A stretch of DNA of 64,000 bases, taken from positions 248,001 to 312,000 of the forward strand of contig NZ_BPQV01000006.1 of NCBI RefSeq assembly GCF_022179465.1, given 5' to 3'. The stretch comes from Methylobacterium organophilum. GTDB taxonomy: Bacteria; Pseudomonadota; Alphaproteobacteria; Rhizobiales; Beijerinckiaceae. Shown here piece by piece: positions 1 to 64,000 of this stretch; positions within the stretch are counted from its first letter, which is position 1, and the number at the start of each line of letters is the position of its first letter. Position numbers and translations under genes: made by a program. The notes under the pieces were generated by a model. The model ran no database searches and was not told the DNA's origin. It worked only from the letters and a program-made list of their open reading frames with translations.

Positions 1-1260
1 GTGCTCGAAGATTGCAAGCACGAGGCCCAGTCTCAGCGACTGGGTCGTGGCACGGTTGTAGGTCGAGGCCAGCATCCCGTCCGTATCGTCCGCCGTTTTC
101 GCCCAGCGGCGCGAGGCGACCTCAACCGCCCGCCGGCCGTGCTCGCTCAGGAGTACGGTGTGGCCGCCGAAGCGCTCGCGCGCGGCCGGCAGCGCCAGGA
201 CATGGCGCAGCACCGCCTCGATCGGGGGCGCCGCCGCGGTGCCACGGGGTGCAAGTTCCGGATCGCGCTCGACCTGCGGGTAGCTGACCAGGCAGCGCGA
301 AAGCAGGCCGTCATCCTCCCGGCCGATCAAAGCGCTGAGCTTGTCCGGGGTCACGCCGCCGCACAGGCTCAGTTGCAGAGCCGGGATCACCTGCGCACCT
401 GTGGCGCGCTCCCGGACATAGGGGTCGCCGTCATAGGCCTGCAGCAGGGCCGAGCGGCCCTCGTCCGAACGCATCGTCGGGCCGCGCACGAGGCCGATCA
501 CGTCAGGCTGCGCCAGCAGCAGTCCGCGCGGCTGGGCCGCGATGCGATCGAGGATGCCGGGCAGGGTCGTGCTGGTGCAGGTGTTCAGCGCCGCCGGCCT
601 CATGGCCGCCTCGTCGCGCACCATGTAGGCGGAGAAGTCGGTCTCCGCCCGGTCGAGCCCGTCGCGGATCGCCCGCTGCGTGCGCCGTCTGACTTCGGCA
701 CGGACCATCTGCGCCAGTTCCTCCTCGGCGGGGGCGGCCGCCGCGCGCTCCAGGGCCGCGATGCCGAGCGCGGTCAGCACGTGGACCGTCTTGCCCATCG
801 CCACCGACTTGCCCATGCCGGCCGCGGCCACCATGAGGGTCCAGGCCACGCTGGGCTCGCGCCAATCGGCGCTCACCCAGAGATGGGCCGCCGTTCCGAC
901 CGCCCCGGCCAGCGTGGCGACGGCGCTGGTGAACACGAAGGCCGGATGGGTCTTCTGGCCCCGGACCGCCGCATCCACGAACTGCCGCACCCCATCGGGC
1001 AGCGCCTCGATCGGGAAGCCCGGCGCCGGCAGCATCGTGGGCGCGAGGAAGGACAGGTCTGGATCGCGCGGAAACGCGGCCTTGCTCACCTCCGAGAACG
1101 CGGCGAATCTGTCACCGCCCGCGGAGACGGCAGCACGGTCGTCGGCGAGGCCGGCCACTCCTGCCTCGGGCCGGAGGGGGGCGCCGTCGGAGGACTGGAT
1201 TGCAGGGGCGAGGTCGGCCGGACGGTTCGGGTTGGGCCGGTCAGCTTGATCGAGGGTCAT
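1..1260 (-). CDS. DUF3987 domain protein, C-terminus beyond the window edge
   Basis: This minus-strand reading frame is open from an ATG at 1260 to the window edge, about 420 residues, and was found by translating the strand directly. After an Asp/Ala/Pro-rich N-terminus of about 60 residues it has the organisation of DUF3987 (YfjI-type) proteins: a Walker A-like AAAGMGKS at about residues 145-152, followed by helical segments and a region reading LSLCGGVTPDKL. DUF3987 proteins are usually found on plasmids, prophages and integrated elements, often beside primase or relaxase genes, and are thought to act in element replication; the biochemical role is not established. The relaxase gene next to it supports an integrated plasmid-like origin. 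The long plus-strand frame over the same bases looks like a shadow: Arg/Gly-rich with no recognisable motif. The true length and C-terminus cannot be judged. Confidence 0.75.
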   Translation of the reverse strand, partial: MTLDQADRPNPNRPADLAPAIQSSDGAPLRPEAGVAGLADDRAAVSAGGDRFAAFSEVSKAAFPRDPDLSFLAPTMLPAPGFPIEALPDGVRQFVDAAVRGQKTHPAFVFTSAVATLAGAVGTAAHLWVSADWREPSVAWTLMVAAAGMGKSVAMGKTVHVLTALGIAALERAAAAPAEEELAQMVRAEVRRRTQRAIRDGLDRAETDFSAYMVRDEAAMRPAALNTCTSTTLPGILDRIAAQPRGLLLAQPDVIGLVRGPTMRSDEGRSALLQAYDGDPYVRERATGAQVIPALQLSLCGGVTPDKLSALIGREDDGLLSRCLVSYPQVERDPELAPRGTAAAPPIEAVLRHVLALPAARERFGGHTVLLSEHGRRAVEVASRRWAKTADDTDGMLASTYNRATTQSLRLGLVLAIFEH

Positions 1261-1512
1261 GGCGCACCTGAGCGGAAGTCGGTGCGGATCGCGTCGTCAC
1301 GCGACCCGCGGGGAAGTCGGCCGATGCGCAGAGGGTCGAGGACAGAAGGGCCGCCGGGCTAGCGATACAATGTAGGATAATTCGAGAATCCTCTTCGACC
1401 GCCATTATTCGCCGTTGTGCGTGTCTTTCCAGCAACAGATCGGGGTCAGGTTGGGATACCGCGACGCGCCGGTGTAAGGAGGGGGCAGCGTCCCCCGCCG
1501 GCTCCGCCGTCT

Positions 1513-2448
1513 TCAGCGTCCGAAGCTCGGTCCGTCCTCCGGGGCGAGGCCTGCCAGCGCCTTCTGGAGACGCGTGCACTCGGCACTCAGCGCGGCGATG
1601 CGCTCCCGGTCGGCCTCGCGGCCCTGCGCAAGGGCATCCGCCCGCCTGCGCGTCTCCATCAGCACTGACGCGAACCGCTCCAGCATCTCGGCCTGGATTG
1701 CGGTCCTCAGTTGCGCTTCCTCCTCCGCATAGGCCCGCTCCCGCTCCGCCTCGCGCATCCGGGCTTGCTTCACAAGGAGATGCTCGGTGCGCTCCAGCCG
1801 ACGCCGACGCGGTCCGACCCTGGCATGGCCGTAGCGCATGCTGAGCGCGGCATGGAACTCGTCCTGCAGGCGCTTCATCGCCTCCAGGTACGCTGCCCGC
1901 TGGCCGGCCTTGTCCCGCCCATCGGCCTCGGCCTGCTTCAGCGCGGCTCGCCCGGGATGGATCGCCTCCAGCGTCAGGCGGTTGCCCGGGCCGAGGGCCG
2001 GGACGGCGTAGGCATGCAGGTGTAGGTATTCTTCGTCGTGATGCTCGACCAGCGAGACGAGAGTGTCCCCGAACCGGTTGCGGCACCACTGCGCGGCCTC
2101 CGAACGCCAGGCGTTGTAAAGGTCTTGGGCATCCGGGGCCTCGCGGTCTTCCACGAGGGTGCGGGGGACTGGATAAGACAGGACGGCCGCCACGAGCACC
2201 GCACCGTCGCGGCGCAGGCGGCGGCCCTTGGCGTCGCGGGCCTGTTCGGCCCGCTCCAGGGCGATCCGGCCGGCTTCGATCGGCGAGCGCCCGTGCAGGA
2301 CGGTCGGCTCGGCCGGATAGGCGACGTGGCGGGCCGCGCCGGGTGCGCGGGCGCCCTCGCTCACGATGCCGGCGATGCTGGACCAGGGGGGCTGCCCCTT
2401 GCGGGGCGCGGGGCCGTACAGGCTGATATGTAGGAATTGGGTCGACAC
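1513..2448 (-). CDS. MobV-type relaxase (plasmid recombination enzyme, Mob/Pre family)
   Basis: The product is about 311 residues. It begins STQFLHISLYG and carries HHDEEYLHLH at about residues 134-143. This fits the HxDExxPHxH metal-binding motif of MobV relaxases, with Leu in place of Pro. MobV enzymes nick oriT and stay attached to the DNA for mobilisation. The last 90 residues are a charged heptad-rich stretch that should form a coiled coil. The start is taken as the GTG at 2448 because GGAGGT lies at 2454-2459, five bases upstream; an in-frame ATG at 2487 has no such site. The gene sits beside a DUF3987 gene and near an integrase remnant, so it is probably part of an integrated mobilizable element. 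No replication gene is visible. Whether it is still active is unknown. Confidence 0.8.
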   Translation of the reverse strand: MSTQFLHISLYGPAPRKGQPPWSSIAGIVSEGARAPGAARHVAYPAEPTVLHGRSPIEAGRIALERAEQARDAKGRRLRRDGAVLVAAVLSYPVPRTLVEDREAPDAQDLYNAWRSEAAQWCRNRFGDTLVSLVEHHDEEYLHLHAYAVPALGPGNRLTLEAIHPGRAALKQAEADGRDKAGQRAAYLEAMKRLQDEFHAALSMRYGHARVGPRRRRLERTEHLLVKQARMREAERERAYAEEEAQLRTAIQAEMLERFASVLMETRRRADALAQGREADRERIAALSAECTRLQKALAGLAPEDGPSFGR

Positions 2449-2630
2449 GGGGCACCTCCACCCCGGATTATCGCCAGCACCCCGCAAGGAACCAGGCGCC
2501 GCCCGGCTTTCCGTTTACGGTGGGGTTAGGCTCGCGGTGCGCCGACGGCCCGAATGGCGCAGCCTGTCGATTCGCGGCAGACACGGCCGTGCAGGCCCAC
2601 GATGTCCGCCCCGCGATGAGGCGGCCGTCA

Positions 2631-2649
2631 CCTGTGCTGGTAACACAGG
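2631..2649. repeat. Small hairpin upstream of the relaxase gene (possible oriT element)
   Basis: CCTGTG and CACAGG form a 6-bp inverted repeat with a 7-base loop, about 180 bases upstream of the relaxase start. MobV elements usually carry oriT with inverted repeats just upstream of mob, so this 2449-2799 gap is where oriT would be expected. The hairpin is short and could be chance. Apart from it, the 350-base gap shows only a seven-codon frame after GGAGAGG near 2690, which I do not call a gene. Confidence 0.2.
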
Positions 2650-2799
2650 CGGGGCCTTGCCACAGCAACCACCTGTTGGAGAGGTGTGCACCATGGTTCC
2701 CAGGACCATTCGCTGACGCGTGCTCCGCGTCAACCCGATCCCTGCTTCCGCAGCCGGGCGTGCCGACCGCCCCGCCTCCGTACGATGCTGGAGGCGGCG

Positions 2800-3183
2800 A
2801 TGAAGATCGTCGTCACCATCCTCAACGGCCAAGCGCGGGTCCACGTCGCCGCGACCTGGGCGCCCGACCTCCTGCGCCGGCAGATTGCGGCGCGGACTGG
2901 CCACGCCCTGCTGGCCGCCGTCGCGCTGGCCCCGCCGAGGCTCGGCCCGGAGGCCCTGATCGCCGGGATCGACCGGCGCCTGCAGGCCGACCGTCTCGCC
3001 CAGGGCCTTTATGCCGTCACCCCCGCTGCCGCAGCCCGGGCGGGATCCGGGGCCGGCTCGCCTTCCGCATCCGTTCGATCGTCACGCGCGCGAGGGAGCG
3101 GCTGCGGAGAGGGCTGCGGCGGAGGCTCAAGCAACTCCGTCTCTCCCGCGGGAGGAAGCCGCACGTGGCCTAATCCCGTGTAG
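2800..3183 (+). CDS. Hypothetical protein, 127 residues
   Basis: The ATG at 2800 is preceded by GGAGG with five bases between, a strong ribosome-binding site, so the first part is probably translated. The protein starts MKIVVTILNGQARVHV and has about 75 residues of ordinary composition (RTGHALLAAVALAPPRLGPEALIAGIDRRL). The last 50 residues are Ser/Gly/Arg-rich and look like out-of-frame high-GC sequence, so a frameshift near 3040 is possible. I do not recognise a family. It lies on the strand opposite the relaxase within the presumed mobile region. An overlapping frame on the same strand, reading HAREGAAAERAAAEAQ from about 3070, could be the original C-terminus. Confidence 0.35.
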   Translation: MKIVVTILNGQARVHVAATWAPDLLRRQIAARTGHALLAAVALAPPRLGPEALIAGIDRRLQADRLAQGLYAVTPAAAARAGSGAGSPSASVRSSRARGSGCGEGCGGGSSNSVSPAGGSRTWPNPV

Positions 3184-3385
3184 GATGCTTGCGGCGGGCG
3201 GTGGAAGATCGCCTGTCACATCCTCGGCGCGACTGAGCAGGCGGTGGTTGCGGCGATCCCCGAGAGGAACGGTCCTGCGGTCGATGAGGAGAGGGGCTCG
3301 TGGCCTCCGTCTCGTGGCTTCCGTGTAGCGGTGTCGAGGGGGCGTGCCAGGCACACTTGCTGTCCGGGTGGGGCAACCTGGCAGG

Positions 3386-3412
3386 GACATCCTAGAGACC
3401 GACTAGGATGTC
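3386..3412. repeat. Perfect 10-bp inverted repeat in a gene-poor stretch
   Basis: GACATCCTAG (3386-3395) and CTAGGATGTC (3403-3412) are exact reverse complements with a 7-base spacer. There is no T-run on either side, so an intrinsic terminator is not obvious; an operator or a recombination site of the mobile element is possible. It lies in the 650-base stretch 3184-3836. Open frames on both strands there (3458-3706 plus, 3425-3625 minus) have no supporting ribosome-binding site or family resemblance, and I see no gene. Confidence 0.5.
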
Positions 3413-3712
3413 CTTAGGAGTGGGCTACCATCGGAGGATGGCGAGCGGATCGGAACCTTGGTCAAGCACGGTGAAATAGGGCCTTTGCTTTACCGGCATT
3501 TCGCGCGTTTTGCGCATTCTGAACGATCGGAGGCTGTAATGCGTGGCTTGTACCGAACGGAGCGAGCAGCCGCCCCCGGCAACAAAGGTGGTGGCAAACC
3601 TGAGCTGGCACACATTCCCTTGCATCGCGTCCTAACGGGTGCAATGTACACGTCGATGAAGCCAGCGCGGGCTCGGAGTGGATCCGTTCATGGCTCGGCG
3701 CTCTAGGTTCAC

Positions 3713-3729
3713 ATAATCTGGCGGATTAT
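3713..3729. repeat. ATAATC/GATTAT inverted repeat upstream of the integrase remnant
   Basis: ATAATC (3713-3718), spacer TGGCG, GATTAT (3724-3729), then a run of C. It lies 108 bases upstream of the integrase start in otherwise GC-rich sequence. Short palindromes in this position can be operators of the integrase gene or arms of an attachment site. The sequence alone does not decide between these. Confidence 0.35.
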
Positions 3730-3836
3730 CCCCCCCCTCTCCGCCAAGTCGCCCTCAAGTCCCTGCGATAACGGTATCTTTCTGATTCCGTAGGCTTCTG
3801 AGCGCGCTCCTGCTACGTAAGGAGTGCTACGAAGCC

Positions 3837-4508
3837 ATGAGGCAGATGGTGGGTTTGGTCCAGCGTCGGGGCATCTTCTATTCCCGTCGTACCATCCCGG
3901 AAGCGCTGCACGCCGGCATGCCGGCCGTGCTCGGAACGGCAGGGCCTGGGATCTTCGACGAGAGCGCCCCTGTCTCGCTGAAAGGGAGACGAGCGGGCCG
4001 GGCGTTCTGGGTCAGCCTCGCAACCCGCGATGAGGACGAGGCCCGAAGCCGGGCTCGCAGGCTGGACGGCGAAGCCGACGCCCTGATTCGCGTTGCCAAG
4101 CGCCACATTACACTCAGCGCCAAACCGAAGATCTCTGAACTTGACGATACGGTCATTCAGGGCTTGGTCACGACTTTCCGCCATCGCAAGCTCGCTGCGG
4201 ATGAAGCTCGGCGACGCGGCGCTGAACCCCTGAGTCGCGAGGCATTCGCCGCTCTCGGGCAGGAGATCGCTGCAAGGGAGGCCGAGTTGCGTGACGCCAA
4301 CGCGCGCGGCGACTGTGCCGCCACCCACTTCGATATCGATGCGATGATGACCGTCCTCGATGCCGAATTGAACATCGCGTTCGGGTCACCTGCGGATCGA
4401 CGCCTCTATCTGGCGTTCGTCGAAGCCGAACTCGAGGTGATGACCATTATCAGGGATCGGCAAAGCGGGGCGACGCGACCGACACCGGTGCTGACCGAGG
4501 CTGTGTGA
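3837..4508 (+). pseudogene. Tyrosine recombinase (integrase) with DUF6538-type N-terminus, 3' truncated
   Basis: The 223-residue product begins with a region reading GIFYSRRTIPEAL followed by FWVSLATRDEDEARSRARRLDGEAD. This is the pattern of the N-terminal DUF6538 domain of phage-type integrases (basic FYxRR start, then SLxTxDxxxA). A helical core-binding-like region follows. The catalytic domain with its Arg...His-x-x-Arg...Tyr residues is missing, and family members are usually over 450 residues. The stop lies inside GCTGTGTGAAAAC, which resembles an insertion-sequence end, so the 3' part was probably lost to an insertion and later deletion. The start may be the ATG at 3837 or at 3846. It probably once mobilised the element represented by the relaxase and DUF3987 genes to its left. 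Confidence 0.6.
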
Positions 4509-4675
4509 AAACGCCTCGATCTGCTAAGCTTGTTCCCGATCTGAGGAGGTCGGGATGGCCCGCTTCAGGGCGGACCACTTCAGTGGGAGCGGATCAGATC
4601 GCCCCCCGACTCGGCCAGAGCCTCAAGTTCCTCACGAACTACTGCCAGCGACTAACCTGTTAATTGTCTAATCTG
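4500..4675 (+). mobile_element. Probable insertion-sequence end and transposase start remnant
   Basis: GCTGTGTGAAAACGC at 4500-4514 resembles, from memory, the terminal repeats of IS1182-type elements; I could not compare it. It coincides with the point where the integrase frame stops. Fifty bases in, an ATG at 4555 preceded by GAGGAGGT opens a short frame of about 38 codons (MARFRADHF...) that ends at 4671. This would be the start of the transposase, with the rest of the element deleted. No second terminal repeat is visible. Confidence 0.35.
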
Positions 4676-4690
4676 AGGGGAAATCTCGAA

Positions 4691-5581
4691 TTAAGGGAAG
4701 ATCTTGGCAAGCCGCACTTGCACGAAGGTCGCCTGCTTCGTGCCGTTCTCGACCGTCAGATCACGGCCGATCATGGCCTGAACTTGGAAGGTCGGCTCCG
4801 GGAAGTAGGCGATCGCGAGACGCCCATAGCTGGTGCCTTGCGAATTCCGCAGCGACACCTGCTGGAAGGTCTGATTGCCGCCGAGCCGTCCGCCGAAGCC
4901 GCCAGCGACCTCAAGGGCGGGAGTGATCTTGTAGCGAAGGTAACCCTGCAATTCGTATTGTGGAGCCTGCGAAAGCTTTCCGATCCCATTCAGATTGTAT
5001 CGATTGTTGTCGGAGTAGAAACTGACGTCCGCGATCGTATCGAAGGACCAGACCGGATCGAAATGCTTGACATAGGCAGCCTGGAGCACGCCCTGCCAGC
5101 GGTTGGAGCCGAAATTGAGCGGCCTGTTCTCGTCGTAGCTGCCTGTCGGCGCGATCAGGAACGGGCTGATCGCGAAAACGTCCTTGAACGCGGTATCGAG
5201 CTTGACCTTGATCGGTGCCGTCAGGATCACATCGCCGACGCCGCCCGGCGAACCGAGGGGGGCCAGCACGCCGCCCGTGGAAATCGCGCCGACCGGGAGG
5301 AGAAACTGCGGATCGATTGTCACGTTGGGGGCGATTTCGTAGACGTGCAGAAGGCGGATCAGCCCGACATTCGTGTCCAGCTTCGCGTCCGATGTCGTCT
5401 TGGCTCCCCGGCTATAGGCCTCATTGCCCTGGCCAAACTGGTAATAAAGCAGGCCGATCGTTGCGCCGGACGGGAACTGCTCATAATCTCCGGGATTGAT
5501 CTCCAGTGCAGCGGCGCCGAAATTCATGGAAATTCCGGCCGCAATTGTTGCCAAGCCTAATCCAAACCTGATCGTGATCAT
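4691..5581 (-). CDS. Outer-membrane transporter of the phenol MetA-pathway family
   Basis: The start is taken as the ATG at 5581, which follows GAGGGG and gives a clear signal peptide (MITIRFGLGLATIAAGISMN...AAALE). An upstream ATG at 5638 would put 19 charged residues before it. The mature protein of about 270 residues is rich in alternating aromatic strands (TIGLLYYQFGQG, LRYKITPALEVAGGFGG) and ends in AKIFP, a terminal-aromatic barrel ending. The pattern fits Phenol_MetA_deg (PF13557), outer-membrane channels often found beside aromatic and heterocycle catabolic genes. It stands alone, with a gene-free 280-base stretch upstream. Its own regulation is not visible. A fragment of another member of the family lies at 38791-38988. 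Confidence 0.7.
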   Translation of the reverse strand: MITIRFGLGLATIAAGISMNFGAAALEINPGDYEQFPSGATIGLLYYQFGQGNEAYSRGAKTTSDAKLDTNVGLIRLLHVYEIAPNVTIDPQFLLPVGAISTGGVLAPLGSPGGVGDVILTAPIKVKLDTAFKDVFAISPFLIAPTGSYDENRPLNFGSNRWQGVLQAAYVKHFDPVWSFDTIADVSFYSDNNRYNLNGIGKLSQAPQYELQGYLRYKITPALEVAGGFGGRLGGNQTFQQVSLRNSQGTSYGRLAIAYFPEPTFQVQAMIGRDLTVENGTKQATFVQVRLAKIFP

Positions 5582-5761
5582 CAGCCCCTCGCCCCGTTTT
5601 TGGAGTTTTATGAGAGGCAGAGCTTCCGGATTTTCCATCGATGGTCATTATCCAAGACCATCATTCGGTGTTCGATTCCTGCTGTAACGCCCTTCCGACG
5701 AGCCGGATCGACGCAAAGAGGTCGTGCGGCCTCGCGGCGGAAAACACGCCGTTTCGACGCT

Positions 5762-5800
5762 GGAGCCGCTTCCGATCGCGTTGCCATCGGGAGCGGCTCC
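5762..5800 (-). terminator. Stem-loop after the AraC gene, 14/15 paired
   Basis: GGAGCCGCTTCCGAT (5762-5776) pairs with ATCGGGAGCGGCTCC (5786-5800) with one mismatch and a 9-base loop. It lies about 60 bases beyond the stop of the minus-strand AraC gene, where a terminator would be expected. The adjoining text at 5829-5850 (GAACCGGTGTCCACTTCGGC) resembles the short palindromic repeats scattered through Hyphomicrobiales genomes, so it may be a dispersed repeat that also acts as terminator. Confidence 0.5.
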
Positions 5801-5861
5801 AAGCCTTTGTCGTGACGCGCTCTCTTACGCCGAACCGGTGTCCACTTCGGCGCAGAGCGCT

Positions 5862-6746
5862 CTAGTTCTGGGCGGAAGCCCGCAGCTGAGCCGGGGTCAC
5901 CCCGAGCGCTTTGCGGAAGGCGCGCGTAAAGTTCGCCTGCGACGAAAATCCGGTCGCGGCAGCGATCTCGGCGATTTGCGTATCCTCATTGAGAAGACGG
6001 CGCTTGGCCAGATCCAGCCGGCATCCGCTGACGTAGTCGTAGGGCGTTCGCCCCGTCGCCGCGCGGAAGCTGCGCGTGAAATGGGCAACGCTCATGCAGG
6101 CCACGGCCGCCAGCTCCGCGACCGTGAGGTCGTCGAAGAGGTGGTTCGCGATGAAGGCCTCCACCCGTTCCAGCCGCCGCCTGTCGAGCGGCTTGTCGGC
6201 GGTCTCCCTCTGCCGGACCTTCGCTGTCGAATAGCGATGGACGAGGTGGGCGGAGAGCGCGATGCCGAGCGATTCGATCAGGAGCCTTCCTGCCGCGCTC
6301 TCGCACTCCATTTCCTGAAGGATCCGGCTGGCGACGTAATCGATAAAAGGATCCTGCGGGATGACGTCGTAACGCAACTCGACCTTGGAAGGATCGACAT
6401 TGAGATCACGGAGCATCGTTTCCTCGAACGGATGCGCCGGCAAGAAAATGTGCAGGCAATCGAGCATCGGGTCGGAGATGTTGATGTATTCCTCTTCAAT
6501 CCCTGCCGGGCAGACCCAGACCGTGCCGCGATGGCCATGTGTTTGCTGGCGCTGGCCGCTTCCGATCCGGTCCACGAAAGACCGCCCCTGCAGGAGAATC
6601 GCGATCTCGGTATCCTTGGGCGTGAGCGCGGGGAGCTCTCCGGGCATGTGGCTCCAGCGCTCGGCATGAAGCTGCGTCCAGCCCAAACCATTCGACGTGT
6701 CGAGCAGCCGGCCCGTTACGTACTTGTCAACGGAATGCCCGAGCAT
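5862..6746 (-). CDS. AraC/XylS family transcriptional regulator
   Basis: This 294-residue protein has an N-terminal cupin-like sensing part (about 1-180) and a C-terminal double helix-turn-helix: LTVAELAAVACMSVAHFTRS for the first and TQIAEIAAATGFSSQANFTR for the second, followed by FRKALGVTPAQLR. AraC regulators usually activate transcription after binding a small molecule. It is transcribed away from the molybdopterin oxidoreductase operon, with a shared 200-base gap, which suggests that operon as its target. No clear inverted or direct repeat operator was found in the gap. The N-terminal residues MLGHSVDKYVTGRLLDTSNGL resemble regulators of the oxidative catabolic subgroup, but the inducer cannot be read from the sequence. 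Confidence 0.85.
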   Translation of the reverse strand: MLGHSVDKYVTGRLLDTSNGLGWTQLHAERWSHMPGELPALTPKDTEIAILLQGRSFVDRIGSGQRQQTHGHRGTVWVCPAGIEEEYINISDPMLDCLHIFLPAHPFEETMLRDLNVDPSKVELRYDVIPQDPFIDYVASRILQEMECESAAGRLLIESLGIALSAHLVHRYSTAKVRQRETADKPLDRRRLERVEAFIANHLFDDLTVAELAAVACMSVAHFTRSFRAATGRTPYDYVSGCRLDLAKRRLLNEDTQIAEIAAATGFSSQANFTRAFRKALGVTPAQLRASAQN

Positions 6747-6948
6747 GGACCCGTCCTCTCACCCCCATTTCGAATGATTCCAACGGCAAAGCACATCTCG
6801 CGCCACGGTGCGCGAGGGATGCTGGCCGGAAGCCCGATGAAAGGATCGCAATCAGGGAATACGAAGCCGCAGATTCCGATAAAGCCCGCTGCCCGAATCA
6901 TTGGCACCTTTGAGGCGTGCTCAAGAACCGGTCAGCGGGAGAATGGAT

Positions 6949-9075
6949 ATGGCTCGTGAAGTCGTCATCGGGGCGTGCCCCCACGACTGTCCCGATACCT
7001 GCTCGATCCTGACGACAGTCGAGGATGGCAAGGCGATCGCGGTGCGGGGCAACCCGGATCATCCCTTCACCAAGGGGCGCCTTTGCGTGAAGGTGAACGA
7101 CTACCAGAACCGGGTCTACAGCGACCAAAGGATCCTCTACCCGCTCAAGCGCGTCGGACCGAAAGGCAGCGGACAGTTCGCCCGGATCTCCTGGGACGAG
7201 GCCATGGAGACGGTGGCGGAGCGCTGGAAGGCGATCATCGCCGAGAGCGGGGCGCAGGCGATCCTGCCCTACAGCTATCTCGGCACGCAGGGCATCATCA
7301 ATGGCCTCAACGTCGGCGACCCGCTGTTCAACAAGCTCGGCGCCACCGTCTGCGAACGCACCTTCTGCGACTCGGCCTCCTGCACCGCCTACATGATGAC
7401 GATCGGGCACACGCCCGGCGTCGATCCCGAGAGTTTCGTCCATTCGAAGTACATCGTGCTCTGGGCCTGCAACACGCTCAGCACGAACTCGCACCACTGG
7501 CCGTTCATCGAGCAGGCCAAGCGCAACGGCGCCAAGCTCGTGGTGATCGACCCCGTCCGCACCCGGACGGCGAAGCTGGCCGACTGGCACATCCCGATCC
7601 GCCCCGGCACCGACGGAGCGCTGGCGCTCGCGATGATGCACATCATCATCAAGGAAGGGCTGATCGACCGAGACTACATCGACCGTCACACGATCGGCTT
7701 CGACGAACTGGCCGAGCGGGTCGAGCAATACGCCCCGGACTTCGCCTCGGCCGAGACCGGCATCCCGGTCGAGGACATCCTGAAGCTCGCCCGTGAATAC
7801 GCCACGACGCCCCCCGCCGTGGTGCGGATCGGCGTGGCGGTCGAGCGTCATGCGGGCGGCGGCCAGACGGTACGGGCGATCGCCTGCCTGCCCGCGTTGA
7901 TCGGCGCATGGCGGCATGTCGGCGGCGGCCTCCTGCAACTGCCGATCTGGGCCTTCCCGGTGAACTGGCCCGGCCTGATGCGGCCGGATCTTCAGCCCCC
8001 GTCCATGCGGGTGATCAATTCGTGGAAGCTTGGCCCCGCTCTCACCGGCGACATGCCCCTCGATCCGCCGATCCGCTCCCTGTTCGTCTACAACGCGAAC
8101 CCGATGGCGATGGTCTCGCAGCAGGAGGCGATCGCGAAGGGTCTCGCCCGCGAGGACCTGTTCACGGTGGTGAGCGAGCACTTCCTGACGGATACCGCGC
8201 GCTACGCCGACATCGTGCTGCCGGCCACGACCCAGCTCGAACAGAAGGACATCATGTTCTCCTGGGGTCACCTCTACCTGTCGTACAACAACCCGGCCAT
8301 CGCCCCGCTCGGCGAGGCCGTCCCGAACACCGAACTGTTCCGCCGCCTCGCCAAGGCGATGGACATCGACGATCCGTTCTTCTTCCGCACGGACGATGAG
8401 ATGATCGAGGCGTCGATGGACTGGTCGAACCCCGCGCTCGCCGGGATCACCCTCGATGAGCTGAGGCAGAAGGGATACATGCGCCTGACGATGGATGCGG
8501 CGGACGCTTGGGCGCCGCATCGCGACGGCAACTTCCCGACCGGCTCCGGCAAGTGCGAGTTCAAGTCGAGCTTGGCCGCCGGCGGCAACTTCGTCGCTCC
8601 GCTGTTTCGCCAGGGCTATGGCGGGGACCAAGCCGGCGAGCCGGTGGATCCGCTGCCGCACTACGTGGCCCCGAACGAGAGCCCCCGCACCGCACCCGCG
8701 CTGGCCGAGCGCTTCCCGCTCAGCCTGATCTCGCCCAAGAGCCACGCCTTCCTCAACTCGAACTACGGCAACCTGCCGTCGCAGGTCGCACAGGCCGGAG
8801 AGCAGCAGGCGGTCCTTCTCCACCCGGAGGATGCGGAGCGCCGCGGGATCGCGGCGGGGACGCCGATCCGGGTGTTCAACGAGCGCGGGGCCTTCGAAGC
8901 TTTCGCGACGCTCTCGCCCGAGGTGATGCCCGGCGTCGTCGTGGCGCCCGCAGGCTATTGGCAGCGCTCCAACCAGCGTGGGCCGACCGTCCATGCCGTG
9001 ACGCCGCCCGCCTTCGCCGATCTCGGCCGCGCCCCGACCTTCTCGGACATGCTGGTGGAGGTGGCCGTCGCCTGA
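6949..9075 (+). CDS. Molybdopterin oxidoreductase, DMSO-reductase superfamily catalytic subunit
   Basis: The product is about 708 residues with a [4Fe-4S] motif at the extreme N-terminus (CPHDCPDTC and a fourth Cys in GRLCVK), then the bis-MGD binding domains of the COG0243 family. The Cys in ERTFCDSASC aligns by position with the Mo-ligand Cys of NapA/Fdh-type enzymes, so a thiolate ligand is inferred. The C-terminal dinucleotide domain (LISPKSHAFLNSNYGN, LHPEDAERRGIAAG) is present. There is no Tat signal, so the enzyme should be cytoplasmic. The start is the second ATG (6949), seven bases after GGGAG; the ATG at 6943 is too close to that site. Ferredoxin, ferredoxin reductase and MoaA genes follow directly and should supply electrons and cofactor. 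The substrate is unknown; it is not a clear formate dehydrogenase, since FdhF-type motifs are absent. Confidence 0.85.
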   Translation: MAREVVIGACPHDCPDTCSILTTVEDGKAIAVRGNPDHPFTKGRLCVKVNDYQNRVYSDQRILYPLKRVGPKGSGQFARISWDEAMETVAERWKAIIAESGAQAILPYSYLGTQGIINGLNVGDPLFNKLGATVCERTFCDSASCTAYMMTIGHTPGVDPESFVHSKYIVLWACNTLSTNSHHWPFIEQAKRNGAKLVVIDPVRTRTAKLADWHIPIRPGTDGALALAMMHIIIKEGLIDRDYIDRHTIGFDELAERVEQYAPDFASAETGIPVEDILKLAREYATTPPAVVRIGVAVERHAGGGQTVRAIACLPALIGAWRHVGGGLLQLPIWAFPVNWPGLMRPDLQPPSMRVINSWKLGPALTGDMPLDPPIRSLFVYNANPMAMVSQQEAIAKGLAREDLFTVVSEHFLTDTARYADIVLPATTQLEQKDIMFSWGHLYLSYNNPAIAPLGEAVPNTELFRRLAKAMDIDDPFFFRTDDEMIEASMDWSNPALAGITLDELRQKGYMRLTMDAADAWAPHRDGNFPTGSGKCEFKSSLAAGGNFVAPLFRQGYGGDQAGEPVDPLPHYVAPNESPRTAPALAERFPLSLISPKSHAFLNSNYGNLPSQVAQAGEQQAVLLHPEDAERRGIAAGTPIRVFNERGAFEAFATLSPEVMPGVVVAPAGYWQRSNQRGPTVHAVTPPAFADLGRAPTFSDMLVEVAVA

Positions 9076-9120
9076 CAGCCTCCTTCCTCCCTCTCTCTTG
9101 CCCATCGAGGTGATGCCGAC

Positions 9121-9426
9121 ATGGCCTATGTGGTCACGGATTCCTGCCGAGGTTGCCGCTATACCGAGTGCGTCACGGTCTGCCCCGTCGAGTGCTTTCA
9201 CCTCGATGAAAGCATGACCTACATCGATCCCGAGAACTGTATCGATTGCGGCGGCTGCGCCCCGATCTGTCCGGTCGGCGCGATCCATCCGTCCTGGCAG
9301 ATGCCGGCGGGCAAGGCGGAGTGGATCGCGATCAACAAGTCGCGGGCCGCCGAGACGCCGGTGATCGCGGCGAAGCTCCCCCCGCTGCCCGGAGCCGATG
9401 AGCAGGCGAAGCGGTTGGCCTCATGA
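9121..9426 (+). CDS. 7Fe ferredoxin (3Fe-4S/4Fe-4S), FdxA type
   Basis: The 101-residue protein closely follows Azotobacter ferredoxin I in layout. Cys9, Cys17 and Cys50 are placed for a [3Fe-4S] cluster, and Cys21, Cys40, Cys43 and Cys46 for a [4Fe-4S] cluster (motifs CRGCRYTECVTVCP and CIDCGGCAPICP). It lies 45 bases downstream of the molybdenum enzyme and overlaps the ferredoxin reductase gene by four bases, so the three are almost certainly co-translated. The natural reading is that it shuttles electrons between the reductase and the molybdenum enzyme in the cytoplasm. The Pro/Ala-rich tail is normal for the family. Confidence 0.9.
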   Translation: MAYVVTDSCRGCRYTECVTVCPVECFHLDESMTYIDPENCIDCGGCAPICPVGAIHPSWQMPAGKAEWIAINKSRAAETPVIAAKLPPLPGADEQAKRLAS

Positions 9427-10742
9427 GCGCGCCTTATCGCATCGCCGTCGTCGGCAGCGGCCCGGCGGGCTTTTACGTGGCCGAAGCGCTCCTGCGATCG
9501 GGCGTGCCGCTGGCGGTCGATCTGTTCGAGCGCCTGCCCGCGCCGTTCGGACTGGTGCGCTTCGGCGTCGCGCCGGACCACCCGAAGCTGAAACAGGTGG
9601 TCACGGTGTTCGACCGGATCGCTGCCATGCCGGGCTTCCGCTTCGTCGGCGGGGTCGAGGTCGGCTCCGACGTGAGCGTCGCCGACCTCTCGGCCTCCTA
9701 CCACGCGGTGATCCTGGCGAACGGTGCCGCGCTGGACCGACGCATGAACATTCCCGGCGAGGATCTGGCCGGAAGCCATGGGGCGAGCGCCTTCATCGGC
9801 TGGTACAACGGGCATCCCGACGCGGCCGGTCTCTCCTTCGATCTCTCCGGTGAGCGGGCTTTGGTGATCGGCCACGGCAACGTGGCGCTCGACGTCGCCC
9901 GCATCCTGGTCAAGACCCCCGACGAATTGCGGCACACCGACATCGCCGCCCACGCCCTCGACGCCCTGGCCGAGAGCCGGATCCGGGAGGTTCAGATCGT
10001 CGGACGCGGCGGAATCGATCGCGCCCGGTTCTCGACCAAGGAGCTCGCGGAGTTCGGTGAGTTGGCCGATTGCGAGACCCGGCTCGATCCCGGCGACTTC
10101 CCTCACAGTGTGCCGGACCTTCCCCCCGACGCATCCGCGGAGGTGCAGGCCAACGCGGCGATCCTGCGCCGCTATGCCGAAGCCGGCATCGGATCGGCCA
10201 AGCGTCGGCGATGCGTGATCCGCTTCGGTTTGGAGCCGGTGTCCATCATGGGGCAAGGCCGAGTCGAGCGCATGCATCTGCGCCGGACCGGCTCGGAGGA
10301 GCCGGTCGTGCTCGATTGCGGGCTCATCGTCTCCAGCATCGGGCGGCGGACGGCGCCGGTTCCGGGCGTTCCCTACGATGCCGGTACAGGAACCCACGCG
10401 AATGTCGGCGGTCGCCTGCAGGCCGATGGGGGAGCCGTGCCGGGGCTCTATGCCTGCGGCTGGAGCAAGCGCGGCCCTCGGGGCACGATCGGGACGAACC
10501 GGGCCTGCGGCGTCGAGACGGCGGACGCCGTGCTCGCTGATCTCGCGGCCTTGCCGACGCCGTCCCAGGATGCAGAGGCCGTGTTGAGGCGGTTTGCTGC
10601 GCGCAAGGGCCCGACCATCGATTACGCGGCCTGGCGCCGGATCGATGCGGCCGAGCGGAGCCGGGGACAAGCCGCCGGGAAGCCGCGGGAAAAATTCGTC
10701 ACGCTCAGCGAGATGCTCGCCATCGCGGGCGAGGCGGCCTGA
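9423..10742 (+). CDS. NADPH-ferredoxin reductase, adrenodoxin-reductase (FprA) type
   Basis: This 439-residue FAD enzyme begins [19 protein letters not shown], the FAD-binding Rossmann motif, and has a second nucleotide-binding site in [17 protein letters not shown], as in FprA and mitochondrial adrenodoxin reductase. The C-terminal [15 protein letters not shown] segment is also typical. These enzymes pass electrons from NAD(P)H to ferredoxin. The start ATG overlaps the ferredoxin stop in ATGA, so coupling is translational. Together with the ferredoxin it makes a complete NADPH-driven electron supply for the molybdenum enzyme, which suggests that the latter works as a reductase. The reverse direction cannot be excluded. 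Confidence 0.9.
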
Positions 10743-10743
10743 C

Positions 10744-11763
10744 ATGATGCCGTCCCCAGGCTCCGGAGGCTGCGGCCTCATCGACCGTTTCGGCCGGCGC
10801 GTGAGCTATCTGCGCCTCTCCGTGACCGATCGATGCGACCTTCGCTGCGTCTACTGCATGTCGGAGGACATGACGTTCCGCTCCCGGCGGGACATCCTGA
10901 CCCTGGAGGAGCTGGCGCGGCTTGCCCATCTGTTCATTGCCCGAGGCATCGACAAGGTGCGCATCACCGGCGGCGAGCCGCTGGTTCGCCAAGGCATCCT
11001 CGACCTGTTCAGGTCGCTGTCGGGATCTCTGAGAGACGGATCGCTGCGCGAACTCACGCTCACGACGAATGGGACGCAGCTCTCCCGCTTCGCCGACGAT
11101 CTGGCTCGCCTGGGCGTGCGTCGGATCAATGTCTCGCTCGATACGCTCGATCCGGATCGCTTCCGGCAACTGACCCGCGGTGGGAGCCTGACACAGGTCC
11201 TGTCAGGGATCGAGGCGGCCCGCGAGGCGGGTCTCGCGGTCAAGCTCAACGCCGTCGCGCTGAAGGACGGGACGGAAGAAGAGATCGACGACCTCATCGC
11301 CTTCGCTCACACAAGAGGCATGGCCCTCAGCCTGATCGAGACGATGCCGCTCGGCGACGTCGGAGCCGACCGCCTCGACCAGTACCTGCCTCTGGATCTC
11401 CTGCGACAGAGGATCGAAGCACGCTGGACGTTGGTCGATGTTCCGATGCGCAGCGGCGGGCCGGCCCGCTACGCCCGCATCCTTGAGACGGGCGGTCTGA
11501 TCGGCTTCATCACGCCGCACACGCACAACTTCTGCGCCGATTGCAACCGCGTCCGCGTGACGGCGGCAGGGACATTGCACACCTGTCTGGGCCATGAGGA
11601 TGCGACGGATCTCAAGGCCATTCTGCGGGATTCCGGTTCGGACGACGAGATCGTCCGCGTCATCGATGAAGCGATGGGCCGGAAGCCAATCGGACACAGC
11701 TTCGTCCTGCAACGCGGCGCATCGCCAGTGATTCCCCGCCGAATGTCGGAGACGGGCGGCTGA
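10744..11763 (+). CDS. moaA: GTP 3',8-cyclase MoaA (molybdopterin biosynthesis)
   Basis: The 339-residue radical SAM protein carries Cys31, Cys35 and Cys38 (CDLRCVYCM), and a second C-terminal cluster site in [12 protein letters not shown] with a further Cys in HTCLGHE. It ends in Gly-Gly, the conserved MoaA tail. It catalyses the first step of molybdenum cofactor synthesis, GTP to 3',8-cyclo-GTP. The start is the ATG one base after the ferredoxin reductase stop. Placing MoaA in an operon with one molybdenum enzyme is unusual, because cofactor genes normally sit in their own cluster. It suggests a second, substrate-induced copy that raises cofactor supply when the enzyme is made. No other moa gene is in the window. 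Confidence 0.92.
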
Positions 11764-11806
11764 TTGGCCCTCGCCACCTTGAGTATGACGCAGGGCTGCA
11801 ACATAG

Positions 11807-11834
11807 GCTCTGCCTATGCGGCCTCAGAGCTTTT
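11807..11834 (+). terminator. Intrinsic terminator after moaA
   Basis: GCTCTG (11807-11812) pairs with CAGAGC (11825-11830) and is followed by TTTT, 44 bases after the moaA stop. The stem is short (6 bp), so efficiency is uncertain. The remaining bases to 12098 hold no gene and should include the promoter of the helicase gene; no clear -35/-10 pair was found. Confidence 0.5.
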
Positions 11835-12098
11835 GTCCTGCGCTCGCGTTCCCGCAGATCTACTATCATTCAATGCTGGTAAATCACCGCATGGAGCTGG
11901 TTGCTTCGAAAATCTTTGATCGGCGGTGAAGTCGGAAATGTTTGGTGGTGGCCGTTCCGCAACTCAATCCGACGCGAAGCAGCATCTACGCCACGAAAAT
12001 CTCGGTGTGCCGATTTGAATTGGGCTGCCGACGAATCGCCGACCTTGCGCTACTTGAGGCTGTCCCCATACAGTCCAGCTCAGGACAAGGGGGAAGCC

Positions 12099-15000
12099 GT
12101 GTCGGACGGTATCCAAATCACGTGCTCGGTCACGGAGCATGTCAGTCTCGCGTACCACGAGAATGCGGTTCCGGTGATCCGCGAAGTGGTGATCGAGAAC
12201 ACCTCCGAGGTTGAGCTTTCGGATGTCCGCGTGCGGATCGAAAGCCGGCCGGCCGTCGTGCAGCCGCTCACGCTCCGGATCGATCGCATCCCGGCGGGAT
12301 CGAACCATCACATCGCGTTGCCGGATGTCCGGCTCGATGCCGCCCTGCTCTCCGGATTTACCGAGGCGAGCCGTTTGGAATTGACGGTGGTCGTCGAGGA
12401 TGCCGGCGGCGAAACAGCCCGGCAGGTCGAGGAACTGCGCCTGCTGCCGCCCTCGCATTGGGGTGGCGGCCGGAGCGCGCCCGAACTCCTCGCGGCCTTC
12501 GTCCGCCCCAACGATCCGGCCGTCGACGTCGTTCTGCGCGATGCTGCGACCAAGCTCGGCGAAGCCGGGCGCGAGACGGGCTTGAACGGCTACACGACCG
12601 CCAAGAAGTCTCGTGCCTGGGAGTTGGCCGAGGCGATCTGGGCAGCGATTGCGGACCGGCGGATCGCCTACGTCCTGCCGCCCGCGAGCTTCGAGCGGGC
12701 CGGGCAGAAGGTGCGCGGACCGAGCGACGTGCTGGAGCCCAAGGTCGGCACCTGCCTCGATCTCTCGCTGCTCTACGCCGCCTGCCTCGAGCAGGCGGGG
12801 CTGAACCCCGTGCTGGTGCTCACGGCCGGCCATGCCTTCGTCGGCGTCTGGCTGCAGGACGACGACTTCGCGAACGCGACCGTCGACGACATGCAGCTGC
12901 TCCGCAAGCGACGCGACCTCCAGGATCTCGTCTTCGTCGAGACGACGCTTCTCACCTCCGACCCGCCGGCGACGTTCAAGGTTGCCGTCGCGCAGGGCAG
13001 CGTCCAGGTCGAGGACGAAGCACCGGCGGCGCTCGAGATTGCCATCGACGTCAGGCGCTGCCGTCGGCGGGGGATCCGGCCGATGGATCTCGGTGACGGG
13101 AAGCCGACCAGTGTCGCACCCGCTCCCACCCAGCCGATCAATCAGCCGATCGGAGCACTACCGCCTTTCGAGGATGAGCCACGCGCGCCGGTCGACGAAG
13201 CCCCCGAGACCCCGGTCGGACGCGTGGAGCGCTGGAAGCGCAAGCTGCTCGATCTGACGCTCCGCAACAAGCTGCTGAACTTCAAGCTGGGCAAGGGCTC
13301 CGTCAGCCTCGAATGCGTGTCGCCCGGAGCGTTGGAAGACGGCCTCGCTGCGGGGACCGAGTTTCGTCTGAAGCCGCTCTCGGACGTGCTGACCGGATCC
13401 GACGAGCGCAGCGCCGATCTCTACGCGCGTCGTCACCACGACGATGGCCGTCGCAGCTATCTGGAGGCGGCGCTCGCCCGGAAGGAGATCTACACGACGT
13501 CGACCGAGGCCGACCTCGACCGTCGCCTGCTCGACCTCTACCGGCTCGCCCGCAACGGCTTCGAAGAGGGCGGAGCCAACATCCTGTTTCTCGCCATCGG
13601 CTTCCTGTCATGGACCAAGAAGGAGGGCGAGGCCGCCTATCGCGCCCCGCTGCTCCTCGTCCCGGTCACTCTCAAGCGGTCGAGCGTGCGGGCCGGCTTC
13701 AAGCTCGCCCTCCACGACGACGAGGTGCGGATCAATCCGACCCTGCTCGAAATGCTGCGTGAGGACTTCAAGCTCCGGATGCCGGAGTTGGAAGGGGATC
13801 TCCCTCGCGACGGCTCCGGGTACGACGTCGACGGCATCTTCCGGATCGTCCGCCAGCACGTGAAGGAACTGCGCGGCTGGGAGGTGGTGCCGGACGTCGT
13901 GCTCTCGGCCTTCTCCTTCACCAAGTATCTGATGTGGAAGGACTTGGTCGACCGGGCAGAGGTGCTGAAGCGCAACCCGGTGGTTCGCCATCTCATCGAC
14001 ACGCCGAAGCACTCCTATGGCGACGGCACGCCGTTCCCCGAGCCAGCCCGTCTCGACCGGGAGCACCCGCCCGAGACCGTCTTCGCGCCGCTCTCGGCGG
14101 ATTCCTCGCAACTCTCGGCGGTCCTCGCCGCCGCCGGCGGCAAGGATTTCGTGCTGTTCGGGCCGCCCGGCACGGGCAAGAGCCAGACGATCGGCAACAT
14201 GATCGCCCAGTGCCTCGCGCAGGGGCGCACCGTGCTGTTCGTCTCGCAGAAGACCGCCGCCCTGGAGGTCGTGCAGCGCCGCCTTCAGGAGATCGGCCTC
14301 GGCGACTACTGCCTGGAGGTCCATTCGACCAAGGCGCAGAAATCGGCCGTTCTCGGGCAGCTGCGTCGGGCCTGGCACGAGCGCTCGACCCCATCGCAGG
14401 GCACCTGGGATGCGGCGACGAGCGAGCTCGCGAGCCTGCGCGAGGAACTGAACGGCCTCGTGAAGGCCCTGCATCGGCGGCGCGAGAACGGGCTCTCCGC
14501 CTACGAGGCCTTCGGGCGCGTCATCGCGGCCGGCAGCGGCGAGCCTCCGCTCGTCCTCACATGGCCGGATCACCTCGCCCACGACGAGACGACGCTCGCC
14601 ACCCTGCGCGCGGCTTGCCGGGAGCTTCGCCCCGTGCTGGCCTCGGTCGGATCGCTGGTGGATCACCCGCTTCAGGGGGTGGAGGCCACCCAGTGGTCGC
14701 CGGTCTGGCGCGACGATATGGGCGCGGCGATCCGGACCGTCGAGCAGACGCTCGGCGCGCTTCGGGTCAGCGGTCAGACCTTCGCCGAGGCGATCGGGCT
14801 ACCCTCCCTGCTCGCGACCTGCGCTGGCACGCGCGGGCTGGTGGTGCTCGGCAACTACCTCGTGCGGTCGGAAGCGCGCTGCGGAGTCGCCTTCCTCGCC
14901 GACGGTGCTGGCGACCTGCGCAGGGCCGTTTCCGCGCGGGAGCGTTTCCAGACTACGAAGGCCCAACTGCTCGGCCGGCTTACCGGCCGCTACGGACCGG

Positions 15001-18000
15001 GCATCCTCGATCAGAACCTGGGGGCGCTGCTGGCTGAATGGGTCGCCGCGCAGGGTTCGAACTTCCTGGTCAAGGGCGGCAAGCTGAGACGCGTCGCGGC
15101 ACAGGTGCAGCCCTACGCGGAAGGGCCGCTTCCAGCCGATCTCGGGCCGGATCTCACGGGGCTGATCGAAGTCGCCAAGCACGTCAAAGCCGGATGCCTG
15201 GAGGAGCTGATCCTCGCCCGGCTCGGGCTGCCGTGGAGCAATCCGGACTGCGCGGCGTCGGAGTTCGCCCCGGCGATCACCTGGGCCGAGAAAGTCGAAC
15301 AGCTGCTCGACATCCTCGGGCCCCTGTCCCTCGGGATCGATGCCCTGCGCGACCACCTCGTGCAGCTCGTCGAGCGACAGGGCCGTGCGCTTGCGGAGGG
15401 TGGTCGCATCGCGCAGAGCTACGCCGCCTTCGCGCAGAACCGTGCGAGGGCGAACGAGGCGATGAAGGCGCTCAGCCTCCTGGCCGGTCGCACCAATCCG
15501 GAAGAGCCGCTGGCCGCCGACGCCGACTGGATCGAGCAGAGCCTCGCGCTCGCCCGGCGCTGGGGCTCGGGACTGGGACGCGCCCAGGGGTGGTGCGCAT
15601 GGCAGTCCGCCGCCCAGAACGCACGCCAGACCGGTCTCACGCCGCTGATCGACGCCCTGGAAGAGGGCCGCGTTGCCCCCGACCGTGCCGAGACCGCCTT
15701 CGAGACCGCCTATGCGCGCTGGTGGATCGACCGTGTCGTCAGCCACGATCCGGTGCTGCGGCGCTTCCTGCCGGAGCGGCACGAGGATGCCATCCAGCGC
15801 TTCCGCGCCGCCGATGCCCGCGTCACGGAACTCTCCAAACAGGTCGTCCGCTCGCGCCTCGGCGGCGGCATCCCTGGGCCGACTGCCTTCGGGAGCGACC
15901 CAGAATGGGGCACGCTCTCGCACGAACTGACAAAGAGGACGCAGCACATGCCGCTGCGCAAGCTGTTCGGGAAGATGCCGACGGCGCTGACCAAGCTCAC
16001 CCCCTGCGTGATGATGAGCCCGCTCTCGATCGCGCAGTACCTGCCGCCCGACAAGGAGCCGTTCGACGTCGTCATCTTCGACGAGGCCTCCCAGATCTCG
16101 CCGTGGGACGCCATCGGCGCGCTCGCCCGGGCGAAGCAGGTCGTCATCGTCGGCGATCCCGAGCAGCTGCCGCCGACCAATGTCGGTGACCGCGGCGTCG
16201 ACGACATCGAGGACGGGAGCGACGTCACGGATCAGGAGTCGATCCTCGACGAGTGCTTGGCCGCCAACATCCCCCGGCGGAACCTCGACTGGCACTACCG
16301 CAGCCGCCACGAGAGCCTGATCGCCTTCTCGAACAGCCGCTACTACCGTGGCCGGCTCGTGACCTTCCCGTCACCGGTGACCGACGACCGGGCCGTCCGG
16401 CTCACCCTCGTGCCGGATGGGGTCTACGAGCGGGGAGCGGGCCGCGTGAACCGCCCCGAAGCCCGCGCCGTCGTCGCCGAGATCGTGCGTCGCCTGCGCG
16501 ACCCGAGCTTCGCGGAGGAGCGGCGCTCGCTCGGCGTGGTCACCTTCAATGGCGAGCAGCAGCGCCTGATCGAGAACCTCCTCGACGAGCAGCGACGGTC
16601 GTATCCCGAACTGGAGCCGTTCTTCGACAAGGACCGCTGGCACGAGCCGGTGTTCGTGAAGAATCTCGAGAACGTGCAGGGCGACGAGCGCGACGCCATC
16701 ATCTTCTCCGTCGCGGTCGGGCCGGACCCAAGCGGGCGTCCGATCAGCACGGTGTCCTCGCTCAACAAGGACGGCGGCCACCGCCGCCTGAACGTCGCGA
16801 TCACCCGCGCCCGGCGCGAACTCGTCGTGTTCGCGTCGCTCCGTCCCGAGCAGATCGATCTCGGCCGCACCCAGGCGCAAGGCGTCCGCGACTTCAAGCA
16901 CTTCCTCGAGTTTGCCGACCGCGGGGCGCGGGCGCTGGCCGAAGCCTTCGCGCCGACCGGCGGCGACGTGGAATCACCCTTCGAAGCTGCGGTGATGGCC
17001 GGTCTCCAGGCGAAAGGCTGGACCGTCCATACGCAGATCGGCGTCTCCGGCTTCCGGATCGACCTCGGTATCGTCCATCCCGATGCTCCCGGGCGCTACC
17101 TCGCCGGTGTCGAGTGCGATGGCGCGACCTACCACAGCTCCGCTACGGCCCGGGATCGCGACCGCCTGCGCGAGCATGTGCTGACCGATCTCGGCTGGCG
17201 TATCCGCCGGGTGTGGAGCACCGAGTGGTGGATGGACGCCGAAGGCGCGCTCGCCAAGCTCGATCAGCGCTTGATCGAGGATCTCGAAGCCGATCGCGCC
17301 AGGGCTGCGTCGGTAGCGCCAATCGACGTGGCTGTCGAACCCGAGGCTCTCGAACAGGACCGCGACGAACCGACAGGGGAGCCTGAGGTCGCTTCATCCA
17401 TCGACGAGATGCCGAGCGAGCCCGCGAACGACGCGGGTCCTGTCATCGAAGCCATTCCGCAGCGCCTCTACGCCGATCGGGCCCTGCCGGTCGAGCCGCC
17501 AACTGCAAGGCTGGAAGCCAAGGATGACATGCGGGACTACAGGCTCGCGGACCTGAACGATCTCGGCCGACCGGTCGAACCGGGCCGGTTCTATGATGCG
17601 TCCTACCGACCGGCGCTCAGCGCCATGGTCGGCCACGTCCTCTCCGTGGAAGGGCCGATCTACGAGGAGCTGCTCATACGGCGCATCGCCCGCGCTCACG
17701 ACATTCAGCGGGTTGGTCCGCTCGTCCGTGAGGCCATCGCCACCCAGATCGATGCATCCGTCGCGCGAACCGAGGATGACGGACGCACCGTGCTCTGGCC
17801 GTGTGGCGAGGAGCCCCGAACAAGCTATCCCTACCGCCCGGCGGATCCCACCGTCCGCAGTCATACCGATACGCCCATGCCGGAACTCGTCGGGATCGCG
17901 AGCACCCTGCCATCCAATGCCTCGGAGGCGGAGCGCGCGAGATTGATCGGCCAGCGTCTCGGGCTTTCACGCATCGAAGCTTCCGCGCGAGCTCGGTTCG

Positions 18001-18041
18001 AGAAGGCGAGCGAACTCGCCCGCCAGTCAGCCGCGTCGTGA
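12099..18041 (+). CDS. DUF4011-helicase-nuclease giant protein (Hhe-type antiphage defence)
   Basis: About 1,980 residues. The order of domains is: an N-terminal beta-rich part; a transglutaminase-like segment (GTCLDLSLLYAACLE at about 217, AGHAFVGVWL at about 244); DUF4011 from about 375 (RVERWKRKLLDLTLRNKLL); and a superfamily 1 helicase with Walker A FGPPGTGKSQT at about 690, motif II VIFDEASQISPWDA at about 1325, GDPEQLPPT at about 1350 and RLNVAITRARREL at about 1565. A Vsr/MTES_1575-type endonuclease domain (GVECDGATYHSS at about 1670, then RDRDRLREHVLTDLGW) and a DUF3320 tail (YEELLIRRIARAHDIQ) follow. This is the layout of the single-gene defence protein called Hhe. All core motifs look intact. 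The start is the GTG at 12099 after AAGGGGGA; an upstream ATG at 11901 adds a non-protein-like leader. Antiphage activity is inferred from family. Confidence 0.88.
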   Translation: MSDGIQITCSVTEHVSLAYHENAVPVIREVVIENTSEVELSDVRVRIESRPAVVQPLTLRIDRIPAGSNHHIALPDVRLDAALLSGFTEASRLELTVVVEDAGGETARQVEELRLLPPSHWGGGRSAPELLAAFVRPNDPAVDVVLRDAATKLGEAGRETGLNGYTTAKKSRAWELAEAIWAAIADRRIAYVLPPASFERAGQKVRGPSDVLEPKVGTCLDLSLLYAACLEQAGLNPVLVLTAGHAFVGVWLQDDDFANATVDDMQLLRKRRDLQDLVFVETTLLTSDPPATFKVAVAQGSVQVEDEAPAALEIAIDVRRCRRRGIRPMDLGDGKPTSVAPAPTQPINQPIGALPPFEDEPRAPVDEAPETPVGRVERWKRKLLDLTLRNKLLNFKLGKGSVSLECVSPGALEDGLAAGTEFRLKPLSDVLTGSDERSADLYARRHHDDGRRSYLEAALARKEIYTTSTEADLDRRLLDLYRLARNGFEEGGANILFLAIGFLSWTKKEGEAAYRAPLLLVPVTLKRSSVRAGFKLALHDDEVRINPTLLEMLREDFKLRMPELEGDLPRDGSGYDVDGIFRIVRQHVKELRGWEVVPDVVLSAFSFTKYLMWKDLVDRAEVLKRNPVVRHLIDTPKHSYGDGTPFPEPARLDREHPPETVFAPLSADSSQLSAVLAAAGGKDFVLFGPPGTGKSQTIGNMIAQCLAQGRTVLFVSQKTAALEVVQRRLQEIGLGDYCLEVHSTKAQKSAVLGQLRRAWHERSTPSQGTWDAATSELASLREELNGLVKALHRRRENGLSAYEAFGRVIAAGSGEPPLVLTWPDHLAHDETTLATLRAACRELRPVLASVGSLVDHPLQGVEATQWSPVWRDDMGAAIRTVEQTLGALRVSGQTFAEAIGLPSLLATCAGTRGLVVLGNYLVRSEARCGVAFLADGAGDLRRAVSARERFQTTKAQLLGRLTGRYGPGILDQNLGALLAEWVAAQGSNFLVKGGKLRRVAAQVQPYAEGPLPADLGPDLTGLIEVAKHVKAGCLEELILARLGLPWSNPDCAASEFAPAITWAEKVEQLLDILGPLSLGIDALRDHLVQLVERQGRALAEGGRIAQSYAAFAQNRARANEAMKALSLLAGRTNPEEPLAADADWIEQSLALARRWGSGLGRAQGWCAWQSAAQNARQTGLTPLIDALEEGRVAPDRAETAFETAYARWWIDRVVSHDPVLRRFLPERHEDAIQRFRAADARVTELSKQVVRSRLGGGIPGPTAFGSDPEWGTLSHELTKRTQHMPLRKLFGKMPTALTKLTPCVMMSPLSIAQYLPPDKEPFDVVIFDEASQISPWDAIGALARAKQVVIVGDPEQLPPTNVGDRGVDDIEDGSDVTDQESILDECLAANIPRRNLDWHYRSRHESLIAFSNSRYYRGRLVTFPSPVTDDRAVRLTLVPDGVYERGAGRVNRPEARAVVAEIVRRLRDPSFAEERRSLGVVTFNGEQQRLIENLLDEQRRSYPELEPFFDKDRWHEPVFVKNLENVQGDERDAIIFSVAVGPDPSGRPISTVSSLNKDGGHRRLNVAITRARRELVVFASLRPEQIDLGRTQAQGVRDFKHFLEFADRGARALAEAFAPTGGDVESPFEAAVMAGLQAKGWTVHTQIGVSGFRIDLGIVHPDAPGRYLAGVECDGATYHSSATARDRDRLREHVLTDLGWRIRRVWSTEWWMDAEGALAKLDQRLIEDLEADRARAASVAPIDVAVEPEALEQDRDEPTGEPEVASSIDEMPSEPANDAGPVIEAIPQRLYADRALPVEPPTARLEAKDDMRDYRLADLNDLGRPVEPGRFYDASYRPALSAMVGHVLSVEGPIYEELLIRRIARAHDIQRVGPLVREAIATQIDASVARTEDDGRTVLWPCGEEPRTSYPYRPADPTVRSHTDTPMPELVGIASTLPSNASEAERARLIGQRLGLSRIEASARARFEKASELARQSAAS

Positions 18042-18048
18042 GGCAGAG

Positions 18049-18776
18049 ATGCGCGTCGGGATCGTCACGGTTCTGATTCTGCTGAGCACCATCAAGGCCG
18101 CGGTCGCACAAGGTATCCAAGACGATCCGCGCCGGAGGCGGCTCGTCCGCCTTCGGTCCGAGAGGCGACCGACTGCATCTCACGTGAGGCACTGAACGAA
18201 CCGGGTATCGAAGGCGCTACGAGGCCAGGCCAGTTCCGAGCTGCTCTCGCTTCGCCCATGCGCCGGTGTGCCGACGCGGTGATCGCGGCTCATGATCGAG
18301 TCTACTATCCTGGCTACGGCGAAGCTTTTTTCCAAGGCCCGTACTGCAGGATCTCGTTCGAGCTATCCAGAAGCGCATCGGGCCTGACCTCGCACGTCGC
18401 GCCTCGGAAGCCGCCGAACCTTCCGCTCTCGCGCAAACAGCCGAGTCCTGGCTTCCAGGTCGCCCAGCCGGTTCCGAAGCCCTTCGATCAGGTCGCTGAG
18501 CAGGCCAAGCGCGGGGCTGAAGAGCGCGAGAAGCGCGAAGTCGACGCGATGTGGCCGCGTGCCCGTCAGGCAAACGCCGCACCCGCTCCACGGATACGCA
18601 CTGAGCTGAGCGAGGCCGTCGATGCGCTCTATGATTTAGGCCGCGCTCATGGAAATCCGCCGATGATGGTGGTGGCACCGGCTGGGGCAGCCGGCGAGCG
18701 TGTCACTGCGCCTTCGGCGTCACCGCGATGTCGGCACCCCAGTAACGGTTCGCGATCAACTGCTGGTTTCGAATGA
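18049..18776 (+). pseudogene. Possible secreted protein gene broken by a frameshift
   Basis: Eight bases after the helicase stop, an ATG at 18049 preceded by GAGG opens a frame that encodes a good signal peptide (MRVGIVTVLILLS...AAVAQG) and then becomes Arg-rich and stops at 18195. From about 18170 another frame takes over and reads like protein (DCISREALNEPGIEG, then MRRCADAVIAAHDRV from 18258, FFQGPYC, and a helical KRGAEEREKREVDAMWPRA stretch), running to 18776. A single frameshift around 18120-18170 would join them into a secreted, cysteine-containing protein of about 240 residues. The family is not recognised. The two halves may also be unrelated; the 3' end overlaps the next, opposite gene, which argues for decay there. 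A frame on the opposite strand is less convincing. Confidence 0.35.
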
Positions 18777-19047
18777 GCCCGATCGCCTTCTTGGCATTCC
18801 CACCTTCGAAGGTGCCTACCGTGGCGCCGCAGATCGTGAGGTACATCCGCTGATGGACTACGGCATCGAAATATCCTTTGGGAGCGGGCGCGAAGTTGAG
18901 GCGGGCGGCGAGAACCTGGTCGCGCATTTGCTCGACCGCTTCGGCCACGGCAGCGTGTACCTTCTCCATCATCGCTCGCTGTGCGTGATCTAGTATCTCG
19001 GCAGCCTTGCGCTCCTCGGGGGACAGCAAGGCGCAAGCATTGGCCAT
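18703..19047 (-). CDS. Hypothetical protein, 114 residues
   Basis: The ATG at 19047 follows GAGGT with about four bases between. The protein is of ordinary composition: an N-terminal helical part (LSPEERKAAEILDHAQRAM, then VHAAVAEAVEQMRDQVL), and a second part reading YLTICGATVGTFEGGNAKK and NRYWGADIAV. It has no signal peptide or membrane segment. I do not recognise the family. It stands alone between the helicase gene region and the flavin monooxygenase gene; the 115-base gap at 19048-19162 shows nothing further. Confidence 0.6.
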   Translation of the reverse strand: MANACALLSPEERKAAEILDHAQRAMMEKVHAAVAEAVEQMRDQVLAARLNFAPAPKGYFDAVVHQRMYLTICGATVGTFEGGNAKKAIGLIRNQQLIANRYWGADIAVTPKAQ

Positions 19048-19162
19048 AGCAACCTCGTTCGAGACCGAAGGCGAGGCTGGCTACCGACTGGTACGGGAAT
19101 GTGACGCCGCCGTATCAATTCTTCGCAGCGAAGAGCAGGCGAGGCCGTTCAGTGCCCGGCCT

Positions 19163-20680
19163 TCATTCGCCGAACCATCGCGTCACGGCTCGGCCGATGG
19201 TCGCCTCGTCGGGAACGGTGTCACTGGCCCAGGCCACGATCCCGTCGGGCCGCACCAGCACGGCTTGGAGGCCCAGCCGGTCCCGCGCATCCGCCGCAAC
19301 GTAGCTCATCCGCGCGGGGCGCCGCTGAGCGAGAGCCTGGAGCAGCGGGTTCCGGTCGAAGTCGAGGAGCAAGCCCTTGCCGTCGCGCATGAGGGTGCCG
19401 ACCCTCTGCCCGTCGCCCAGCATGAAATCGGGAACGCTGCATCCGACCAGCGGGTGGCTGTCGCCGAGATCGTAACGTAGCGTGACGCCCCAGACGCGCT
19501 CGGCGAAGTAGGTTGCGCCGTCCGGCGTCTCGATGAGGTCGCGGAGAATGGCTTCGAGGGCGCGCGAACTTCGGCTCGGCCGCATGAGCGCGACCTGGGC
19601 GCGGGACCAGTCAAGCACGCGCGCGCCGACCGGATGCCGTTCGCCCGCGTAGCTGTCGAGCAGGCCGGCCGGCGCGTCGCCCCGGATCGTGGCGGCGAGC
19701 TTCCAGCCCAGATTCATCGCGTCGCCGAGGCCGAGGTTGAGGCCCTGCCCGCCCAGCGGTGAATGGATGTGCGCGGCGTCGCCGGCCAGCAGCACGCGCC
19801 CGTCGCGATACGCGGCCGCCTGATGGGCGCGGTCGGTCCAGGTGGTGGCGAGGTCGAGTCTGGTCACCGTGACGTCGACACCCGAGATCCTGCGCAGGAC
19901 AGCCTCGACATGCTCGCGGGTGATCGGTGCGGAGCGGTGGAAGGCGCCGCCATCGAAATCGGCCAGCGCGACCGTGCCGGGGGGCGTGAACTGGACCATG
20001 CCCTGCGCGGTGTAGTGGCGGCCGGCCTTGAGGCCGTCCGCGCCGGCCAACTCGGCCTGGACGGAGTAGCCCGTGAACTCGGGCTCGGTGCCGGTGAAAC
20101 CGATGCCCGCCGCTTTGCGCACCACGCTGCGGGCACCGTCGCAGCCAACGAGCCACCGGCCCCGGTAAGTCTCGCCGTCCGCCTGGACGGTGACGGACGC
20201 GTCCGTCTGGGTGAAGCCCTCGACACCGACGCCCCGCAGGACCGTGACGCCCGACGCCTCCGCCCGCGCGGCCAGGACGGCTTCGAGGGTCGCCACCTCC
20301 GTGGCGCCGCTGCCGACCGGTCCGGGCAGGCGATACGGCCAGCGCCCGGTGTCGATCCGGTCGTAGAAGAACTGGATGCCGGCGAAGTGGCCGCCCGGAC
20401 GGCGGGGTTGCGTCATCCAATGCGCCGTCCCCGGCATGGCGCGGGTGGCCGCGTGGGCCTCGATCTCGCCCAACAGGCCGCGTCGGTCGAGGCTCTCGAG
20501 GGTCGGGACGGACAGGCCGCGCAGCCCGAACGGTACACGCTTCAGCGGGGAGGACGGGTCGGGCGCCTGTTCGAGAACCAGCACGGAGCCGCCGGCCCGC
20601 GACAACTCGCAGGCGAGGAACAGGCCGACGGGACCGGCACCCGCGATGATCGTGTCGTAGAGCGTGGTGGATATGGGCAT
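19163..20680 (-). CDS. FAD-dependent aromatic monooxygenase (PheA/TfdB family)
   Basis: This 505-residue protein has the three marks of class A flavoprotein hydroxylases: GAGPVGLFLACELSRAG near the N-terminus, the conserved DG region (LVGCDGARSVVRK), and GDAAHIHSPLGGQGLNLGLG before the C-terminal third. The last 120 residues form the thioredoxin-like domain seen in phenol hydroxylase-type members and end in AVLVRPDGIVAWASD. These enzymes hydroxylate aromatic or polycyclic substrates with NAD(P)H and O2; the substrate cannot be told. The start is the ATG at 20680, which follows AGGAG with seven bases between; a start at 20803 would add unrelated Arg/Ser-rich residues. It stands alone, with two inverted repeats about 130-170 bases upstream that may be an operator. 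A TetR- or MarR-type regulator is not adjacent. Confidence 0.85.
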   Translation of the reverse strand: MPISTTLYDTIIAGAGPVGLFLACELSRAGGSVLVLEQAPDPSSPLKRVPFGLRGLSVPTLESLDRRGLLGEIEAHAATRAMPGTAHWMTQPRRPGGHFAGIQFFYDRIDTGRWPYRLPGPVGSGATEVATLEAVLAARAEASGVTVLRGVGVEGFTQTDASVTVQADGETYRGRWLVGCDGARSVVRKAAGIGFTGTEPEFTGYSVQAELAGADGLKAGRHYTAQGMVQFTPPGTVALADFDGGAFHRSAPITREHVEAVLRRISGVDVTVTRLDLATTWTDRAHQAAAYRDGRVLLAGDAAHIHSPLGGQGLNLGLGDAMNLGWKLAATIRGDAPAGLLDSYAGERHPVGARVLDWSRAQVALMRPSRSSRALEAILRDLIETPDGATYFAERVWGVTLRYDLGDSHPLVGCSVPDFMLGDGQRVGTLMRDGKGLLLDFDRNPLLQALAQRRPARMSYVAADARDRLGLQAVLVRPDGIVAWASDTVPDEATIGRAVTRWFGE

Positions 20681-20812
20681 GGTCGAGCTCCTGGGTCGCT
20701 GTTCGACCGGAGCGTTCCCCGAACCCGAGACCCGCGCGGACGAACGGCCGGACGCGCAAGGGCGTCCTTGAGTTCGTCGCGGGGACCTCTGGCACAGGGC
20801 CAAAGACCAGAG

Positions 20813-20851
20813 CTTTCGTTACCGAAAGGACTTGGGCTTACCAAACCAAGT
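20813..20851 (-). promoter_or_regulatory. Two adjacent inverted repeats upstream of the flavin monooxygenase
   Basis: CTTTCG-TTAC-CGAAAG (20813-20828) is a perfect 6-bp palindrome. It is followed at once by ACTTGG (20830-20835) pairing with CCAAGT (20846-20851). The pair lies 133-171 bases upstream of the monooxygenase start in the 510-base gene-free stretch 20681-21190. Operator function is inferred from position and symmetry; no cognate regulator is adjacent. I see no gene in the rest of that stretch. Confidence 0.35.
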
Positions 20852-21190
20852 CTGCCTTTTCCGACACCGTCAGCTTAGCGCAACGGCCCACGACCCGCAA
20901 CGGCCACGCTGCGATGGCGTGCGGCATCCCGATACAGAGACCTCGCAGAACTTATACATCAGCGTACGGTGATTGATCCTGCATAGCCTGGACGCCCTCG
21001 TCGCCCGATCCCTGCCCCACCTCTCGCCCTCACCGGTGAGCGGCCGACGCATCGCGCCCGAGCCCCCCGCGGGTATCGATGCCGCGCAGGCCGGCCGGAG
21101 CACGGATGCCCGCCCATGACGGGGGCGTGGGCTTGGGGCATCCAATGTGTCGACGCGCTGCCATCGACGGGCGACGGGACGGAGAGCGCC

Positions 21191-23449
21191 TCAAACATCG
21201 GAGAGGCGCGTCTTGGCGAGCGGCAGGCTGCGCACGCGCTGCCCGGTGAGCGCCGCGACCGCGTTGACCACAGCAGGCGGAACGCCGGGCAGGCCCGGCT
21301 CGCCGATGCCGCCCATCGGCGCCCCGCTCTCGACGATGGCCACCTGCACCCGCGGCATCCGCGCGCGGTCGAGGATCGGATAGGCGTCGAAGTTCCGCGC
21401 CTGCCGCTGCCCCGCCTCGTAGACCACCTGTTCGAGGAGCGTGGAGGAGAGGCCCAGCGCCGCGGCGCTCTCCACCTGCCGCTTGACGATCGCCGGATTG
21501 ACGACGCTGCCCGGATCGATGGCGATCCAGAGGTCGTGCACCCGCGCCTCGCCGGCCTTCAGAGAGACCTCCGCGATGGTGGCGGTCTCCGAGCCGAAGG
21601 GCGAGGCCATCGAGAGGCCCCGCGCCCGGCGCGTGCCATCCTCCGCCGCGAACGGGCCGCGCTTCCAGCCGCCGGCCAGTTCCGCCACTCTCCGCAGCAG
21701 GGTGACGTGGCGCGGACTGTCCTTCACGAGCGCGAGGCGCAGCTCGAACGGGTCATTGTTCCCGGCCGCGGCGATCTCGTCTAAAAAACTCTCGTAGAAA
21801 TAGTCGTTCATCGAGTGGCCGACCGAGCGCCAGAAGGCGATCGTGACCGGGTGGGCCACCTTCACGTAGTCGAGGCGCCGGTTCGGGATGGCGTAGGGCT
21901 TCTTGTCGAGGCCCTCGACGACGGAGGAATCGACCGGCGACTTGAACAGCGCGCCGAACCAGCGGCCGATCGGCCCCTCGCCGATCGCGGTGGTCTGAAG
22001 CGCCACCGGCATGCCGTCCGCCCCGAGGGCGGCCTTGAAGCGGGCAAAGCTCAGGGGACGCACCGCATCCATGCCGAACTCCTCCTCGCGCGACCACAAC
22101 ACCCGCACCGGGCGGCCGGTCGCCTTGGCGAGCAGGATCGCCTGCGGGAAAGGGTTGGCCGGCCCGTAGTAGAAGTGGCGCCCGAAGAAGCCGCCGAGCA
22201 TCGGCGAGTGGATGCGCACCTGCTCCGGCGCGAGACCGGCCGTCTTCGCCGCGATCTGCTGGAACAGCTCCGGCATCTGGTTAGGCAGCCAGAGATCGAG
22301 GGTGCCGTCTTCCGTGAACCGGGCCACCGCCGAGGGCGGTTCGAGCTGGGCGTGGGCGAGGTAGGGCGCATCATATTCCGCCTCGATCACCTTGGCGGCG
22401 CCCGCGAAGGCCGCGGCGGGGTCACCCTCCTGCTCGGCCGGAATGCCGGATTCGCGGGTGCCTTTCAGCGCGGCCAGCATCGCCGCCGACGAGAAGTTTT
22501 TCGAGACCGTGGCGATCCCATCCGCGGCGGGTTCGGTCCAGATGACCTGCAGGGCCTCCGCGGCCTTGCGCGCCCGCCACCAGGACTCTGCCACGACCGC
22601 CACGGCACCGGGCAGGCGGTGGACCGAGTGGACGCCCGGCATCGCGCGGATGTCCGCCTCGTTGACGAAGGATCGCGGCTCGGTGCCGAGATGCGGCGCA
22701 TGCTGCACGGCCGCGTGGAGCATGCCCTCCAGGCGGATGTCGATGCCGTAGACGGCCCGGCCCGTGGACTTGTCGTGCCTGTCGAGCCGCGCCACCGGCT
22801 TGCCGATCCAGCGGAACTTTTGCGGGTCCTTCAGGGCGACATCGTCGCGCGGCGGCAGCGCCCGGGCGGCCTCGGCCAGTTCGCCGTAGCCCAGCGAGCG
22901 GCCCGAAGCGGCGTGGATCACGCGCCCGTCCTCGGTCGTCAGGCTGTCCTGCGGCACGGCGAGCCGGGCGGCGGCGGCGCGCAGCAGCATCTCGCGGGCG
23001 GTGGCGCCGAGGCGGCGCATGGCCTCGAAGCTGGAGCGCGTCGAGAAGCTGCCGCCGGTCATGCGCAGGCCGTTGACCACCGCGTAGTCGGGCCCGGGCG
23101 GCGCGCATTCCACGGCGAAGCGGGCGGGATCGAGATCGAGTTCCTCGCCGATGGTCTGGGCGAGGCCGGTATCGATGCCCTGGCCGCCTTCGACGAACGG
23201 GCTGAGCAGGCGGACCGAATTGTCCGGGCGGATCTCCAGGAAGGCGGCGACCCGCGTGCCGGGCTTCGGCACCACCGCGGCCGGGCCTTCCGCCCGGGTC
23301 TGCGCCGCGGCCCCGTTCCGCAAATCGATGCCCAGCAGGAGGGCGCCCGAGGCGACGCCGAGGAAGCCGCGCCGCGAGAGGTTGCGCACCGGTGCGCGGT
23401 CGCGCTCCGTGGCGATGCCGAGACGGTGCAGGGGGGTGAGCTCGTTCAT
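21191..23449 (-). CDS. Molybdenum hydroxylase large subunit (IorB-like, xanthine dehydrogenase family)
   Basis: This 752-residue protein has a Tat-type N-terminus (SRRGFLGVASGALLLGID), so it is likely exported to the periplasm with its cofactor. It then shows the aldehyde oxidase/xanthine dehydrogenase large-subunit pattern: GRAVYGIDIRLEGMLHAAV, SPMLGGFFGRHF near the middle, and GIGEPGLPGVPPAVVNA near the C-terminus, which holds the catalytic Glu. The twin-Arg start and length fit the isoquinoline 1-oxidoreductase (IorB) subgroup. The gene lies 10 bases after the [2Fe-2S] subunit gene. There is no FAD subunit and no cytochrome gene next to it, so electrons probably pass to a cytochrome encoded elsewhere. 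Substrates of this subgroup include N-heterocycles and aldehydes; which applies here is open. Confidence 0.88.
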   Translation of the reverse strand: MNELTPLHRLGIATERDRAPVRNLSRRGFLGVASGALLLGIDLRNGAAAQTRAEGPAAVVPKPGTRVAAFLEIRPDNSVRLLSPFVEGGQGIDTGLAQTIGEELDLDPARFAVECAPPGPDYAVVNGLRMTGGSFSTRSSFEAMRRLGATAREMLLRAAAARLAVPQDSLTTEDGRVIHAASGRSLGYGELAEAARALPPRDDVALKDPQKFRWIGKPVARLDRHDKSTGRAVYGIDIRLEGMLHAAVQHAPHLGTEPRSFVNEADIRAMPGVHSVHRLPGAVAVVAESWWRARKAAEALQVIWTEPAADGIATVSKNFSSAAMLAALKGTRESGIPAEQEGDPAAAFAGAAKVIEAEYDAPYLAHAQLEPPSAVARFTEDGTLDLWLPNQMPELFQQIAAKTAGLAPEQVRIHSPMLGGFFGRHFYYGPANPFPQAILLAKATGRPVRVLWSREEEFGMDAVRPLSFARFKAALGADGMPVALQTTAIGEGPIGRWFGALFKSPVDSSVVEGLDKKPYAIPNRRLDYVKVAHPVTIAFWRSVGHSMNDYFYESFLDEIAAAGNNDPFELRLALVKDSPRHVTLLRRVAELAGGWKRGPFAAEDGTRRARGLSMASPFGSETATIAEVSLKAGEARVHDLWIAIDPGSVVNPAIVKRQVESAAALGLSSTLLEQVVYEAGQRQARNFDAYPILDRARMPRVQVAIVESGAPMGGIGEPGLPGVPPAVVNAVAALTGQRVRSLPLAKTRLSDV

Positions 23450-23459
23450 CCCCGCCTCC

Positions 23460-23906
23460 TCAGGCCGCGGCCTGCCGCACGGCGGCGGCGATGGCGTTGT
23501 AGGTGCCGCAGCGGCAGAGATTGGTCATCGCGGCGGCGATCTCGTCGTCGGACGGCTTCGGCGTCTCCTTGAGCAGGCCGGTCGCGGCCATGACTTGCCC
23601 GGACTGGCAATAGCCGCATTGCGGCACCTCGATGCCGACCCAGGCCGCCACGACCCGAGCGCCGACCGGATCCGCCTCGATCGCCTCGATGGTCGTCACC
23701 GACTGCGCAGCGACGCTCTCCGCCGGCACCTGGCAGGAGCGGGTCGCCTGCCCGTCGATGAGCACGGTGCAGGCCCCGCACTGGCCGATGCCGCACCCGT
23801 ATTTGGTGCCGGTGAGACCGATCGTGTCCCGCAGCACGAAGAGAAGCGGCGTATCCGGCTCGGCCTCGATTGCGTGCTGTCGCCCGTTGATCGTCAGGTT
23901 CATCAT
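23460..23906 (-). CDS. [2Fe-2S] subunit of molybdenum hydroxylase (IorA-like)
   Basis: This 148-residue protein has a plant-type ferredoxin domain (KYGCGIGQCGACTVLIDG, with a fourth Cys in SCQVPAES) and a helical [2Fe-2S] domain (PQCGYCQSGQ and NLCRCGTYNAI), the two clusters of this family. It passes electrons from the molybdenum site of the large subunit. The start is one of two adjacent ATGs (23906 or 23903) after GGAGG; an upstream start at 24065 would add an unrelated leader. It is the first gene of the pair. The 240 bases upstream, to the DUF302 gene, hold no other gene. Confidence 0.9.
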   Translation of the reverse strand: MMNLTINGRQHAIEAEPDTPLLFVLRDTIGLTGTKYGCGIGQCGACTVLIDGQATRSCQVPAESVAAQSVTTIEAIEADPVGARVVAAWVGIEVPQCGYCQSGQVMAATGLLKETPKPSDDEIAAAMTNLCRCGTYNAIAAAVRQAAA

Positions 23907-24146
23907 GGCTGTGATCCTCCGCAGAGCAGAACACAGGGACGTGATGCTAAGGACGGCCATCGACGCGGACCACGCCATAAAAGCCGCGTTTCCGGACATG
24001 CTGGACCGGCTCGGACCACCGCCAAGGGTACCGCGAAGGGTCCGGCCGCCCGGCGGATCGCCCACGGCACTCGCCGTGGACCCGCAGGAGTGCCAGGGCG
24101 TCGTGCCGTGCCGGCCCTTCAGGAGCCCGGCGGCCGCCGAGAAAGC

Positions 24147-24629
24147 CTAGCCGGCCGCCGCTTTCAGGGATTCGGACAGGCGTTCATCGAGTTCCCGCGC
24201 GACCGCATCGACGGCATCGCTCCCGAACTGCCCAAAGGTGCTGGCCGGCCGGTCGTACTCGAAGGCGACGCCCTCCTCCCCTTCCCGCAGGAGGACGCGG
24301 ATCGGCGCATAGAGGGCGGCCGAGAGCGCGTGGCGCGTCATGCGCGAGGCGGTCAGCGGGTTGCCGATATCGTACTGGATCGCCCGGCGCTCCAGGCCGG
24401 CGATGCGCAACAGGGCGCCGTGATCGCGCCGGCCGAAAATCGAGAGGGGTGCGCCGCTCTCCAGCAGGCGCAAGGCCTCCTGCGCCCGGCCCGCCTGGAC
24501 GAGGGCCGCGTAGCCGTGATCGAGGAGCGGCAGGGCCGCCTCCAGGGCCTGCCGGACGGTGCCGAAGTCTCGGGCCGAGCGGATCGTGACGTGCTCGACC
24601 GTGACGGACCTGATGGACGTCTCGCTCAT
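24147..24629 (-). CDS. DUF302 domain protein
   Basis: This 160-residue protein contains the DUF302 pattern: an N-terminal strand HVTIRSARDFGTVRQALEAALP, the segment SIFGRRDHGALLRIAG, the segment IQYDIGNPLTASRMTRH, and APIRVLLREGEEGVAFEYDRPAS. DUF302 is a small alpha/beta fold found alone or fused to other domains; its biochemical role is unknown, and it often appears near redox or stress genes. The start is the ATG at 24629 after GGGAGGG. It lies 17 bases downstream of the SDR gene on the same strand, so the two are probably co-transcribed. Confidence 0.8.
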   Translation of the reverse strand: MSETSIRSVTVEHVTIRSARDFGTVRQALEAALPLLDHGYAALVQAGRAQEALRLLESGAPLSIFGRRDHGALLRIAGLERRAIQYDIGNPLTASRMTRHALSAALYAPIRVLLREGEEGVAFEYDRPASTFGQFGSDAVDAVARELDERLSESLKAAAG

Positions 24630-24646
24630 CGATGCCCTCCCTCTGC

Positions 24647-25435
24647 TCAAGCCGCGCGGTAGCGGACGGCCGGGACGGCGCTCGACAGGTGGGGCAGCAT
24701 CGTCGCGCGCGCCGTCTCCCAGGCCTCCCACTCGGACGCGTCCTGCAGCGAGGGCACGGTGGCGAATTCGCCCCGGTCGAGGCCGGCGAGCGCGGCATCG
24801 ACCAGATCCTCGGCCGACATCACCCACTCCTTCGGCAGGTTGCTCGCGGGTAGGCCCGCCACGTCCCAGAACTCGGTGCCGGTAGCACCCGGCAGCACGA
24901 CCTGAACGCGCACGCCGGTGCCCTCGAGTTCCTTGCGCAGGTTGTGGCTGAAGCCGAGGACGAAGGACTTCGAGCCGCCATAGACCCCGTTCAACACCTC
25001 CGGCCCGATGGCGACGATCGAGGCGATGTTGACGATCGTGCCCTTTCCGCGGGCCGTGAAGGCCGGCACCGCCGCGTAGGTCAGGCGCATCGGCGCGGTG
25101 ACGTTGATGGCGATCATCCGCTCCATCTCGTCGACGGAGGCGGAGGCCAGCGGGGCGGCGGAGCCGAAGCCGGCATTGTTGACGAGATGCGTGATCGACG
25201 CATCGCTCTTCAGGATGTCTTCGACCGCGGCGAGCCCCGCCCGGTCCGTCAGGTCGCCCTCGACGGTCCGCACCGTGACGCCGTGGCGGCGGACGAGGTC
25301 TTCGGCGACCGTGTCGAGCCGGGCCTTGTTGCGGGCGACGAGGATGAGGTCGTGTCCGCGGCGGGCGAAGCGGTCGGCGTAGACGGCGCCGATGCCGGAG
25401 GAGGCGCCGGTGATGAGAACGGTTCCCTGGGTCAT
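24647..25435 (-). CDS. Short-chain dehydrogenase/reductase
   Basis: This 262-residue classical SDR begins GTVLITGASSGIGAVYADRF (NADP-binding TGxxxGIG), has LVNNAGFG, the Ser in NIASIVAIG, and the catalytic Tyr and Lys in VYGGSKSFVLGFS. It reduces or oxidises a carbonyl or alcohol with NAD(P); the substrate is not evident. It resembles the DltE-like subgroup of SDRs in its C-terminal half. It is transcribed away from the GlxA-type regulator gene and shares with it a 128-base gap containing a perfect palindrome, so this gene and the DUF302 gene are likely targets of that regulator. Confidence 0.88.
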   Translation of the reverse strand: MTQGTVLITGASSGIGAVYADRFARRGHDLILVARNKARLDTVAEDLVRRHGVTVRTVEGDLTDRAGLAAVEDILKSDASITHLVNNAGFGSAAPLASASVDEMERMIAINVTAPMRLTYAAVPAFTARGKGTIVNIASIVAIGPEVLNGVYGGSKSFVLGFSHNLRKELEGTGVRVQVVLPGATGTEFWDVAGLPASNLPKEWVMSAEDLVDAALAGLDRGEFATVPSLQDASEWEAWETARATMLPHLSSAVPAVRYRAA

Positions 25436-25520
25436 GATCGTCGGTCCTGTCGCAAAGCCCGTCCGGCCTGCCCGGCGCTGGCGATGTCAGGACCCTAAGA
25501 CTGGACCGCGATGTCTGAAA

Positions 25521-25536
25521 TGACGTATAAACGTCA
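25521..25536. promoter_or_regulatory. Perfect palindrome between the SDR and GlxA-type regulator genes
   Basis: TGACGTATAAACGTCA is a 6-bp perfect inverted repeat with a 4-base AT spacer. It lies 27 bases upstream of the regulator start and 85 bases upstream of the divergent SDR start. The position suits a site that controls both directions. AraC-family proteins more often bind direct repeats, so the binding protein could be another factor. Confidence 0.45.
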
Positions 25537-25563
25537 AATCAAGACATGGCGAGGAGCGAGCCG

Positions 25564-26520
25564 ATGCGGCAGGTCGGATTCATTCTCGAGGACGGCTTTC
25601 AGGTCATGGGACTGGCCGCGCTCTCGGCCTTCGAGTTCGCCAACGTGCATCTCGGCCGGGAGGCCTACCGCCTGGTCGTGATGTCGGAGCGGGGCGGCAC
25701 CGTCCGCTCCTCGCTGAACATCGGCATCGAGACCGTGCCGCTGGCGGAGGCCCCCGACACGCTGATGGTGGTGGGCGAGCTGCTGCCCCGGCCGCTCTCA
25801 CCGCGGCTGCGCGATTACATCGTCGCGGCCGGCCGGGTCTCGCGCCGCGTGGCGGGCCTCTGCACCGGCACATTCGCGCTCGCCGAGGCCGGGCTGCTCG
25901 ACGGCCGGGTGGCGACCACCCACTGGGCCCATGCCCGCGACCTGCAGGAGCGCTTTCCCCTGATCCGCGTGGACGACGACCGCATCTTCGTGGCCGACGG
26001 CAATGTCTGGACCTCGGCCGGGATGAGCGCGGCGATCGATCTGACGCTGGCGCTGATCGAGGACGACCACGGCGCGGAGCTGTCACGGGCCATCGCCCGC
26101 AAGCTCGTGGTCTATCATCGCCGCCCCGGCGGCCAGTCGCAGTTCTCGGCGCTGCTCGAACTAGAGCCGCGCTCCGACCGGATCCGCCGCGCGATCGTCT
26201 ACGCCAAGGAACACCTGAACAGGCCCCTGACCGTCGAGGAATTGGCGGAAGCCGCGAGCGTCAGCCCGCGCCAGTTCAGCCGGCTGTTTCGCGAGGAAAC
26301 GGGCCAATCCCCGGCGAAGGCCGTGGAGCGGCTGCGGCTCGAAGCGGCCAAGGCCATGCTCGAAGAGGGGCGCCACGCGCTCGATGTCGTCGCGCGCGAC
26401 ACCGGCTTCACCGACCGCGACCGCATGCGACGCGCTTTCCTGCGCGCCTTCGGCCACCCGCCACAGAGCCTGCGCCGCAGTCTGCGTCTGATGGAGGGCA
26501 AGGAGGCGGCGGCGGGATGA
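25564..26520 (+). CDS. GlxA-family transcriptional regulator (DJ-1/PfpI domain plus AraC HTH)
   Basis: The N-terminal 190 residues are a DJ-1/PfpI-like fold (QVGFILEDGFQVMGLAALSAFEFAN, AGLCTGTFALAEAGLLDGRVATTHW, DGNVWTSAGMSAAIDLTLAL). The C-terminal 110 residues hold the AraC double HTH (TVEELAEAASVSPRQFSRLF, HALDVVARDTGFTDRDRMRR). The Cys in AGLCTGTF sits at the nucleophile-elbow position, as in many GlxA regulators, but enzymatic activity is not expected. The start is taken as the ATG at 25564 because AGGAG lies seven bases upstream; the ATG at 25546 adds only six residues. It is divergent from the SDR and DUF302 genes and likely controls them. Confidence 0.85.
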   Translation: MRQVGFILEDGFQVMGLAALSAFEFANVHLGREAYRLVVMSERGGTVRSSLNIGIETVPLAEAPDTLMVVGELLPRPLSPRLRDYIVAAGRVSRRVAGLCTGTFALAEAGLLDGRVATTHWAHARDLQERFPLIRVDDDRIFVADGNVWTSAGMSAAIDLTLALIEDDHGAELSRAIARKLVVYHRRPGGQSQFSALLELEPRSDRIRRAIVYAKEHLNRPLTVEELAEAASVSPRQFSRLFREETGQSPAKAVERLRLEAAKAMLEEGRHALDVVARDTGFTDRDRMRRAFLRAFGHPPQSLRRSLRLMEGKEAAAG

Positions 26521-26616
26521 CGGGCAATCCCGATGCCCGCCCTTGAGCGGCCGCCGGGCGCTCGACACGCGACGATAGCCCTATAGACGGGCATCACGCT
26601 CTTCGACCTAGCACTG

Positions 26617-26640
26617 CCTGGGCAGTTCAAGGTGCCCAGG
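26617..26640 (-). terminator. Stem-loop after the 24-residue peptide gene
   Basis: CCTGGGCA (26617-26624) and TGCCCAGG (26633-26640) are exact complements with an 8-base loop. The loop lies five bases past the stop of the small minus-strand gene. There is no T-run, so it may be a weak terminator or an mRNA-stabilising hairpin. Confidence 0.45.
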
Positions 26641-26645
26641 TAGCG

Positions 26646-26720
26646 CTAAACCCAGAAAGCCATGGCATTTGTGCTGAACGATACCATTCCGACCGCTGCG
26701 ATAAGGGCGCAATAGAACAT
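26646..26720 (-). CDS. 24-residue signal-peptide-like small protein
   Basis: This very short frame starts at an ATG at 26720 with GAGGAG six bases upstream, one of the best ribosome-binding sites in the region. It encodes a hydrophobic stretch with an Ala-x-Ala-like end (MFYCALIAAVGM, then NAMAFWV). A hairpin follows the stop directly. The combination of strong site, hydrophobic product and terminal hairpin suggests a real small membrane or exported peptide. It lies in an AT-richer stretch next to the double-glycine-leader peptide gene and is transcribed away from it. No homologue is known to me; function unknown. Confidence 0.45.
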   Translation of the reverse strand: MFYCALIAAVGMVSFSTNAMAFWV

Positions 26721-27115
26721 GTTTCACTCCTCGACCTGACCGTGCAACCACACAGAAGCATTTGGCTATAAAGTGGTTCTGAGAGGATCTATGCATTTGT
26801 TCGCAAAAAGATGTGCTGCAGCACACGCTAAGGCATTGAATTTATAGCGCCATCGCGTCAAGTTCGCGGTTAATTTTCTATAAATAAATTTGATAAAACT
26901 TTATTTTGACGGGCGATCATGTTGTCGATTTGGTGCGGACGCATTCGGGCGGGTTCGCCTATTTTTGAGGCGCAGAATTTTTCCAAGTACTGACGGCTTG
27001 AGTGATATCGCGCACGTCTATCCTGGCTCGGAGGCGTCTATTGTGCCTGCGTCGGATCTCAATTCGAGATTTGAATGGATCATTGCCGAAAGAGATCGGG
27101 AAAGGGCTTCTAGTC

Positions 27116-27316
27116 ATGTCTGCATGTTCTATAAATCTGAACGACTCGCAGCTGGACCATGTCGTGGGTGGGTGGTCCTTTTTCCCTCATCCGGATATAC
27201 AGGTCATTAGGTGGGATGGTAGTAAGCTCAAGTTGATGGACATCAAAAAATACAAAGACGGAAAATACGTGTCGGACAAGGAAGCTCTTGAAAAAGCAAG
27301 AAAAAGCGGATTATGA
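27116..27316 (+). CDS. Candidate double-glycine-leader peptide (bacteriocin/RiPP-like precursor)
   Basis: The 66-residue product begins with a leader of 19 residues that ends in INLNDSQLDHVVGG, matching the double-glycine leader of peptides cut by C39-peptidase ABC exporters (Leu-x-x-x-x-Leu-x-x-Val-x-Gly-Gly). The predicted core of 47 residues starts WSFFPHPD and is Lys-rich towards the C-terminus (MDIKKYKDGKY, ARKSGL), so it is cationic. It has no Cys in the core; the only Cys is in the leader. The AAAGGG ahead of the ATG is nine bases away, a weak site. Base composition is clearly more AT-rich than the neighbouring genes, a sign of transfer. The stop overlaps the start of a second short frame (ATGA), and an IS remnant follows. 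No exporter or immunity gene is in the window. Confidence 0.5.
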   Translation: MSACSINLNDSQLDHVVGGWSFFPHPDIQVIRWDGSKLKLMDIKKYKDGKYVSDKEALEKARKSGL

Positions 27317-27357
27317 CCAAAGTCATCGCCGTTGCCGTGCTCTATGGGCTGTTATAA
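27313..27357 (+). pseudogene. Truncated start of a membrane or exported protein gene
   Basis: An ATG overlaps the stop of the peptide gene in ATGA. It opens a frame of 14 hydrophobic codons (MTKVIAVAVLYGLL) that stops at the edge of the IS5-family remnant. The overlap and hydrophobic start look like the beginning of a translationally coupled partner gene, for example an immunity or export protein, whose remainder was removed by the insertion. This is inference from position; 14 codons cannot show a family. Confidence 0.35.
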
Positions 27358-27618
27358 ACCGGCTGTGAGTTGGAGCGGCCTGTGTGAGCATGATGCAGGC
27401 GAAAGCGACGAGGTGCAGATCTGCCCGAGTGCTGGCGTAGGCTCGTAATCTTTGACGAGCCTACGGAAGCGGGTGGCCCATGCAAAGGAGCGCTCGCCCG
27501 CTCATCGGCGCGGGAGCAAGACGAAGCCGCGTTTGGCCTCGGGCAACTTCACCACCTCCAGTTTGATGCCCTGCGCGCGGGCCGCCGCGGCCGGACGGCA
27601 GACGTCTGGCTGGCCAGG
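27352..27618 (-). mobile_element. IS5-family transposase C-terminal remnant (degenerate)
   Basis: Translated on the minus strand, this stretch reads GIKLEVVKLPEAKRGFVLLP followed by RR, a stop, then GERSFAWATRFRRLVKDYE. This is the familiar C-terminal block of IS5-type DDE transposases (GFVxLPRRWVVERtFAW, RRLxKDYE), with a stop in place of the expected Trp and a frameshift after DYE; the other frame continues as HLVAFACIML. The catalytic DD part and the other end of the element are missing. It covers most of the gap between the peptide gene and the CoA-transferase gene; the remaining 90 bases to 27707 hold nothing clear. Confidence 0.75.
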
Positions 27619-27707
27619 GATTGGCCTGCTTCAATCGGTGCCGAACCGCTTGCGGTATAAAAGGTTTTGCGCGTTGAACCTGACGACGCAGTGTGTTTCA
27701 GGGGAAA

Positions 27708-28883
27708 TCAGGGCTCGCTGTCCGTCGCCGTTTCGAACCCCCAATGTCCATCGCGGAGGGCGGGGGCCGTTCGCCGCAAATTCAGCGCGCTGCGCGACAG
27801 GTTGATCGGCGTCCGCAGGCCCGGCTGCCCCTTGGGATCGATCCGCAGGCCTCGTGCCGCCACCTGCGGATCGGCTAGCGCCTCCGCCACGGTGTTGATC
27901 GGTCCGGCCGGAACCCCCGCCTGTTCCAGAGCCGTGATCAGCTCCCCCTTTCGCCAAGTCCGGGTTCGGCCCGCGATAAGCTCGGCCAGGGCGACGCGGT
28001 GGGCGACGCGGGTCTCGTTGGTGGCGTAGCGTGGATCCGTCGCGATCTCGGGGCGATCGAGCAAGGTGCAGAGTGCCGTGAACTGGCGATCGTTGCCGCA
28101 GGCGATGATGAGATGACCATCGCGTGCCGGGAACACCTGATAAGGCACGATGTTGGGATGGGCGTTTCCCATGCGTCGCGGCACGGTGCCGTCGACGAGG
28201 TGGTTCATCGCCTGGTTGGCCAGGACCGCCACCCCCACATCGAGGAGCGACAGGTCGACATGCTGACCGAGGCCGGAACGCTGCCGCTCAGCGAGGGCCG
28301 CCTGGATGCCGATGACGCCGTAGAGCCCCGTGAAGATGTCGATCCAGGCGACCCCGACCTTCTGCGGCTCGCCGCCGGGCTCGCCGGTCAGATCCATGAT
28401 GCCGCACAGGCCCTGGATCATGAAATCGTAGCCCGGCTGCTTCGCCCGCGGCCCGTTCTGCCCGAACCCCGTGACGGAACAATAGACCAGGCGGGGATGA
28501 GCCTTCGACAGGCTCTCGAAATCGAGGCCGAACTTCCTGAGGCCTCCGACCTTGAAGTTCTCGACGACGACATCGGCCTCGGCGATCAGGCCCTTCAGCC
28601 GGGCAAGATCGGCCGGATCGTGGAAATCGCAGGTGACCGAGCGCTTGCCCCTGTTGGCCGCCAGGAAATAGGCGGCGGTCCGCTCGGTGCCGCCTTTCCC
28701 GTCCGGGCGCTCGACGAAGGGCGGGCCCCAGGTCCGGGTATCGTCCCCCTCCGGGCTTTCCACCTTGATGACCTCGGCGCCGAGATCGGCCAGCGTCTGG
28801 CCGATCCAGGGGCCCGCCAGGATGCGGGCCAGTTCCACCACCTTCAGCCCCACGAGGGGGGCCTCCCCCTGAAAGGGCATCAT
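27708..28883 (-). CDS. Class III CoA-transferase, probably succinyl-CoA:glutarate CoA-transferase
   Basis: This 391-residue CaiB/BaiF-family protein begins LVGLKVVELARILAGPWIGQ and has the block ADLGAEVIKVESPEGDDTR. The catalytic Asp is likely that in GIMDLTGEPGG. The family moves CoA between carboxylic acids. The gene overlaps the end of the glutaryl-CoA dehydrogenase gene (stop and start share TGATG), the pairing known for glutarate catabolism, where the transferase activates glutarate with succinyl-CoA. That gives the functional call; the family alone would not. Two start ATGs in a row are possible (28883 or 28880). The stop lies 90 bases from the IS remnant. Confidence 0.8.
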   Translation of the reverse strand: MMPFQGEAPLVGLKVVELARILAGPWIGQTLADLGAEVIKVESPEGDDTRTWGPPFVERPDGKGGTERTAAYFLAANRGKRSVTCDFHDPADLARLKGLIAEADVVVENFKVGGLRKFGLDFESLSKAHPRLVYCSVTGFGQNGPRAKQPGYDFMIQGLCGIMDLTGEPGGEPQKVGVAWIDIFTGLYGVIGIQAALAERQRSGLGQHVDLSLLDVGVAVLANQAMNHLVDGTVPRRMGNAHPNIVPYQVFPARDGHLIIACGNDRQFTALCTLLDRPEIATDPRYATNETRVAHRVALAELIAGRTRTWRKGELITALEQAGVPAGPINTVAEALADPQVAARGLRIDPKGQPGLRTPINLSRSALNLRRTAPALRDGHWGFETATDSEP

Positions 28884-30100
28884 CAGAAGGCCTGGAGACC
28901 GGTCTGAGCGCGGCCGAGAATGAGGGCATGGATGTCATGCGTGCCCTCGTAGGTATTCACCGTCTCCAGGTTCTGGGCATGGCGCATGACGTGATATTCG
29001 ATCTGGATGCCGTTGCCGCCATGCATGTCGCGGGCGGTGCGTGCGATCTCCAGCGCCTTGCCGCAATTGTTGCGCTTGATCAGCGAGATCATCTCCGGCT
29101 CGAAACGATCCTCGTTCATCAGTTCCCCGACCCGCAGGGAGGCCTGAAGACCGAGGGCGATCTCCGTCTGCATGTCGGCGAGCTTCTTCTGGAACAGCTG
29201 CGTCTGGGCGAGCGGGCGCCCGAACTGCCGGCGGTCGAGACCGTATTGCCGGGCGCGGTGCCAGCAATCCTCCGCCGCCCCCATCACGCCCCAGGCAATG
29301 CCGTACCGGGCCCGGTTGAGGCAGCCGAACGGTCCCCGTAGGCCCGACACGTTCGGCAGGAGCGCCCCTTCGCCGACCTCGACGCCGTCCAGCACGATCT
29401 CCCCCGTGACCGAGGCGCGCAGGGACAGCTTCCCGCCGATCTTCGGGGCCGACAGCCCCTTCATGCCTTTCTCCAGCACGAAGCCGCGGATCTTGCCGCC
29501 ATGGGCCTCGGATTTGGCCCAGACGATGAAGACATCGGCGATCGGTGCGTTGGAAATCCAGGTCTTGGCGCCGCGCAGGCGGTAGCCGCCCGCGATCTTC
29601 TCGGCCCGGGTCGTCATGGAGCCGGGATCCGAGCCCGCATCCGGCTCGGTCAGGCCGAAGCAGCCGATCAATTCGCCCGACACGAGGCCGGGCAGATAGG
29701 TCCGGCGCTGCTCGTCAGACCCGTAGGCGAAGATCGGATGGATGACGAGCGAGGATTGAACGCTCATCATGGAACGGTAGCCGGAATCGACCCGCTCGAC
29801 CTCGCGGGCGACGAGACCGTAGGCGATGTAGGAGGCGTTGGCCGCGCCGTATTCCTCCGGCAGGGTGACGCCGAGAAGGCCCGCCTGCCCCATCAGGCGG
29901 AACAGGCCGGGCTCGGTCCGCTCCTCGAGATAGGCTTCCTGCACACGGGGAGCGAGTTCGGCGGCGGCGAAGGCGGCGGCGGTGTCGCGGATCATCCGCT
30001 CTTCCTCGCTGAGCCGATCCTCCAGCAGGAAGGGATCGGCCCAGGCGAAGGCGCCGGTCCTGGGCGCGGCCGAAGCAGCGTCACGTACGATATCGCTCAT
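28883..30100 (-). CDS. gcdH: Glutaryl-CoA dehydrogenase
   Basis: The 405-residue acyl-CoA dehydrogenase contains [17 protein letters not shown] (FAD and substrate loop), [20 protein letters not shown], and near the C-terminus [20 protein letters not shown], which holds the catalytic Glu. This last block and the N-terminal [20 protein letters not shown] are typical of glutaryl-CoA dehydrogenases rather than straight-chain enzymes. The enzyme oxidises and decarboxylates glutaryl-CoA to crotonyl-CoA and passes electrons to ETF. It is the first gene of an operon with the CoA-transferase and is divergent from a LysR gene, the gcdR-gcdHG arrangement. In this window it would finish the route that starts with the enamidase at 40487. 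Confidence 0.92.
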
Positions 30101-30189
30101 GGCAGCGTCCCTGTCCTCCGCGGGAGATGGCGTGCCGGTTTTTTATTGCTGGATCGGCGTGCTCGCCAACGGTATTACGCTCTAAGTTT

Positions 30190-30204
30190 ATGCATAAAAT
30201 GCAT
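30190..30204. promoter_or_regulatory. LysR-type T-N11-A box between gcdH and its regulator
   Basis: ATGCATAAAATGCAT is a perfect symmetrical sequence that contains T-N11-A, the core of LysR-type binding sites. It ends 10 bases before the LysR start and lies 90 bases upstream of the divergent gcdH start. The position suits autorepression together with activation of gcdH. It stands out as AT-rich in a GC-rich gap. Confidence 0.55.
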
Positions 30205-30214
30205 CGATGATCGC

Positions 30215-31108
30215 ATGCGTCCGCGTCGCTTCCTCCCTTCCGTCAGCCAACTCTCCGCCTTCGAATCCGTGCTGCGCACCGGATCGACGGCGGCGGCGGC
30301 CCGTGACATGAACCTGGCGCAGGGAACGGTCAGCCGGCTGGTCCAGTCCCTGGAAGGCCAGCTCGGGCGCGCGCTGTTCGTGCGCCGGAATCAGCGGCTC
30401 GTGGCGACGCCCGCCGCCCTCGCCTATGGCCGCGAGGTCACCCGCGCCCTCGACATTCTGCAGCGCGCGAGCGTCGATCTGGCTTCCAACCCGGATGGAG
30501 GCGCCCTGTCCCTGGCCATCCTGCCCGCCTTCGGCACGCGCTGGCTCTCACCCCGGCTCAGCCGTTTCCTGGTCAAGCATCCGGGCGTCAGCATCCATCT
30601 CGGGACGCGCCTCAAGCGATTCGACTTCGATGCGGAAGCTTTCGACGCGGCGATCCACTTCGGCCACGACGACTGGCCGGAGACCGAGCGGATGGAATTG
30701 TTCAAGGAGGGGCTGACCGCCTGCGTCGCGCCGGACCTCCTGGCCCGCACGCCGATCCAATGCCTTGAAGACATGAAGAAGCTGCCGCTCCTGCGGATCG
30801 AAACCCGCCCGACCGCGTGGCGGACATGGTTCGAGGCGCAGGGGGCGCCGCCACCGGCGATCACCGGCATGCTGTTCGACCAATTCGCTCCCATGACCCA
30901 GGCAGCGATCTACGGTCTGGGTGTCGCGCTCCTGCCGCACTACCTGGCGGAGGCGGAAATCGCCGAGGGCCGGCTGGTGCCGCTGTTTCGCCAAGCGGTC
31001 CCGGGCTCCGGATCGTATTGGCTGGTCTGGCCTCGGTCGCGGCCTCCCTCCCCTGCCCTCATCGCCCTGTTGGAATGGCTGCGCTCGGAAATCGGCGGGC
31101 AGACCTGA
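30215..31108 (+). CDS. LysR family regulator of glutarate catabolism (GcdR-like)
   Basis: This 297-residue protein has the LysR winged HTH at residues 6-65 (LSAFESVLRTGSTAAAARDM, then QGTVSRLVQSLEGQLGRALF) and an effector domain of usual length. The start is the ATG at 30215; a longer in-frame extension upstream overlaps gcdH on the other strand and is not protein-like. Divergence from gcdH and the intervening T-N11-A box make it the likely activator of gcdH and the CoA-transferase, probably in response to glutarate. The effector is inferred from the neighbours only. The HTH and effector domain resemble the GcvA/AmpR branch. Confidence 0.85.
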   Translation: MRPRRFLPSVSQLSAFESVLRTGSTAAAARDMNLAQGTVSRLVQSLEGQLGRALFVRRNQRLVATPAALAYGREVTRALDILQRASVDLASNPDGGALSLAILPAFGTRWLSPRLSRFLVKHPGVSIHLGTRLKRFDFDAEAFDAAIHFGHDDWPETERMELFKEGLTACVAPDLLARTPIQCLEDMKKLPLLRIETRPTAWRTWFEAQGAPPPAITGMLFDQFAPMTQAAIYGLGVALLPHYLAEAEIAEGRLVPLFRQAVPGSGSYWLVWPRSRPPSPALIALLEWLRSEIGGQT

Positions 31109-31165
31109 CCAGGCCCCGAACCGCCGTTCCGACGTTGCCGGCACGATGCCGCGTGTTCGAGCGCC

Positions 31166-32233
31166 TTACGGCACCCCGGCCGCAGCCCCATCGGCCCGCG
31201 GCGTGGCGACGGCATCGTCGGCGTCACGCCGGGCGGCAACCGAACCGGCAGACCCCGGCGTCAGGCGCCGTCGCAGGCGGCGGGGCGGCGGAAGATGAAG
31301 CAGGCCGGCCAGCAGACCCTGGGGCGCGAGCACCACGGTCGCCACGAACAGGAGCCCGAGCGCGAGCAGCCAGTAATCGGCAAGGGTCGCCGACATGACG
31401 TTCTCGGCCGAGCGCACCAGGAGGGCGCCGAGGAAGGCCGCCATCAGGACCGCGCGTCCCCCGACCGCCACCCAGATCAGCACCTCGGTGGACAAGGCGA
31501 ACCCGACGAGGCTCGGCGACACGAAGTTGAACTGGACGGCGAAGAGCGCGCCCGCCAGCCCCGCGATCCCGCCGGAGACGGTGAAGACGAAGATCTTGTG
31601 GCTGCGGACATTGTAGCCGAGATGGGCGGTGCGGTTCTCGTCGTTGCGGATCGCCGCGAGCACCGTGCCGAGGGGCGAGCGGGTGATGGCGAGGCCGAGG
31701 AGATAGGCCGCGAGCGCCGCCGCCAGCGTGGCGTAGGCGGTGCCGATGCCCGACAGCGTGTCGCCCTCGAAGGGGAAGGCCAGGGGCGGCACGCCGAACA
31801 GGCCGTTGAAGCCGCCGATGAAGTCCCAGCGCCGTGCCGCCGTCTCGGCGACCACCGCCGCGCAGAGGGTGACGATGCCGAGTTGCGCTCCCGCCAAAGC
31901 GCGCCCGCGGAAGAGCAGCCAGCCGATCAGTGCCGCGGCCGCCGCCGGCAGGGCGAGGGCGAGGGCGAGGCCGGTCCATTGGCTGGTGCCGAGGGCCGGG
32001 AGCTTGCCGAGGGTGACCAGGGCCATGCTGTAGGCGCCGATCCCGAAGAAGATGGCCTGCCCGAAGCACAGGATGCCGGCCGTGCCCCAGAGAAGGCCGA
32101 GGCTGAGGGCGAAGATGCCGTAGGTGACGTATTGGGCCAGCAGGCTGGCGTTCCAGTCGCCGAGCATCGGCGGCAGGATCGCGAGCATTGCCCAGCACAG
32201 GAGCGTCAGGAGGGTTCCACGAGCCACGCGCAT
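31166..32233 (-). CDS. ABC transporter permease, LivM/UrtC type
   Basis: The 355-residue protein has about ten hydrophobic segments and the family blocks YGIFALSLGLLWGTAGILCF, GQAIFFGIGAYSMA and SGGIAGLAGALFAVQFNFVS. It forms the membrane pore with the LivH-type protein. The start ATG overlaps the stop of that gene. The last 35 residues are Arg/Ala-rich and may be partly dispensable. It is the last gene of a five-gene operon (binding protein, two ATPases, two permeases) that runs from 35791. The cargo is probably amide-, urea- or amino-acid-like, see the binding protein. Confidence 0.88.
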   Translation of the reverse strand: MRVARGTLLTLLCWAMLAILPPMLGDWNASLLAQYVTYGIFALSLGLLWGTAGILCFGQAIFFGIGAYSMALVTLGKLPALGTSQWTGLALALALPAAAAALIGWLLFRGRALAGAQLGIVTLCAAVVAETAARRWDFIGGFNGLFGVPPLAFPFEGDTLSGIGTAYATLAAALAAYLLGLAITRSPLGTVLAAIRNDENRTAHLGYNVRSHKIFVFTVSGGIAGLAGALFAVQFNFVSPSLVGFALSTEVLIWVAVGGRAVLMAAFLGALLVRSAENVMSATLADYWLLALGLLFVATVVLAPQGLLAGLLHLPPPRRLRRRLTPGSAGSVAARRDADDAVATPRADGAAAGVP

Positions 32234-33087
32234 CAGCGCCGACCTCCCGTCAGACCTTGAGGAAAGAAGCGGATCACCACGATGGCGAGCAGGAAGACCA
32301 GGATCTGCGCATCGGCCTGATCGAGCCGGGCCGAGAGCAATGTGGTCGTGCCGCCGATCACGCCCGAGCCGAGGGCGGCGCCGACCAGCGAGTTCACGCC
32401 GCCGACGAGGACGGCCAGGAAGGAGGGCACGAGGAAGCCCATCCCCATCTGCGGATCGACGCTCATGATCGGGGACATCACGGCCCCGGCGAAGCCGGCC
32501 AGGGCCGCGCCGGTGGCGAAGGTCGCCCAGTCCATGCGGCGGGTGTTGACGCCGAGCGAGGCGGCCATGGCCCGGTTGGCGATGACGCCGCGCGCCTGGA
32601 GGCCGAGGGAGGTGCGGAAGAACAGCCAGTAGGTGGCGAGGGCCAGGCCCAGACCCATGGCCATGATGAAGAGGCGGTAGGCCGGATAGGCGACGCCGAT
32701 GAGGTCGATCGTGCCGGGGATCGGATTGGGCACGCTCTGCGAACCGGGGCCGAACAGGATGATCACCCCCTGCTTCAGGGCCAGCGAGAGGCCCCATGTG
32801 GCTAGGATCGTATCGATGAAGCGGCGGTAGATGTGACGCACGACCAGCCATTCGATCGCGAAGCCGAGCAGGGCGAGGAGGCAGGGGGCGAGCACCAGGC
32901 CGAGCCAGAACGAGCCGCCGGCCCGCGTGATCGCCACCACCGCGTAGGCGCCGATCAGGAAGAACTCGCCATGCGCCATGTTGATGACGTTCATCATGCC
33001 GAAGATGACCACGAGACCGAGCGTCACCAGCAGCAGGGTCAGCGTGAACGAGAGCGTGTCGATCGAGAGCGCGATCACGGTGGCCAT
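32233..33087 (-). CDS. ABC transporter permease, LivH/UrtB type
   Basis: This 284-residue membrane protein has about eight hydrophobic segments and the typical blocks LLVTLGLVVIFGMMNVINMAH, GEFFLIGAYAVV and FLAVLVGGVNSLVGAALGSG. It pairs with the downstream LivM-type protein. The gene starts seven bases after the ATPase gene. Order and overlaps show one transcript. It resembles urea-transport permease UrtB about as much as LivH, so the substrate stays open. Confidence 0.88.
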   Translation of the reverse strand: MATVIALSIDTLSFTLTLLLVTLGLVVIFGMMNVINMAHGEFFLIGAYAVVAITRAGGSFWLGLVLAPCLLALLGFAIEWLVVRHIYRRFIDTILATWGLSLALKQGVIILFGPGSQSVPNPIPGTIDLIGVAYPAYRLFIMAMGLGLALATYWLFFRTSLGLQARGVIANRAMAASLGVNTRRMDWATFATGAALAGFAGAVMSPIMSVDPQMGMGFLVPSFLAVLVGGVNSLVGAALGSGVIGGTTTLLSARLDQADAQILVFLLAIVVIRFFPQGLTGGRR

Positions 33088-33094
33088 GGGCGCC

Positions 33095-33805
33095 TCAGAT
33101 CGAAAGAAAGCGATGGACGAGGTCGGGATTGGAGCGCAGCTCGCCCACCCCGGCTTGCTCCGGCGCGATCCGGCCGTTCTCCATGAACAGGATCCGGCTC
33201 GCGAGCTGCTCCACGAAGTCGAGATTCTGCTCGACGATCAGCACGGTCAGCTTCCTCTCGCGGGCGATCCGACCCAGGGTGACCGCGATCTCGTCGACGA
33301 TCGAGGGCTGGATCCCTTCCGAGGGCTCGTCGAGGAGCAGGAGCCGCGGCTGGCCCACCAGCGCCCGCATGATGGCGAGCTGCTGCTGCTGCCCGCCCGA
33401 GAGCGTGCCGGCGCGCTGGGCGCGGCGCTCGCCGAGGATGGGGAAGATCTCGAAGGCCTCGGCCGGAACGCTCCGGGGCAGACCCGGCTTGCCGAGGGCC
33501 CCCAGCATCAGGTTTTCCTCGACTGTGAACTGCGCAAACACTTCCCGGCCCTGCGGCACGTAGCCGATGCCCGCCCGGGCGAACTGGAAGGTCGGTTGGC
33601 CGCCGAGGCTGCGCCCTCCGAGCCGGATCGTGCCGGCCTGGAGCGGCAGCTGCCCGCACAGGGCGCGCATCAGCGTCGTCTTGCCCATGCCGTTGCGGCC
33701 GAGCAGGGCGACGATCTCGCCCTCCTTCAGCTCCAGCGCGACGCCGTCCAAGATGCGCCCGCCGGACGGATAGCCGGCCGCCAGGCCCTCGACATGCAGC
33801 ATCAT
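33095..33805 (-). CDS. ABC transporter ATPase, LivF/UrtE type
   Basis: The 236-residue ATPase has Walker A LLGRNGMGKTTLMRAL, the Q-loop region GYVPQGREVFAQFTVEENL, signature LSGGQQQQLAIMRALVGQ and Walker B RLLLLDEPSEGIQPSI. GYVPQGREVFxxFTVEENL is characteristic of the LivF/UrtE branch. Two adjacent ATGs begin the gene, which overlaps the preceding ATPase gene by four bases. It provides ATP hydrolysis for the branched-chain/amide-type importer in this operon. Confidence 0.9.
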   Translation of the reverse strand: MMLHVEGLAAGYPSGGRILDGVALELKEGEIVALLGRNGMGKTTLMRALCGQLPLQAGTIRLGGRSLGGQPTFQFARAGIGYVPQGREVFAQFTVEENLMLGALGKPGLPRSVPAEAFEIFPILGERRAQRAGTLSGGQQQQLAIMRALVGQPRLLLLDEPSEGIQPSIVDEIAVTLGRIARERKLTVLIVEQNLDFVEQLASRILFMENGRIAPEQAGVGELRSNPDLVHRFLSI

Positions 33806-34575
33806 CGGACGCGTCCAAGGTAAGACTGGATGACCGCCGGGTCGCGACTAACCTCGTCATAGTTGCCGCGGGCGATCACCTTGCCGCGGACCATGACCAC
33901 GATCGGGCATCCGAGGGCGCGGACGAAGCCCATGTCGTGCTCGATCAGGAGCACCGCCCGGCCGTGCTTGTTCTGAAGCTCGATCACGAGATCGCAGACC
34001 GCCTGCGTCTCCACGGTGGACATGCCGGCCGTGGGCTCGTCGAGCAGAAGGATCCGCGAGCCCCGCGCCAGCAGCATCGCGATCTCCAGGCGCTGGCGCT
34101 CGCCATGCGAGATGGTCGCGACCGCCTGCTCCGCCTTGGCGGCGAGGCCGCAGAGGTCGAGCAGCTCGTCCCGGCGCGTCCGGCTCACCGCCCCGCCGCC
34201 GAGCCGCCGCAGGAGCGCGAGGGGGCCGTTTCCGGCCCCGCCCGCCATGAGCGGAACCTCGAGATTCTCGGCCACGGTCAGTTCGGGATAGATGCCGGGC
34301 ACCTGGAATTTGCGCCCGACCCCCTTGCGCGAGATCTCGTGCGGGGCGAGCCCGCCCACCTCCGCGCCGTCGACCCGGATGGTTCCCCCGTCCGGCGTGA
34401 GGGCGCCGGTGATGAGGTTGAACAGGGTGGTCTTGCCACAACCGTTCGGGCCCAGGATGCAAGCCATGGCGCCGCGACCGAGCTGAAGATCCAGCCCATC
34501 GAGGACGGTCAGCCCGCCGAAGCGCTTGGAGACGCCCGTCAGTTCGAGGGCGGGCGGGAGGCCAGGCTCGCTCAT
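33802..34575 (-). CDS. ABC transporter ATPase, LivG/UrtD type
   Basis: The 257-residue ATPase has Walker A LGPNGCGKTTLFNLI, the segment GRKFQVPGIYPELTVAENLE, signature ISHGERQRLEIAMLLARG and Walker B RILLLDEPTAGMS. The C-terminal loop VMVRGKVIARGNYDEV is that of LivG/UrtD proteins. The signature reads ISHGERQ rather than LSGGQ, as is usual for the UrtD branch. It follows the binding-protein gene after 25 bases and overlaps the LivF-type gene. Confidence 0.9.
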   Translation of the reverse strand: MSEPGLPPALELTGVSKRFGGLTVLDGLDLQLGRGAMACILGPNGCGKTTLFNLITGALTPDGGTIRVDGAEVGGLAPHEISRKGVGRKFQVPGIYPELTVAENLEVPLMAGGAGNGPLALLRRLGGGAVSRTRRDELLDLCGLAAKAEQAVATISHGERQRLEIAMLLARGSRILLLDEPTAGMSTVETQAVCDLVIELQNKHGRAVLLIEHDMGFVRALGCPIVVMVRGKVIARGNYDEVSRDPAVIQSYLGRVR

Positions 34576-34600
34576 GGCTCTTCTCCGCAGCCGCGCCGCC

Positions 34601-35791
34601 TCAACCGCACTGGCTCGGGGCTTCGATCCGGCCGAGATCCTTGACGACCTTGAGCTTGCCGGCCTGGGCCTGGACGATCAGGACGTTGAGATCGGCATGC
34701 CGGTCGGAGGCGCGCATCACTACCTCGCCGTTGCCGGACATCAGGGGATGGCCGACCATCGCCTGGGCCACGGCCTGCTTGTCGACCGTGCCGGCCCGCT
34801 TCACGCCCTCGATGAAGAAGCGCGTCAGCGTGTAGTGGGCATCGACGGTGTTGGAGACGACGGTCGACGCGCCGTAGCGCGCCCGCACCTTGGCGACGAA
34901 GGCCTGCGCCTCGGGCTTGTCGAGCGTCTGGACGAAGTTGGACGGGGCGACGATGCCTTCGGATTCCTCGGCCGACAGGCCGGCCATATAATTCTCGCCG
35001 AAGCCGAAGAAGATCATCCGGATCCGCTTGTTGAGCCCGGCGGCCGTGAACTGCTTGACGAAGGTGATCGCGTCCGCCCCGACGATGGAGACCACCACGA
35101 CCTCGGCTCCCGAGCTCTCGATCTTGCGCAGCGTCGCCGAATAGTCCTTCGCGCCCCACGGCGTGTATTCCTCGCCGAGGACGCGGCCGCCGGCCTTCTC
35201 GGCCTGCGTGCGGAAGGCGGCGTTCATCTTCTGCGGCCAGACATAGTCGGACCCGATGAGATAGAATGCCTTGCCGAGATTGGAGAGGGCGTAGGGAATC
35301 AGCGGGTTCACCCAATGCGCCGGCAGGGCGCTGTAGCAGAAGACCCGCGGATCGCAGACGCCGCCCTCGTAGTCGGTGGCGTAGAGCAGAAGCGACTGGA
35401 AACGACGGACGGTCGGCAGGATCGCGTCCCTGTTGGCGCTCGTCACCGGGCCGACGATCGCGGCGACCTCGTTCCGGCGAATCAGTTCGAGCGTCCGCTC
35501 CACGGCCGTTTTCGGATCGGTCCGGTCGTCGGCTCGGACGATCTCGAAGGGACGGCCGCCGAGCACGCCCCCGGCCTCGTTGGCCTCCAGCAATGCCAGC
35601 TCGGTCCCCTGCGCGCCCTGCGTGCCCAGAACCTCGAGACCGCCTGAGAAGGGCTGAAGGATGCCGACCCGAATCGGCTCGGCCGCGCGGGCCAGATAGG
35701 GCCGCCCGAGGCTGACGGCGAGGGCGCCGGCACTGCCGAGGATGAGGCCGCGGCGGGATATGGGCCGATGCGCGGAAGAGAGAATGCTCAT
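34601..35791 (-). CDS. Periplasmic substrate-binding protein, amide/urea (AmiC/UrtA/FmdD) type
   Basis: The 396-residue protein has a Tat-type signal (ISRRGLILGSAGALAVSLG) and a type I periplasmic binding fold: RVGILQPFSGGLEVLGTQGA, the segment LLLYATDYEGGVCDPRVFCY, and FYLIGSDYVWPQKMNAAFR. The TDYEGG and GSDYVWP blocks are shared with AmiC, FmdD and UrtA, receptors for short amides and urea, more than with LivJ. It heads the importer operon. Next to an enamidase, a cysteine hydrolase and glutarate genes, a carboxylated heterocycle or an amide is a reasonable cargo, but that is inference. A palindrome lies about 145 bases upstream of the start. Confidence 0.88.
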   Translation of the reverse strand: MSILSSAHRPISRRGLILGSAGALAVSLGRPYLARAAEPIRVGILQPFSGGLEVLGTQGAQGTELALLEANEAGGVLGGRPFEIVRADDRTDPKTAVERTLELIRRNEVAAIVGPVTSANRDAILPTVRRFQSLLLYATDYEGGVCDPRVFCYSALPAHWVNPLIPYALSNLGKAFYLIGSDYVWPQKMNAAFRTQAEKAGGRVLGEEYTPWGAKDYSATLRKIESSGAEVVVVSIVGADAITFVKQFTAAGLNKRIRMIFFGFGENYMAGLSAEESEGIVAPSNFVQTLDKPEAQAFVAKVRARYGASTVVSNTVDAHYTLTRFFIEGVKRAGTVDKQAVAQAMVGHPLMSGNGEVVMRASDRHADLNVLIVQAQAGKLKVVKDLGRIEAPSQCG

Positions 35792-35934
35792 TGTCCGTCC
35801 CCCTGTGCCTGAAGACGCGCGAGGCGGACGGCTCGGCCGCTGTTTGCGGCCATTCCCACCGATGCCCAGCGACGCCTGTTCGATCGTCGCTCCCGCAATC
35901 CGGCTCGAAGCGACCTCCGAAACCTAAAGCGGCA

Positions 35935-35952
35935 CACCAAAATTTGTTGGTG
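35935..35952 (-). promoter_or_regulatory. Palindrome upstream of the importer operon
   Basis: CACCAA (35935-35940) and TTGGTG (35947-35952) are exact complements around AATTTG. It lies 144 bases upstream of the binding-protein start. Part of it (TTTGTTGGTG) resembles the element found at 36094 and 39131, so the same regulator may bind here more weakly. The rest of the 340-base gap to 36134 holds the promoter described next. Confidence 0.35.
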
Positions 35953-36070
35953 CTCGCATGAGATTATGAGTGGTCTAACAACCTGTCAATCGACTTGACC
36001 GGGTCTCCAAGACATGACCCGGCGCTCTTCGCCGGCAAGGATTTGATGGCGCCCCTTCGGCGATCCCTGC

Positions 36071-36112
36071 TTGACAGCAACCCGATGACAGATTTTGTTT
36101 GTGTACCAACGA
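36071..36112 (+). promoter_or_regulatory. Promoter and operator-like element ahead of the AA_synth operon
   Basis: TTGACA at 36071-36076 is a perfect -35 box. Seventeen bases on, TTTGTTTGTGTACCAACGA (36094-36112) lies over the expected -10 region and shares TTTGT-x-TGTGTAC-x-AAC with the element at 39131-39149 upstream of the cysteine hydrolase gene. Both are imperfect inverted repeats around TGTA. A repressor bound here would block the promoter; the MarR gene at 39870 is the obvious candidate. Confidence 0.5.
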
Positions 36113-36134
36113 AAGGGTCATGGAAGGCAGTGGG

Positions 36135-36719
36135 ATGGCAACGCCAAGCGTTCGCAAGTTCGTGACGATCGTGGACGAGGTCTTCCACGAGAACGGTCCG
36201 CCCGCGTCGACGCCCCAGCGCCGCGGCGCGATCCTGGCGGTCATCGAGAATCCGTTCGCAGGCCGTTACGTGGAGGAGATCCAGCCCTTCATGACGGATC
36301 TGGAGCCCCTCGGCCTCGAGATGGCGCGGCGGCTGATCGAGGCCCTCGGCGGGGCGCCCGAAACCGTGGAGGCTTATGGCAAGGGGGCCATCGCCGGGAC
36401 CGCCGGCGAGCTCGAACACGCCGCCCTCTGGCACGCGCCGGGGGGCTACGGCATGCGGGAGGCCCTCGGCGGCGCCAAGGCCATCGTCCCCTCCGCGAAG
36501 AAGGTGGGCGCACCGGGAACGCGCATCGACATCCCGATCGCGCACAAGGACGCCTCCTACGTCCGCAGCCATTTCGACGCCATGGAGGTCGGCATCAACG
36601 ATGCGCCCCGGGCGAACGAGCTGGTGGTCGTGCTGGCCATGACGACGGGCGCCCGCGTCCATAGCCGCTCCGGCGGTCTGGAGGCCTCCGCCATCGAGGG
36701 CAAGGACGGCCTGCGATGA
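36135..36719 (+). CDS. AA_synth (PF06684, DUF1185) family protein, first copy
   Basis: The 194-residue protein belongs to the so-called amino acid synthesis family: VRKFVTIVDEVFHENG at the start, AVIENPFAGRYVEEI, AGELEHAALWHAPGG and IDIPIAHKDASYVRSHFDAM. The name of the family is historical, and no reaction has been firmly assigned to it as far as I know. The start is the ATG at 36135 (GAAGG seven bases upstream), which also aligns with the start of the second copy; an ATG at 36120 is less likely. It overlaps the next gene by four bases. Conserved His in GELEHAA and HKDA and Asp/Glu residues suggest an enzyme. The pair sits between promoter and aldehyde dehydrogenase gene, so it acts in the same pathway. 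Confidence 0.85.
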   Translation: MATPSVRKFVTIVDEVFHENGPPASTPQRRGAILAVIENPFAGRYVEEIQPFMTDLEPLGLEMARRLIEALGGAPETVEAYGKGAIAGTAGELEHAALWHAPGGYGMREALGGAKAIVPSAKKVGAPGTRIDIPIAHKDASYVRSHFDAMEVGINDAPRANELVVVLAMTTGARVHSRSGGLEASAIEGKDGLR

Positions 36720-37300
36720 GCAAGGATATCCGCCGTATCGTCACGATCGTCGAAGAGACGCTGCAGGAAGGCGGGCGGCCCGTTGCCTCCCCCATCCGGC
36801 GCTGCGCCGCGGTGGCGGTGATTCGCAACCCGCATGCCGGCCGCTTCGTCGAGGATCTGTCCGATCTCACCGCCATGGGCACGGCGCTCGGCCGGATCCT
36901 GCCCGAGCGGGCTCTGTCGGCGCTGAAGCTGCCCGGCGCGGCCGTGCAGAGCTTCGGGAAGGCCGCGCTCGTCGGCGCCGAGGGCGAGCTGGAGCATGCC
37001 GCCGCCCTGCTGCATCCGACGCTCGGCACGCCGTTTCGGGAGGTGCTCGGCAAGGGAGCGGCCCTGATCCCCTCCTCGAAGAAGCGGGGACGGCCCGGTG
37101 CCGCCTTCGACATCCCCCTCGGCCACAAGGACGCGGCCAAGGTGCGCAGCCATTTCGACGGCATGGAGGTCCTCGTGCCGGATGCGCCGCGGGAGGACGA
37201 GATCGCGGTCGCCATCGCCATCACGGATGGCGGCCGTCCGCATCCGCGCGTCGGCGGCCTTCGGCTGGAGGCGATCAAGGGCGAGGACGGCTTGGTCTGA
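36716..37300 (+). CDS. AA_synth (PF06684, DUF1185) family protein, second copy
   Basis: This 194-residue protein is plainly a paralogue of the preceding one: same length, same start, and shared blocks (VTIVEETLQEGG, VAVIRNPHAGRFVEDL, GELEHAAALLHP, DIPLGHKDAAKVRSHFDGME, VPDAPREDE). By eye about half the residues match. Start and stop of the two genes overlap as ATGA, so they are made in equal amounts and may form a hetero-oligomer. The first copy has HAPGGYGMREALGG where this one has HPTLGTPFREVLGK, so the two are not freely interchangeable. Function unknown; a role in processing the enamidase product is possible. Confidence 0.85.
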   Translation: MSKDIRRIVTIVEETLQEGGRPVASPIRRCAAVAVIRNPHAGRFVEDLSDLTAMGTALGRILPERALSALKLPGAAVQSFGKAALVGAEGELEHAAALLHPTLGTPFREVLGKGAALIPSSKKRGRPGAAFDIPLGHKDAAKVRSHFDGMEVLVPDAPREDEIAVAIAITDGGRPHPRVGGLRLEAIKGEDGLV

Positions 37301-37354
37301 GCCGGGCCGATCCTGATCGAATCGGGCCGGAGGTCCGGACAGAAAGTGAAACCC

Positions 37355-38788
37355 ATGGCCTATCCGAACACCGGACTGCAGATCGGGGGCACCTGGATCG
37401 CGGCGGAAGCCCGCGCGGCGCTCCCGGTCGTCAACCCGGCCACCGGCGCGGTGATCGGGGCGGTCGCCAAGGCCACCGCCGACGATCTCGACCGGGCGCT
37501 GGCCGCGGCCAAGCGCGGCTTCGCGGCCTGGCGGGCCGTCTCCGCCCTCGAACGCGGGCTGATCCTGCGCCGGGCCGCCGAGCTGCTGCGCGCGCGCGTC
37601 GAGACGATCGCCCGGCTGATGACCCTGGAACAGGGCAAGCCCCTGCGCGAGGCGCGGGTCGAGACCTTGGCCGCCGCCGACACCCTGGACTGGTTCGCCG
37701 AGGAGGGCCGGCGCGCCTATGGCCGGGTGATCCCGGCGCGGGCCGAGGGCGTGATGCAGACGGTGATCCGCGAGCCTGTCGGGCCGGTCGCCGCCTTCAC
37801 GCCCTGGAACTTCCCGCTCAACCAGGCGGTGCGCAAGGTCGCCGCCGCCCTCTGCGTCGGCTGCAGCGTGATCCTGAAAGGGGCGGAGGATACGCCGGCG
37901 AGCTGCGCCGCGCTGGTGCAGGCGCTGCTCGATGCCGGCGTGCCGGGCGAGGCGCTCGGCCTGCTCTACGGCGATCCGCCCTCGATCTCGGCCTACCTGA
38001 TTGCGGCGCCGGAGATCGCCAAGATCTCCTTCACCGGCTCGACCGCGGTCGGGAAGCTGCTCGCGACGCTGGCCGGCACCCACATGAAGCGGGTGACGAT
38101 GGAGCTCGGCGGGCACGCTCCGGCGATCGTCTGCGCCGATGCCGATCTCGAACGGGCGGTCGAGATCCTGGCCGCCAACAAGTTCCGCAATGCCGGCCAG
38201 GTCTGCGTCGCGCCGACGCGCTTCCTCGTCGAGCGGCCGGTCTACGAGGACTTCGTCGAGCGCTTCGCCGCGCGGGCGGCGGCGATCACGGTCGGCGACG
38301 GCCTCGCCGAGGCCACGCAGATGGGGCCGCTGATCCACGAGCGCCGCCGCCGCGCCGTGGAGGAGCTGATCGCCGAGGCCGAGGCCGCCGGCGGCCGGAT
38401 CGTGACCGGGGGCCGCCGCCCGCACAACCGGGGCTTCTTCCTGGCCCCGACGGTGCTCACCGACGTGCCGGTGAGCGCCCGCATCCTGAACGAGGAGCCG
38501 TTCGGCCCGGTCGCGACGGTGGCGGCCTTCTCGGATCTGGACGAGGCGCTGGCCGAGGCGAACCGTCTGCCGTTCGGGCTGGCGGCCTATGCCTATACCC
38601 GGTCGAGCCGGACGGCGTCGCGGCTGGGGTCCGGCCTCGCCTGCGGCATGCTCGGCATCAACCATCACGGCCTGGGCCTGCCCGAGACGCCGTTCGGCGG
38701 GGTGGGCGATTCCGGCTACGGCAGCGAGGGCGGACCGGAGGCCCTGGAAGGCTACCTCGCGACGAAGTTCATCACGATGGCAGCGTAG
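37355..38788 (+). CDS. NAD(P)-dependent aldehyde dehydrogenase, succinate/glutarate semialdehyde type
   Basis: The 477-residue enzyme has PWNFPLNQAVRKVAAALCVG, the general-base Glu in VTMELGGHAPAIV (about residue 250) and the nucleophile Cys in NAGQVCVAPTRFLVE (about residue 281). Overall layout is that of GabD-type succinate-semialdehyde dehydrogenases, which also accept glutarate semialdehyde. In this cluster the expected job is oxidation of glutarate semialdehyde to glutarate, the substrate of the CoA-transferase at 27708; that is inferred. The start may be the ATG at 37355 or a GTG three codons earlier, which has GGAGGT 11 bases upstream. It lies 54 bases after the AA_synth pair, in one operon. 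Confidence 0.88.
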   Translation: MAYPNTGLQIGGTWIAAEARAALPVVNPATGAVIGAVAKATADDLDRALAAAKRGFAAWRAVSALERGLILRRAAELLRARVETIARLMTLEQGKPLREARVETLAAADTLDWFAEEGRRAYGRVIPARAEGVMQTVIREPVGPVAAFTPWNFPLNQAVRKVAAALCVGCSVILKGAEDTPASCAALVQALLDAGVPGEALGLLYGDPPSISAYLIAAPEIAKISFTGSTAVGKLLATLAGTHMKRVTMELGGHAPAIVCADADLERAVEILAANKFRNAGQVCVAPTRFLVERPVYEDFVERFAARAAAITVGDGLAEATQMGPLIHERRRRAVEELIAEAEAAGGRIVTGGRRPHNRGFFLAPTVLTDVPVSARILNEEPFGPVATVAAFSDLDEALAEANRLPFGLAAYAYTRSSRTASRLGSGLACGMLGINHHGLGLPETPFGGVGDSGYGSEGGPEALEGYLATKFITMAA

Positions 38789-38790
38789 GG

Positions 38791-38988
38791 CCGTTCGCTC
38801 TCGGTCCCTATATTGCCTACGACTTCGGAAGCTTCGCGATCTCGGCCTGGTACGACCAGCATATCAGGACGCGGAATGCGGCGGCCGCCAACATCGCCTG
38901 GCTGAGGGTTTCGGTGCCTCTCGGCAATCCCTTCACCGCGGAGCCTCAGGCTCCGCCGGTGACCCTGCCGGACCGAAAGGTTCCGTAG
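38791..38988 (+). pseudogene. C-terminal fragment of an outer-membrane transporter (phenol MetA-like)
   Basis: Directly after the aldehyde dehydrogenase stop, an open stretch without a start codon reads FALGPYIAYDFGSFAISAWY, then RTRNAAAANIAWLRVSVPLG and stops at 38988. Alternating strands, the RNxxxAN block and the PLG ending are those of barrel proteins of the Phenol_MetA_deg type, such as the intact one at 4691. The first two thirds are missing. It implies that the catabolic operon once carried its own outer-membrane channel. Confidence 0.5.
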
Positions 38989-39000
38989 CAGACTTCATCC

Positions 39001-39048
39001 GCCTGGAGCATTTTCCGTGATCCGATGATCATGGGAAATGCTCCAGGC
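39001..39048. repeat. Long inverted repeat (dispersed palindrome or terminator)
   Basis: GCCTGGAGCATTTTCC (39001-39016) pairs with GGGAAATGCTCCAGGC (39033-39048) with one mismatch around a 16-base loop that itself contains TGATCA-like symmetry. Its GGAGCATTTTCC core resembles short dispersed palindromes common in Hyphomicrobiales genomes. It also sits where a terminator for the upstream operon is expected, though without a T-run. Confidence 0.55.
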
Positions 39049-39110
39049 GCCCGCCGGCCCCGGCCGTCTCGCAGAGACGGGACGGCCGCAGCGGTTTGGG
39101 ACAGCGATCC

Positions 39111-39149
39111 TTGACTTCTGGCCGATTCAGTTTGTATGTGTACGAACAA
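39111..39149 (+). promoter_or_regulatory. Promoter and operator-like element ahead of the cysteine hydrolase-MarR operon
   Basis: TTGACT at 39111-39116 is a good -35 box, with TATGTG 18 bases on as -10. Overlapping the -10, TTTGTATGTGTACGAACAA (39131-39149) repeats the element at 36094-36112 (14 to 15 of 19 positions agree) and is an imperfect inverted repeat, TTGT...ACAA around TGTA. The match between two operons of one pathway, and the MarR gene in this operon, point to autoregulation. Confidence 0.55.
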
Positions 39150-39175
39150 TCTCAAGCCGCGCGGGGGAGTCTGCC

Positions 39176-39868
39176 TTGGTCGAGATGCGAGATGCCGAGC
39201 CGCTGTCGGACCAGGCCGGCTCCTCCTCGGATGTGTTCTCCGCCAACCGGTTGCGGGAGACCGTCCGCCTCGATGCGGCCCGGACGGCGGTGGTCGTGAT
39301 CGACATGGTCAACGACTTCTGCAAGCCGGGCGGCGCGATGGTCCTGCCGGGATACGAGCGCCTCGTCGGCCCTCAACGCGCGATCATCGAAGCGGCCCGC
39401 TCCGTCGGTGCGCCGGTGGTCTGGGTGCACGATTCCCATCGCCGGAACCTGCGTCGGGACCGTGAGTGGCTGAAGCGCACGCCGCATTGCGTCGAGGGCA
39501 CCTGGGGCGTCGAGGTCATCACGGATCTGAACGCCCGCGACGACGAGATCCATGTCGTCAAGCATCGCTATTCGGCCTTCTTCAACACCGACCTCGATGT
39601 GACGATGAAGGACATGCTCGTGGACCAGCTGGTCGTGATGGGCGTGGTCACCAATATCTGCGTGCGCTCGACCGTCCATGACGGCTTCTTCCTCGGCTAC
39701 GAGATCGTCGTGCCCGAGGATGCCTGCGCGGCCACCGGCCCGCGCGAGCAGGCAAGTTCCCTCTACGACATCGCGACCCATTTCGGCGTGGTGAGCGACG
39801 CTGCCAGCGTCGCGCACGCCCTGGTGAACGGAGCCGAGATCAGCAACCGCGCCGATCTCGGAGCCTGA
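39176..39868 (+). CDS. Isochorismatase-like cysteine hydrolase (amidase)
   Basis: The protein of about 230 residues has the catalytic triad of the family: Asp43 (VVIDMVNDF), Lys129 (VVKHRYSAFF) and Cys162 (GVVTNICVRSTVHDG), with numbering from the proposed TTG start. Relatives hydrolyse amides such as ureidoacrylate, N-carbamoylsarcosine or maleamate. The TTG at 39176 has GGGGAG six bases upstream; the ATG three codons on (39185) lacks a site, so TTG is preferred with some doubt. In this cluster it may hydrolyse an amide intermediate formed after ring opening, for example a glutarate monoamide. It is followed after one base by the MarR gene. Confidence 0.85.
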   Translation: MVEMRDAEPLSDQAGSSSDVFSANRLRETVRLDAARTAVVVIDMVNDFCKPGGAMVLPGYERLVGPQRAIIEAARSVGAPVVWVHDSHRRNLRRDREWLKRTPHCVEGTWGVEVITDLNARDDEIHVVKHRYSAFFNTDLDVTMKDMLVDQLVVMGVVTNICVRSTVHDGFFLGYEIVVPEDACAATGPREQASSLYDIATHFGVVSDAASVAHALVNGAEISNRADLGA

Positions 39869-39869
39869 C

Positions 39870-40406
39870 ATGCGCCCCGATCACGCAGCGCACGACGCGT
39901 TGGCGAACGATCCGCGCTCCCAGGGGGCGGGCGAGCCTACCCGGCGCGAGGAGGCCTTGGCGGTCTTCGCGAAGGTCGGCTACGACTTGGAGCGCCATCC
40001 CGCGCATGTGATCCGCCGCGTCCATCAGCGGGCGACATCCTGCTTCCAGCAGGTCATGGCGGGGGAGACGCTGTCCCCGACGCAGTTCGCGGCGCTCGCC
40101 ACGATCCTGAAGCACGGGGAAATCTCCCAGAACCATCTCGGCCGGCTGACGGCGATGGACCCGTCGACCACCAGCCTCGTGGTGCGCAAGCTCGTCAAGG
40201 ACGGGCTGATCTCGCGCAGCACCTCCAAGGCAGATCAGCGGCTCACGATCATCCGGCTGACCGACGAGGGGCTGCGATACACCGCCAACCGCCTGGAGCG
40301 CAGCCTGGAGGTCGGCCGGCGGCTGCTCAGCCCCCTGAAGCCGAGCGAGCAGAAAGTCTTCCTCGCGTTGCTCGAACGCATCGCGAACGACGAGACCCCG
40401 CTTTGA
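39870..40406 (+). CDS. MarR family transcriptional regulator
   Basis: The 178-residue protein has a winged HTH in LSPTQFAALATILKHGEISQ, NHLGRLTAMDPSTTSLVVRK and SKADQRLTIIRLTDEG, the usual MarR layout with the DxR wing. An N-terminal extension of about 40 residues precedes it. It lies one base after the cysteine hydrolase gene and 80 bases before the enamidase gene. MarR proteins commonly repress catabolic operons until a pathway compound binds; the nicotinate regulator NicR is of this family. The repeated element at 36094 and 39131 is a likely binding site. The ligand is unknown. Confidence 0.88.
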   Translation: MRPDHAAHDALANDPRSQGAGEPTRREEALAVFAKVGYDLERHPAHVIRRVHQRATSCFQQVMAGETLSPTQFAALATILKHGEISQNHLGRLTAMDPSTTSLVVRKLVKDGLISRSTSKADQRLTIIRLTDEGLRYTANRLERSLEVGRRLLSPLKPSEQKVFLALLERIANDETPL

Positions 40407-40486
40407 GCGCGCGCCGAAACGCCACCCCCTTCGGCGGAGAGCGCGCCATCGCGTCCCGCCCCTCTCGATGATCTGAAGGACGAGTC

Positions 40487-41704
40487 ATGGCTGCGCCCAG
40501 CGCGGAAATCCGGCAACAGGGCCAGATTGCGATCCGCAATATCGGCCTGCTTCTCAGCGGCGACATCTCCCGGCCGATCCTCGACGCCGATACGATCCTG
40601 ATCGAGGACGGGCTCATCAAGGCGGTCGGCCGGGCCGATGCGATCGATCTCGCCGCCGCCCATACCGTGACCGATGCCTGCGGTGCGGTCGTCACGCCGG
40701 GCCTCATCGACAACCACGTCCATACGACGGCAGGCGACTGGACGCCGCGCCAGAACCAGCTCGGCTGGATCGAGGCGAGCATGCATGGCGGCGTCACCAC
40801 CATGATTTCGGCGGGTGAGGCGCATTATCCCGGTCGGCCGCGCGATCGCGTGGGCATCAAGGCGCTGGCGATCGCCGCCCAGCGCAGCTACGTCAACTTC
40901 CGTCCCGGCGGCGTGAAGGTCATCGCCGGCGCGCCGGTGCTCGAGCCGGGCTTCACGGAGGCGGATTTCCGCGAGTTGGCCGAGGCGGGAGTCTCGCTCA
41001 TCGGCGAAATCGGCCTCGGCGGCATCAATGACGGCCCCCGGGGACGGCAGATGATCGCCTGGGCCCGCGCCCACGGCATGACCTCCATGACCCATACCGG
41101 CGGCCCGTCCATTCCCGGCTCCAGCCGGATCGGGGCCGACACGGTGATCGAGGTGGATGCCGACATCGCGGCCCACATCAATGGCGGGCCGACGGCGCTG
41201 CCCTTCGAGGAGCTCGACCGCATCGTCGACGAGAGCGATCAGGCGCTCGAGATCGTCCATAACGGCAATCTGCGGGCCGGTCTCCATGTGCTCGAGCGGG
41301 CGGCGCGGCGCGGTGCGCTCGACCGCATCCTCCTGGGCACGGACGGCCCGGCGGGTTCGGGTGCGCAGCCCCTCGGCATCCTTCGGATGATCGTGATGTT
41401 GGCCTCGCTGAGCGAGATTCCCGTGGAGACGGTCTTCTGCTTCGCGACGGGCAATGTCGCCCGTGTGCGCAAGCTGTCCGACCGCGGCGTGATCGAGCCC
41501 GGCCGTGCCGCCGACCTGATCGTCATGGATCGCGCCGCGGGCGGCGCCGGGACGACGTTCCGGGAAAGCCTCGCGCTTGGAAACATCCCGGGCATCAGCA
41601 TGGTGCTGATCGATGGCGTGACGCGAACCACGCGAAGCCGCAACACCCCCCCGGCCGACAGAGTGCCGTCGACCACAATGCCCCTCGGGCCTGTCGTCGC
41701 CTGA
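40487..41704 (+). CDS. Enamidase-like amidohydrolase (6-oxotetrahydronicotinate ring opening)
   Basis: The 405-residue protein is an amidohydrolase with metal ligands His77 and His79 (DNHVHTTAGD), a probable bridging Glu174 (LIGEIGLG), His203 (MTHTGG), His230 (AAHINGGPTA) and Asp286 (LLGTDGPAGSG). From memory it follows Eubacterium barkeri enamidase along its whole length, including GGVTTMISAG, HTGGPSIPGSS, HINGGPTA and the C-terminal IPGISMVLIDG and SRNTPPA, which are not general amidohydrolase motifs. Enamidase opens 1,4,5,6-tetrahydro-6-oxonicotinate to 2-formylglutarate and ammonia with a binuclear zinc site. The start has GAAGGACG upstream. Neighbouring glutarate genes agree with this function. 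A close relative acting on another cyclic enamide is the main alternative. Confidence 0.85.
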   Translation: MAAPSAEIRQQGQIAIRNIGLLLSGDISRPILDADTILIEDGLIKAVGRADAIDLAAAHTVTDACGAVVTPGLIDNHVHTTAGDWTPRQNQLGWIEASMHGGVTTMISAGEAHYPGRPRDRVGIKALAIAAQRSYVNFRPGGVKVIAGAPVLEPGFTEADFRELAEAGVSLIGEIGLGGINDGPRGRQMIAWARAHGMTSMTHTGGPSIPGSSRIGADTVIEVDADIAAHINGGPTALPFEELDRIVDESDQALEIVHNGNLRAGLHVLERAARRGALDRILLGTDGPAGSGAQPLGILRMIVMLASLSEIPVETVFCFATGNVARVRKLSDRGVIEPGRAADLIVMDRAAGGAGTTFRESLALGNIPGISMVLIDGVTRTTRSRNTPPADRVPSTTMPLGPVVA

Positions 41705-41813
41705 ATCGTTTGGCCGCCCACGCGTGTTGCCCCTCCGAGGCGGGAGGGACGATGCTGAGCGACACGGTCTGCGTTGGCTCGCCCATTCGTCTGGCGGCCG
41801 GTGATAGGCATCG

Positions 41814-42043
41814 CCCATGCTGATCACCTTCTCGGCCTATCCGGTGATGGCCTGGCCCGGGCGATCTTCGGCGGCTTCGCGCCGGCGGTGTACACCGACC
41901 TCATTCACGAGACCGGAAACCGGGCGATGCCGGGCCTGCGGCTCGCTTGCCCCGCCTTGTTCTCTATCACCGGGACACTGACGCTGTTCCGGAACACGAG
42001 CCTGTTCCGCAGGCCCTCGCCACCGACCTCCGCCGCGATCTGA
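41814..42043 (+). pseudogene. Frameshifted remnant of an MFS (metabolite:H+ symporter) gene
   Basis: One frame reads PMLITFSAYPVMAWP (from 41814); a second frame continues as RAIFGGFAPAVYTDLIHETG and ends with PALFSITGTLTLF before a stop at 42043. The AxFGGxAP...LI..TG block is a hallmark of the C-terminal half of metabolite:proton symporters. The rest is gone. It was probably an uptake system belonging to the enamidase operon. The remaining bases of the 513-base gap 41705-42217 show nothing else. Confidence 0.5.
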
Positions 42044-42217
42044 GCGGCGGCTCCCACGTCGTTCCCCTCCGGGCGGCGCGGCCTGCCTCGGCGTGCTCCC
42101 GCGCTGAGCCATGCCGCACGTCCGTGTTTCGGCCGCTTCCGGCAACTAATTGCTCGCTGGCGTGACGCCCGCCGGGTCTAATCCGTCTGCCCTCTGGCAC
42201 CCGTGGAGGACGGACCC

Positions 42218-42541
42218 ATGCAATTGCCCGATTCACCGCCTTTCGATCCCGACGCGGTTCCGACCGACGCGGTGCTCTCCCGCGGTGGGCGCGATCTGCG
42301 CCTGGTCTGGGGCAACGGCGAGGAGGCCGTGCTCCCGGCGGAGACCCTGCGCCTGCGCTGCCGCTGCGCCTGGTGCACCCGCGACCGGATCGAGGGGCGC
42401 TTCCCCGCGGCCTTCGACGCGGTGGCCGTCACCAAGCTCGATCCGCTCGGCGGCTACGCCGTGCATATCGGTTTCTCCGACGGGCATGCCCGCGGGATCT
42501 TTCCCTGGATCTACCTGCGCGATCTCAGCCGCGCGGCCTGA
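42218..42541 (+). CDS. DUF971 (GBBH-like N-terminal) domain protein
   Basis: The 107-residue protein matches the small domain found at the N-terminus of gamma-butyrobetaine hydroxylase and as a stand-alone protein: DLRLVWGNGEEAVLPAETLR, the Cys-containing segment LRCRCAWCTRDR, GGYAVHIGFSDGHARGIFPW and IYLRDL. The domain is Zn- or Fe-S-associated in some proteins. The start ATG at 42218 has GGAGG eight bases upstream; a GTG five codons earlier is less likely. It lies 70 bases ahead of the flavoprotein gene. It may help assemble or deliver iron-sulfur clusters for that enzyme; this is inference from context. Confidence 0.82.
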   Translation: MQLPDSPPFDPDAVPTDAVLSRGGRDLRLVWGNGEEAVLPAETLRLRCRCAWCTRDRIEGRFPAAFDAVAVTKLDPLGGYAVHIGFSDGHARGIFPWIYLRDLSRAA

Positions 42542-42611
42542 GCGCCCCCTCCCCGTCCCTGCCGATTTCCGCGCGCGGCCCCGGCCTGCGCCCGACCAGC
42601 GAGTGCCCGTC

Positions 42612-44357
42612 ATGCGCGTCAGCAGCCCCGAGACCGAGATCATCGAGACCGACCTGCTGGTCATCGGCGGCGGCACCGGCGGTCCGATGGCCGCGATCAA
42701 GGCCAAGGAAGCCGATCCGAAGCTCCGCGTCGTCCTGATGGAGAAGGCGAACGTGAAGCGCTCGGGCGCGATCAGCATGGGCATGGACGGGCTGAACAAC
42801 GCCGTCGTGCCGGGCTACGCGACGCCGGAGCAATACGTGAAGGAGATCACGGTCGCCAATGACGGCATCGTGAACCAGAAGGCGGTGATGGCCTACGCCC
42901 AGGGCTCCTTCCCGATGATCCAGTACCTCGACAAGCTCGGGGTGAAATTCGAGAAGGACGGCTCCGGCGAATACAATATGCGCAAGGTCCACCATATGGG
43001 GACCTACGTGCTGCCGATGCCGGAAGGGCACAACGTCAAGAAGGTGCTCTACCGGCAATTGCGCCGCCTCCAGGTCGGCGTCACCAACCGCTACATGGCG
43101 ACCCGCCTGCTCAAGGGGCCGGACGGGCGCATCGCCGGCGCGGTCGGCGTCAACACCCGCACCTCCGCGTTCCTGGTGGTGAAGGCCAAGGCCGTGGTGC
43201 TCGCCTGCGGCGCCGCCGGGCGGCTCGGCCTGCCGGCCTCCGGCTACCTGTTCGGCACCTACGAGAACGCGGCCAATTGCGGCGACGGCTACGCGATGGC
43301 CTACCACGCGGGCGCGCAGCTCGCGAACCTCGAATGCTACCAGATCAACCCCTTGATCAAGGACTATAACGGCCCCTCCTGCGCCTACGTCACCGGTCCT
43401 TTCGGCGGATACACGGCCAACAACAAGGGCGAGCGCTTCATCGAGTGCGACTACTGGTCGGGTCAGATGATGCTCGAGTTCTGGCGCGAGCTGCAGGGCG
43501 GCAACGGCCCGGTCTTCCTCAAGATGGACCACCTGCGCGAGGAGACGATCTCGGAGATCGAGACCATCCTGCATACCAACGAGCGGCCCTCGCGCGGGCG
43601 CTTCCACGCGCGGCGGGGCACCGATTACCGGCATCGCCCGGTGGAGATGCACATCTCCGAGATCGGCTTCTGCTCCGGCCACTCCGCCTCGGGCGTCTTC
43701 GTCGACGAGAACGCCCGCACCACGGTGCCCGGCCTCTACGCCGTCGGCGACATGGCGAGCGTGCCGCACAACTACATGCTCGGCGCCTTCGTGAACGGCG
43801 GCATCGCCGGCGCGGACGCCGCCGCCTATTGCGCGGCGACAAGCCTCGCCGATTACGACGAGGGCGCCCTCCTCGCCGAGCAGGCGCGCGTGCTCGCCCC
43901 GACGCGCCGGGAGGACGGCCTCACCCCGCACGAGATGGAGTTCAAGACCCGCCGCCTCGTGAACGATTACCTGGAGCCGCCCAAGGTCACGGCCAAGATG
44001 GAGCTCGGCCAGCGCCGCTTCGCGGAGATCCGCGACGACCTCGACCTGCTCTGCGCCCGCGACCCCCACGAGCTGCACCGGGCGCTGGAGATGCAGTCGA
44101 TCCTCGACTGCGCCGACATGGCGGCGGCGGCCTCGCTCTACCGCACCGAGAGCCGCTGGGGCTTCTACCACCTGCGCACGGATTTTCCCGAAACCGACAA
44201 CGCCAACTGGAACTGCCACACCGTCCTCTTCAAGGACGATACGGGCCGCATGGCGAGCGCCAAGCGCGCCGTCGATCCCTTCATCGTGCCCGTCGCCGAG
44301 GCGGAGATGAGCGCCTACCACCAGCTCCGCATCAAGACGCCGGTCGCCGCGGAATAA
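42612..44357 (+). CDS. AprA/fumarate-reductase-like flavoprotein
   Basis: The 581-residue protein has the FAD-binding start DLLVIGGGTGGPMAAIKAKE, a central KAVVLACGAAGRLGLPASGY, and VPGLYAVGDMASVPHNYMLG near the C-terminal side, followed by a helical cap domain. Its close links are with the succinate dehydrogenase/fumarate reductase and adenylylsulfate reductase alpha subunit family. In contrast to Sdh it has no partner membrane anchors here; a small ferredoxin follows, as in AprBA. Since no sulfate-reduction genes are nearby, APS reductase function is unlikely. The enzyme probably reduces or oxidises a small acid or ring compound with electrons through the ferredoxin. The substrate is not identified. 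The start ATG at 42612 has only a weak upstream site. Confidence 0.8.
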   Translation: MRVSSPETEIIETDLLVIGGGTGGPMAAIKAKEADPKLRVVLMEKANVKRSGAISMGMDGLNNAVVPGYATPEQYVKEITVANDGIVNQKAVMAYAQGSFPMIQYLDKLGVKFEKDGSGEYNMRKVHHMGTYVLPMPEGHNVKKVLYRQLRRLQVGVTNRYMATRLLKGPDGRIAGAVGVNTRTSAFLVVKAKAVVLACGAAGRLGLPASGYLFGTYENAANCGDGYAMAYHAGAQLANLECYQINPLIKDYNGPSCAYVTGPFGGYTANNKGERFIECDYWSGQMMLEFWRELQGGNGPVFLKMDHLREETISEIETILHTNERPSRGRFHARRGTDYRHRPVEMHISEIGFCSGHSASGVFVDENARTTVPGLYAVGDMASVPHNYMLGAFVNGGIAGADAAAYCAATSLADYDEGALLAEQARVLAPTRREDGLTPHEMEFKTRRLVNDYLEPPKVTAKMELGQRRFAEIRDDLDLLCARDPHELHRALEMQSILDCADMAAAASLYRTESRWGFYHLRTDFPETDNANWNCHTVLFKDDTGRMASAKRAVDPFIVPVAEAEMSAYHQLRIKTPVAAE

Positions 44358-44382
44358 GTCGCTAGCTTATCCGGAGATTTCC

Positions 44383-44616
44383 ATGCCGATCATCACTCAG
44401 GCCAAGAGTGCCGCAGTCGTCATCGACGACGACAAGTGCATCGCCGAGAAGGGCTGCCGCGTCTGCGTCGATGTCTGCCCGCTCGACATCCTCGCCATCG
44501 ATGAGGACAAGCAGAAGGCCTACATGAAGTACGACGAGTGCTGGTACTGCATGCCCTGCGAGGTCGACTGCCCGACGAACGCGGTGAAGGTCAACATTCC
44601 CTACCTGCTGCGTTGA
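44383..44616 (+). CDS. Ferredoxin with two 4Fe-4S sites, AprB-like
   Basis: The 77-residue protein has one Cys set in KCIAEKGCRVCVDVCPLDI and the second in CWYCMPCEVDCPTNAV. The spacing CWxCxxCxxxCP of the second set is that of AprB-like ferredoxins. GGAG lies seven bases ahead of the start. It follows the flavoprotein after 25 bases and precedes the HEAT-repeat gene by eight, so all are co-transcribed. It should be the electron carrier of the flavoprotein, in the cytoplasm. Confidence 0.88.
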   Translation: MPIITQAKSAAVVIDDDKCIAEKGCRVCVDVCPLDILAIDEDKQKAYMKYDECWYCMPCEVDCPTNAVKVNIPYLLR

Positions 44617-44624
44617 GGTCGACC

Positions 44625-45590
44625 ATGGCATCCCTGTTCGAAAGCTTCGATGACGACCTTGAGGATCTCGCCGAGCGCGCCGCCAGCCCCGATGCCGGCA
44701 TCCGCCGCGTGGCGATGATGGAACTGGCCGAGGCGGTCGGCGCCGAGGCCAAGGTCCTGCTGCTCAAGGGGCTCGGCGACGACGATGCCACGGTGCGCGC
44801 CGCCGCCGCCAAGGCGCTGGACGAGCATGACGGGCCGGAGGTGGTGGAGGGGCTGGTGCGTTCCCTCGAGGATGCGGATGCCGAGGTGCGCCGCACCGCC
44901 GCCGAGACGCTCTCCGAGAAGAAGGAGCCCGCCTGCGGCCCGCTGCTGATCGCGCGCGCGGAGCATGCCGATCCCTTCGTCCAGGCCGCGGCCCTGCGGG
45001 CGCTGCGCGAGCTGGTCCTCCCCGATGCGCTCGCCGCCGCCCTGAAGGCCCTGCGCAGCCCGAGCCCGGAGGTGCGCCGCGAGGGGCTCGGCGTGATCGG
45101 CTACCTCAAGGCCGAGGAGGCGCTGCCCGCCCTGATCGCCACGGCGCGGGATCCCGACGCCGGCGTGCGCCGGGCCACGATGTCGGCCCTGGTCTTCCTG
45201 CGCTCCGGCGGCCCCGGTGTCACGACGCTTCTGGCCGGCCTGCAGGACGAGAATTGGCAGGTGCGCGAGGAGGCCGCCCTCTCCATCGCCAAGAGCCGGC
45301 TGTCCGAGGCCGTCGAGCCGCTGATCGCCGCCATGGCCGATCCGGTCTGGCCGGTGAAGACCAAGGCGGCCCATGCGCTGGGCCGGATCGGCGCCTCCGC
45401 CGCCGTCGACGTGCTCGGTCAGGCCCTGGCGTCCGATGTCAGCAACCTGCGCAAGGAGGCCGCCGCGGCGCTCGGCGAGATCGCCCATCCCCGGGCCCTC
45501 GCCTTCCTGGAGCGCGCGGCGGAGGATCCCGATCCCGACGTGCGCAAGCTGATCCGCTGGGCCATCGGCCGCTGCCAGGCAGAGGCCTGA
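44625..45590 (+). CDS. HEAT-repeat protein, 321 residues
   Basis: The protein is built almost wholly from about eight PBS-lyase-type HEAT repeats of 30-32 residues (patterns DDDATVRAAAAKALDEHDG, DADAEVRRTAAETLSEKKE, DENWQVREEAALSIAKS and LASDVSNLRKEAAAALGEI). Such proteins are scaffolds or cofactor-attachment partners. The start ATG at 44625 lies eight bases after the ferredoxin stop. Coupling to a flavoprotein and ferredoxin suggests a structural or assembly role for that complex. A perfect 10-bp hairpin at 45716 ends the operon. Confidence 0.85.
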   Translation: MASLFESFDDDLEDLAERAASPDAGIRRVAMMELAEAVGAEAKVLLLKGLGDDDATVRAAAAKALDEHDGPEVVEGLVRSLEDADAEVRRTAAETLSEKKEPACGPLLIARAEHADPFVQAAALRALRELVLPDALAAALKALRSPSPEVRREGLGVIGYLKAEEALPALIATARDPDAGVRRATMSALVFLRSGGPGVTTLLAGLQDENWQVREEAALSIAKSRLSEAVEPLIAAMADPVWPVKTKAAHALGRIGASAAVDVLGQALASDVSNLRKEAAAALGEIAHPRALAFLERAAEDPDPDVRKLIRWAIGRCQAEA

Positions 45591-45715
45591 GCCGGGCACG
45601 AGCCCGATCCGGCCAACTCGCCAGCATGATCCCTCTCGTCGGATCGGCGCGTATCTCGGCGCGCGGGTCGCGCCGGCGCTGGCGCCCCTCGCGGCAGAGG
45701 GGCCCTGAAACGAAG

Positions 45716-45744
45716 CGGGACGGGGCTCTGCTAACCCCGTCCCG
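45716..45744. terminator. Bidirectional terminator between convergent operons
   Basis: CGGGACGGGG (45716-45725) and CCCCGTCCCG (45735-45744) are exact complements around a 9-base loop. It lies between the HEAT-repeat gene (plus strand, stop at 45590) and the symporter gene (minus strand, stop at 45768), where both need termination. No T-run follows on either side. Confidence 0.65.
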
Positions 45745-45767
45745 TCATGCTGGGGAGCGTTTGAAGA

Positions 45768-47333
45768 TCAGCGTCCGGTCCGAGCCGCCGCCGCCCCGAA
45801 CATGATCCTCAGGCGCATTTCCCGGAAGGCGCCCTCCGCCCCATCCTCCTCGGTCAAGAGCGAGACGATGACCGCGACGAAGAAGGACAGGGGCATGCTG
45901 ATGAGGGCCGGGTTCTTCATCGGAACGAACCACCAGGCTTGCGAGACCTCGGCGAGGCTCCGCCCGAGCACGTCCACTTGGATCGTGGGCGAGAGGCAGA
46001 TCAGCAGCAGCGAGGAGAACGTCCCGACCAGGATGCTGGCGACCGCCGCCGAGGTCGTGAACCGCTTCCAAGTGATGGACAGCAGCAGGGCGGGGAAGTT
46101 GGCCGCTGCGGCGACGGCGAAGGCCAGCCCGGCCATGAAGGCGACGTTCTGGCCCTCGAACACGATTCCGAGGAACACGGCCAGGACGGCAATGGCGACC
46201 GTCGCGATCCGGGCGACGGTGAGTTGCTCGCGCTCCGGCGCATGGCCGTTGCGGACGACGTTGACCCAGAGATCGTGGCAGACCGTGGCAACCCCGGAGA
46301 GCGTCAGCCCGGCGACGACCGCGAGCATCGTCGCGAAGGCGACCGCGCAGATGAACCCGAAGAACCCGTTGCCGCCGACCGTGAGGGCGAGGAGCGGGGC
46401 CGCCATGTTGCCGCCGCCGCCGGCCTTGATCACGGTCTCGGGCCCGACGAGGACCATGGCCCCGAAGCCGATCACGAAGACCAGAAGGTGGAACGAGCCG
46501 ATGATGCCGGTGGCGTAGAGGATCGACATCCGGGCTTCCTTCACGTCGGGAACCGTGAAGGCGCGCATCAGGATGTGCGGCAGTGCCGCCGTTCCGAACA
46601 TCAAGCCGACGCCCAGCGAGATCGCGTCCCATCCGCTTCCCGCGACCTTGGAGCCCGGCTGGAGCACGCGCTCGCCGTATTTGTCGGCGGCCGCCAAGAA
46701 GAGCCGCAGCGGATTCATGTCGAAATGGGCGAGCACCAGGAGCGCCAGGACGAGCCCACCGAGGGAGAGAAGCACGGCCTTGATGACCTGAACCCAGGTG
46801 GTCGCCAGCATGCCGCCGAAGATCACGTAGGTGAGCATCGCCGTGCCGACCACGATGACCGAGGCGACATAAGGCAGGCCGAAGAGGAGTTTGATCAGCG
46901 AGCCCGTCGCGACCATCTGCGCGATCAGGTAGAGCAGGATGACGGTCAGCGTGCCGATGGCGGCGGCCATGCGCACCGGCCGCTGCCGCAGGCGGTAGGC
47001 GACGACGTCCGCAAAGGTGAACTTGCCCAGGTTGCGCAGCGGCTCGACGATCAGGAAGGAAATGATCGGCCAGCCGACGAGGAAGCCGATGGAATAGATC
47101 AACCCGTCGAAGCCGTTCGACGTGATGATGCCGGCGATTCCCAGGAGCGCGGCCGCGCTCAGGAAGTCCCCCGCGAGGGCCCAGCCGTTCTGCCACGCCG
47201 TAATCTGGCCCCCCGCGGCGAAGAACTGTTCCGTGGTGCGGGTTCGCCTGGCGGCCCAGTAGGTGATGCCGAGCGTCAGCGCCATGAAGACGAAGAAGAA
47301 GGTGACGGCCAGTGGATTGTTCGCTGCCTGCAT
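45768..47333 (-). CDS. Sodium:solute symporter, acetate permease (ActP) type
   Basis: The 521-residue membrane protein has about 13 hydrophobic segments and the SSS-family blocks GITYWAARRTRTTEQFFAAG, WALAGDFLSAAALLGIAG and the segment FSSLLLICLSPTIQVDVLG. Together with the DUF485 protein upstream it forms the YjcH-ActP pair used for uptake of acetate and other short monocarboxylates. The C-terminal extension ends in a basic tail. It is transcribed behind the nitrilase gene, so the carboxylate could be that made by the nitrilase; this is inferred. The DUF485 gene ends ten bases before its start. Confidence 0.85.
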   Translation of the reverse strand: MQAANNPLAVTFFFVFMALTLGITYWAARRTRTTEQFFAAGGQITAWQNGWALAGDFLSAAALLGIAGIITSNGFDGLIYSIGFLVGWPIISFLIVEPLRNLGKFTFADVVAYRLRQRPVRMAAAIGTLTVILLYLIAQMVATGSLIKLLFGLPYVASVIVVGTAMLTYVIFGGMLATTWVQVIKAVLLSLGGLVLALLVLAHFDMNPLRLFLAAADKYGERVLQPGSKVAGSGWDAISLGVGLMFGTAALPHILMRAFTVPDVKEARMSILYATGIIGSFHLLVFVIGFGAMVLVGPETVIKAGGGGNMAAPLLALTVGGNGFFGFICAVAFATMLAVVAGLTLSGVATVCHDLWVNVVRNGHAPEREQLTVARIATVAIAVLAVFLGIVFEGQNVAFMAGLAFAVAAAANFPALLLSITWKRFTTSAAVASILVGTFSSLLLICLSPTIQVDVLGRSLAEVSQAWWFVPMKNPALISMPLSFFVAVIVSLLTEEDGAEGAFREMRLRIMFGAAAARTGR

Positions 47334-47343
47334 GGTCCCCTCC

Positions 47344-47640
47344 TCAGTTCAGGATGCGGCGCACGGCCTGGTCGTAGAACCGGTTCGCCCAGACGACGTA
47401 GACGAGACAGAGCGCGAACGATCCGACGATGGTGCCCGCACCGAGCAGGATGCAGAGCGACAGGCCAGGCACCAGGATCGTCCCCATGATGGGCTTCGCG
47501 AACGCAAACATGCTCATGAAGCCAAAATACATCGCGATCATCACAACGCTCAGAACGAGCGCGACGCGAGATCTTGTTCGCGAGAGTCTTGCGAATTCTT
47601 CGTCTTTTTCGTGCGGGGCTATTCTGTCCGGTGAAAGCAT
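47344..47640 (-). CDS. DUF485 membrane protein (YjcH-like)
   Basis: The 98-residue protein has two hydrophobic segments (VALVLSVVMIAMYFGFMSMF and VGSFALCLVYVVWANRF) and the DUF485 pattern. Members are nearly always encoded just ahead of an ActP-type symporter, as here, and are thought to belong to the transporter. The gap of 105 bases to the nitrilase gene contains no other gene. Confidence 0.85.
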   Translation of the reverse strand: MLSPDRIAPHEKDEEFARLSRTRSRVALVLSVVMIAMYFGFMSMFAFAKPIMGTILVPGLSLCILLGAGTIVGSFALCLVYVVWANRFYDQAVRRILN

Positions 47641-47745
47641 GCTGCGCCTCCGTCAATCGGCGTATGGTCCGGCGAAACCCTTCCCGGAGACCGAAGCCTC
47701 CGAAGCCAGGGCGGCGTGTCTCGAAGACGGGTCGTGCCCGCGCCC

Positions 47746-48852
47746 TCAGTGGCCGCCGCGGCGATGCGGTTCGGCCGCCCGCTCTCCGAGGCCGGGTTGT
47801 GCTGTGCCGGCCCCCGGGCCGAAGGCGTCCGGACCGTCGCCGCTGTCGGCGCCGTAGCCCGAGGTCTGGACGGTCGCGTCGAAGCTGACCGGCTCCCGCG
47901 GCGTGCGGTCGACGTTGAGTTGGAAAATATCGAAGCGGTTGTAGTAGCCGACCACGTCGTGAAACTGCTTGGGTTCCACGCAGGCGGAGACGTCGATATC
48001 GGCATAGACGATGGCCTCATCGCCCTGATGCGGCTCCACGACATGCGAGCCGGTGGGGTCCAAGACCATGGACACGCCCGCGGGAGTCCGCTCGACGATG
48101 TCGGCCAGCGATGTGTCACCGCCGCAGACCGTCTCCTTCGCCGCCGCGTCCAGGACTGCGGAGCAGACGATGTTGAACACCTTGGCCTCGAAGGCGTGGG
48201 CTCCGGCGCGGATCTCGATGGCCCGCTTCAGATCGTAGGCCGCGCTCTCTCCCGGCGGCCGGGTCGGCCAAGCTGGCGGATAGGTCGAGATATGGACCTG
48301 CTCGCCCTGCGCCATCAGCGCGTATCGGGCCAGCGGATTGGTGTTCTCCCCGCAGATGAGCATGCCGATCCGGCCGATCTCCGTGGGCGTCACCCGCAGA
48401 CCTCGGGCATCTCCGTTTGCCCAGACGAGCTTCTCGTAGAAGGTCGGCACGAGCTTGCGGTGGTGATTGAGGATAGCGCCGTTTCGCCCGATCAGGACGT
48501 TCGCGTTCCACAGGCAGCCGACGCTGGCCTCGGTGCTCTCGCTGAAGCCGAGCGAGACAAGGACGCCATGGCGCCGGGCGGCCGCACGTACCGCGCCGAT
48601 CTCCGGCCCGTCGAGGCGGACGGACTGGGCCGCCAGGCGCTTGAACAGGTCGTGGTTGTGGATCGGGGCCCGGAGGGCCACCCAGAGGGGGAAGCCCGGC
48701 ATGTAGCCCTCGGGGAACACCACGAGACCGGCACCCGCACGCGCCGCCTCGCCGATCAGGGCCACCGCCTTCTCGGCCGTAGCAGCACTGTCCAAGAAGA
48801 CCGGGGCAACGTGGCAGGCGGCAGCCTTGAACTGCGGATACGGTACGGACAT
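47746..48852 (-). CDS. Nitrilase
   Basis: The 368-residue protein has the nitrilase catalytic set: Glu48 (VFPEGYMPGFP), Lys133 (HHRKLVPTFYEKLVW) and Cys167 (MLICGENTNPLARYAL), followed by GEQVHISTYPPAWP. The residues around Cys (CGENTNP) are those of true nitrilases that convert nitriles to carboxylic acids and ammonia, not of amidases. The last 45 residues are Gly/Pro-rich and probably not part of the fold. The start ATG at 48852 has GGAG ten bases upstream; longer starts add low-complexity sequence. It is preceded on the same strand by a LysR gene and followed by DUF485 and symporter genes. A pyridine-type nitrile would connect it to the nicotinate island, but nothing here proves that. Confidence 0.88.
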   Translation of the reverse strand: MSVPYPQFKAAACHVAPVFLDSAATAEKAVALIGEAARAGAGLVVFPEGYMPGFPLWVALRAPIHNHDLFKRLAAQSVRLDGPEIGAVRAAARRHGVLVSLGFSESTEASVGCLWNANVLIGRNGAILNHHRKLVPTFYEKLVWANGDARGLRVTPTEIGRIGMLICGENTNPLARYALMAQGEQVHISTYPPAWPTRPPGESAAYDLKRAIEIRAGAHAFEAKVFNIVCSAVLDAAAKETVCGGDTSLADIVERTPAGVSMVLDPTGSHVVEPHQGDEAIVYADIDVSACVEPKQFHDVVGYYNRFDIFQLNVDRTPREPVSFDATVQTSGYGADSGDGPDAFGPGAGTAQPGLGERAAEPHRRGGH

Positions 48853-48953
48853 CGACGCGGCTCCAGATCGGGATGCCGCATTTGCAGCAGAGGCCGCCGA
48901 GGCCGCGAAGGCGGAAAATCCGCAACGGCCCCTGCAATCCTGCCGTCTCATGC

Positions 48954-49850
48954 TCAAAATCGGTTCAAGTAATCTGCCTCTTGCGTGAACAGGTCGGCCA
49001 GGAAGCGCGTCACCGCCCGGATACGCCCGACATGCTCGATGTCTTCGTGGACACCGAGATAAAGCTCGCGGCGTACGACGATATCCTCGGGCAAAACCGG
49101 TACGAGGGCCGGGTTGGTCTTTGCCGAGAAAAGCGGCAGCAGGGCGATTCCTGCCCCCGTCGCGACGGCGGTCTGCTGGGCCGCCATGCTGGTCGACCGG
49201 AAGACCACGTTCGTCGGCTTCAGGACCTCGAGCAGCCAATGCACCGGCTCGATGGCGACGAGGTCGTCGACATAGTCCACGAAGTCGTGGTCTTGGAGGT
49301 CGGCGCGCGACGCGGGTCGGCCGCGTCGCGCGAGGTAGGGTTCCGAGGCGAACAGGGCCAGGCGAAACTCGCCGACCCGCCTTACCTTGAGCCGCGGACC
49401 CTGAGGAGGCACAAAGGACACCGAGATGTCGGCCTCGCGTTTGGTCAAATTGATCAGATGCCGCTCGGTGACGAGTTCGACGACGAGGCCCGGCATGGTC
49501 GCGGCGAACTCGGCGAACTTGGCCGACAGGTAGAACGCGGCGATGCCTTCCATGCTGGCGACCCGCACCCGGCCGGCGGGCTGGGTGCTACCGGGCAGGC
49601 CGAGGGCCTCGGGCACGGAGAACATCTTCTGCTCGATGGCTTCCGCGATCACGAAGAGCTTGTGGCCGCCCTCGGTCAGCAGGAAGCCGTCCGAGCAGCG
49701 CTGGAAGAGCTTCGTGTCGAGGCTCCGTTCCAACTCGGCGATGCGACGGCTGACTGTCGTGTTGTCGACCTTGAGCCGGCGGGCGGCCGGCATCAGCCGG
49801 CCATGCCGTGCCAGCTCAAGGAAAAAGGTAAGGTCGTTCCAGTCGAACAT
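48954..49850 (-). CDS. LysR family transcriptional regulator
   Basis: The 298-residue protein has its HTH at the N-terminus (LTFFLELARHGRLMPAARRL, then DNTTVSRRIAELERSLDTKL) and an effector-binding domain. NTTVSRRIAELE is typical of a branch of LysR regulators that act on single catabolic genes. The start is the ATG at 49850; the frame continues upstream but only with low-quality sequence. It lies 100 bases upstream of the nitrilase gene on the same strand and may control it. No clear T-N11-A box was found in the gap to the nitrilase. Confidence 0.85.
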   Translation of the reverse strand: MFDWNDLTFFLELARHGRLMPAARRLKVDNTTVSRRIAELERSLDTKLFQRCSDGFLLTEGGHKLFVIAEAIEQKMFSVPEALGLPGSTQPAGRVRVASMEGIAAFYLSAKFAEFAATMPGLVVELVTERHLINLTKREADISVSFVPPQGPRLKVRRVGEFRLALFASEPYLARRGRPASRADLQDHDFVDYVDDLVAIEPVHWLLEVLKPTNVVFRSTSMAAQQTAVATGAGIALLPLFSAKTNPALVPVLPEDIVVRRELYLGVHEDIEHVGRIRAVTRFLADLFTQEADYLNRF

Positions 49851-50299
49851 CGGGTGCGCCGGTGCGAAGCACGGCCAGAATCTATTCCCTCTGTTTCCAC
49901 GGTGGAAGCAATGACTTGGCGGTGGGGAGCCACGAACCCCCTCCCCCTGCTGCCTGGAGGCGCGCGAGCGAGTTCCAGCGGGATGCTGCCGGATCACCCT
50001 GTCGCTCTGAGGAGCGGGACGGCCCATGCGCGCTGCGCGTCTTGGACCTCGTTCCGTCCGGCCTTGACCGATCCCAGACCTCCGGCGCCGGGTTTGATCG
50101 ACAAAGCCCGCGACCCTTCGCGGCTGCGACAAGCATCCCAAAAGAGGTTCACGGCGTCCCAACACTCTTGTTGAGGGAGATCTGTTTCGCGCGCGGCATA
50201 GTCAGTCGCACGAATGGCTTTTAAGCGCTCGGCCTGAAGTATCGTCTCATCGTTGTGGAGGCTCTCTGCCGTTGAGGCGCGAACAGGCAGGGGGATCTG
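49851..50299. other. Gene-free stretch between LysR and autotransporter genes
   Basis: About 450 bases between divergent genes. Short open frames on both strands lack ribosome-binding sites and family resemblance. It should contain the promoters for both genes; no convincing -35/-10 pair or operator was seen. Confidence 0.4.
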
Positions 50300-53200
50300 G
50301 TGATCGCGAGGGGATATTTGCGCTTCGGGCTGCACGTCCTGCTGGCATCGATGATGCTCGCGGGCGTCCGCATCGCCCCGGCGAGCGCGCAGCAGGCGGG
50401 CGGCCTCGATCTCGCGACCTTTCCCTATTTTCCGCAGCGATCCTCTCCCGGGGCGCCGGTGGATCCTTACGGCTCTCTCATCGATCGTCCGTCCTTGGCG
50501 GCCGGCACGCCGAACGCCACCCGCCTCGAATTCAACGCGAACTGGGGCAACCGCGCCATCGGCCAGGGGGCCGCTCTCACCGCCACCGAGACGCGCAACG
50601 GCATGCCGGTCGACGGCCTCACCGGCCGCGGCGTCACCGTGGCCGTGATCGACTCGGGCATCGATGCCAGGTTTCAGACGGCCAACCCCGCCGATGGCTT
50701 CTCCAGCGTCCACCCCGAGTTTCTGAATCGCCTCGACATCCGCAGCAGGGCATTCATCGAGAACGAAGGGTCGTCGCTGGACATCTTCGACCGCGACGGA
50801 CACGGCACCCATGTGGCCGGGACGGTCGGCGCGGCTCGCGACGGCGTCGGCATGATGGGCATCGCGCCGGAGGCGAACCTGCTGGTCCTGAAGGGGATCG
50901 GCGCCAAAACGGAGACGGCGTCCTTCGATTCGACGAGCGCCCTCGTCTACGCGGCGAGCCTTCCGGACGTCCGCGTCATCAACGGCAGCTACGGGCCGAT
51001 GATTCCGAAGGGCTCGACCATCTGGAACACCGAGCAGGGTGGAGCGTCCCTCGATCGAGAGTACCGAGCGGTCTACGCCGCGTTGGCGGCGGGCAAGGTG
51101 CTCGTCTACGCGAACGGCAACGACGGCATCGACTCTCCGGTCCAGGCGCGCAATCCCTCCGGCGTGCCACTGTTTCCGTTCATCCGTCCCGCAAATGCGC
51201 GGTCAGGCGTCTACAACGACGCAGGCAAGAACTACGATTTCTCCGCGCTCGCGAGCCTCCCGGGCAGCATCGTGGCGGTCGCCAATCTCGATGCGAGTCT
51301 GACGATTTCTCCGAACTCGAACCGGTGCGGCGTCACGGCGCGCTGGTGCGTCTCGGCTCCGGGCGGTGGCGAGGGTTCGGGAGCCGAAGGCATCCTCTCG
51401 GCCTATCCGCGGACCCTTCCCGGCCTGCCGGGCCTGCCCGCCGGGACGAACTACGTCTACGAGGCCGGGACATCCATGGCCGCCCCGCATGTCGCCGGCG
51501 CGCTGGCGGTGCTGTTCCAGGCCTACCCGACCTACCTCGCCCTCGACATCGTAAGGCTGCTCTTCGCCACCGCCCAGGATCTCGGCGCGAAAGGCATCGA
51601 CGATGTCTACGGGCATGGCCTGATCCGACTCGACCGCGCGCTGAGCGCGCCGCTGATCGATCCGAACGCCGCCGCGAACAGCGAGAGCCTCGGTGCGGGC
51701 GAGACGCGCTACTGGTCGGCACCGTTCACGGCGGCGGGCAGCCTCGTGGTGACGGGCGCGAGTCGCGAGCCGGGCACCGGCAGCGAACTGGTGGTCGCCG
51801 GCCGCACCACGGTGCGGGGCGCCGTGCGGGCCGAGAGCGTCGATATCGAGGTCGACGGCACGCTGACCACCCCCCATCTCACGATCGCGACCAACGCCTC
51901 CCTCAGCGGCGAGGGCGACATCTTCGGCAATGTCGATGTTCGGGGCCTCTTCAGCCCTGGCTCCGGCAATTCCGGCGACCTTGTGATCCACGGCAACCTC
52001 AGCATGGCCCAGGGCTCCGCGTTCCTGGCCTTTCTCGACGGTTCGGACCACGAGGAGGCCGGGATCGGCTACAGCTTGGCGGTCGTCACCGGCATAGGCA
52101 ACACCTTCACCGCCGGCGGCCACCTCGTGTTCGATATGGTCGGCATGCCGGCCGGCACCGTGGTCGTCCCGCTCGGAAGCAAGATCCCCGTCGTCCTGGC
52201 CGAGAACGGCGCACGCATTCTCGGCCGCTTCGAGAGCATCGAGGTCACGTCCGAGAACGGCGCGACCGGTCTTCCCGACGCCTCGCGCATCGATCTCCTG
52301 TATCGGCCTGACGCCATTGTCGGCGCGGTCACGCCGGCGGCCTATGCACGCCTGGAAGCGAACGGCGTCGCGATGACCGGGCGCCAGCGGGCGGTCGGGG
52401 GGGCCCTCGACCGCGCCCGTGGTGCTCCGGGCGATCCGATGTCCGAACGGGCGCTCGACCTCTTCGATCCGCTGTTCGATCTCTCCGCGCAGGCGCTGCC
52501 GAGGGCCTTCGATCAGCTCTCGGGCGCGGGCAGCAGCGCTTCCGCGCAAGCGTCCGTGGAGGATGCCCGCCGGTTCGGCGGGGTCATCGGACAGCGCCTC
52601 GCCGCCGTGAGGGGCGGTACGGCGGGGGTGCAAGCGGGCTTCGCCCCCAATCTCGGCACCGTCGAGAGCGGGACCGGTGGCCTCTTCGTATCGCCGACGA
52701 ACCTTCTTCCGACCCGCTTCGCGGCCCTCGACGGCGAGGCCGCCGCGGGCCTCGCCCCGATCCAGAGGGCCGGCGCGGGCGTCTGGGGGCTCGGGTTCGG
52801 CAGCGGCTTCCGGATCGGCCAGGATGCCTCGGGCCCCGGCCTGCGGGCGCAGGGTGGCGGCATCGCGTTGGGCGTCGATCGCGCCGTCGATGCGGAGTTC
52901 GTCCTCGGCGGAGCCTTCGGCTATGCGCGCTCCGGCGTGTCCTCAGCCGGCGTCAGGGGCAACGCAGACACCTATCTCGGCGCCGCCTATCTCGGCTTCC
53001 AGCGAGGCGGCCTCGAGGTCGATGCCAGCGCCGGCCTTGCCTATGCGATCCTCGACACGGTCCGTACCTTCCAGCCCTTCGGCACGCCGCTGACGGCGCG
53101 CCAGAAGGCGGATGGGCTCGGCGCCCTCGCCTCGGTCGAAACGGGGTACCGTGTCGCGATCCCGACGTCGGCGGGGCGCCTCGACGTCAAGCCGCTCGTC

Positions 53201-53596
53201 GGCTTCGCCTATCACGACCTGCATCGGGGCGCCTTCACGGAGACGGGCCGCTTCGGCCTCGGTTTCGCGGCCCAGACCTTCGGCCGGGCGACCACGCTCG
53301 TCGGCGCGAGGACCGGGCTCGACCTCGTCGGCGCGGATGGCCTCAGGTTTCGGCCGGAGCTTCGCATCGGCTGGACGCACGATCTCCTGCAAGCGTCTCC
53401 TTTCGGGACCGCGGCGCTGCTCGACCAACCTTTTCTCGCCCGTGACGCCCGGCCCGGCCGCGACGGGGCGCTGATCGAGGCGAGCCTCAGCGTCTGGTCG
53501 AGCGAGAGCGTGAGCGTTTTCGCCGGGTTCCGGGGCGAGTACCGGGCGCAGGGGGCCAGCCATCAGGGCCATGCGGGGCTGAGGCTCGCATGGTGA
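50300..53596 (+). CDS. Autotransporter serine protease (subtilase S8 passenger)
   Basis: The 1,098-residue protein starts at a GTG after AGGGGGA and has a signal peptide (HVLLASMMLAGVRIAPASAQ). The passenger holds a subtilisin domain with Asp at about 118 (VAVIDSGIDARF), His at about 168 (DGHGTHVAGTVG) and Ser at about 391 (GTSMAAPHVAGAL). A beta-helix-like linker with a passenger-associated repeat (GEGDIFGNVDVRGLFSPGSG) follows. The last 270 residues are an autotransporter barrel (GVWGLGFGSGFRIG, GFRGEYRAQGASHQGHAGLR) that ends in Trp. The protease should be displayed on, or released from, the cell surface. No frame damage is visible. Its regulation is not evident. Confidence 0.9.
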   Translation: MIARGYLRFGLHVLLASMMLAGVRIAPASAQQAGGLDLATFPYFPQRSSPGAPVDPYGSLIDRPSLAAGTPNATRLEFNANWGNRAIGQGAALTATETRNGMPVDGLTGRGVTVAVIDSGIDARFQTANPADGFSSVHPEFLNRLDIRSRAFIENEGSSLDIFDRDGHGTHVAGTVGAARDGVGMMGIAPEANLLVLKGIGAKTETASFDSTSALVYAASLPDVRVINGSYGPMIPKGSTIWNTEQGGASLDREYRAVYAALAAGKVLVYANGNDGIDSPVQARNPSGVPLFPFIRPANARSGVYNDAGKNYDFSALASLPGSIVAVANLDASLTISPNSNRCGVTARWCVSAPGGGEGSGAEGILSAYPRTLPGLPGLPAGTNYVYEAGTSMAAPHVAGALAVLFQAYPTYLALDIVRLLFATAQDLGAKGIDDVYGHGLIRLDRALSAPLIDPNAAANSESLGAGETRYWSAPFTAAGSLVVTGASREPGTGSELVVAGRTTVRGAVRAESVDIEVDGTLTTPHLTIATNASLSGEGDIFGNVDVRGLFSPGSGNSGDLVIHGNLSMAQGSAFLAFLDGSDHEEAGIGYSLAVVTGIGNTFTAGGHLVFDMVGMPAGTVVVPLGSKIPVVLAENGARILGRFESIEVTSENGATGLPDASRIDLLYRPDAIVGAVTPAAYARLEANGVAMTGRQRAVGGALDRARGAPGDPMSERALDLFDPLFDLSAQALPRAFDQLSGAGSSASAQASVEDARRFGGVIGQRLAAVRGGTAGVQAGFAPNLGTVESGTGGLFVSPTNLLPTRFAALDGEAAAGLAPIQRAGAGVWGLGFGSGFRIGQDASGPGLRAQGGGIALGVDRAVDAEFVLGGAFGYARSGVSSAGVRGNADTYLGAAYLGFQRGGLEVDASAGLAYAILDTVRTFQPFGTPLTARQKADGLGALASVETGYRVAIPTSAGRLDVKPLVGFAYHDLHRGAFTETGRFGLGFAAQTFGRATTLVGARTGLDLVGADGLRFRPELRIGWTHDLLQASPFGTAALLDQPFLARDARPGRDGALIEASLSVWSSESVSVFAGFRGEYRAQGASHQGHAGLRLAW

Positions 53597-53674
53597 GAAC
53601 GGCGATCTTGGCGGCGGGGCGGCGAACGCAAATCCGCCCCTCAAGACCCGCCGCGGATTCGCCGCGCGCGGCTG

Positions 53675-54955
53675 TCAAAACAGCTCGATCATCGATGTCT
53701 CGGTGTCCTGCAGCCGGGTACCGAGCGCTTTGGCGTCCGTCTCGCGCTGGACCTGTGACACGTAGCGGGCACGGACCGCCTCCAGCAGGCTATCCGGCTG
53801 GATCGGATGGGAGAGCTCGAAGCCTTCCAGCGACTGCCTGAGCGCGTCCAGCAGGCCGTGCAGCATGCGCACCGCCTCGCCCACCGCCTCGATCTGCTGC
53901 CGGACCACGTCTTGGAACTGGACTTGGCCGAAGACCATGAGCACCTGCTCGCCGACCTGTCCGCTCAGCGCCTCGATTTCCGCGAACTCGGCCTGCGCCA
54001 TGCCGGCGACGGCCCGCGTTGTGCGCTCGGCGATGCCGTTGAGATCGGCCATCAGCGTCTGGATGCGCGTCTCTTCCGCCTGCGTGCGCTCGGCGTCGCG
54101 GGCCGCGACCACGACGCCTTCGATCGTCTGCTGGACGGCCGCGACTTGGCGTCGTGCCTGCGCGATCGCCGCCTGAGAGCCCTGGGCCAGGGCCTGGAGT
54201 TCGCGGGCGATGACCTGAAAGCCGATGCCGTGGCTGCCGGCGCGGGTCGCCTCGATATTCGCGTTGAGGGCGAGCATGCGCGTGGAGGCGCCGACCTTCT
54301 CCAGACCCGCGGTCAGCGCATCGAGGCTGCGCATCTGCTCGCCGACGCTGCAGATGGAATCGCGCTCCGCGCGGGTGCTCTCGAGGCGGTCGCGCAGATA
54401 GGCATTAAGGGTGCCGGCAAGGGCACGCAGCGCCGCGTCGCCATCCTCGGCGAGGCCGACCATGCCGTCGCGTGTCCGGGCGACGCAGGCGGCACTGCGG
54501 GCCTGCGCCGCGTCGAGGGTCTGAAGGGCCGCGATGATGTCGCCGGCCGCCGTTTCCGTCTGGGTGACGACGCTGTGCAACTGCTGCTCGGTCACGCTGA
54601 AGAAGGGATCGAGCTGCGCGAGCGTGGCGGCGGCCTCGGTCATCCCGCCGGAAGGCGCGGTCGGAACCGTGGCGTCCCGTGCCGCCTCCGGTGGAGCGGA
54701 GGGAGCCGCCGGCGCTTCCTCGGCCCGCGGCGGCGCACGATCGTCACGCTGCAGAAGCCGCACGGCCAGGCCGCCGCAGCCCGCATAGGCCACCCCATGA
54801 AGAAGGTACCATGGCTGCACGACATCAAGGAGCGAGAGCACGGTGCCTGCGGCCATGCCTGCGGCCATGCCTGCGGCCCCTCCGAGCAGGAGCGCCTTCT
54901 GTTCGAACCGGTCCAGGGGGAGGATGTCTGCGATCTGCATCGGGGCATGAGCCAT
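53675..54955 (-). CDS. Methyl-accepting chemotaxis-type protein, short membrane receptor
   Basis: About 426 residues. Two hydrophobic segments near the N-terminus (residues about 15-60) contain a small tandem repeat, AAGMAAGMAAGT. A Pro/Ala-rich linker follows, then a helical signalling region with EKVGASTRMLALNANIEATR and GIGFQVIARELQALAQGSQA, the MCP core in divergent form. No HAMP or ligand domain is present. The start may be the ATG at 54955 or at 55012; neither has a strong ribosome-binding site. The gene lies at the end of the chemosensory operon on the minus strand, after a CheY-like gene. It probably feeds the CheA of this cluster. The late part resembles CheZ-like or ‘MCP-like’ coiled coils, so a phosphatase-like role is the alternative. 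Confidence 0.65.
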   Translation of the reverse strand: MAHAPMQIADILPLDRFEQKALLLGGAAGMAAGMAAGTVLSLLDVVQPWYLLHGVAYAGCGGLAVRLLQRDDRAPPRAEEAPAAPSAPPEAARDATVPTAPSGGMTEAAATLAQLDPFFSVTEQQLHSVVTQTETAAGDIIAALQTLDAAQARSAACVARTRDGMVGLAEDGDAALRALAGTLNAYLRDRLESTRAERDSICSVGEQMRSLDALTAGLEKVGASTRMLALNANIEATRAGSHGIGFQVIARELQALAQGSQAAIAQARRQVAAVQQTIEGVVVAARDAERTQAEETRIQTLMADLNGIAERTTRAVAGMAQAEFAEIEALSGQVGEQVLMVFGQVQFQDVVRQQIEAVGEAVRMLHGLLDALRQSLEGFELSHPIQPDSLLEAVRARYVSQVQRETDAKALGTRLQDTETSMIELF

Positions 54956-55042
54956 GGAAAGGGGAACTGGCGTGGCAGCCCGAGACGCCGATCCGAGCTT
55001 GCGGCGTTGCATGCGCCGGGTCCGAGGTGGCCCGGCGGGAAA

Positions 55043-55429
55043 TCAGGCGGCGCGTGGCTGGACGGCGGGCGCGACCTGCTTGATGACCTGCAGGAGCTTG
55101 TCGGGCTGGACGGGCTTCACCAGCCAGCCGGTCGCGCCGGCCTTGCGGGCCTCGTCGCGCTTCTCCTGCTGCGACTCCGTCGTCAGCACGAGCATCGGCA
55201 CGAAGCGGGTGGGAGCGAGCTTGCGCAGCTCCTGGATCAGCTGCACGCCGTTGATGCCCGGCATGTGGAAGTCGGTGATGACGAGGCCGGGCACCAGGCC
55301 CGCCCGCACCTTGGCCAGCGCGGCCTCGCCATGGGCGGCCTGCTCCGTGGCGTAGCCGGACCGGGCGAGAATGCCGGCCATGCTCGACAGGATCGTCGGA
55401 GAATCATCGACAAGTAGGATCGTACTCAT
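55043..55429 (-). CDS. CheY-like response regulator
   Basis: The 128-residue single receiver domain begins STILLVDDSPTILSSMAGIL, has the phospho-acceptor Asp in LVITDFHMPGINGVQL, the Thr in LVLTTESQQE and the conserved Lys in GWLVKPVQPDKL. There is no output domain. The start at 55429 is preferred over an upstream ATG at 55510 since the fold begins there. It lies between the MCP-like gene and the ParA gene; a 140-base AT-richer gap separates it from ParA. Confidence 0.88.
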   Translation of the reverse strand: MSTILLVDDSPTILSSMAGILARSGYATEQAAHGEAALAKVRAGLVPGLVITDFHMPGINGVQLIQELRKLAPTRFVPMLVLTTESQQEKRDEARKAGATGWLVKPVQPDKLLQVIKQVAPAVQPRAA

Positions 55430-55571
55430 AAGACTCAACCCCTGATCAGAATTCCGGAGGACGGCCCTTTTTCGTTGAGAGGGCAGATTCGACAGTGAGG
55501 TCGCGTACAACGATGACTCAAACGAAGAATATGATTCTTTGGTAATCAGTTCGTTTCGTCGTTGTGTGCGG

Positions 55572-56342
55572 CTATTTTTTACTATAAGAGATAATCCTGC
55601 GGATCACATTTTCACAGAGTAGTTCAAAATCTTCAACAGAACGTGTTTTTGGTTTGAAATATTTGACGGGTCGCTGGTGTCCGAAGGCTTCGGCCAGGGC
55701 GATGTCGGACCGGATCCCGGCGAGCAGGCGCTCCCGGCCGAACCGGGTGCCGAGCTGCTCCAGGACCTCCCGCTGCATAGTCACCCGCAGATCGAGCTGG
55801 ACGGGCAGGATCGACAGGCCCTGGAGGTCGGCATTCAGAGTGGTAGCGACCTGGAAGAAGGAACGCGCGAACTGGCTGACGCCGTCGATGGCGAGGTGGT
55901 GCAGGGTGGTGGGGACGAGGACATGGTGCGCGCTGGCGAGCGCGCTCACGAGCAGCGCGTCGGCGGTGGGCGCGGTATCGATCAGGATCACCTGATACAT
56001 CTCGGCGAGCGGCTGGAGCGCCAGGGCGAGGCAGAGGGGCGGGATCGAGGCGGACACGCCCTCGAAGCCGCGATCGGCCGGCAGGATGTCGATGTTGGGA
56101 TAGGCGGTCGTGCGGATACTTCCGGCAAGGGGCGCCCCGATGCCCCGGAACACGTCGTGCACCGTCGGCTGGCCGGGGGCCGCCTTCACGCCGAAGCCGA
56201 GACCGGCATGGCCCTGGCTGTCGAGATCGACCACGAGCACGCGGCAGCCACGATCACCGAGCGCGGCGGCGAGATTGACGGTGGTCGTCGTCTTCGCCGT
56301 CCCGCCCTTGCGGTTGGAGACGGCGATCACCCGCCCGCTCAT
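55572..56342 (-). CDS. ParA-type ATPase of the chemosensory operon
   Basis: The 256-residue protein begins VIAVSNRKGGTAKTTTTVNL, a ParA-type deviant Walker A (Lys-Gly-Gly-x-x-Lys-Thr; Ala replaces the usual second Gly), followed by VLVVDLDSQGHAGLGFG and VILIDTAPTADALL. Such ParA proteins encoded in chemotaxis operons (PpfA of Rhodobacter, ParC of Vibrio) position receptor arrays so that daughter cells inherit them. Its start overlaps the end of the STAS gene by four bases. No parB gene is adjacent; in such systems a receptor or CheA-type protein acts as partner. Plasmid partition is unlikely because of this context. Confidence 0.85.
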   Translation of the reverse strand: MSGRVIAVSNRKGGTAKTTTTVNLAAALGDRGCRVLVVDLDSQGHAGLGFGVKAAPGQPTVHDVFRGIGAPLAGSIRTTAYPNIDILPADRGFEGVSASIPPLCLALALQPLAEMYQVILIDTAPTADALLVSALASAHHVLVPTTLHHLAIDGVSQFARSFFQVATTLNADLQGLSILPVQLDLRVTMQREVLEQLGTRFGRERLLAGIRSDIALAEAFGHQRPVKYFKPKTRSVEDFELLCENVIRRIISYSKK

Positions 56343-56602
56343 CCCACGCGCTCTCCCCTCGGTGCCTCCGCCCGCGGCAGCCCGTCCAGACAGGCCGCGG
56401 CCGCGGGATCGGCCGGGCAGCCGCGGATCGTGGGGGCGGCCGCCATCAGCACCTGGAGGACGGCGGTGTGGGCCTGTTCGAGGCCGGAGAGATCGACGAC
56501 GGGATCCGCCGCCCCGCGCAAGACGTCGAGCAGCCGCTCGGCCTCCTCGATGGGGCAATGCCCGGTGAGCAGAACGCAATCGTCGCGAAGGTCGAGGGGC
56601 AT
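56339..56602 (-). CDS. Small STAS-domain protein
   Basis: The 87-residue protein resembles STAS (anti-anti-sigma-like) domains: an opening strand DCVLLTGHCPIEEAERLL, then PVVDLSGLEQAHTAVLQVLM, in which Thr takes the usual phospho-Ser/Thr position. The start overlaps the CheA stop and its end overlaps the ParA start, so it is part of the operon. STAS proteins next to CheA and ParA occur in other alphaproteobacterial chemosensory clusters. It may link the array to its localisation. The last ten residues are basic and variable. Confidence 0.7.
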   Translation of the reverse strand: MPLDLRDDCVLLTGHCPIEEAERLLDVLRGAADPVVDLSGLEQAHTAVLQVLMAAAPTIRGCPADPAAAACLDGLPRAEAPRGERVG

Positions 56603-59178
56603 CAGACGAGGTCCGGCAGGTTGAGGATGAGGAGGACGCGGCCATCGCCGAGGAGCGCCGTGCCCGAGAAGCCCGAGAGCCCGGCGAGCAGCCCCTCCAG
56701 GGGGCGCACGATCACTTCCATCCGCTCGCGGAAGCCGTCGACGAGGATCCCGACCCGGTCCCGCCCGACCCGGACCACCATCACGGCCTCCTCCTCCGGC
56801 GGTTCGTCGTCCGCAGGCGGCAGGCCGAGGCTGTCGGCGAGCCGCACGAGGGGGATCACCGCGTCGCGCAGGACGAAGGTCTCACGCTGCTTGATGCGGT
56901 GGATCTGGGCATGGGGAACCTTCACCGTCTCGGCCACGGATTCCATGACCACCCCGAACTGCTGACCGCGCACCGCGATGGTCACGATGCGCGTCACGGC
57001 CATGGTGAGCGGCAGCTGCACGGTCACGCAGGTTCCCGCACCGACCCGGCTGGTCAGCCAGACATCGCCGCCCGCCTTGCGCACGGCGGAGCGGACCACG
57101 TCCATGCCGACGCCCCGGCCCGACAGGTCCGAGACCTCCTCCTTGGTGGAGAAGCCGGCGGCGAAGACGAGGTTGATCGCCTCCTCCGGGCTCATCTGCG
57201 CCGCCTGCTCGGCGGAGATCAGGCCGCTGCGCAGGGCTTTCTCGCGCACCGCCTGCGGGTCGATGCCCCGGCCGTCGTCGGAGACCTCGATGATGACGTT
57301 GTCGTTCTCCTGGCGCGCGGTGAGGCGCAGGGTGCCCTGGGCCGGCTTGCCCGACGCCCGCCGAGCTTCGGGGGATTCGATGCCGTGGTCCAGGCTGTTG
57401 CGGACCATGTGGATGAGCGGGTCGGCCAGACTCTCCAGCACGGTCTTGTCGGCCTCGGTATCCTCGCCCTGGATGACGAGCGCGACCTCCTTGCCGAGTT
57501 TGCGCGAGATGTCCCGGACGAGCCGCGGGAAGCGCTGGAAGACCTGGCTCACCGGCATCATGCGGATCGCCATCACGCCGACCTGCAGGCTTTGGGCGAT
57601 GCGGTCGATGAAGGCGTATTGCTCCTTGATTTCCCGCCCGAGCTGGCGCGAGCCCGAGACCTGTTCGACCCGCTCGGCGAGATAGGCGAGGCCGTTCTTG
57701 GCCACCGTCAGCTCGGCGACGAAGTTCATCAGCGCATCGACCTTGCCCTGTTCCACCCGCAGCATGCGGGCCGGTGCCCGGCTCTCCTCGCCGGGCTTCG
57801 GCTCCGCCGGGCCGCGGGCGGGAGGCACGGGGTCCGCAGGCGGGCGTTCCGGTGCGGCGATGGCGATCGGCACCGGTGCAGACCGGTCGGCCTGCGCCTC
57901 GCGGGCGAGCAGGGCTTCGGCGAGCCGGGATCCGTCGCCGCCATGCGCGGCGAGGGCTTGGCGCAGCTGCGTCGCCCGATCGGGGGCGAGATGCGGGAGG
58001 CAGCGTTCGACGACAAGACGAACGGCCTCGAGCCGGCCTTCCGCGACGCCGTCGTCGGTGATCACGCCGAGAAGTTCGGCCTGGGCGATCAGGATCTCCT
58101 CGGCCACCCGGCGCAGCCCCGAGGGTGCCCCCGCTCCGGGGGCGAGAGGCGGCACTGCGTCATCCTCTTCCGCCGGTATCGGGCGGCCGCCCGCGACCGC
58201 CTCGACGAGGCGCAGGAGAAGACCGGCTTCCTCCGAGGAGGCGAGAATGGCGATCCAGCGCAGGGCAGAGGCCTGCCGGCTGCCGGGTCCGACGATCCGC
58301 AGGAGCGCGGCGGCCGCGGCGGCGAGGCCGTCCCGATCGTCGGCGGCGAGGGAGCGCCGCGCCCCGGCGGCGAAGTCGCCGAAGACCTCGGATCCGTCCT
58401 GCGGTCCCGTCAGCGCGATCAGATCGCCCGGCCGGATGGTGGCCACGCTGGTCTGGTCGCTGACGTAGCGAAGGTGGTCGGCGACCGCCTCTGCGGGGGC
58501 CGTGGAGAGCGCCTCGAAGCGCAGGACGCACAGGAAGGGGTCGAAGGTCTCGATCGGCGGGAAAGGTTGGCGCGCCACCACGCGCAGACGGACCAATCCG
58601 GGCGAGAAGGAGACGAGATGGGCCGGGTCGTCGCCGCGGAAGAAGCAGGCCTCGTCCGGCTCGTAGCTCCAGGCGGTGAGCGCTCTGCCGGCCGCCGCGC
58701 GGTAGGCCTCGCGCAGCGATTCCTCCGGCCAGCCGGCGATCCAGGCCGGCGCCGCGGCCGGCCCGGCCTCGAGTCCCGCCTGTTGCGGGGCGGGGGCCTC
58801 GAGCCAGCGGCGCAGGACGGCGACGCGCTCCGCCATCACCCCCTCCGCGTCCTCCGGCAGCCGCTCGCGGCTCTCGAGGGCGTCGATCCAGTGGCCGACG
58901 AGGTCGAGGCTGTCGAGCAGCCCGTCGACGATCTCCGGCTCCAGGGCGAGGGCGCCGGCCCGGACCTCGACGAGCAGATCCTCCGCCGCGTGGACGAGGG
59001 CGGTGAGGGGGGCCACGTCGAACAGCCCGGAGGTGCCCTTCAGGGTGTGCACCGCCCGGAAGATGTCGTTCAGCGCGTCGGCGTCCTGCGCCTTCTCGAG
59101 CTGCAGCATGCCGCTGCCGGCGACCTCGAGGAGCTCCCGCGCCTCGGGGATGAACTGGGCGAGCAGGGCGTTCTTCAC
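56602..59178 (-). CDS. cheA: Chemotaxis histidine kinase CheA
   Basis: The 858-residue kinase has an N-terminal HPt domain with the phospho-His in FRAVHTLKGTSGLFD, a long region of about 350 residues with low similarity, a dimerisation domain, the kinase domain (MVRNSLDHGIESPEARRA, SDDGRGIDPQAV, STKEEVSDLSGRGVGMDVVR) and a C-terminal CheW-like domain. All kinase boxes look intact. It phosphorylates the CheY and CheB proteins of the same operon. The gene overlaps the STAS gene on one side and the CheY gene on the other. Confidence 0.93.
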   Translation of the reverse strand: MKNALLAQFIPEARELLEVAGSGMLQLEKAQDADALNDIFRAVHTLKGTSGLFDVAPLTALVHAAEDLLVEVRAGALALEPEIVDGLLDSLDLVGHWIDALESRERLPEDAEGVMAERVAVLRRWLEAPAPQQAGLEAGPAAAPAWIAGWPEESLREAYRAAAGRALTAWSYEPDEACFFRGDDPAHLVSFSPGLVRLRVVARQPFPPIETFDPFLCVLRFEALSTAPAEAVADHLRYVSDQTSVATIRPGDLIALTGPQDGSEVFGDFAAGARRSLAADDRDGLAAAAAALLRIVGPGSRQASALRWIAILASSEEAGLLLRLVEAVAGGRPIPAEEDDAVPPLAPGAGAPSGLRRVAEEILIAQAELLGVITDDGVAEGRLEAVRLVVERCLPHLAPDRATQLRQALAAHGGDGSRLAEALLAREAQADRSAPVPIAIAAPERPPADPVPPARGPAEPKPGEESRAPARMLRVEQGKVDALMNFVAELTVAKNGLAYLAERVEQVSGSRQLGREIKEQYAFIDRIAQSLQVGVMAIRMMPVSQVFQRFPRLVRDISRKLGKEVALVIQGEDTEADKTVLESLADPLIHMVRNSLDHGIESPEARRASGKPAQGTLRLTARQENDNVIIEVSDDGRGIDPQAVREKALRSGLISAEQAAQMSPEEAINLVFAAGFSTKEEVSDLSGRGVGMDVVRSAVRKAGGDVWLTSRVGAGTCVTVQLPLTMAVTRIVTIAVRGQQFGVVMESVAETVKVPHAQIHRIKQRETFVLRDAVIPLVRLADSLGLPPADDEPPEEEAVMVVRVGRDRVGILVDGFRERMEVIVRPLEGLLAGLSGFSGTALLGDGRVLLILNLPDLV

Positions 59179-59546
59179 GACGCGGCTCCGGCCATCACGC
59201 GCGCGGCCTCCGCCAGCACCTGCGGCTGGACCGGCTTGACGAGGTAGAGATTGGCCCCGGCCGCGTAGGCGCGGGCCCGGTCCTGCGGCTCGCTCTCCGT
59301 CGAGATCATCAGGGCGGGCACGCCCCGCAGCTCGGGGGTGACGCGGCCCTGGCGCAGGAAGGCGTAGCCGTCCATCTTGGGCATGTTCACGTCGACCACG
59401 AGCAGGTCGAAGCTCTGCGCGATGGCCTTCTCCAGGCCCTCGAAGCCGTTCACCGCCTCCTCGACGGTGAAGCCCGCCTCTTCCAGGACGTCGCGGTAAT
59501 ACATGCGGACGGTCGTGGCATCGTCCACGACAAGGACACGCGCCAT
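59175..59546 (-). CDS. cheY: CheY-like response regulator next to CheA
   Basis: The 123-residue receiver begins RVLVVDDATTVRMYYRDVLE and has the phospho-acceptor Asp in LLVVDVNMPKMDG, the Thr/Ser in MISTESEPQD and Lys in LYLVKPVQPQVL. It overlaps the CheA start by four bases and is therefore made with CheA. It is one of two single receivers in the operon; one may act as phosphate sink, the other as output. Which motor or second-messenger system it reaches is not shown. Confidence 0.9.
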   Translation of the reverse strand: MARVLVVDDATTVRMYYRDVLEEAGFTVEEAVNGFEGLEKAIAQSFDLLVVDVNMPKMDGYAFLRQGRVTPELRGVPALMISTESEPQDRARAYAAGANLYLVKPVQPQVLAEAARVMAGAAS

Positions 59547-59547
59547 C

Positions 59548-60417
59548 TCAGGCCTCCGCGTCGAAGGGTTTCTGGTAGACGATCGCCTCCGCGAACTTGC
59601 GGATGGCGAACAGCGACGAGATCCGGCTCATCGATTCCGAATGGCCGAGGCAGACGAAGCCGCCGGGCCTGAGGGCCTCGAAGATCGTCTGGGCGGCGTC
59701 GCGCCGCGAGGCGTCGTCGAAGTAGATGAGCAGGTTGCGGCAGAACACGACGTCGAAGCCGCGGAACTGCCGGGTCGACAGCGGGTCGGACAGGTTGACC
59801 TGGTGGAAGGCGATCGAGTCCCGGATGTCGGGGAGCACCTCGTAGGCGCCGCGCACCCGCCGGGTGAACCGGTCCAGCGTGGCCTTCGGCACGTGCTGCA
59901 CGGCGCGCTCCCCGTAGAGGCCGCGCCGGGCCTGCTCGATCACCGTGGTGTCGATGTCGGAGGCGACGATCTCGATGTCGTAGCGGTCGACCTCGGCCCA
60001 GTTGTCCAGCAGCTGGAAGGCGATGGAATAGGGCTCCTCCCCGGTGGAGCAGGGAACCGACCAGATCCGCACCGGCGCGCCCGGCCGCTTGGCGCGCACG
60101 ACCTCGGGGAGGATCGAGCGGATCAGGCAGTGGAACTGGTATTCCTCGCGGTAGAAATAGGTCTCGTTGACCGTCATCAGGTTGACGAGCGCCTGGAACT
60201 CGGCGCCGCTCGCCTGGAAGCGGAGCGTGTTGAAGTAGTCGCGGAAGGCGACCTGCCCGGTCGCCAGCATCCGTTCCTGCAGGCGCTTGTCCACGAAGTA
60301 GCGCTTGTTGTCGCCGAACATGATGCCGGTCTTGCGGTAGAAGAAGTCGCGGAAGCGCGTGAAGTCGCTCTCGGAGACGTCGGGGTTGTGGGCGGCGGGC
60401 AGCGCGCTCATCGGCAC
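59548..60417 (-). CDS. cheR: CheR-type methyltransferase
   Basis: The 289-residue protein has the CheR N-terminal helical domain (DFTRFRDFFYRKTGIMFGDN) and the SAM-binding core (IRIWSVPCSTGEEPYSIAFQ), then FDVVFCRNLLIYFDDASRRD. It methylates glutamates on the receptors, opposing CheB, which is two genes upstream. The start is the ATG at 60417, but an internal ATG two codons on could be used. It is one base from the CheY gene. Confidence 0.92.
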   Translation of the reverse strand: MPMSALPAAHNPDVSESDFTRFRDFFYRKTGIMFGDNKRYFVDKRLQERMLATGQVAFRDYFNTLRFQASGAEFQALVNLMTVNETYFYREEYQFHCLIRSILPEVVRAKRPGAPVRIWSVPCSTGEEPYSIAFQLLDNWAEVDRYDIEIVASDIDTTVIEQARRGLYGERAVQHVPKATLDRFTRRVRGAYEVLPDIRDSIAFHQVNLSDPLSTRQFRGFDVVFCRNLLIYFDDASRRDAAQTIFEALRPGGFVCLGHSESMSRISSLFAIRKFAEAIVYQKPFDAEA

Positions 60418-60425
60418 CGGGCCCG

Positions 60426-61031
60426 TCAGGCGATGCGGCGCTGGGCGGCCTTGGCCGCGAAGCGCAGGAAGGGCTCGTCGGGGAAGCGCGCCACCACCGC
60501 CTCGATCTCCGGGATCATCTCCGGCGTGCCGATCTCGGCGAGGACGTCGAGGGCGGCGGCGCAGACATTCACGTGCGGGTCGCGGGCGAGGGCGCGCAGG
60601 GCGAGGGTGGCCGCCTGCGGATGGCGCAGGGACACGAGCACGTTGACGGCGAAGATGCGCCGGTCGCTGTCGGGATGGTCGAGGCCGCGCTCCAGGGCGC
60701 CGAGCATCCCCGCCTCCATCATCTGCAGGGTCTCGATCGCGGCGTTGCGCAGCCAGACGTCCTCGCTGCCGAGCAGGCCGAACAGATGCTCGGCCGCCTC
60801 CGCCGTGCCGATCCGCCCGAGGGCGGCGAGGATCGCCTCGCGCACGCTGGTCTCGGGCTCGCGGGCGAGCTGCGCGGCCAGGGCGTCGATGGCGCCGACG
60901 GTATCGGGATCGGCGGCGAGGCGGCGGGCGGCCTCGCGCCGCACCGCCGCCGCGGGGGCGCCGAGGGCCGCGCGGGGATCCGGGAGGTCGTCCGCCGGAG
61001 CGGGGGCGGCGATGCGGCGGACAAGGGCCAT
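60426..61031 (-). CDS. HEAT-repeat protein in the chemosensory operon
   Basis: The 201-residue protein carries about five HEAT repeats (LGAPAAAVRREAARRLAADP, REPETSVREAILAALGRIGT, LGSEDVWLRNAAIETLQMME, RDPHVNVCAAALDVLAEIGT). HEAT proteins in alternative chemosensory operons are thought to be adaptors. It lies between CheR and CheB genes, with gaps of eight and seven bases. It resembles the longer HEAT protein at 44625 in type only. Confidence 0.85.
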   Translation of the reverse strand: MALVRRIAAPAPADDLPDPRAALGAPAAAVRREAARRLAADPDTVGAIDALAAQLAREPETSVREAILAALGRIGTAEAAEHLFGLLGSEDVWLRNAAIETLQMMEAGMLGALERGLDHPDSDRRIFAVNVLVSLRHPQAATLALRALARDPHVNVCAAALDVLAEIGTPEMIPEIEAVVARFPDEPFLRFAAKAAQRRIA

Positions 61032-61038
61032 GGCGACC

Positions 61039-62085
61039 TCAGGACACCCAGCTGACGAGCTGGGTCGGAATGGAACGGGCCGGGAGCGTGAGCGTCGCGC
61101 CCCCGCGGCGGATGAGCTCGGCCGGCATGCCGAACACGACGGCGCTCGATTCCGCCTCGGCGATGGTGCGGCCGCCGGCGGCGTGCAGCTCGCTCATCGC
61201 CGCGGCGCCGTCGTCGCCCATGCCGGTGAGCTCGACGGCGACGAGGCCCTGGGGGGGCAGCACCGCCAGGGCGGAGCGCACCAGGCGGTCGACGCTCGGA
61301 TGCCAGCGCAGGGCCGGGTCGCTCGGCAGCGAGGCGACCACGAGCCGCCCGAGCCGGCGCTCGATCACCACGTCGGAATCGCCCTGGCCGATATAGACGT
61401 GGCCCGGGGCGAGGGGCACCGGCGTGGTCACCTCGCGGACGGTGAGGGCGCAGATCCGGTCGAGGCGCTGGGCGAAGGGGCCGGTGAAGGAGCCCGGCAT
61501 GTGCTGGGCGATCACCACGGGCCAGGGCAGGTCCGCCGGCAGCTCGGGCAGGATGTCCTCCAGGGTGCGGGGCCCCCCGGTGGAGACGCCCATCAGGATG
61601 CAGCCCTCCGGCCGCCGGGCCGCCGGCGCGCGGCGCGGCTGGGCCTGCCGGGTGCGGCGCATGCGGTCGAGCAGCCCGTGGGCGCGCCGCGGCTTCGCCC
61701 GGGCGGCGACGCGGACCTTGTCCACCATCGCGTCGCGGATGGTGCCGATGTTGAGCGAGACCGTGCCCCCGGGCTTCTCGACATAATCGACCGCGCCGAG
61801 CTGCATCGCCTCCAGGGTCACCGCGGCGCTCTCGCTGGTCAGGGAGGAGACCATGACCACCGGACGGGGCGTCTCGGCCATGATCTCGCTGAGGCAGGTC
61901 AGGCCGTCCATCTCCGGCATGTTGATGTCGAGGGTGACGACGTCGGGATCGAACAGGGCGACCTGTTCGAGGGCGTCGCGCCCGTTGCGGGCGGTCCGCA
62001 CCTCGGAGAAGCCGCTCTCCTCGAAGATCATGCGCAGGAATTTGCGCATCAGGGCCGAGTCGTCGACGATCAGGAGCTTGGTCAT
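61039..62085 (-). CDS. cheB: CheB-type methylesterase
   Basis: The 348-residue protein begins with a receiver domain (LLIVDDSALMRKFLRMIFEE; phospho-acceptor Asp in VTLDINMPEMDG), followed by a basic linker and the esterase domain with its triad residues in GVSTGGPRTL (Ser), IAQHMPGSFTG (His) and ELTGMGDDGAAAM (Asp). Phosphorylation by CheA activates demethylation of receptors. The 76 bases to the CheW gene upstream hold a short palindromic GC-rich element but no gene. Confidence 0.93.
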   Translation of the reverse strand: MTKLLIVDDSALMRKFLRMIFEESGFSEVRTARNGRDALEQVALFDPDVVTLDINMPEMDGLTCLSEIMAETPRPVVMVSSLTSESAAVTLEAMQLGAVDYVEKPGGTVSLNIGTIRDAMVDKVRVAARAKPRRAHGLLDRMRRTRQAQPRRAPAARRPEGCILMGVSTGGPRTLEDILPELPADLPWPVVIAQHMPGSFTGPFAQRLDRICALTVREVTTPVPLAPGHVYIGQGDSDVVIERRLGRLVVASLPSDPALRWHPSVDRLVRSALAVLPPQGLVAVELTGMGDDGAAAMSELHAAGGRTIAEAESSAVVFGMPAELIRRGGATLTLPARSIPTQLVSWVS

Positions 62086-62161
62086 CGGGGCAACGGGGTC
62101 GGGTTGGCGTCCGGGTCCGGCCGCCGCGCCTCGCGGCGCGGCGGCCTCGGGGCACGCCGCC

Positions 62162-63718
62162 TCAGGCGGCGCGGCGCAGGTCGGCGACTTCGCGCCGGTT
62201 CAGGAGCCGGTCGACGTTCAGCATCAGGATGATGCGCTTGGCGTCGGCGAGGTTGGCGATGCGCTCGATGGCGCTGCCCTCGTCCTGGGCGAGGTCCGGC
62301 GCCGGGGCGATCGCCGAGCGGGGAATCCTCAGCACCTCCGAGACCGAGTCGACGATGAAGCCCGTGCGCACGTTCTCGATCATGAACACCATGATCCGCT
62401 GGCGGTCGTTGCGCTCGGTGTCCGGCAGCTGGAAGCGGCGGCGCTGGTCCACCACCGGCAGCACCGCCCCGCGCAGGTTGACCACGCCCTCGATGAAGCG
62501 GGGCGTGCGCGGCACGCGGGTGAGCTGCTCGGGCACCCGCACGATCTCGTGCACCGCGTCGATCGACACGCCGTATTCCTCGTCGGCGAGGCGGAAGACC
62601 ACGAACTGTTCCTCCTCGTCGGCCGACACCGTCCCGTCCGTCCGCATGTCCCGCATCGTCTCCTCCTTCCCGGCCGTGTCGCCCATGGTCAGGGCCGCGC
62701 TGTCGAACAGGCGCTCCGCCGACAGGATCGAGACGAGGCGGCGGCCCTGGTCGATCCGGCAGATCGCCTCGATCTCGCGCAGGCCCCCCGAGCCCGAGAG
62801 CAGGTCCGGAAGCGGGTCCACGATCCCGCGGGCCACGCGCAGCACCTCCTTGACCGTGTCGGTCACGATCCCGACCGAGCCGTCGGCGGCGCCGTTCCAG
62901 GACACCACGACGATGCGGCTCTGCTCGCTGAGGCCCGCCTCGGCGATGCCGAACAGCCGGCGCAGGCTGACCAGGGGCAGCAGGCGCTCGCGCAGGGTGA
63001 TCACGCCGATGACGTGGCGCGGCGCGTTGGGCACGGCGCTCACGATCTCCGGCACCTGCACGATCTCCTGAACGTGCTCGATCGGCAGGGCGTATTCCTG
63101 GCCCGCGAGCTCGAAGGACACGAGCTGAATCTCGTCGGAGGTGCCGCCGGCCTCGGCCTCGCCGCGGGAGCTGGAGAGCGGGCCGGCTTCCGCCAGCAGC
63201 TCCGCCCGCGGCCCGGCGACGACGGCGCGGGCGCCGCCGCTGCGCTGCAGCAGGCGGGCGGGGTCGATGATCATGACCATGCCGCTCTCGCGCTTGATCA
63301 CCCCCGACAGCATGTCGGTGTCGACGCTGCCGCCGAGGCTCTCGGTGCCCTCGATCTCGCCGAGCTCGGCGGTGACCACGCTCGCCATGCGGTCGACGAC
63401 GAAGCCGAAGGGCGTGCCCTGGCTGACGACGACGACGCGGGTGGCGTCGTCGTGCGGGCGGTCGGCCAGGGCGAACAGGCGGCGCAGGCTGGCGATGGGC
63501 AGGACCGAGCCGCGCAGGTTGGCGAGCCCGGCCAGGCAGGTGGGGGCGAGGGGCACGTCGACCATCTCGGGCAGCCGGATGATCTCCTGCACCTCGGCGA
63601 GCGGGACGGCGTAGGTCTCGCGCTCGATATGGAAGGTCACGAATTGCCGGACGTTCTGGCCGGTCTGGGCCGCGGCGCCCTCGCGCTCCGCGGTCTCGGG
63701 CTGGGCTGAGCTGGACAT
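62162..63718 (-). CDS. Triple CheW-domain adaptor protein
   Basis: The 518-residue protein consists of three CheW domains in a row: first at about 25-165 (FVTFHIERETYAVPLAEVQE), second at about 195-340 (SFELAGQEYALPIEHVQEI), third at about 375-510 (VVFRLADEEYGVSIDAVHEI), joined by acidic linkers. Each has the NLRG or TLRE block followed by LPxxxLRR. Normal CheW is about 160 residues with one domain. Three domains in one chain could cross-link several CheA and receptor units. The start at 63718 has GAGGGAA upstream; a start at 63802 adds a Pro-rich leader. Confidence 0.9.
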   Translation of the reverse strand: MSSSAQPETAEREGAAAQTGQNVRQFVTFHIERETYAVPLAEVQEIIRLPEMVDVPLAPTCLAGLANLRGSVLPIASLRRLFALADRPHDDATRVVVVSQGTPFGFVVDRMASVVTAELGEIEGTESLGGSVDTDMLSGVIKRESGMVMIIDPARLLQRSGGARAVVAGPRAELLAEAGPLSSSRGEAEAGGTSDEIQLVSFELAGQEYALPIEHVQEIVQVPEIVSAVPNAPRHVIGVITLRERLLPLVSLRRLFGIAEAGLSEQSRIVVVSWNGAADGSVGIVTDTVKEVLRVARGIVDPLPDLLSGSGGLREIEAICRIDQGRRLVSILSAERLFDSAALTMGDTAGKEETMRDMRTDGTVSADEEEQFVVFRLADEEYGVSIDAVHEIVRVPEQLTRVPRTPRFIEGVVNLRGAVLPVVDQRRRFQLPDTERNDRQRIMVFMIENVRTGFIVDSVSEVLRIPRSAIAPAPDLAQDEGSAIERIANLADAKRIILMLNVDRLLNRREVADLRRAA

Positions 63719-63910
63719 CGGATTCCCTCGATCCCGCTGCGCGGTCCGCGGACCGGCCGGTGCTCGCTGTGACGGGGGTCCGAAGGCGGTGCCCGGGGCC
63801 ACCGCCTTCTCGGATCGTCCCGGCCGGAGGGCGCGGGACGCGCGCGGTTCGCTGGCCGGGGGCGGGCGTGGCGGAGGCCGCGCCCGCGCCCCGCGCGGCG
63901 GGCGACCGGA

Positions 63911-64000
63911 TCAGTCCTGGTTCTGCAGCTCGTCGGCGAGCGAGGCGATCTCCTCGATCGCGGCCGCCAGCTCCTCGGCGCCCTTGGACTGCTCGCGGGC
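63911..64000 (-). CDS. Methyl-accepting chemotaxis protein, C-terminal end only
   Basis: The frame enters from the right edge and ends at 63911. The 29 visible codons read AREQSKGAEELAAAIEEIAS followed by a short tail ending in NQD, typical of the methylation-helix end of MCPs. It precedes the CheW gene on the same strand after about 190 GC-rich bases without a gene, so it is probably the first gene of the chemosensory operon or its direct neighbour. Nothing can be said of its sensing domain. Confidence 0.75.
   Translation of the reverse strand, partial: AREQSKGAEELAAAIEEIASLADELQNQD

Follow-up and report, generated by a model that had tools for sequence, protein, structure and literature searches.

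In the fermentation of nicotinate by Eubacterium barkeri the route continues through a methyleneglutarate branch. In the trigonelline pathway of Acinetobacter, reportedly described by Perchat in 2018 with the components TgnE and TgnF, the ring is opened by an oxygenase and succinate semialdehyde is formed. The substrate reported for the E. barkeri enamidase (2VUN) is 6-oxo-1,4,5,6-tetrahydronicotinate (THON; PMC7356986), and an aerobic nicotinate cluster is recorded for Azorhizobium, Bradyrhizobium and strain SG-6C in another paper (PMC3511419). Two further papers report that a PF06684-type protein stimulates a semialdehyde dehydrogenase in the Acinetobacter trigonelline pathway (TgnE/TgnF; PMC7913881) and that the caprolactamase CapAB is an ATP-dependent lactamase (PMC8453981).

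The DNA analyzed here, referred to as the window, is a stretch of 64,000 nucleotides from Methylobacterium organophilum (contig NZ_BPQV01000006.1, positions 248,001 to 312,000). The original prediction placed a nicotinate catabolic island in it and named an amidohydrolase, an aldehyde dehydrogenase, a cysteine hydrolase, a MarR regulator, an importer, a glutaryl-CoA dehydrogenase and its CoA-transferase, all of which were found; a pair of PF06684 genes, a LysR gene and two copies of a palindrome were absent from it. The features are given below; the curated models matched by the CoA-transferase, by the aldehyde dehydrogenase and by the urt genes all scored under their cut-offs.

27708..28883, minus strand: gcdG-like class III CoA-transferase, presumably glutarate to glutaryl-CoA (NF052585 519.6 bits, cut-off 750; PF02515)
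28883..30100, minus strand: gcdH, glutaryl-CoA dehydrogenase, island-specific copy (PDB 4w9u, 3gnc)
30215..31108, plus strand: LysR-type regulator, gcdR-like (PF00126, PF03466)
31166..32233, minus strand: urtC-type permease (TIGR03408 below cut-off, PF02653)
32233..33087, minus strand: urtB-type permease (TIGR03409 just below cut-off, PF02653)
33095..33805, minus strand: urtE-type ATPase (PF00005; synteny)
33802..34575, minus strand: urtD-type ATPase (TIGR03411 below cut-off, PF00005)
34601..35791, minus strand: urtA-type periplasmic amide/urea-class binding protein (TIGR03407 231.7 bits, below cut-off; PF13458)
36093..36114, no strand: palindrome TTTTGTTTGTGTACCAACGAAA, which may serve MarR as an operator, preceding the run of PF06684 and aldehyde dehydrogenase genes
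36135..36719, plus strand: PF06684 (DUF1185) protein 1, possible 2-formylglutarate decarboxylase or tautomerase (PF06684 'AA_synth')
36716..37300, plus strand: PF06684 (DUF1185) protein 2 (PF06684; PDB 2qtp and 3byq)
37346..38788, plus strand: aldehyde dehydrogenase of the succinate-semialdehyde class, proposed glutarate-semialdehyde dehydrogenase (PF00171; TIGR01780 464 bits, cut-off 646; PDB)
39130..39151, no strand: second palindrome copy GTTTGTATGTGTACGAACAATC, 33 bases upstream of the amidase start
39185..39868, plus strand: cysteine amidase of the isochorismatase type (ISOCH), suggested to hydrolyse a carboxamide (PF00857)
39870..40406, plus strand: MarR-type regulator (PF01047)
40487..41704, plus strand: enamidase (2VUN, E 7.7e-122; H77, H79, E174, H203, H230 and D286 common with 2VUN)

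All 14 genes of the island have intact reading frames. The conserved unit at 27708-41704 consists of gcdG-gcdH, the LysR gene, a urea-class importer, the PF06684 pair, the aldehyde dehydrogenase, the amidase, MarR and the enamidase, and the extent originally proposed was borne out by Methylobacterium symbioticum, where gcdG and the enamidase gene likewise bound the unit and the flanking genes are different. The unit of that species has no LysR gene between urtC and gcdH and has one additional gene between the aldehyde dehydrogenase and the amidase. These differing flanks, together with the presence of the fumarate-reductase-like flavoprotein and HEAT protein genes beyond 41704 in none of 80 enamidase loci (at least 50% identity), fit the ends assigned to the island. 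Its distribution is patchy, the enamidase type being found in only two of 37 genomes of the genus, viz. the source genome and M. symbioticum.

Comparison with the E. barkeri enzyme supported the identification of the product of the gene at 40487 as an enamidase. In a PDB search it matched 2VUN over nearly its full length (residues 14-393), whereas the next match had an E value of only 7.7e-07. The six residues listed above, which we take to be the active-site metal ligands of enamidase, are identical in both proteins; in clade B, which is more distant, position 174 is lysine in eight of nine rows. The island enamidase belongs to an amidase-linked lineage that it shares with Mesorhizobium and lies outside a group of 20 rows containing the Azorhizobium type and the enamidases linked to 6-hydroxynicotinate reductase (HNR), a split supported at 99/98. 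Position 235 is a proline in the island enamidase and in 2VUN, but a histidine in all 20 rows of the HNR-linked group. This placement and this proline, as well as the amide-class importer and amidase in the island, would be consistent with an enzyme that no longer acts on THON but on another lactam or cyclic enamide, in an island degrading an unrelated N-heterocycle amide. We consider such a shift quite improbable; 2VUN, for which THON is the reported substrate (PMC7356986), also has the proline. Based upon homology, the island enamidase is predicted to convert THON to 2-formylglutarate and ammonia.

Two observations from other genomes also argue against a shifted substrate. In all eight Mesorhizobium genomes searched for both genes, the sole enamidase (E 1e-40) is at the amidase locus, and in seven of these HNR is present elsewhere in the genome; hence, this kind of enamidase presumably handles THON. 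One of the five Mesorhizobium HNR loci (L138) has its own HyuAB, so that the enamidase there need not serve HNR. Secondly, among the plasmid records, the 26 with HNR contained either enamidase (16) or one HyuA lactamase type (10), the two being mutually exclusive, while the seven with the amidase all contained HyuA and none enamidase. This exclusion in both contexts is as if one ring were opened in both, and HyuAB is a probable second ring-opener for THON. None of the literature matches listed links HyuAB or an isochorismatase-type amidase to the pathway considered here. The amidase-linked Mesorhizobium loci (L056-L068) share with the island the row of amidase, MarR and enamidase, the PF06684 genes and the palindrome. 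They differ from it in that 11 of the 13 (the remaining two are short contigs) carry, in addition, an importer of the nucleoside type along with two nucleoside hydrolases, and rhizobial amidase loci also add a short-chain dehydrogenase. The nucleoside hydrolase family had no match in the source genome or in M. symbioticum, and nucleosides were on this basis rejected as the entry compound in the source strain.

The upper steps, which the original prediction had not assigned with certainty, did not find their enzymes in the source genome, for which the completeness rating is 100%. No match to HNR was detected there at E 1e-10 with a query whose name was confirmed through annotated plasmid orthologues, whereas HNR is present in 33 of 40 enamidase-bearing genomes and in 29 of the 32 with an enamidase of at least 55%; the source genome and M. 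symbioticum are two of the three exceptions. Nor did the search for the Ndh-type nicotinate hydroxylase reveal an orthologue in the source genome, where the best match was 38%, compared with 54-100% in 32 of the 40 enamidase genomes. Two neighbouring candidates were rejected: the flavoprotein with its HEAT protein (42150-45590), considered as a stand-in for the ring reductase, based upon their above-noted absence from the 80 loci, and a Mo hydroxylase pair (21191-24065) as the nicotinate hydroxylase. The flavoprotein was found in 21 of 60 genomes of the genus and the large hydroxylase subunit in 31 of 60, both being on other contigs in M. symbioticum, and they are ordinary genus genes.

Full aerobic catabolism of nicotinate or nicotinamide, with hydroxylation and ring reduction by unrecognized non-orthologous enzymes encoded elsewhere, would agree with the at least 20 matches that a hydroxylase query of the xanthine-oxidase type gave in the source genome (of 33 first-look candidates, 22 were scored), and also with the palindrome and PF06684 genes that are common to nicotinate clusters. 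Additionally, the amidase and HNR occur in one row in Eoetvoesiella caeni, and HNR is present elsewhere in 10 of 11 Mesorhizobium genomes with the amidase; in view of this co-occurrence, the amidase may just be supplying the usual nicotinate pathway. However, the frequency of HNR beside such enamidases elsewhere and the ordinary nature of the neighbouring flavoprotein and hydroxylase make this explanation unlikely, although far from negligible. As no HNR was detected in the genome, the island seems to draw on a different entry compound. The designation as a nicotinate island is upheld for the enamidase, the lower route, the PF06684 genes and the shared palindrome, but not for HNR, the Ndh-type hydroxylase or membership of the enamidase in the Azorhizobium-type group.

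The urea/amide-class ABC importer (31166-35791; urtA, two ATPases and two permeases) and the cysteine hydrolase suggest an amide, rather than free nicotinate, as the entry compound. The reading frame of the amidase opens at 39038, but its true start is probably 39185. The hallmarks of nicotinamidase (PncA) are a catalytic D/K/C and a metal site of the form D-x-H...H...H. Of these, D26, K112 and C145 as well as D69, H71 and H87 are present, all without variation across 10 aligned sequences, and no fourth ligand was seen. In the PDB the amidase comes closest to RutB and to isochorismatase-like proteins, with nicotinamidases scoring weaker, and no characterized close relative was found. Relatives of the amidase (59-64%) lie beside an amide-class importer and amidase (labels assigned by reading) in four of seven examined loci with no enamidase nearby, and it may therefore be a general amide hydrolase.

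The palindrome pattern, which was chosen after the sites had been seen, matched twice in the window and not at all in 100 shuffles. When a matrix derived from these two sites alone was applied to 80 loci, 36 of them, among which were HNR clusters, had a site of at least 17 bits in a 5' zone, as against a mean of 1.36 and a maximum of 10 loci for 200 shuffled matrices, those correlating above 0.5 with the window matrix being left out; in six loci such a site was also present outside these zones. The 17-bit threshold was picked after the outcome of a top-site test was known; between 14 and 22 bits, the loci with an in-zone site ranged from 40 to 14 and those with a site outside from 15 to 1. In the top-site test the zones contained 26 of the 80 top sites (shuffled mean 21.4, maximum 42); there the amidase start was placed too far upstream, and shuffled matrices were likewise drawn to AT-rich promoters. 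In 14 of the 15 named amidase loci the best site precedes the amidase gene, and in these 14 the amidase, MarR and enamidase are in one row. We predict that the palindrome is a candidate operator common to nicotinate-pathway loci, and as such it would offer a handle for finding the regulon in other alphaproteobacteria. This shared arrangement also bears on cross-feeding, in which THON or 6-hydroxynicotinate products of other microbes would be taken up and the amidase would act on another amide. The missing HNR match and the patchy distribution accord with it, but the linkage of site, amidase and enamidase speaks against it, and we regard it as very unlikely.

A PF06684 gene is present in 65 of the 80 named enamidase loci. 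The aldehyde dehydrogenase (at least 60%) occurs in one and urtA (at least 45%) in four, indicating that these two parts are not general to enamidase loci; gcdG is found in five and gcdH in two, this link being rarer outside the Methylobacterium islands. The best model for the CoA-transferase is succinate--glutarate CoA-transferase, and its product shows 86% identity to that of the M. symbioticum island. The gcdH gene is 94% identical to the copy of that island, where gcdH-gcdG directly follow urtC, versus 76-81% to the remaining copies of the genus; a second gcdH of M. symbioticum (79%) lies elsewhere in its genome. On the strength of this separate lineage, gcdHG was rejected as an unrelated housekeeping neighbour, and both genes are supported as true island members. 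The proposal that the window encodes a lower route is thereby supported, genes leading from glutarate to glutaryl-CoA being present in both islands.

Taken together, the island is self-contained and can probably break down a reduced vitamin-B3-type ring to central metabolism. The lactam opened is probably THON, reached from a carboxamide and not through HNR; for the island as a whole to be one of THON-type lactam catabolism with an entry independent of HNR, we see about an even chance. A carboxamide would be imported by the urt-type importer, and its carboxylate freed by the amidase to give THON. Opening of THON by the enamidase would, by homology, yield 2-formylglutarate and ammonia. The PF06684 pair may then aid decarboxylation or tautomerization to glutarate semialdehyde, from which the aldehyde dehydrogenase would make glutarate, and GcdG and GcdH, again by homology, would convert this via glutaryl-CoA to crotonyl-CoA. 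The MarR protein, bound to the two palindromes, could repress these genes until an intermediate appears. We know of no natural source of the THON amide. One tentative suggestion, which we consider rather doubtful, is that the entry compound is an already reduced nicotinamide, 6-oxo-1,4,5,6-tetrahydronicotinamide, derived for example from hydrated or oxidized NAD(P)H; for the rhizobial loci the riboside of this amide might be the entry form. Deamidation would be followed by opening through enamidase or the ATP-dependent HyuAB lactamase, and then by breakdown via glutarate. No catabolic pathway for damaged pyridine nucleotides is known to us, and this, if true, would be the first, with two unrelated ring-openers.

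In comparison with known systems, the island shares with the E. barkeri fermentation a full-length enamidase homologue in which the presumed metal residues and P235 are identical, but it continues to genes for glutarate semialdehyde and glutaryl-CoA, and HNR was not found in the source genome. With the cluster of Azorhizobium, Bradyrhizobium and SG-6C (PMC3511419) it has in common the enamidase, the PF06684 genes, the palindrome (in relatives of that cluster) and a lower route via glutarate; it differs in having an amidase and another importer instead of HNR and the Ndh-type hydroxylase, and in an enamidase outside that group. As the enamidase occurs apart from HNR, its annotation alone should not be taken to mean nicotinate catabolism. 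Relatives of HyuA, akin to the ATP-dependent lactamases (CapAB; PMC8453981), occupy the enamidase position in sister loci, whereas the source island has no CapAB-type gene among its genes and carries the ATP-free enamidase. The trigonelline pathway differs in opening its ring by an oxygenase rather than by lactam hydrolysis, but a PF06684-type protein is present in both, and the role suggested here for this unassigned family, conversion of a 2-formyl-dicarboxylate to a semialdehyde, would be common to the two systems.

The original prediction had described the reading frame at 40487 as an enamidase homologue, and when its product was aligned with the enamidase of Eubacterium barkeri (structure 2VUN) the match covered residues 14–393 with an E value of 7.7e-122, the second-best PDB match having a value of only 7.7e-07. 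Six residues of this protein, which we take to be the metal ligands characteristic of the superfamily, are the same in 2VUN. The features of the island, whose 14 reading frames are all intact, are as follows:

27708–41704: genes flanking the enamidase, viz. those for a CoA-transferase (gcdG), a glutaryl-CoA dehydrogenase (gcdH), a LysR regulator, a urea-class importer (urtADEBC type), two PF06684 proteins, an aldehyde dehydrogenase, an isochorismatase-type hydrolase and a MarR regulator
39185–39868: the isochorismatase-type hydrolase, referred to here as the amidase
40487–41704: the enamidase homologue
36094 and 39131: two copies of the palindrome TTTGTNTGTGTACNAACNA

The source genome (5.06 Mb in 113 contigs; completeness 100, contamination 0.09) has Methylobacterium symbioticum SB0023/3 as its nearest named relative. 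In the counterpart from that species, the two PF06684 genes, aldehyde dehydrogenase, amidase, MarR gene and enamidase are accompanied by a divergent urtADEBC with gcdH-gcdG right after urtC; it differs from the island of the window in having no LysR gene at the urtC/gcdH position and in possessing one extra gene. The gcdH of the window, the sole copy in its genome, shows 94% identity to the island copy of M. symbioticum and 79% to the second copy of that species, and gcdH was detected (E 1e-100) in 42 of 60 genomes of the genus, with 76–81% identity apart from the two island copies. Because of the position behind urtC and the separate 94% island copy, gcdHG are members of the island in both species; beyond these two they are rarer among the 80 named enamidase loci (gcdG in five, gcdH in two). 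The enamidase type of the window was limited to M. organophilum and M. symbioticum among 37 same-genus genomes, a third containing a 46% relative. This is a real, conserved catabolic island.

Two neighbouring genes were rejected as members, viz. the flavoprotein at 42150 (in 21/60 genus genomes) and the Mo hydroxylase at 21191 (in 31/60), both of which lie on a different contig in M. symbioticum. The former, a fumarate-reductase-like protein (NF006131 above cut-off), is followed by a HEAT-repeat protein (42150–45590). The latter is part of a stretch (19163–25435) with a FAD monooxygenase-class protein, the Mo hydroxylase large subunit, in which the MoCoBD_2 match precedes MoCoBD_1, a [2Fe-2S] subunit and an SDR, which an AraC-type gene adjoins. 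The window also contains a large DUF4011/AAA/REase_MTES_1575/DUF3320 protein of helicase-nuclease type (11901–18041), possibly a defence gene, a protein of subtilase-autotransporter type (50300–53596) and a tRNA gene for selenocysteine (62126–62220).

The reading of the island as the lower part of a reductive nicotinate route is supported, but the upper enzymes, which the original prediction had left without certain assignment, found no counterpart in genome-wide searches for 6-hydroxynicotinate reductase (HNR) and an Ndh-type hydroxylase. The HNR query was the protein adjoining the hydroxylase in sister clusters; its plasmid orthologues (65–71%) are annotated as 6-hydroxynicotinate reductase, and in Azorhizobium and Bradyrhizobium HNR is reported to belong to this cluster (PMC3511419). 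Of 40 enamidase-bearing genomes, 33 carry HNR; at E 1e-10 it was not found in those of M. organophilum, M. symbioticum and five others. It occurs in 29 of the 32 genomes with an enamidase match of at least 55%, and in four of the eight with only a more distant match. An Ndh-type hydroxylase orthologue (at least 54%) was detected in 32 of the 40 genomes but not in M. organophilum, where the best of 20 matches was 38% (22 of 33 first-look candidates scored).

Among the named loci, which represent the best 80 of 587 relatives, an amidase of at least 45% was found in 14 (M. symbioticum and 13 Mesorhizobium), and HNR lay inside none of these, in contrast to 46 of all 80. A plainer view, in which the amidase supplies the ordinary nicotinate route, is favoured by a 15th locus, recovered with a trimmed amidase query, from Eoetvoesiella caeni, where the amidase and HNR occur in one row together with urtADEBC, a second isochorismatase-type protein, a UPF0280-like protein (named hypothetical by NCBIfam), two PF06684 genes, enamidase and gcdG. 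The presumed catalytic and metal residues of the amidase are invariant across 10 rows.

A tree built from 42 of the 91 collected enamidase sequences separates, with support of 99/98, a group of 20 rows, which includes E. caeni and of which 14 have HNR within the fetched stretch, from 12 amidase-linked rows, including that of the window. The latter may form a grade and not a clade, and long branches make the placement of 2VUN uncertain. Residue 235 is Pro in all 12 of the amidase-linked rows as well as in 2VUN and the nine distant rows, and His in the 20-row group.

Of 11 Mesorhizobium genomes searched, 10 carried HNR elsewhere, the exception being M. soli, and in all eight examined the amidase-locus enamidase was the only one at E 1e-40. 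None of five fetched Mesorhizobium HNR loci contained an enamidase, and one of them (L138, M. plurifarium) had HyuAB in its place; other than in this case, the amidase-locus enamidase presumably serves 6-oxo-1,4,5,6-tetrahydronicotinate (THON). Of the 13 Mesorhizobium amidase loci, 11 additionally encode a pair of nucleoside hydrolases together with an importer of nucleoside type. In three HNR-type enamidase loci (L043, L048 and L121; Pfam test for L048 alone) an aldehyde ferredoxin oxidoreductase-like gene adjoins the enamidase, which suggests several lower-route variants. Another locus of the same genus as the window (L036, genome G025, 7628–17375) encodes a distant enamidase (45–46%) with Lys at the E174 position, an aldehyde dehydrogenase (33%), a PF02441 flavoprotein (UbiX-like), a PF06684 protein and, as labelled from sequence reading alone, an amidase and a UbiD-like protein; it represents a further, different enamidase pathway.

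The palindrome TTTGTNTGTGTACNAACNA, whose pattern was defined after both sites had been seen, occurs twice in the window where none is expected. A matrix made from these two sites alone and applied to the 80 named loci gave 36 loci with a site of at least 17 bits in the 5' zone of a pathway gene, against 1.36 on average and 10 at most for 200 shuffled matrices; six loci had such a site outside these zones. The best site precedes the amidase in 14 of 15 amidase-bearing loci, and among the remaining site-bearing loci are those of Azorhizobium, Xanthobacter, Bosea and Bradyrhizobium. No betaproteobacterial locus in the list of best sites had one of this strength, the scan revealed no strong palindrome at the E. 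caeni locus, and loci with amidase relatives and no enamidase nearby reached at best 12.3 bits (five of seven scanned).

In 72,556 plasmid records, where co-occurrence was counted within the same record only, HNR was found in 26 and enamidase in 25 (16 at 54–59%, nine more distant); 17 contain one HyuA type with at least 59.8% identity, the next being 48% (best 25 of 353 records). Of the 26 HNR records, 16 have the 54–59% enamidase and the other 10 have that HyuA; no record has both. All seven records with the amidase (six Sinorhizobium medicae, one Rhizobium rhododendri) had that HyuA and none an enamidase at E 1e-60. Closely related strains recur among the plasmid records (12 from Sulfitobacter, 6 from S. 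medicae), so that these do not count as independent events. One cluster of S. medicae ml29 unites the importer, two nucleoside hydrolases, the amidase, MarR, PF06684, HyuA and a frame for HyuB (a label from our own reading); this HyuB appears to be divided between two frames, and one ATPase is annotated in two pieces. In R. rhododendri the HyuB frame is whole. Sites of 22.3 and 19.9 bits precede the nucleoside importer in S. medicae and R. rhododendri, respectively, with weaker ones (14.2 bits) ahead of HyuA. In M. aquaticum HyuAB adjoins HNR: the plasmid pMaq22A_1p (L169, 3368–15442) has a urt-type importer, HyuA-HyuB, HNR, MarR, UPF0280-like and PF06684 genes and no enamidase in this stretch, and its HyuAB is probably an alternative THON lactamase. 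The subunits are 60–79% alike between these records, and HyuAB's own class of ATP-dependent lactamases is reported to include caprolactamase (PMC8453981). Enamidase and HyuAB would thus act on the same lactam in HNR and amidase settings alike.

Sequence comparison establishes the enamidase, glutaryl-CoA dehydrogenase and CoA-transferase, and the classes of the aldehyde dehydrogenase and importer. Enamidase is described as converting THON to 2-formylglutarate and ammonia (PMC7356986), and THON as being degraded onward via glutarate (PMC3511419). We infer a substrate, an order of steps and roles for the amidase and PF06684 proteins. The entry compound would be a carboxamide, in keeping with the amide-class importer and the amidase, and THON would be formed without HNR. 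Since a 2-formyl-dicarboxylate is expected in trigonelline chemistry as it is in the THON pathway, the PF06684 proteins could catalyse its decarboxylation or tautomerisation. TgnF, a PF06684 homologue, is cited as stimulating semialdehyde oxidation by TgnE, although the authors saw no such stimulation with their own protein, HcdD (PMC7913881), and for PF06684 a chorismate-mutase-like fold has been reported and a role in amino-acid metabolism suggested (PMC2954203). The island described here probably represents a variant whose point of entry is the reduced lactam.
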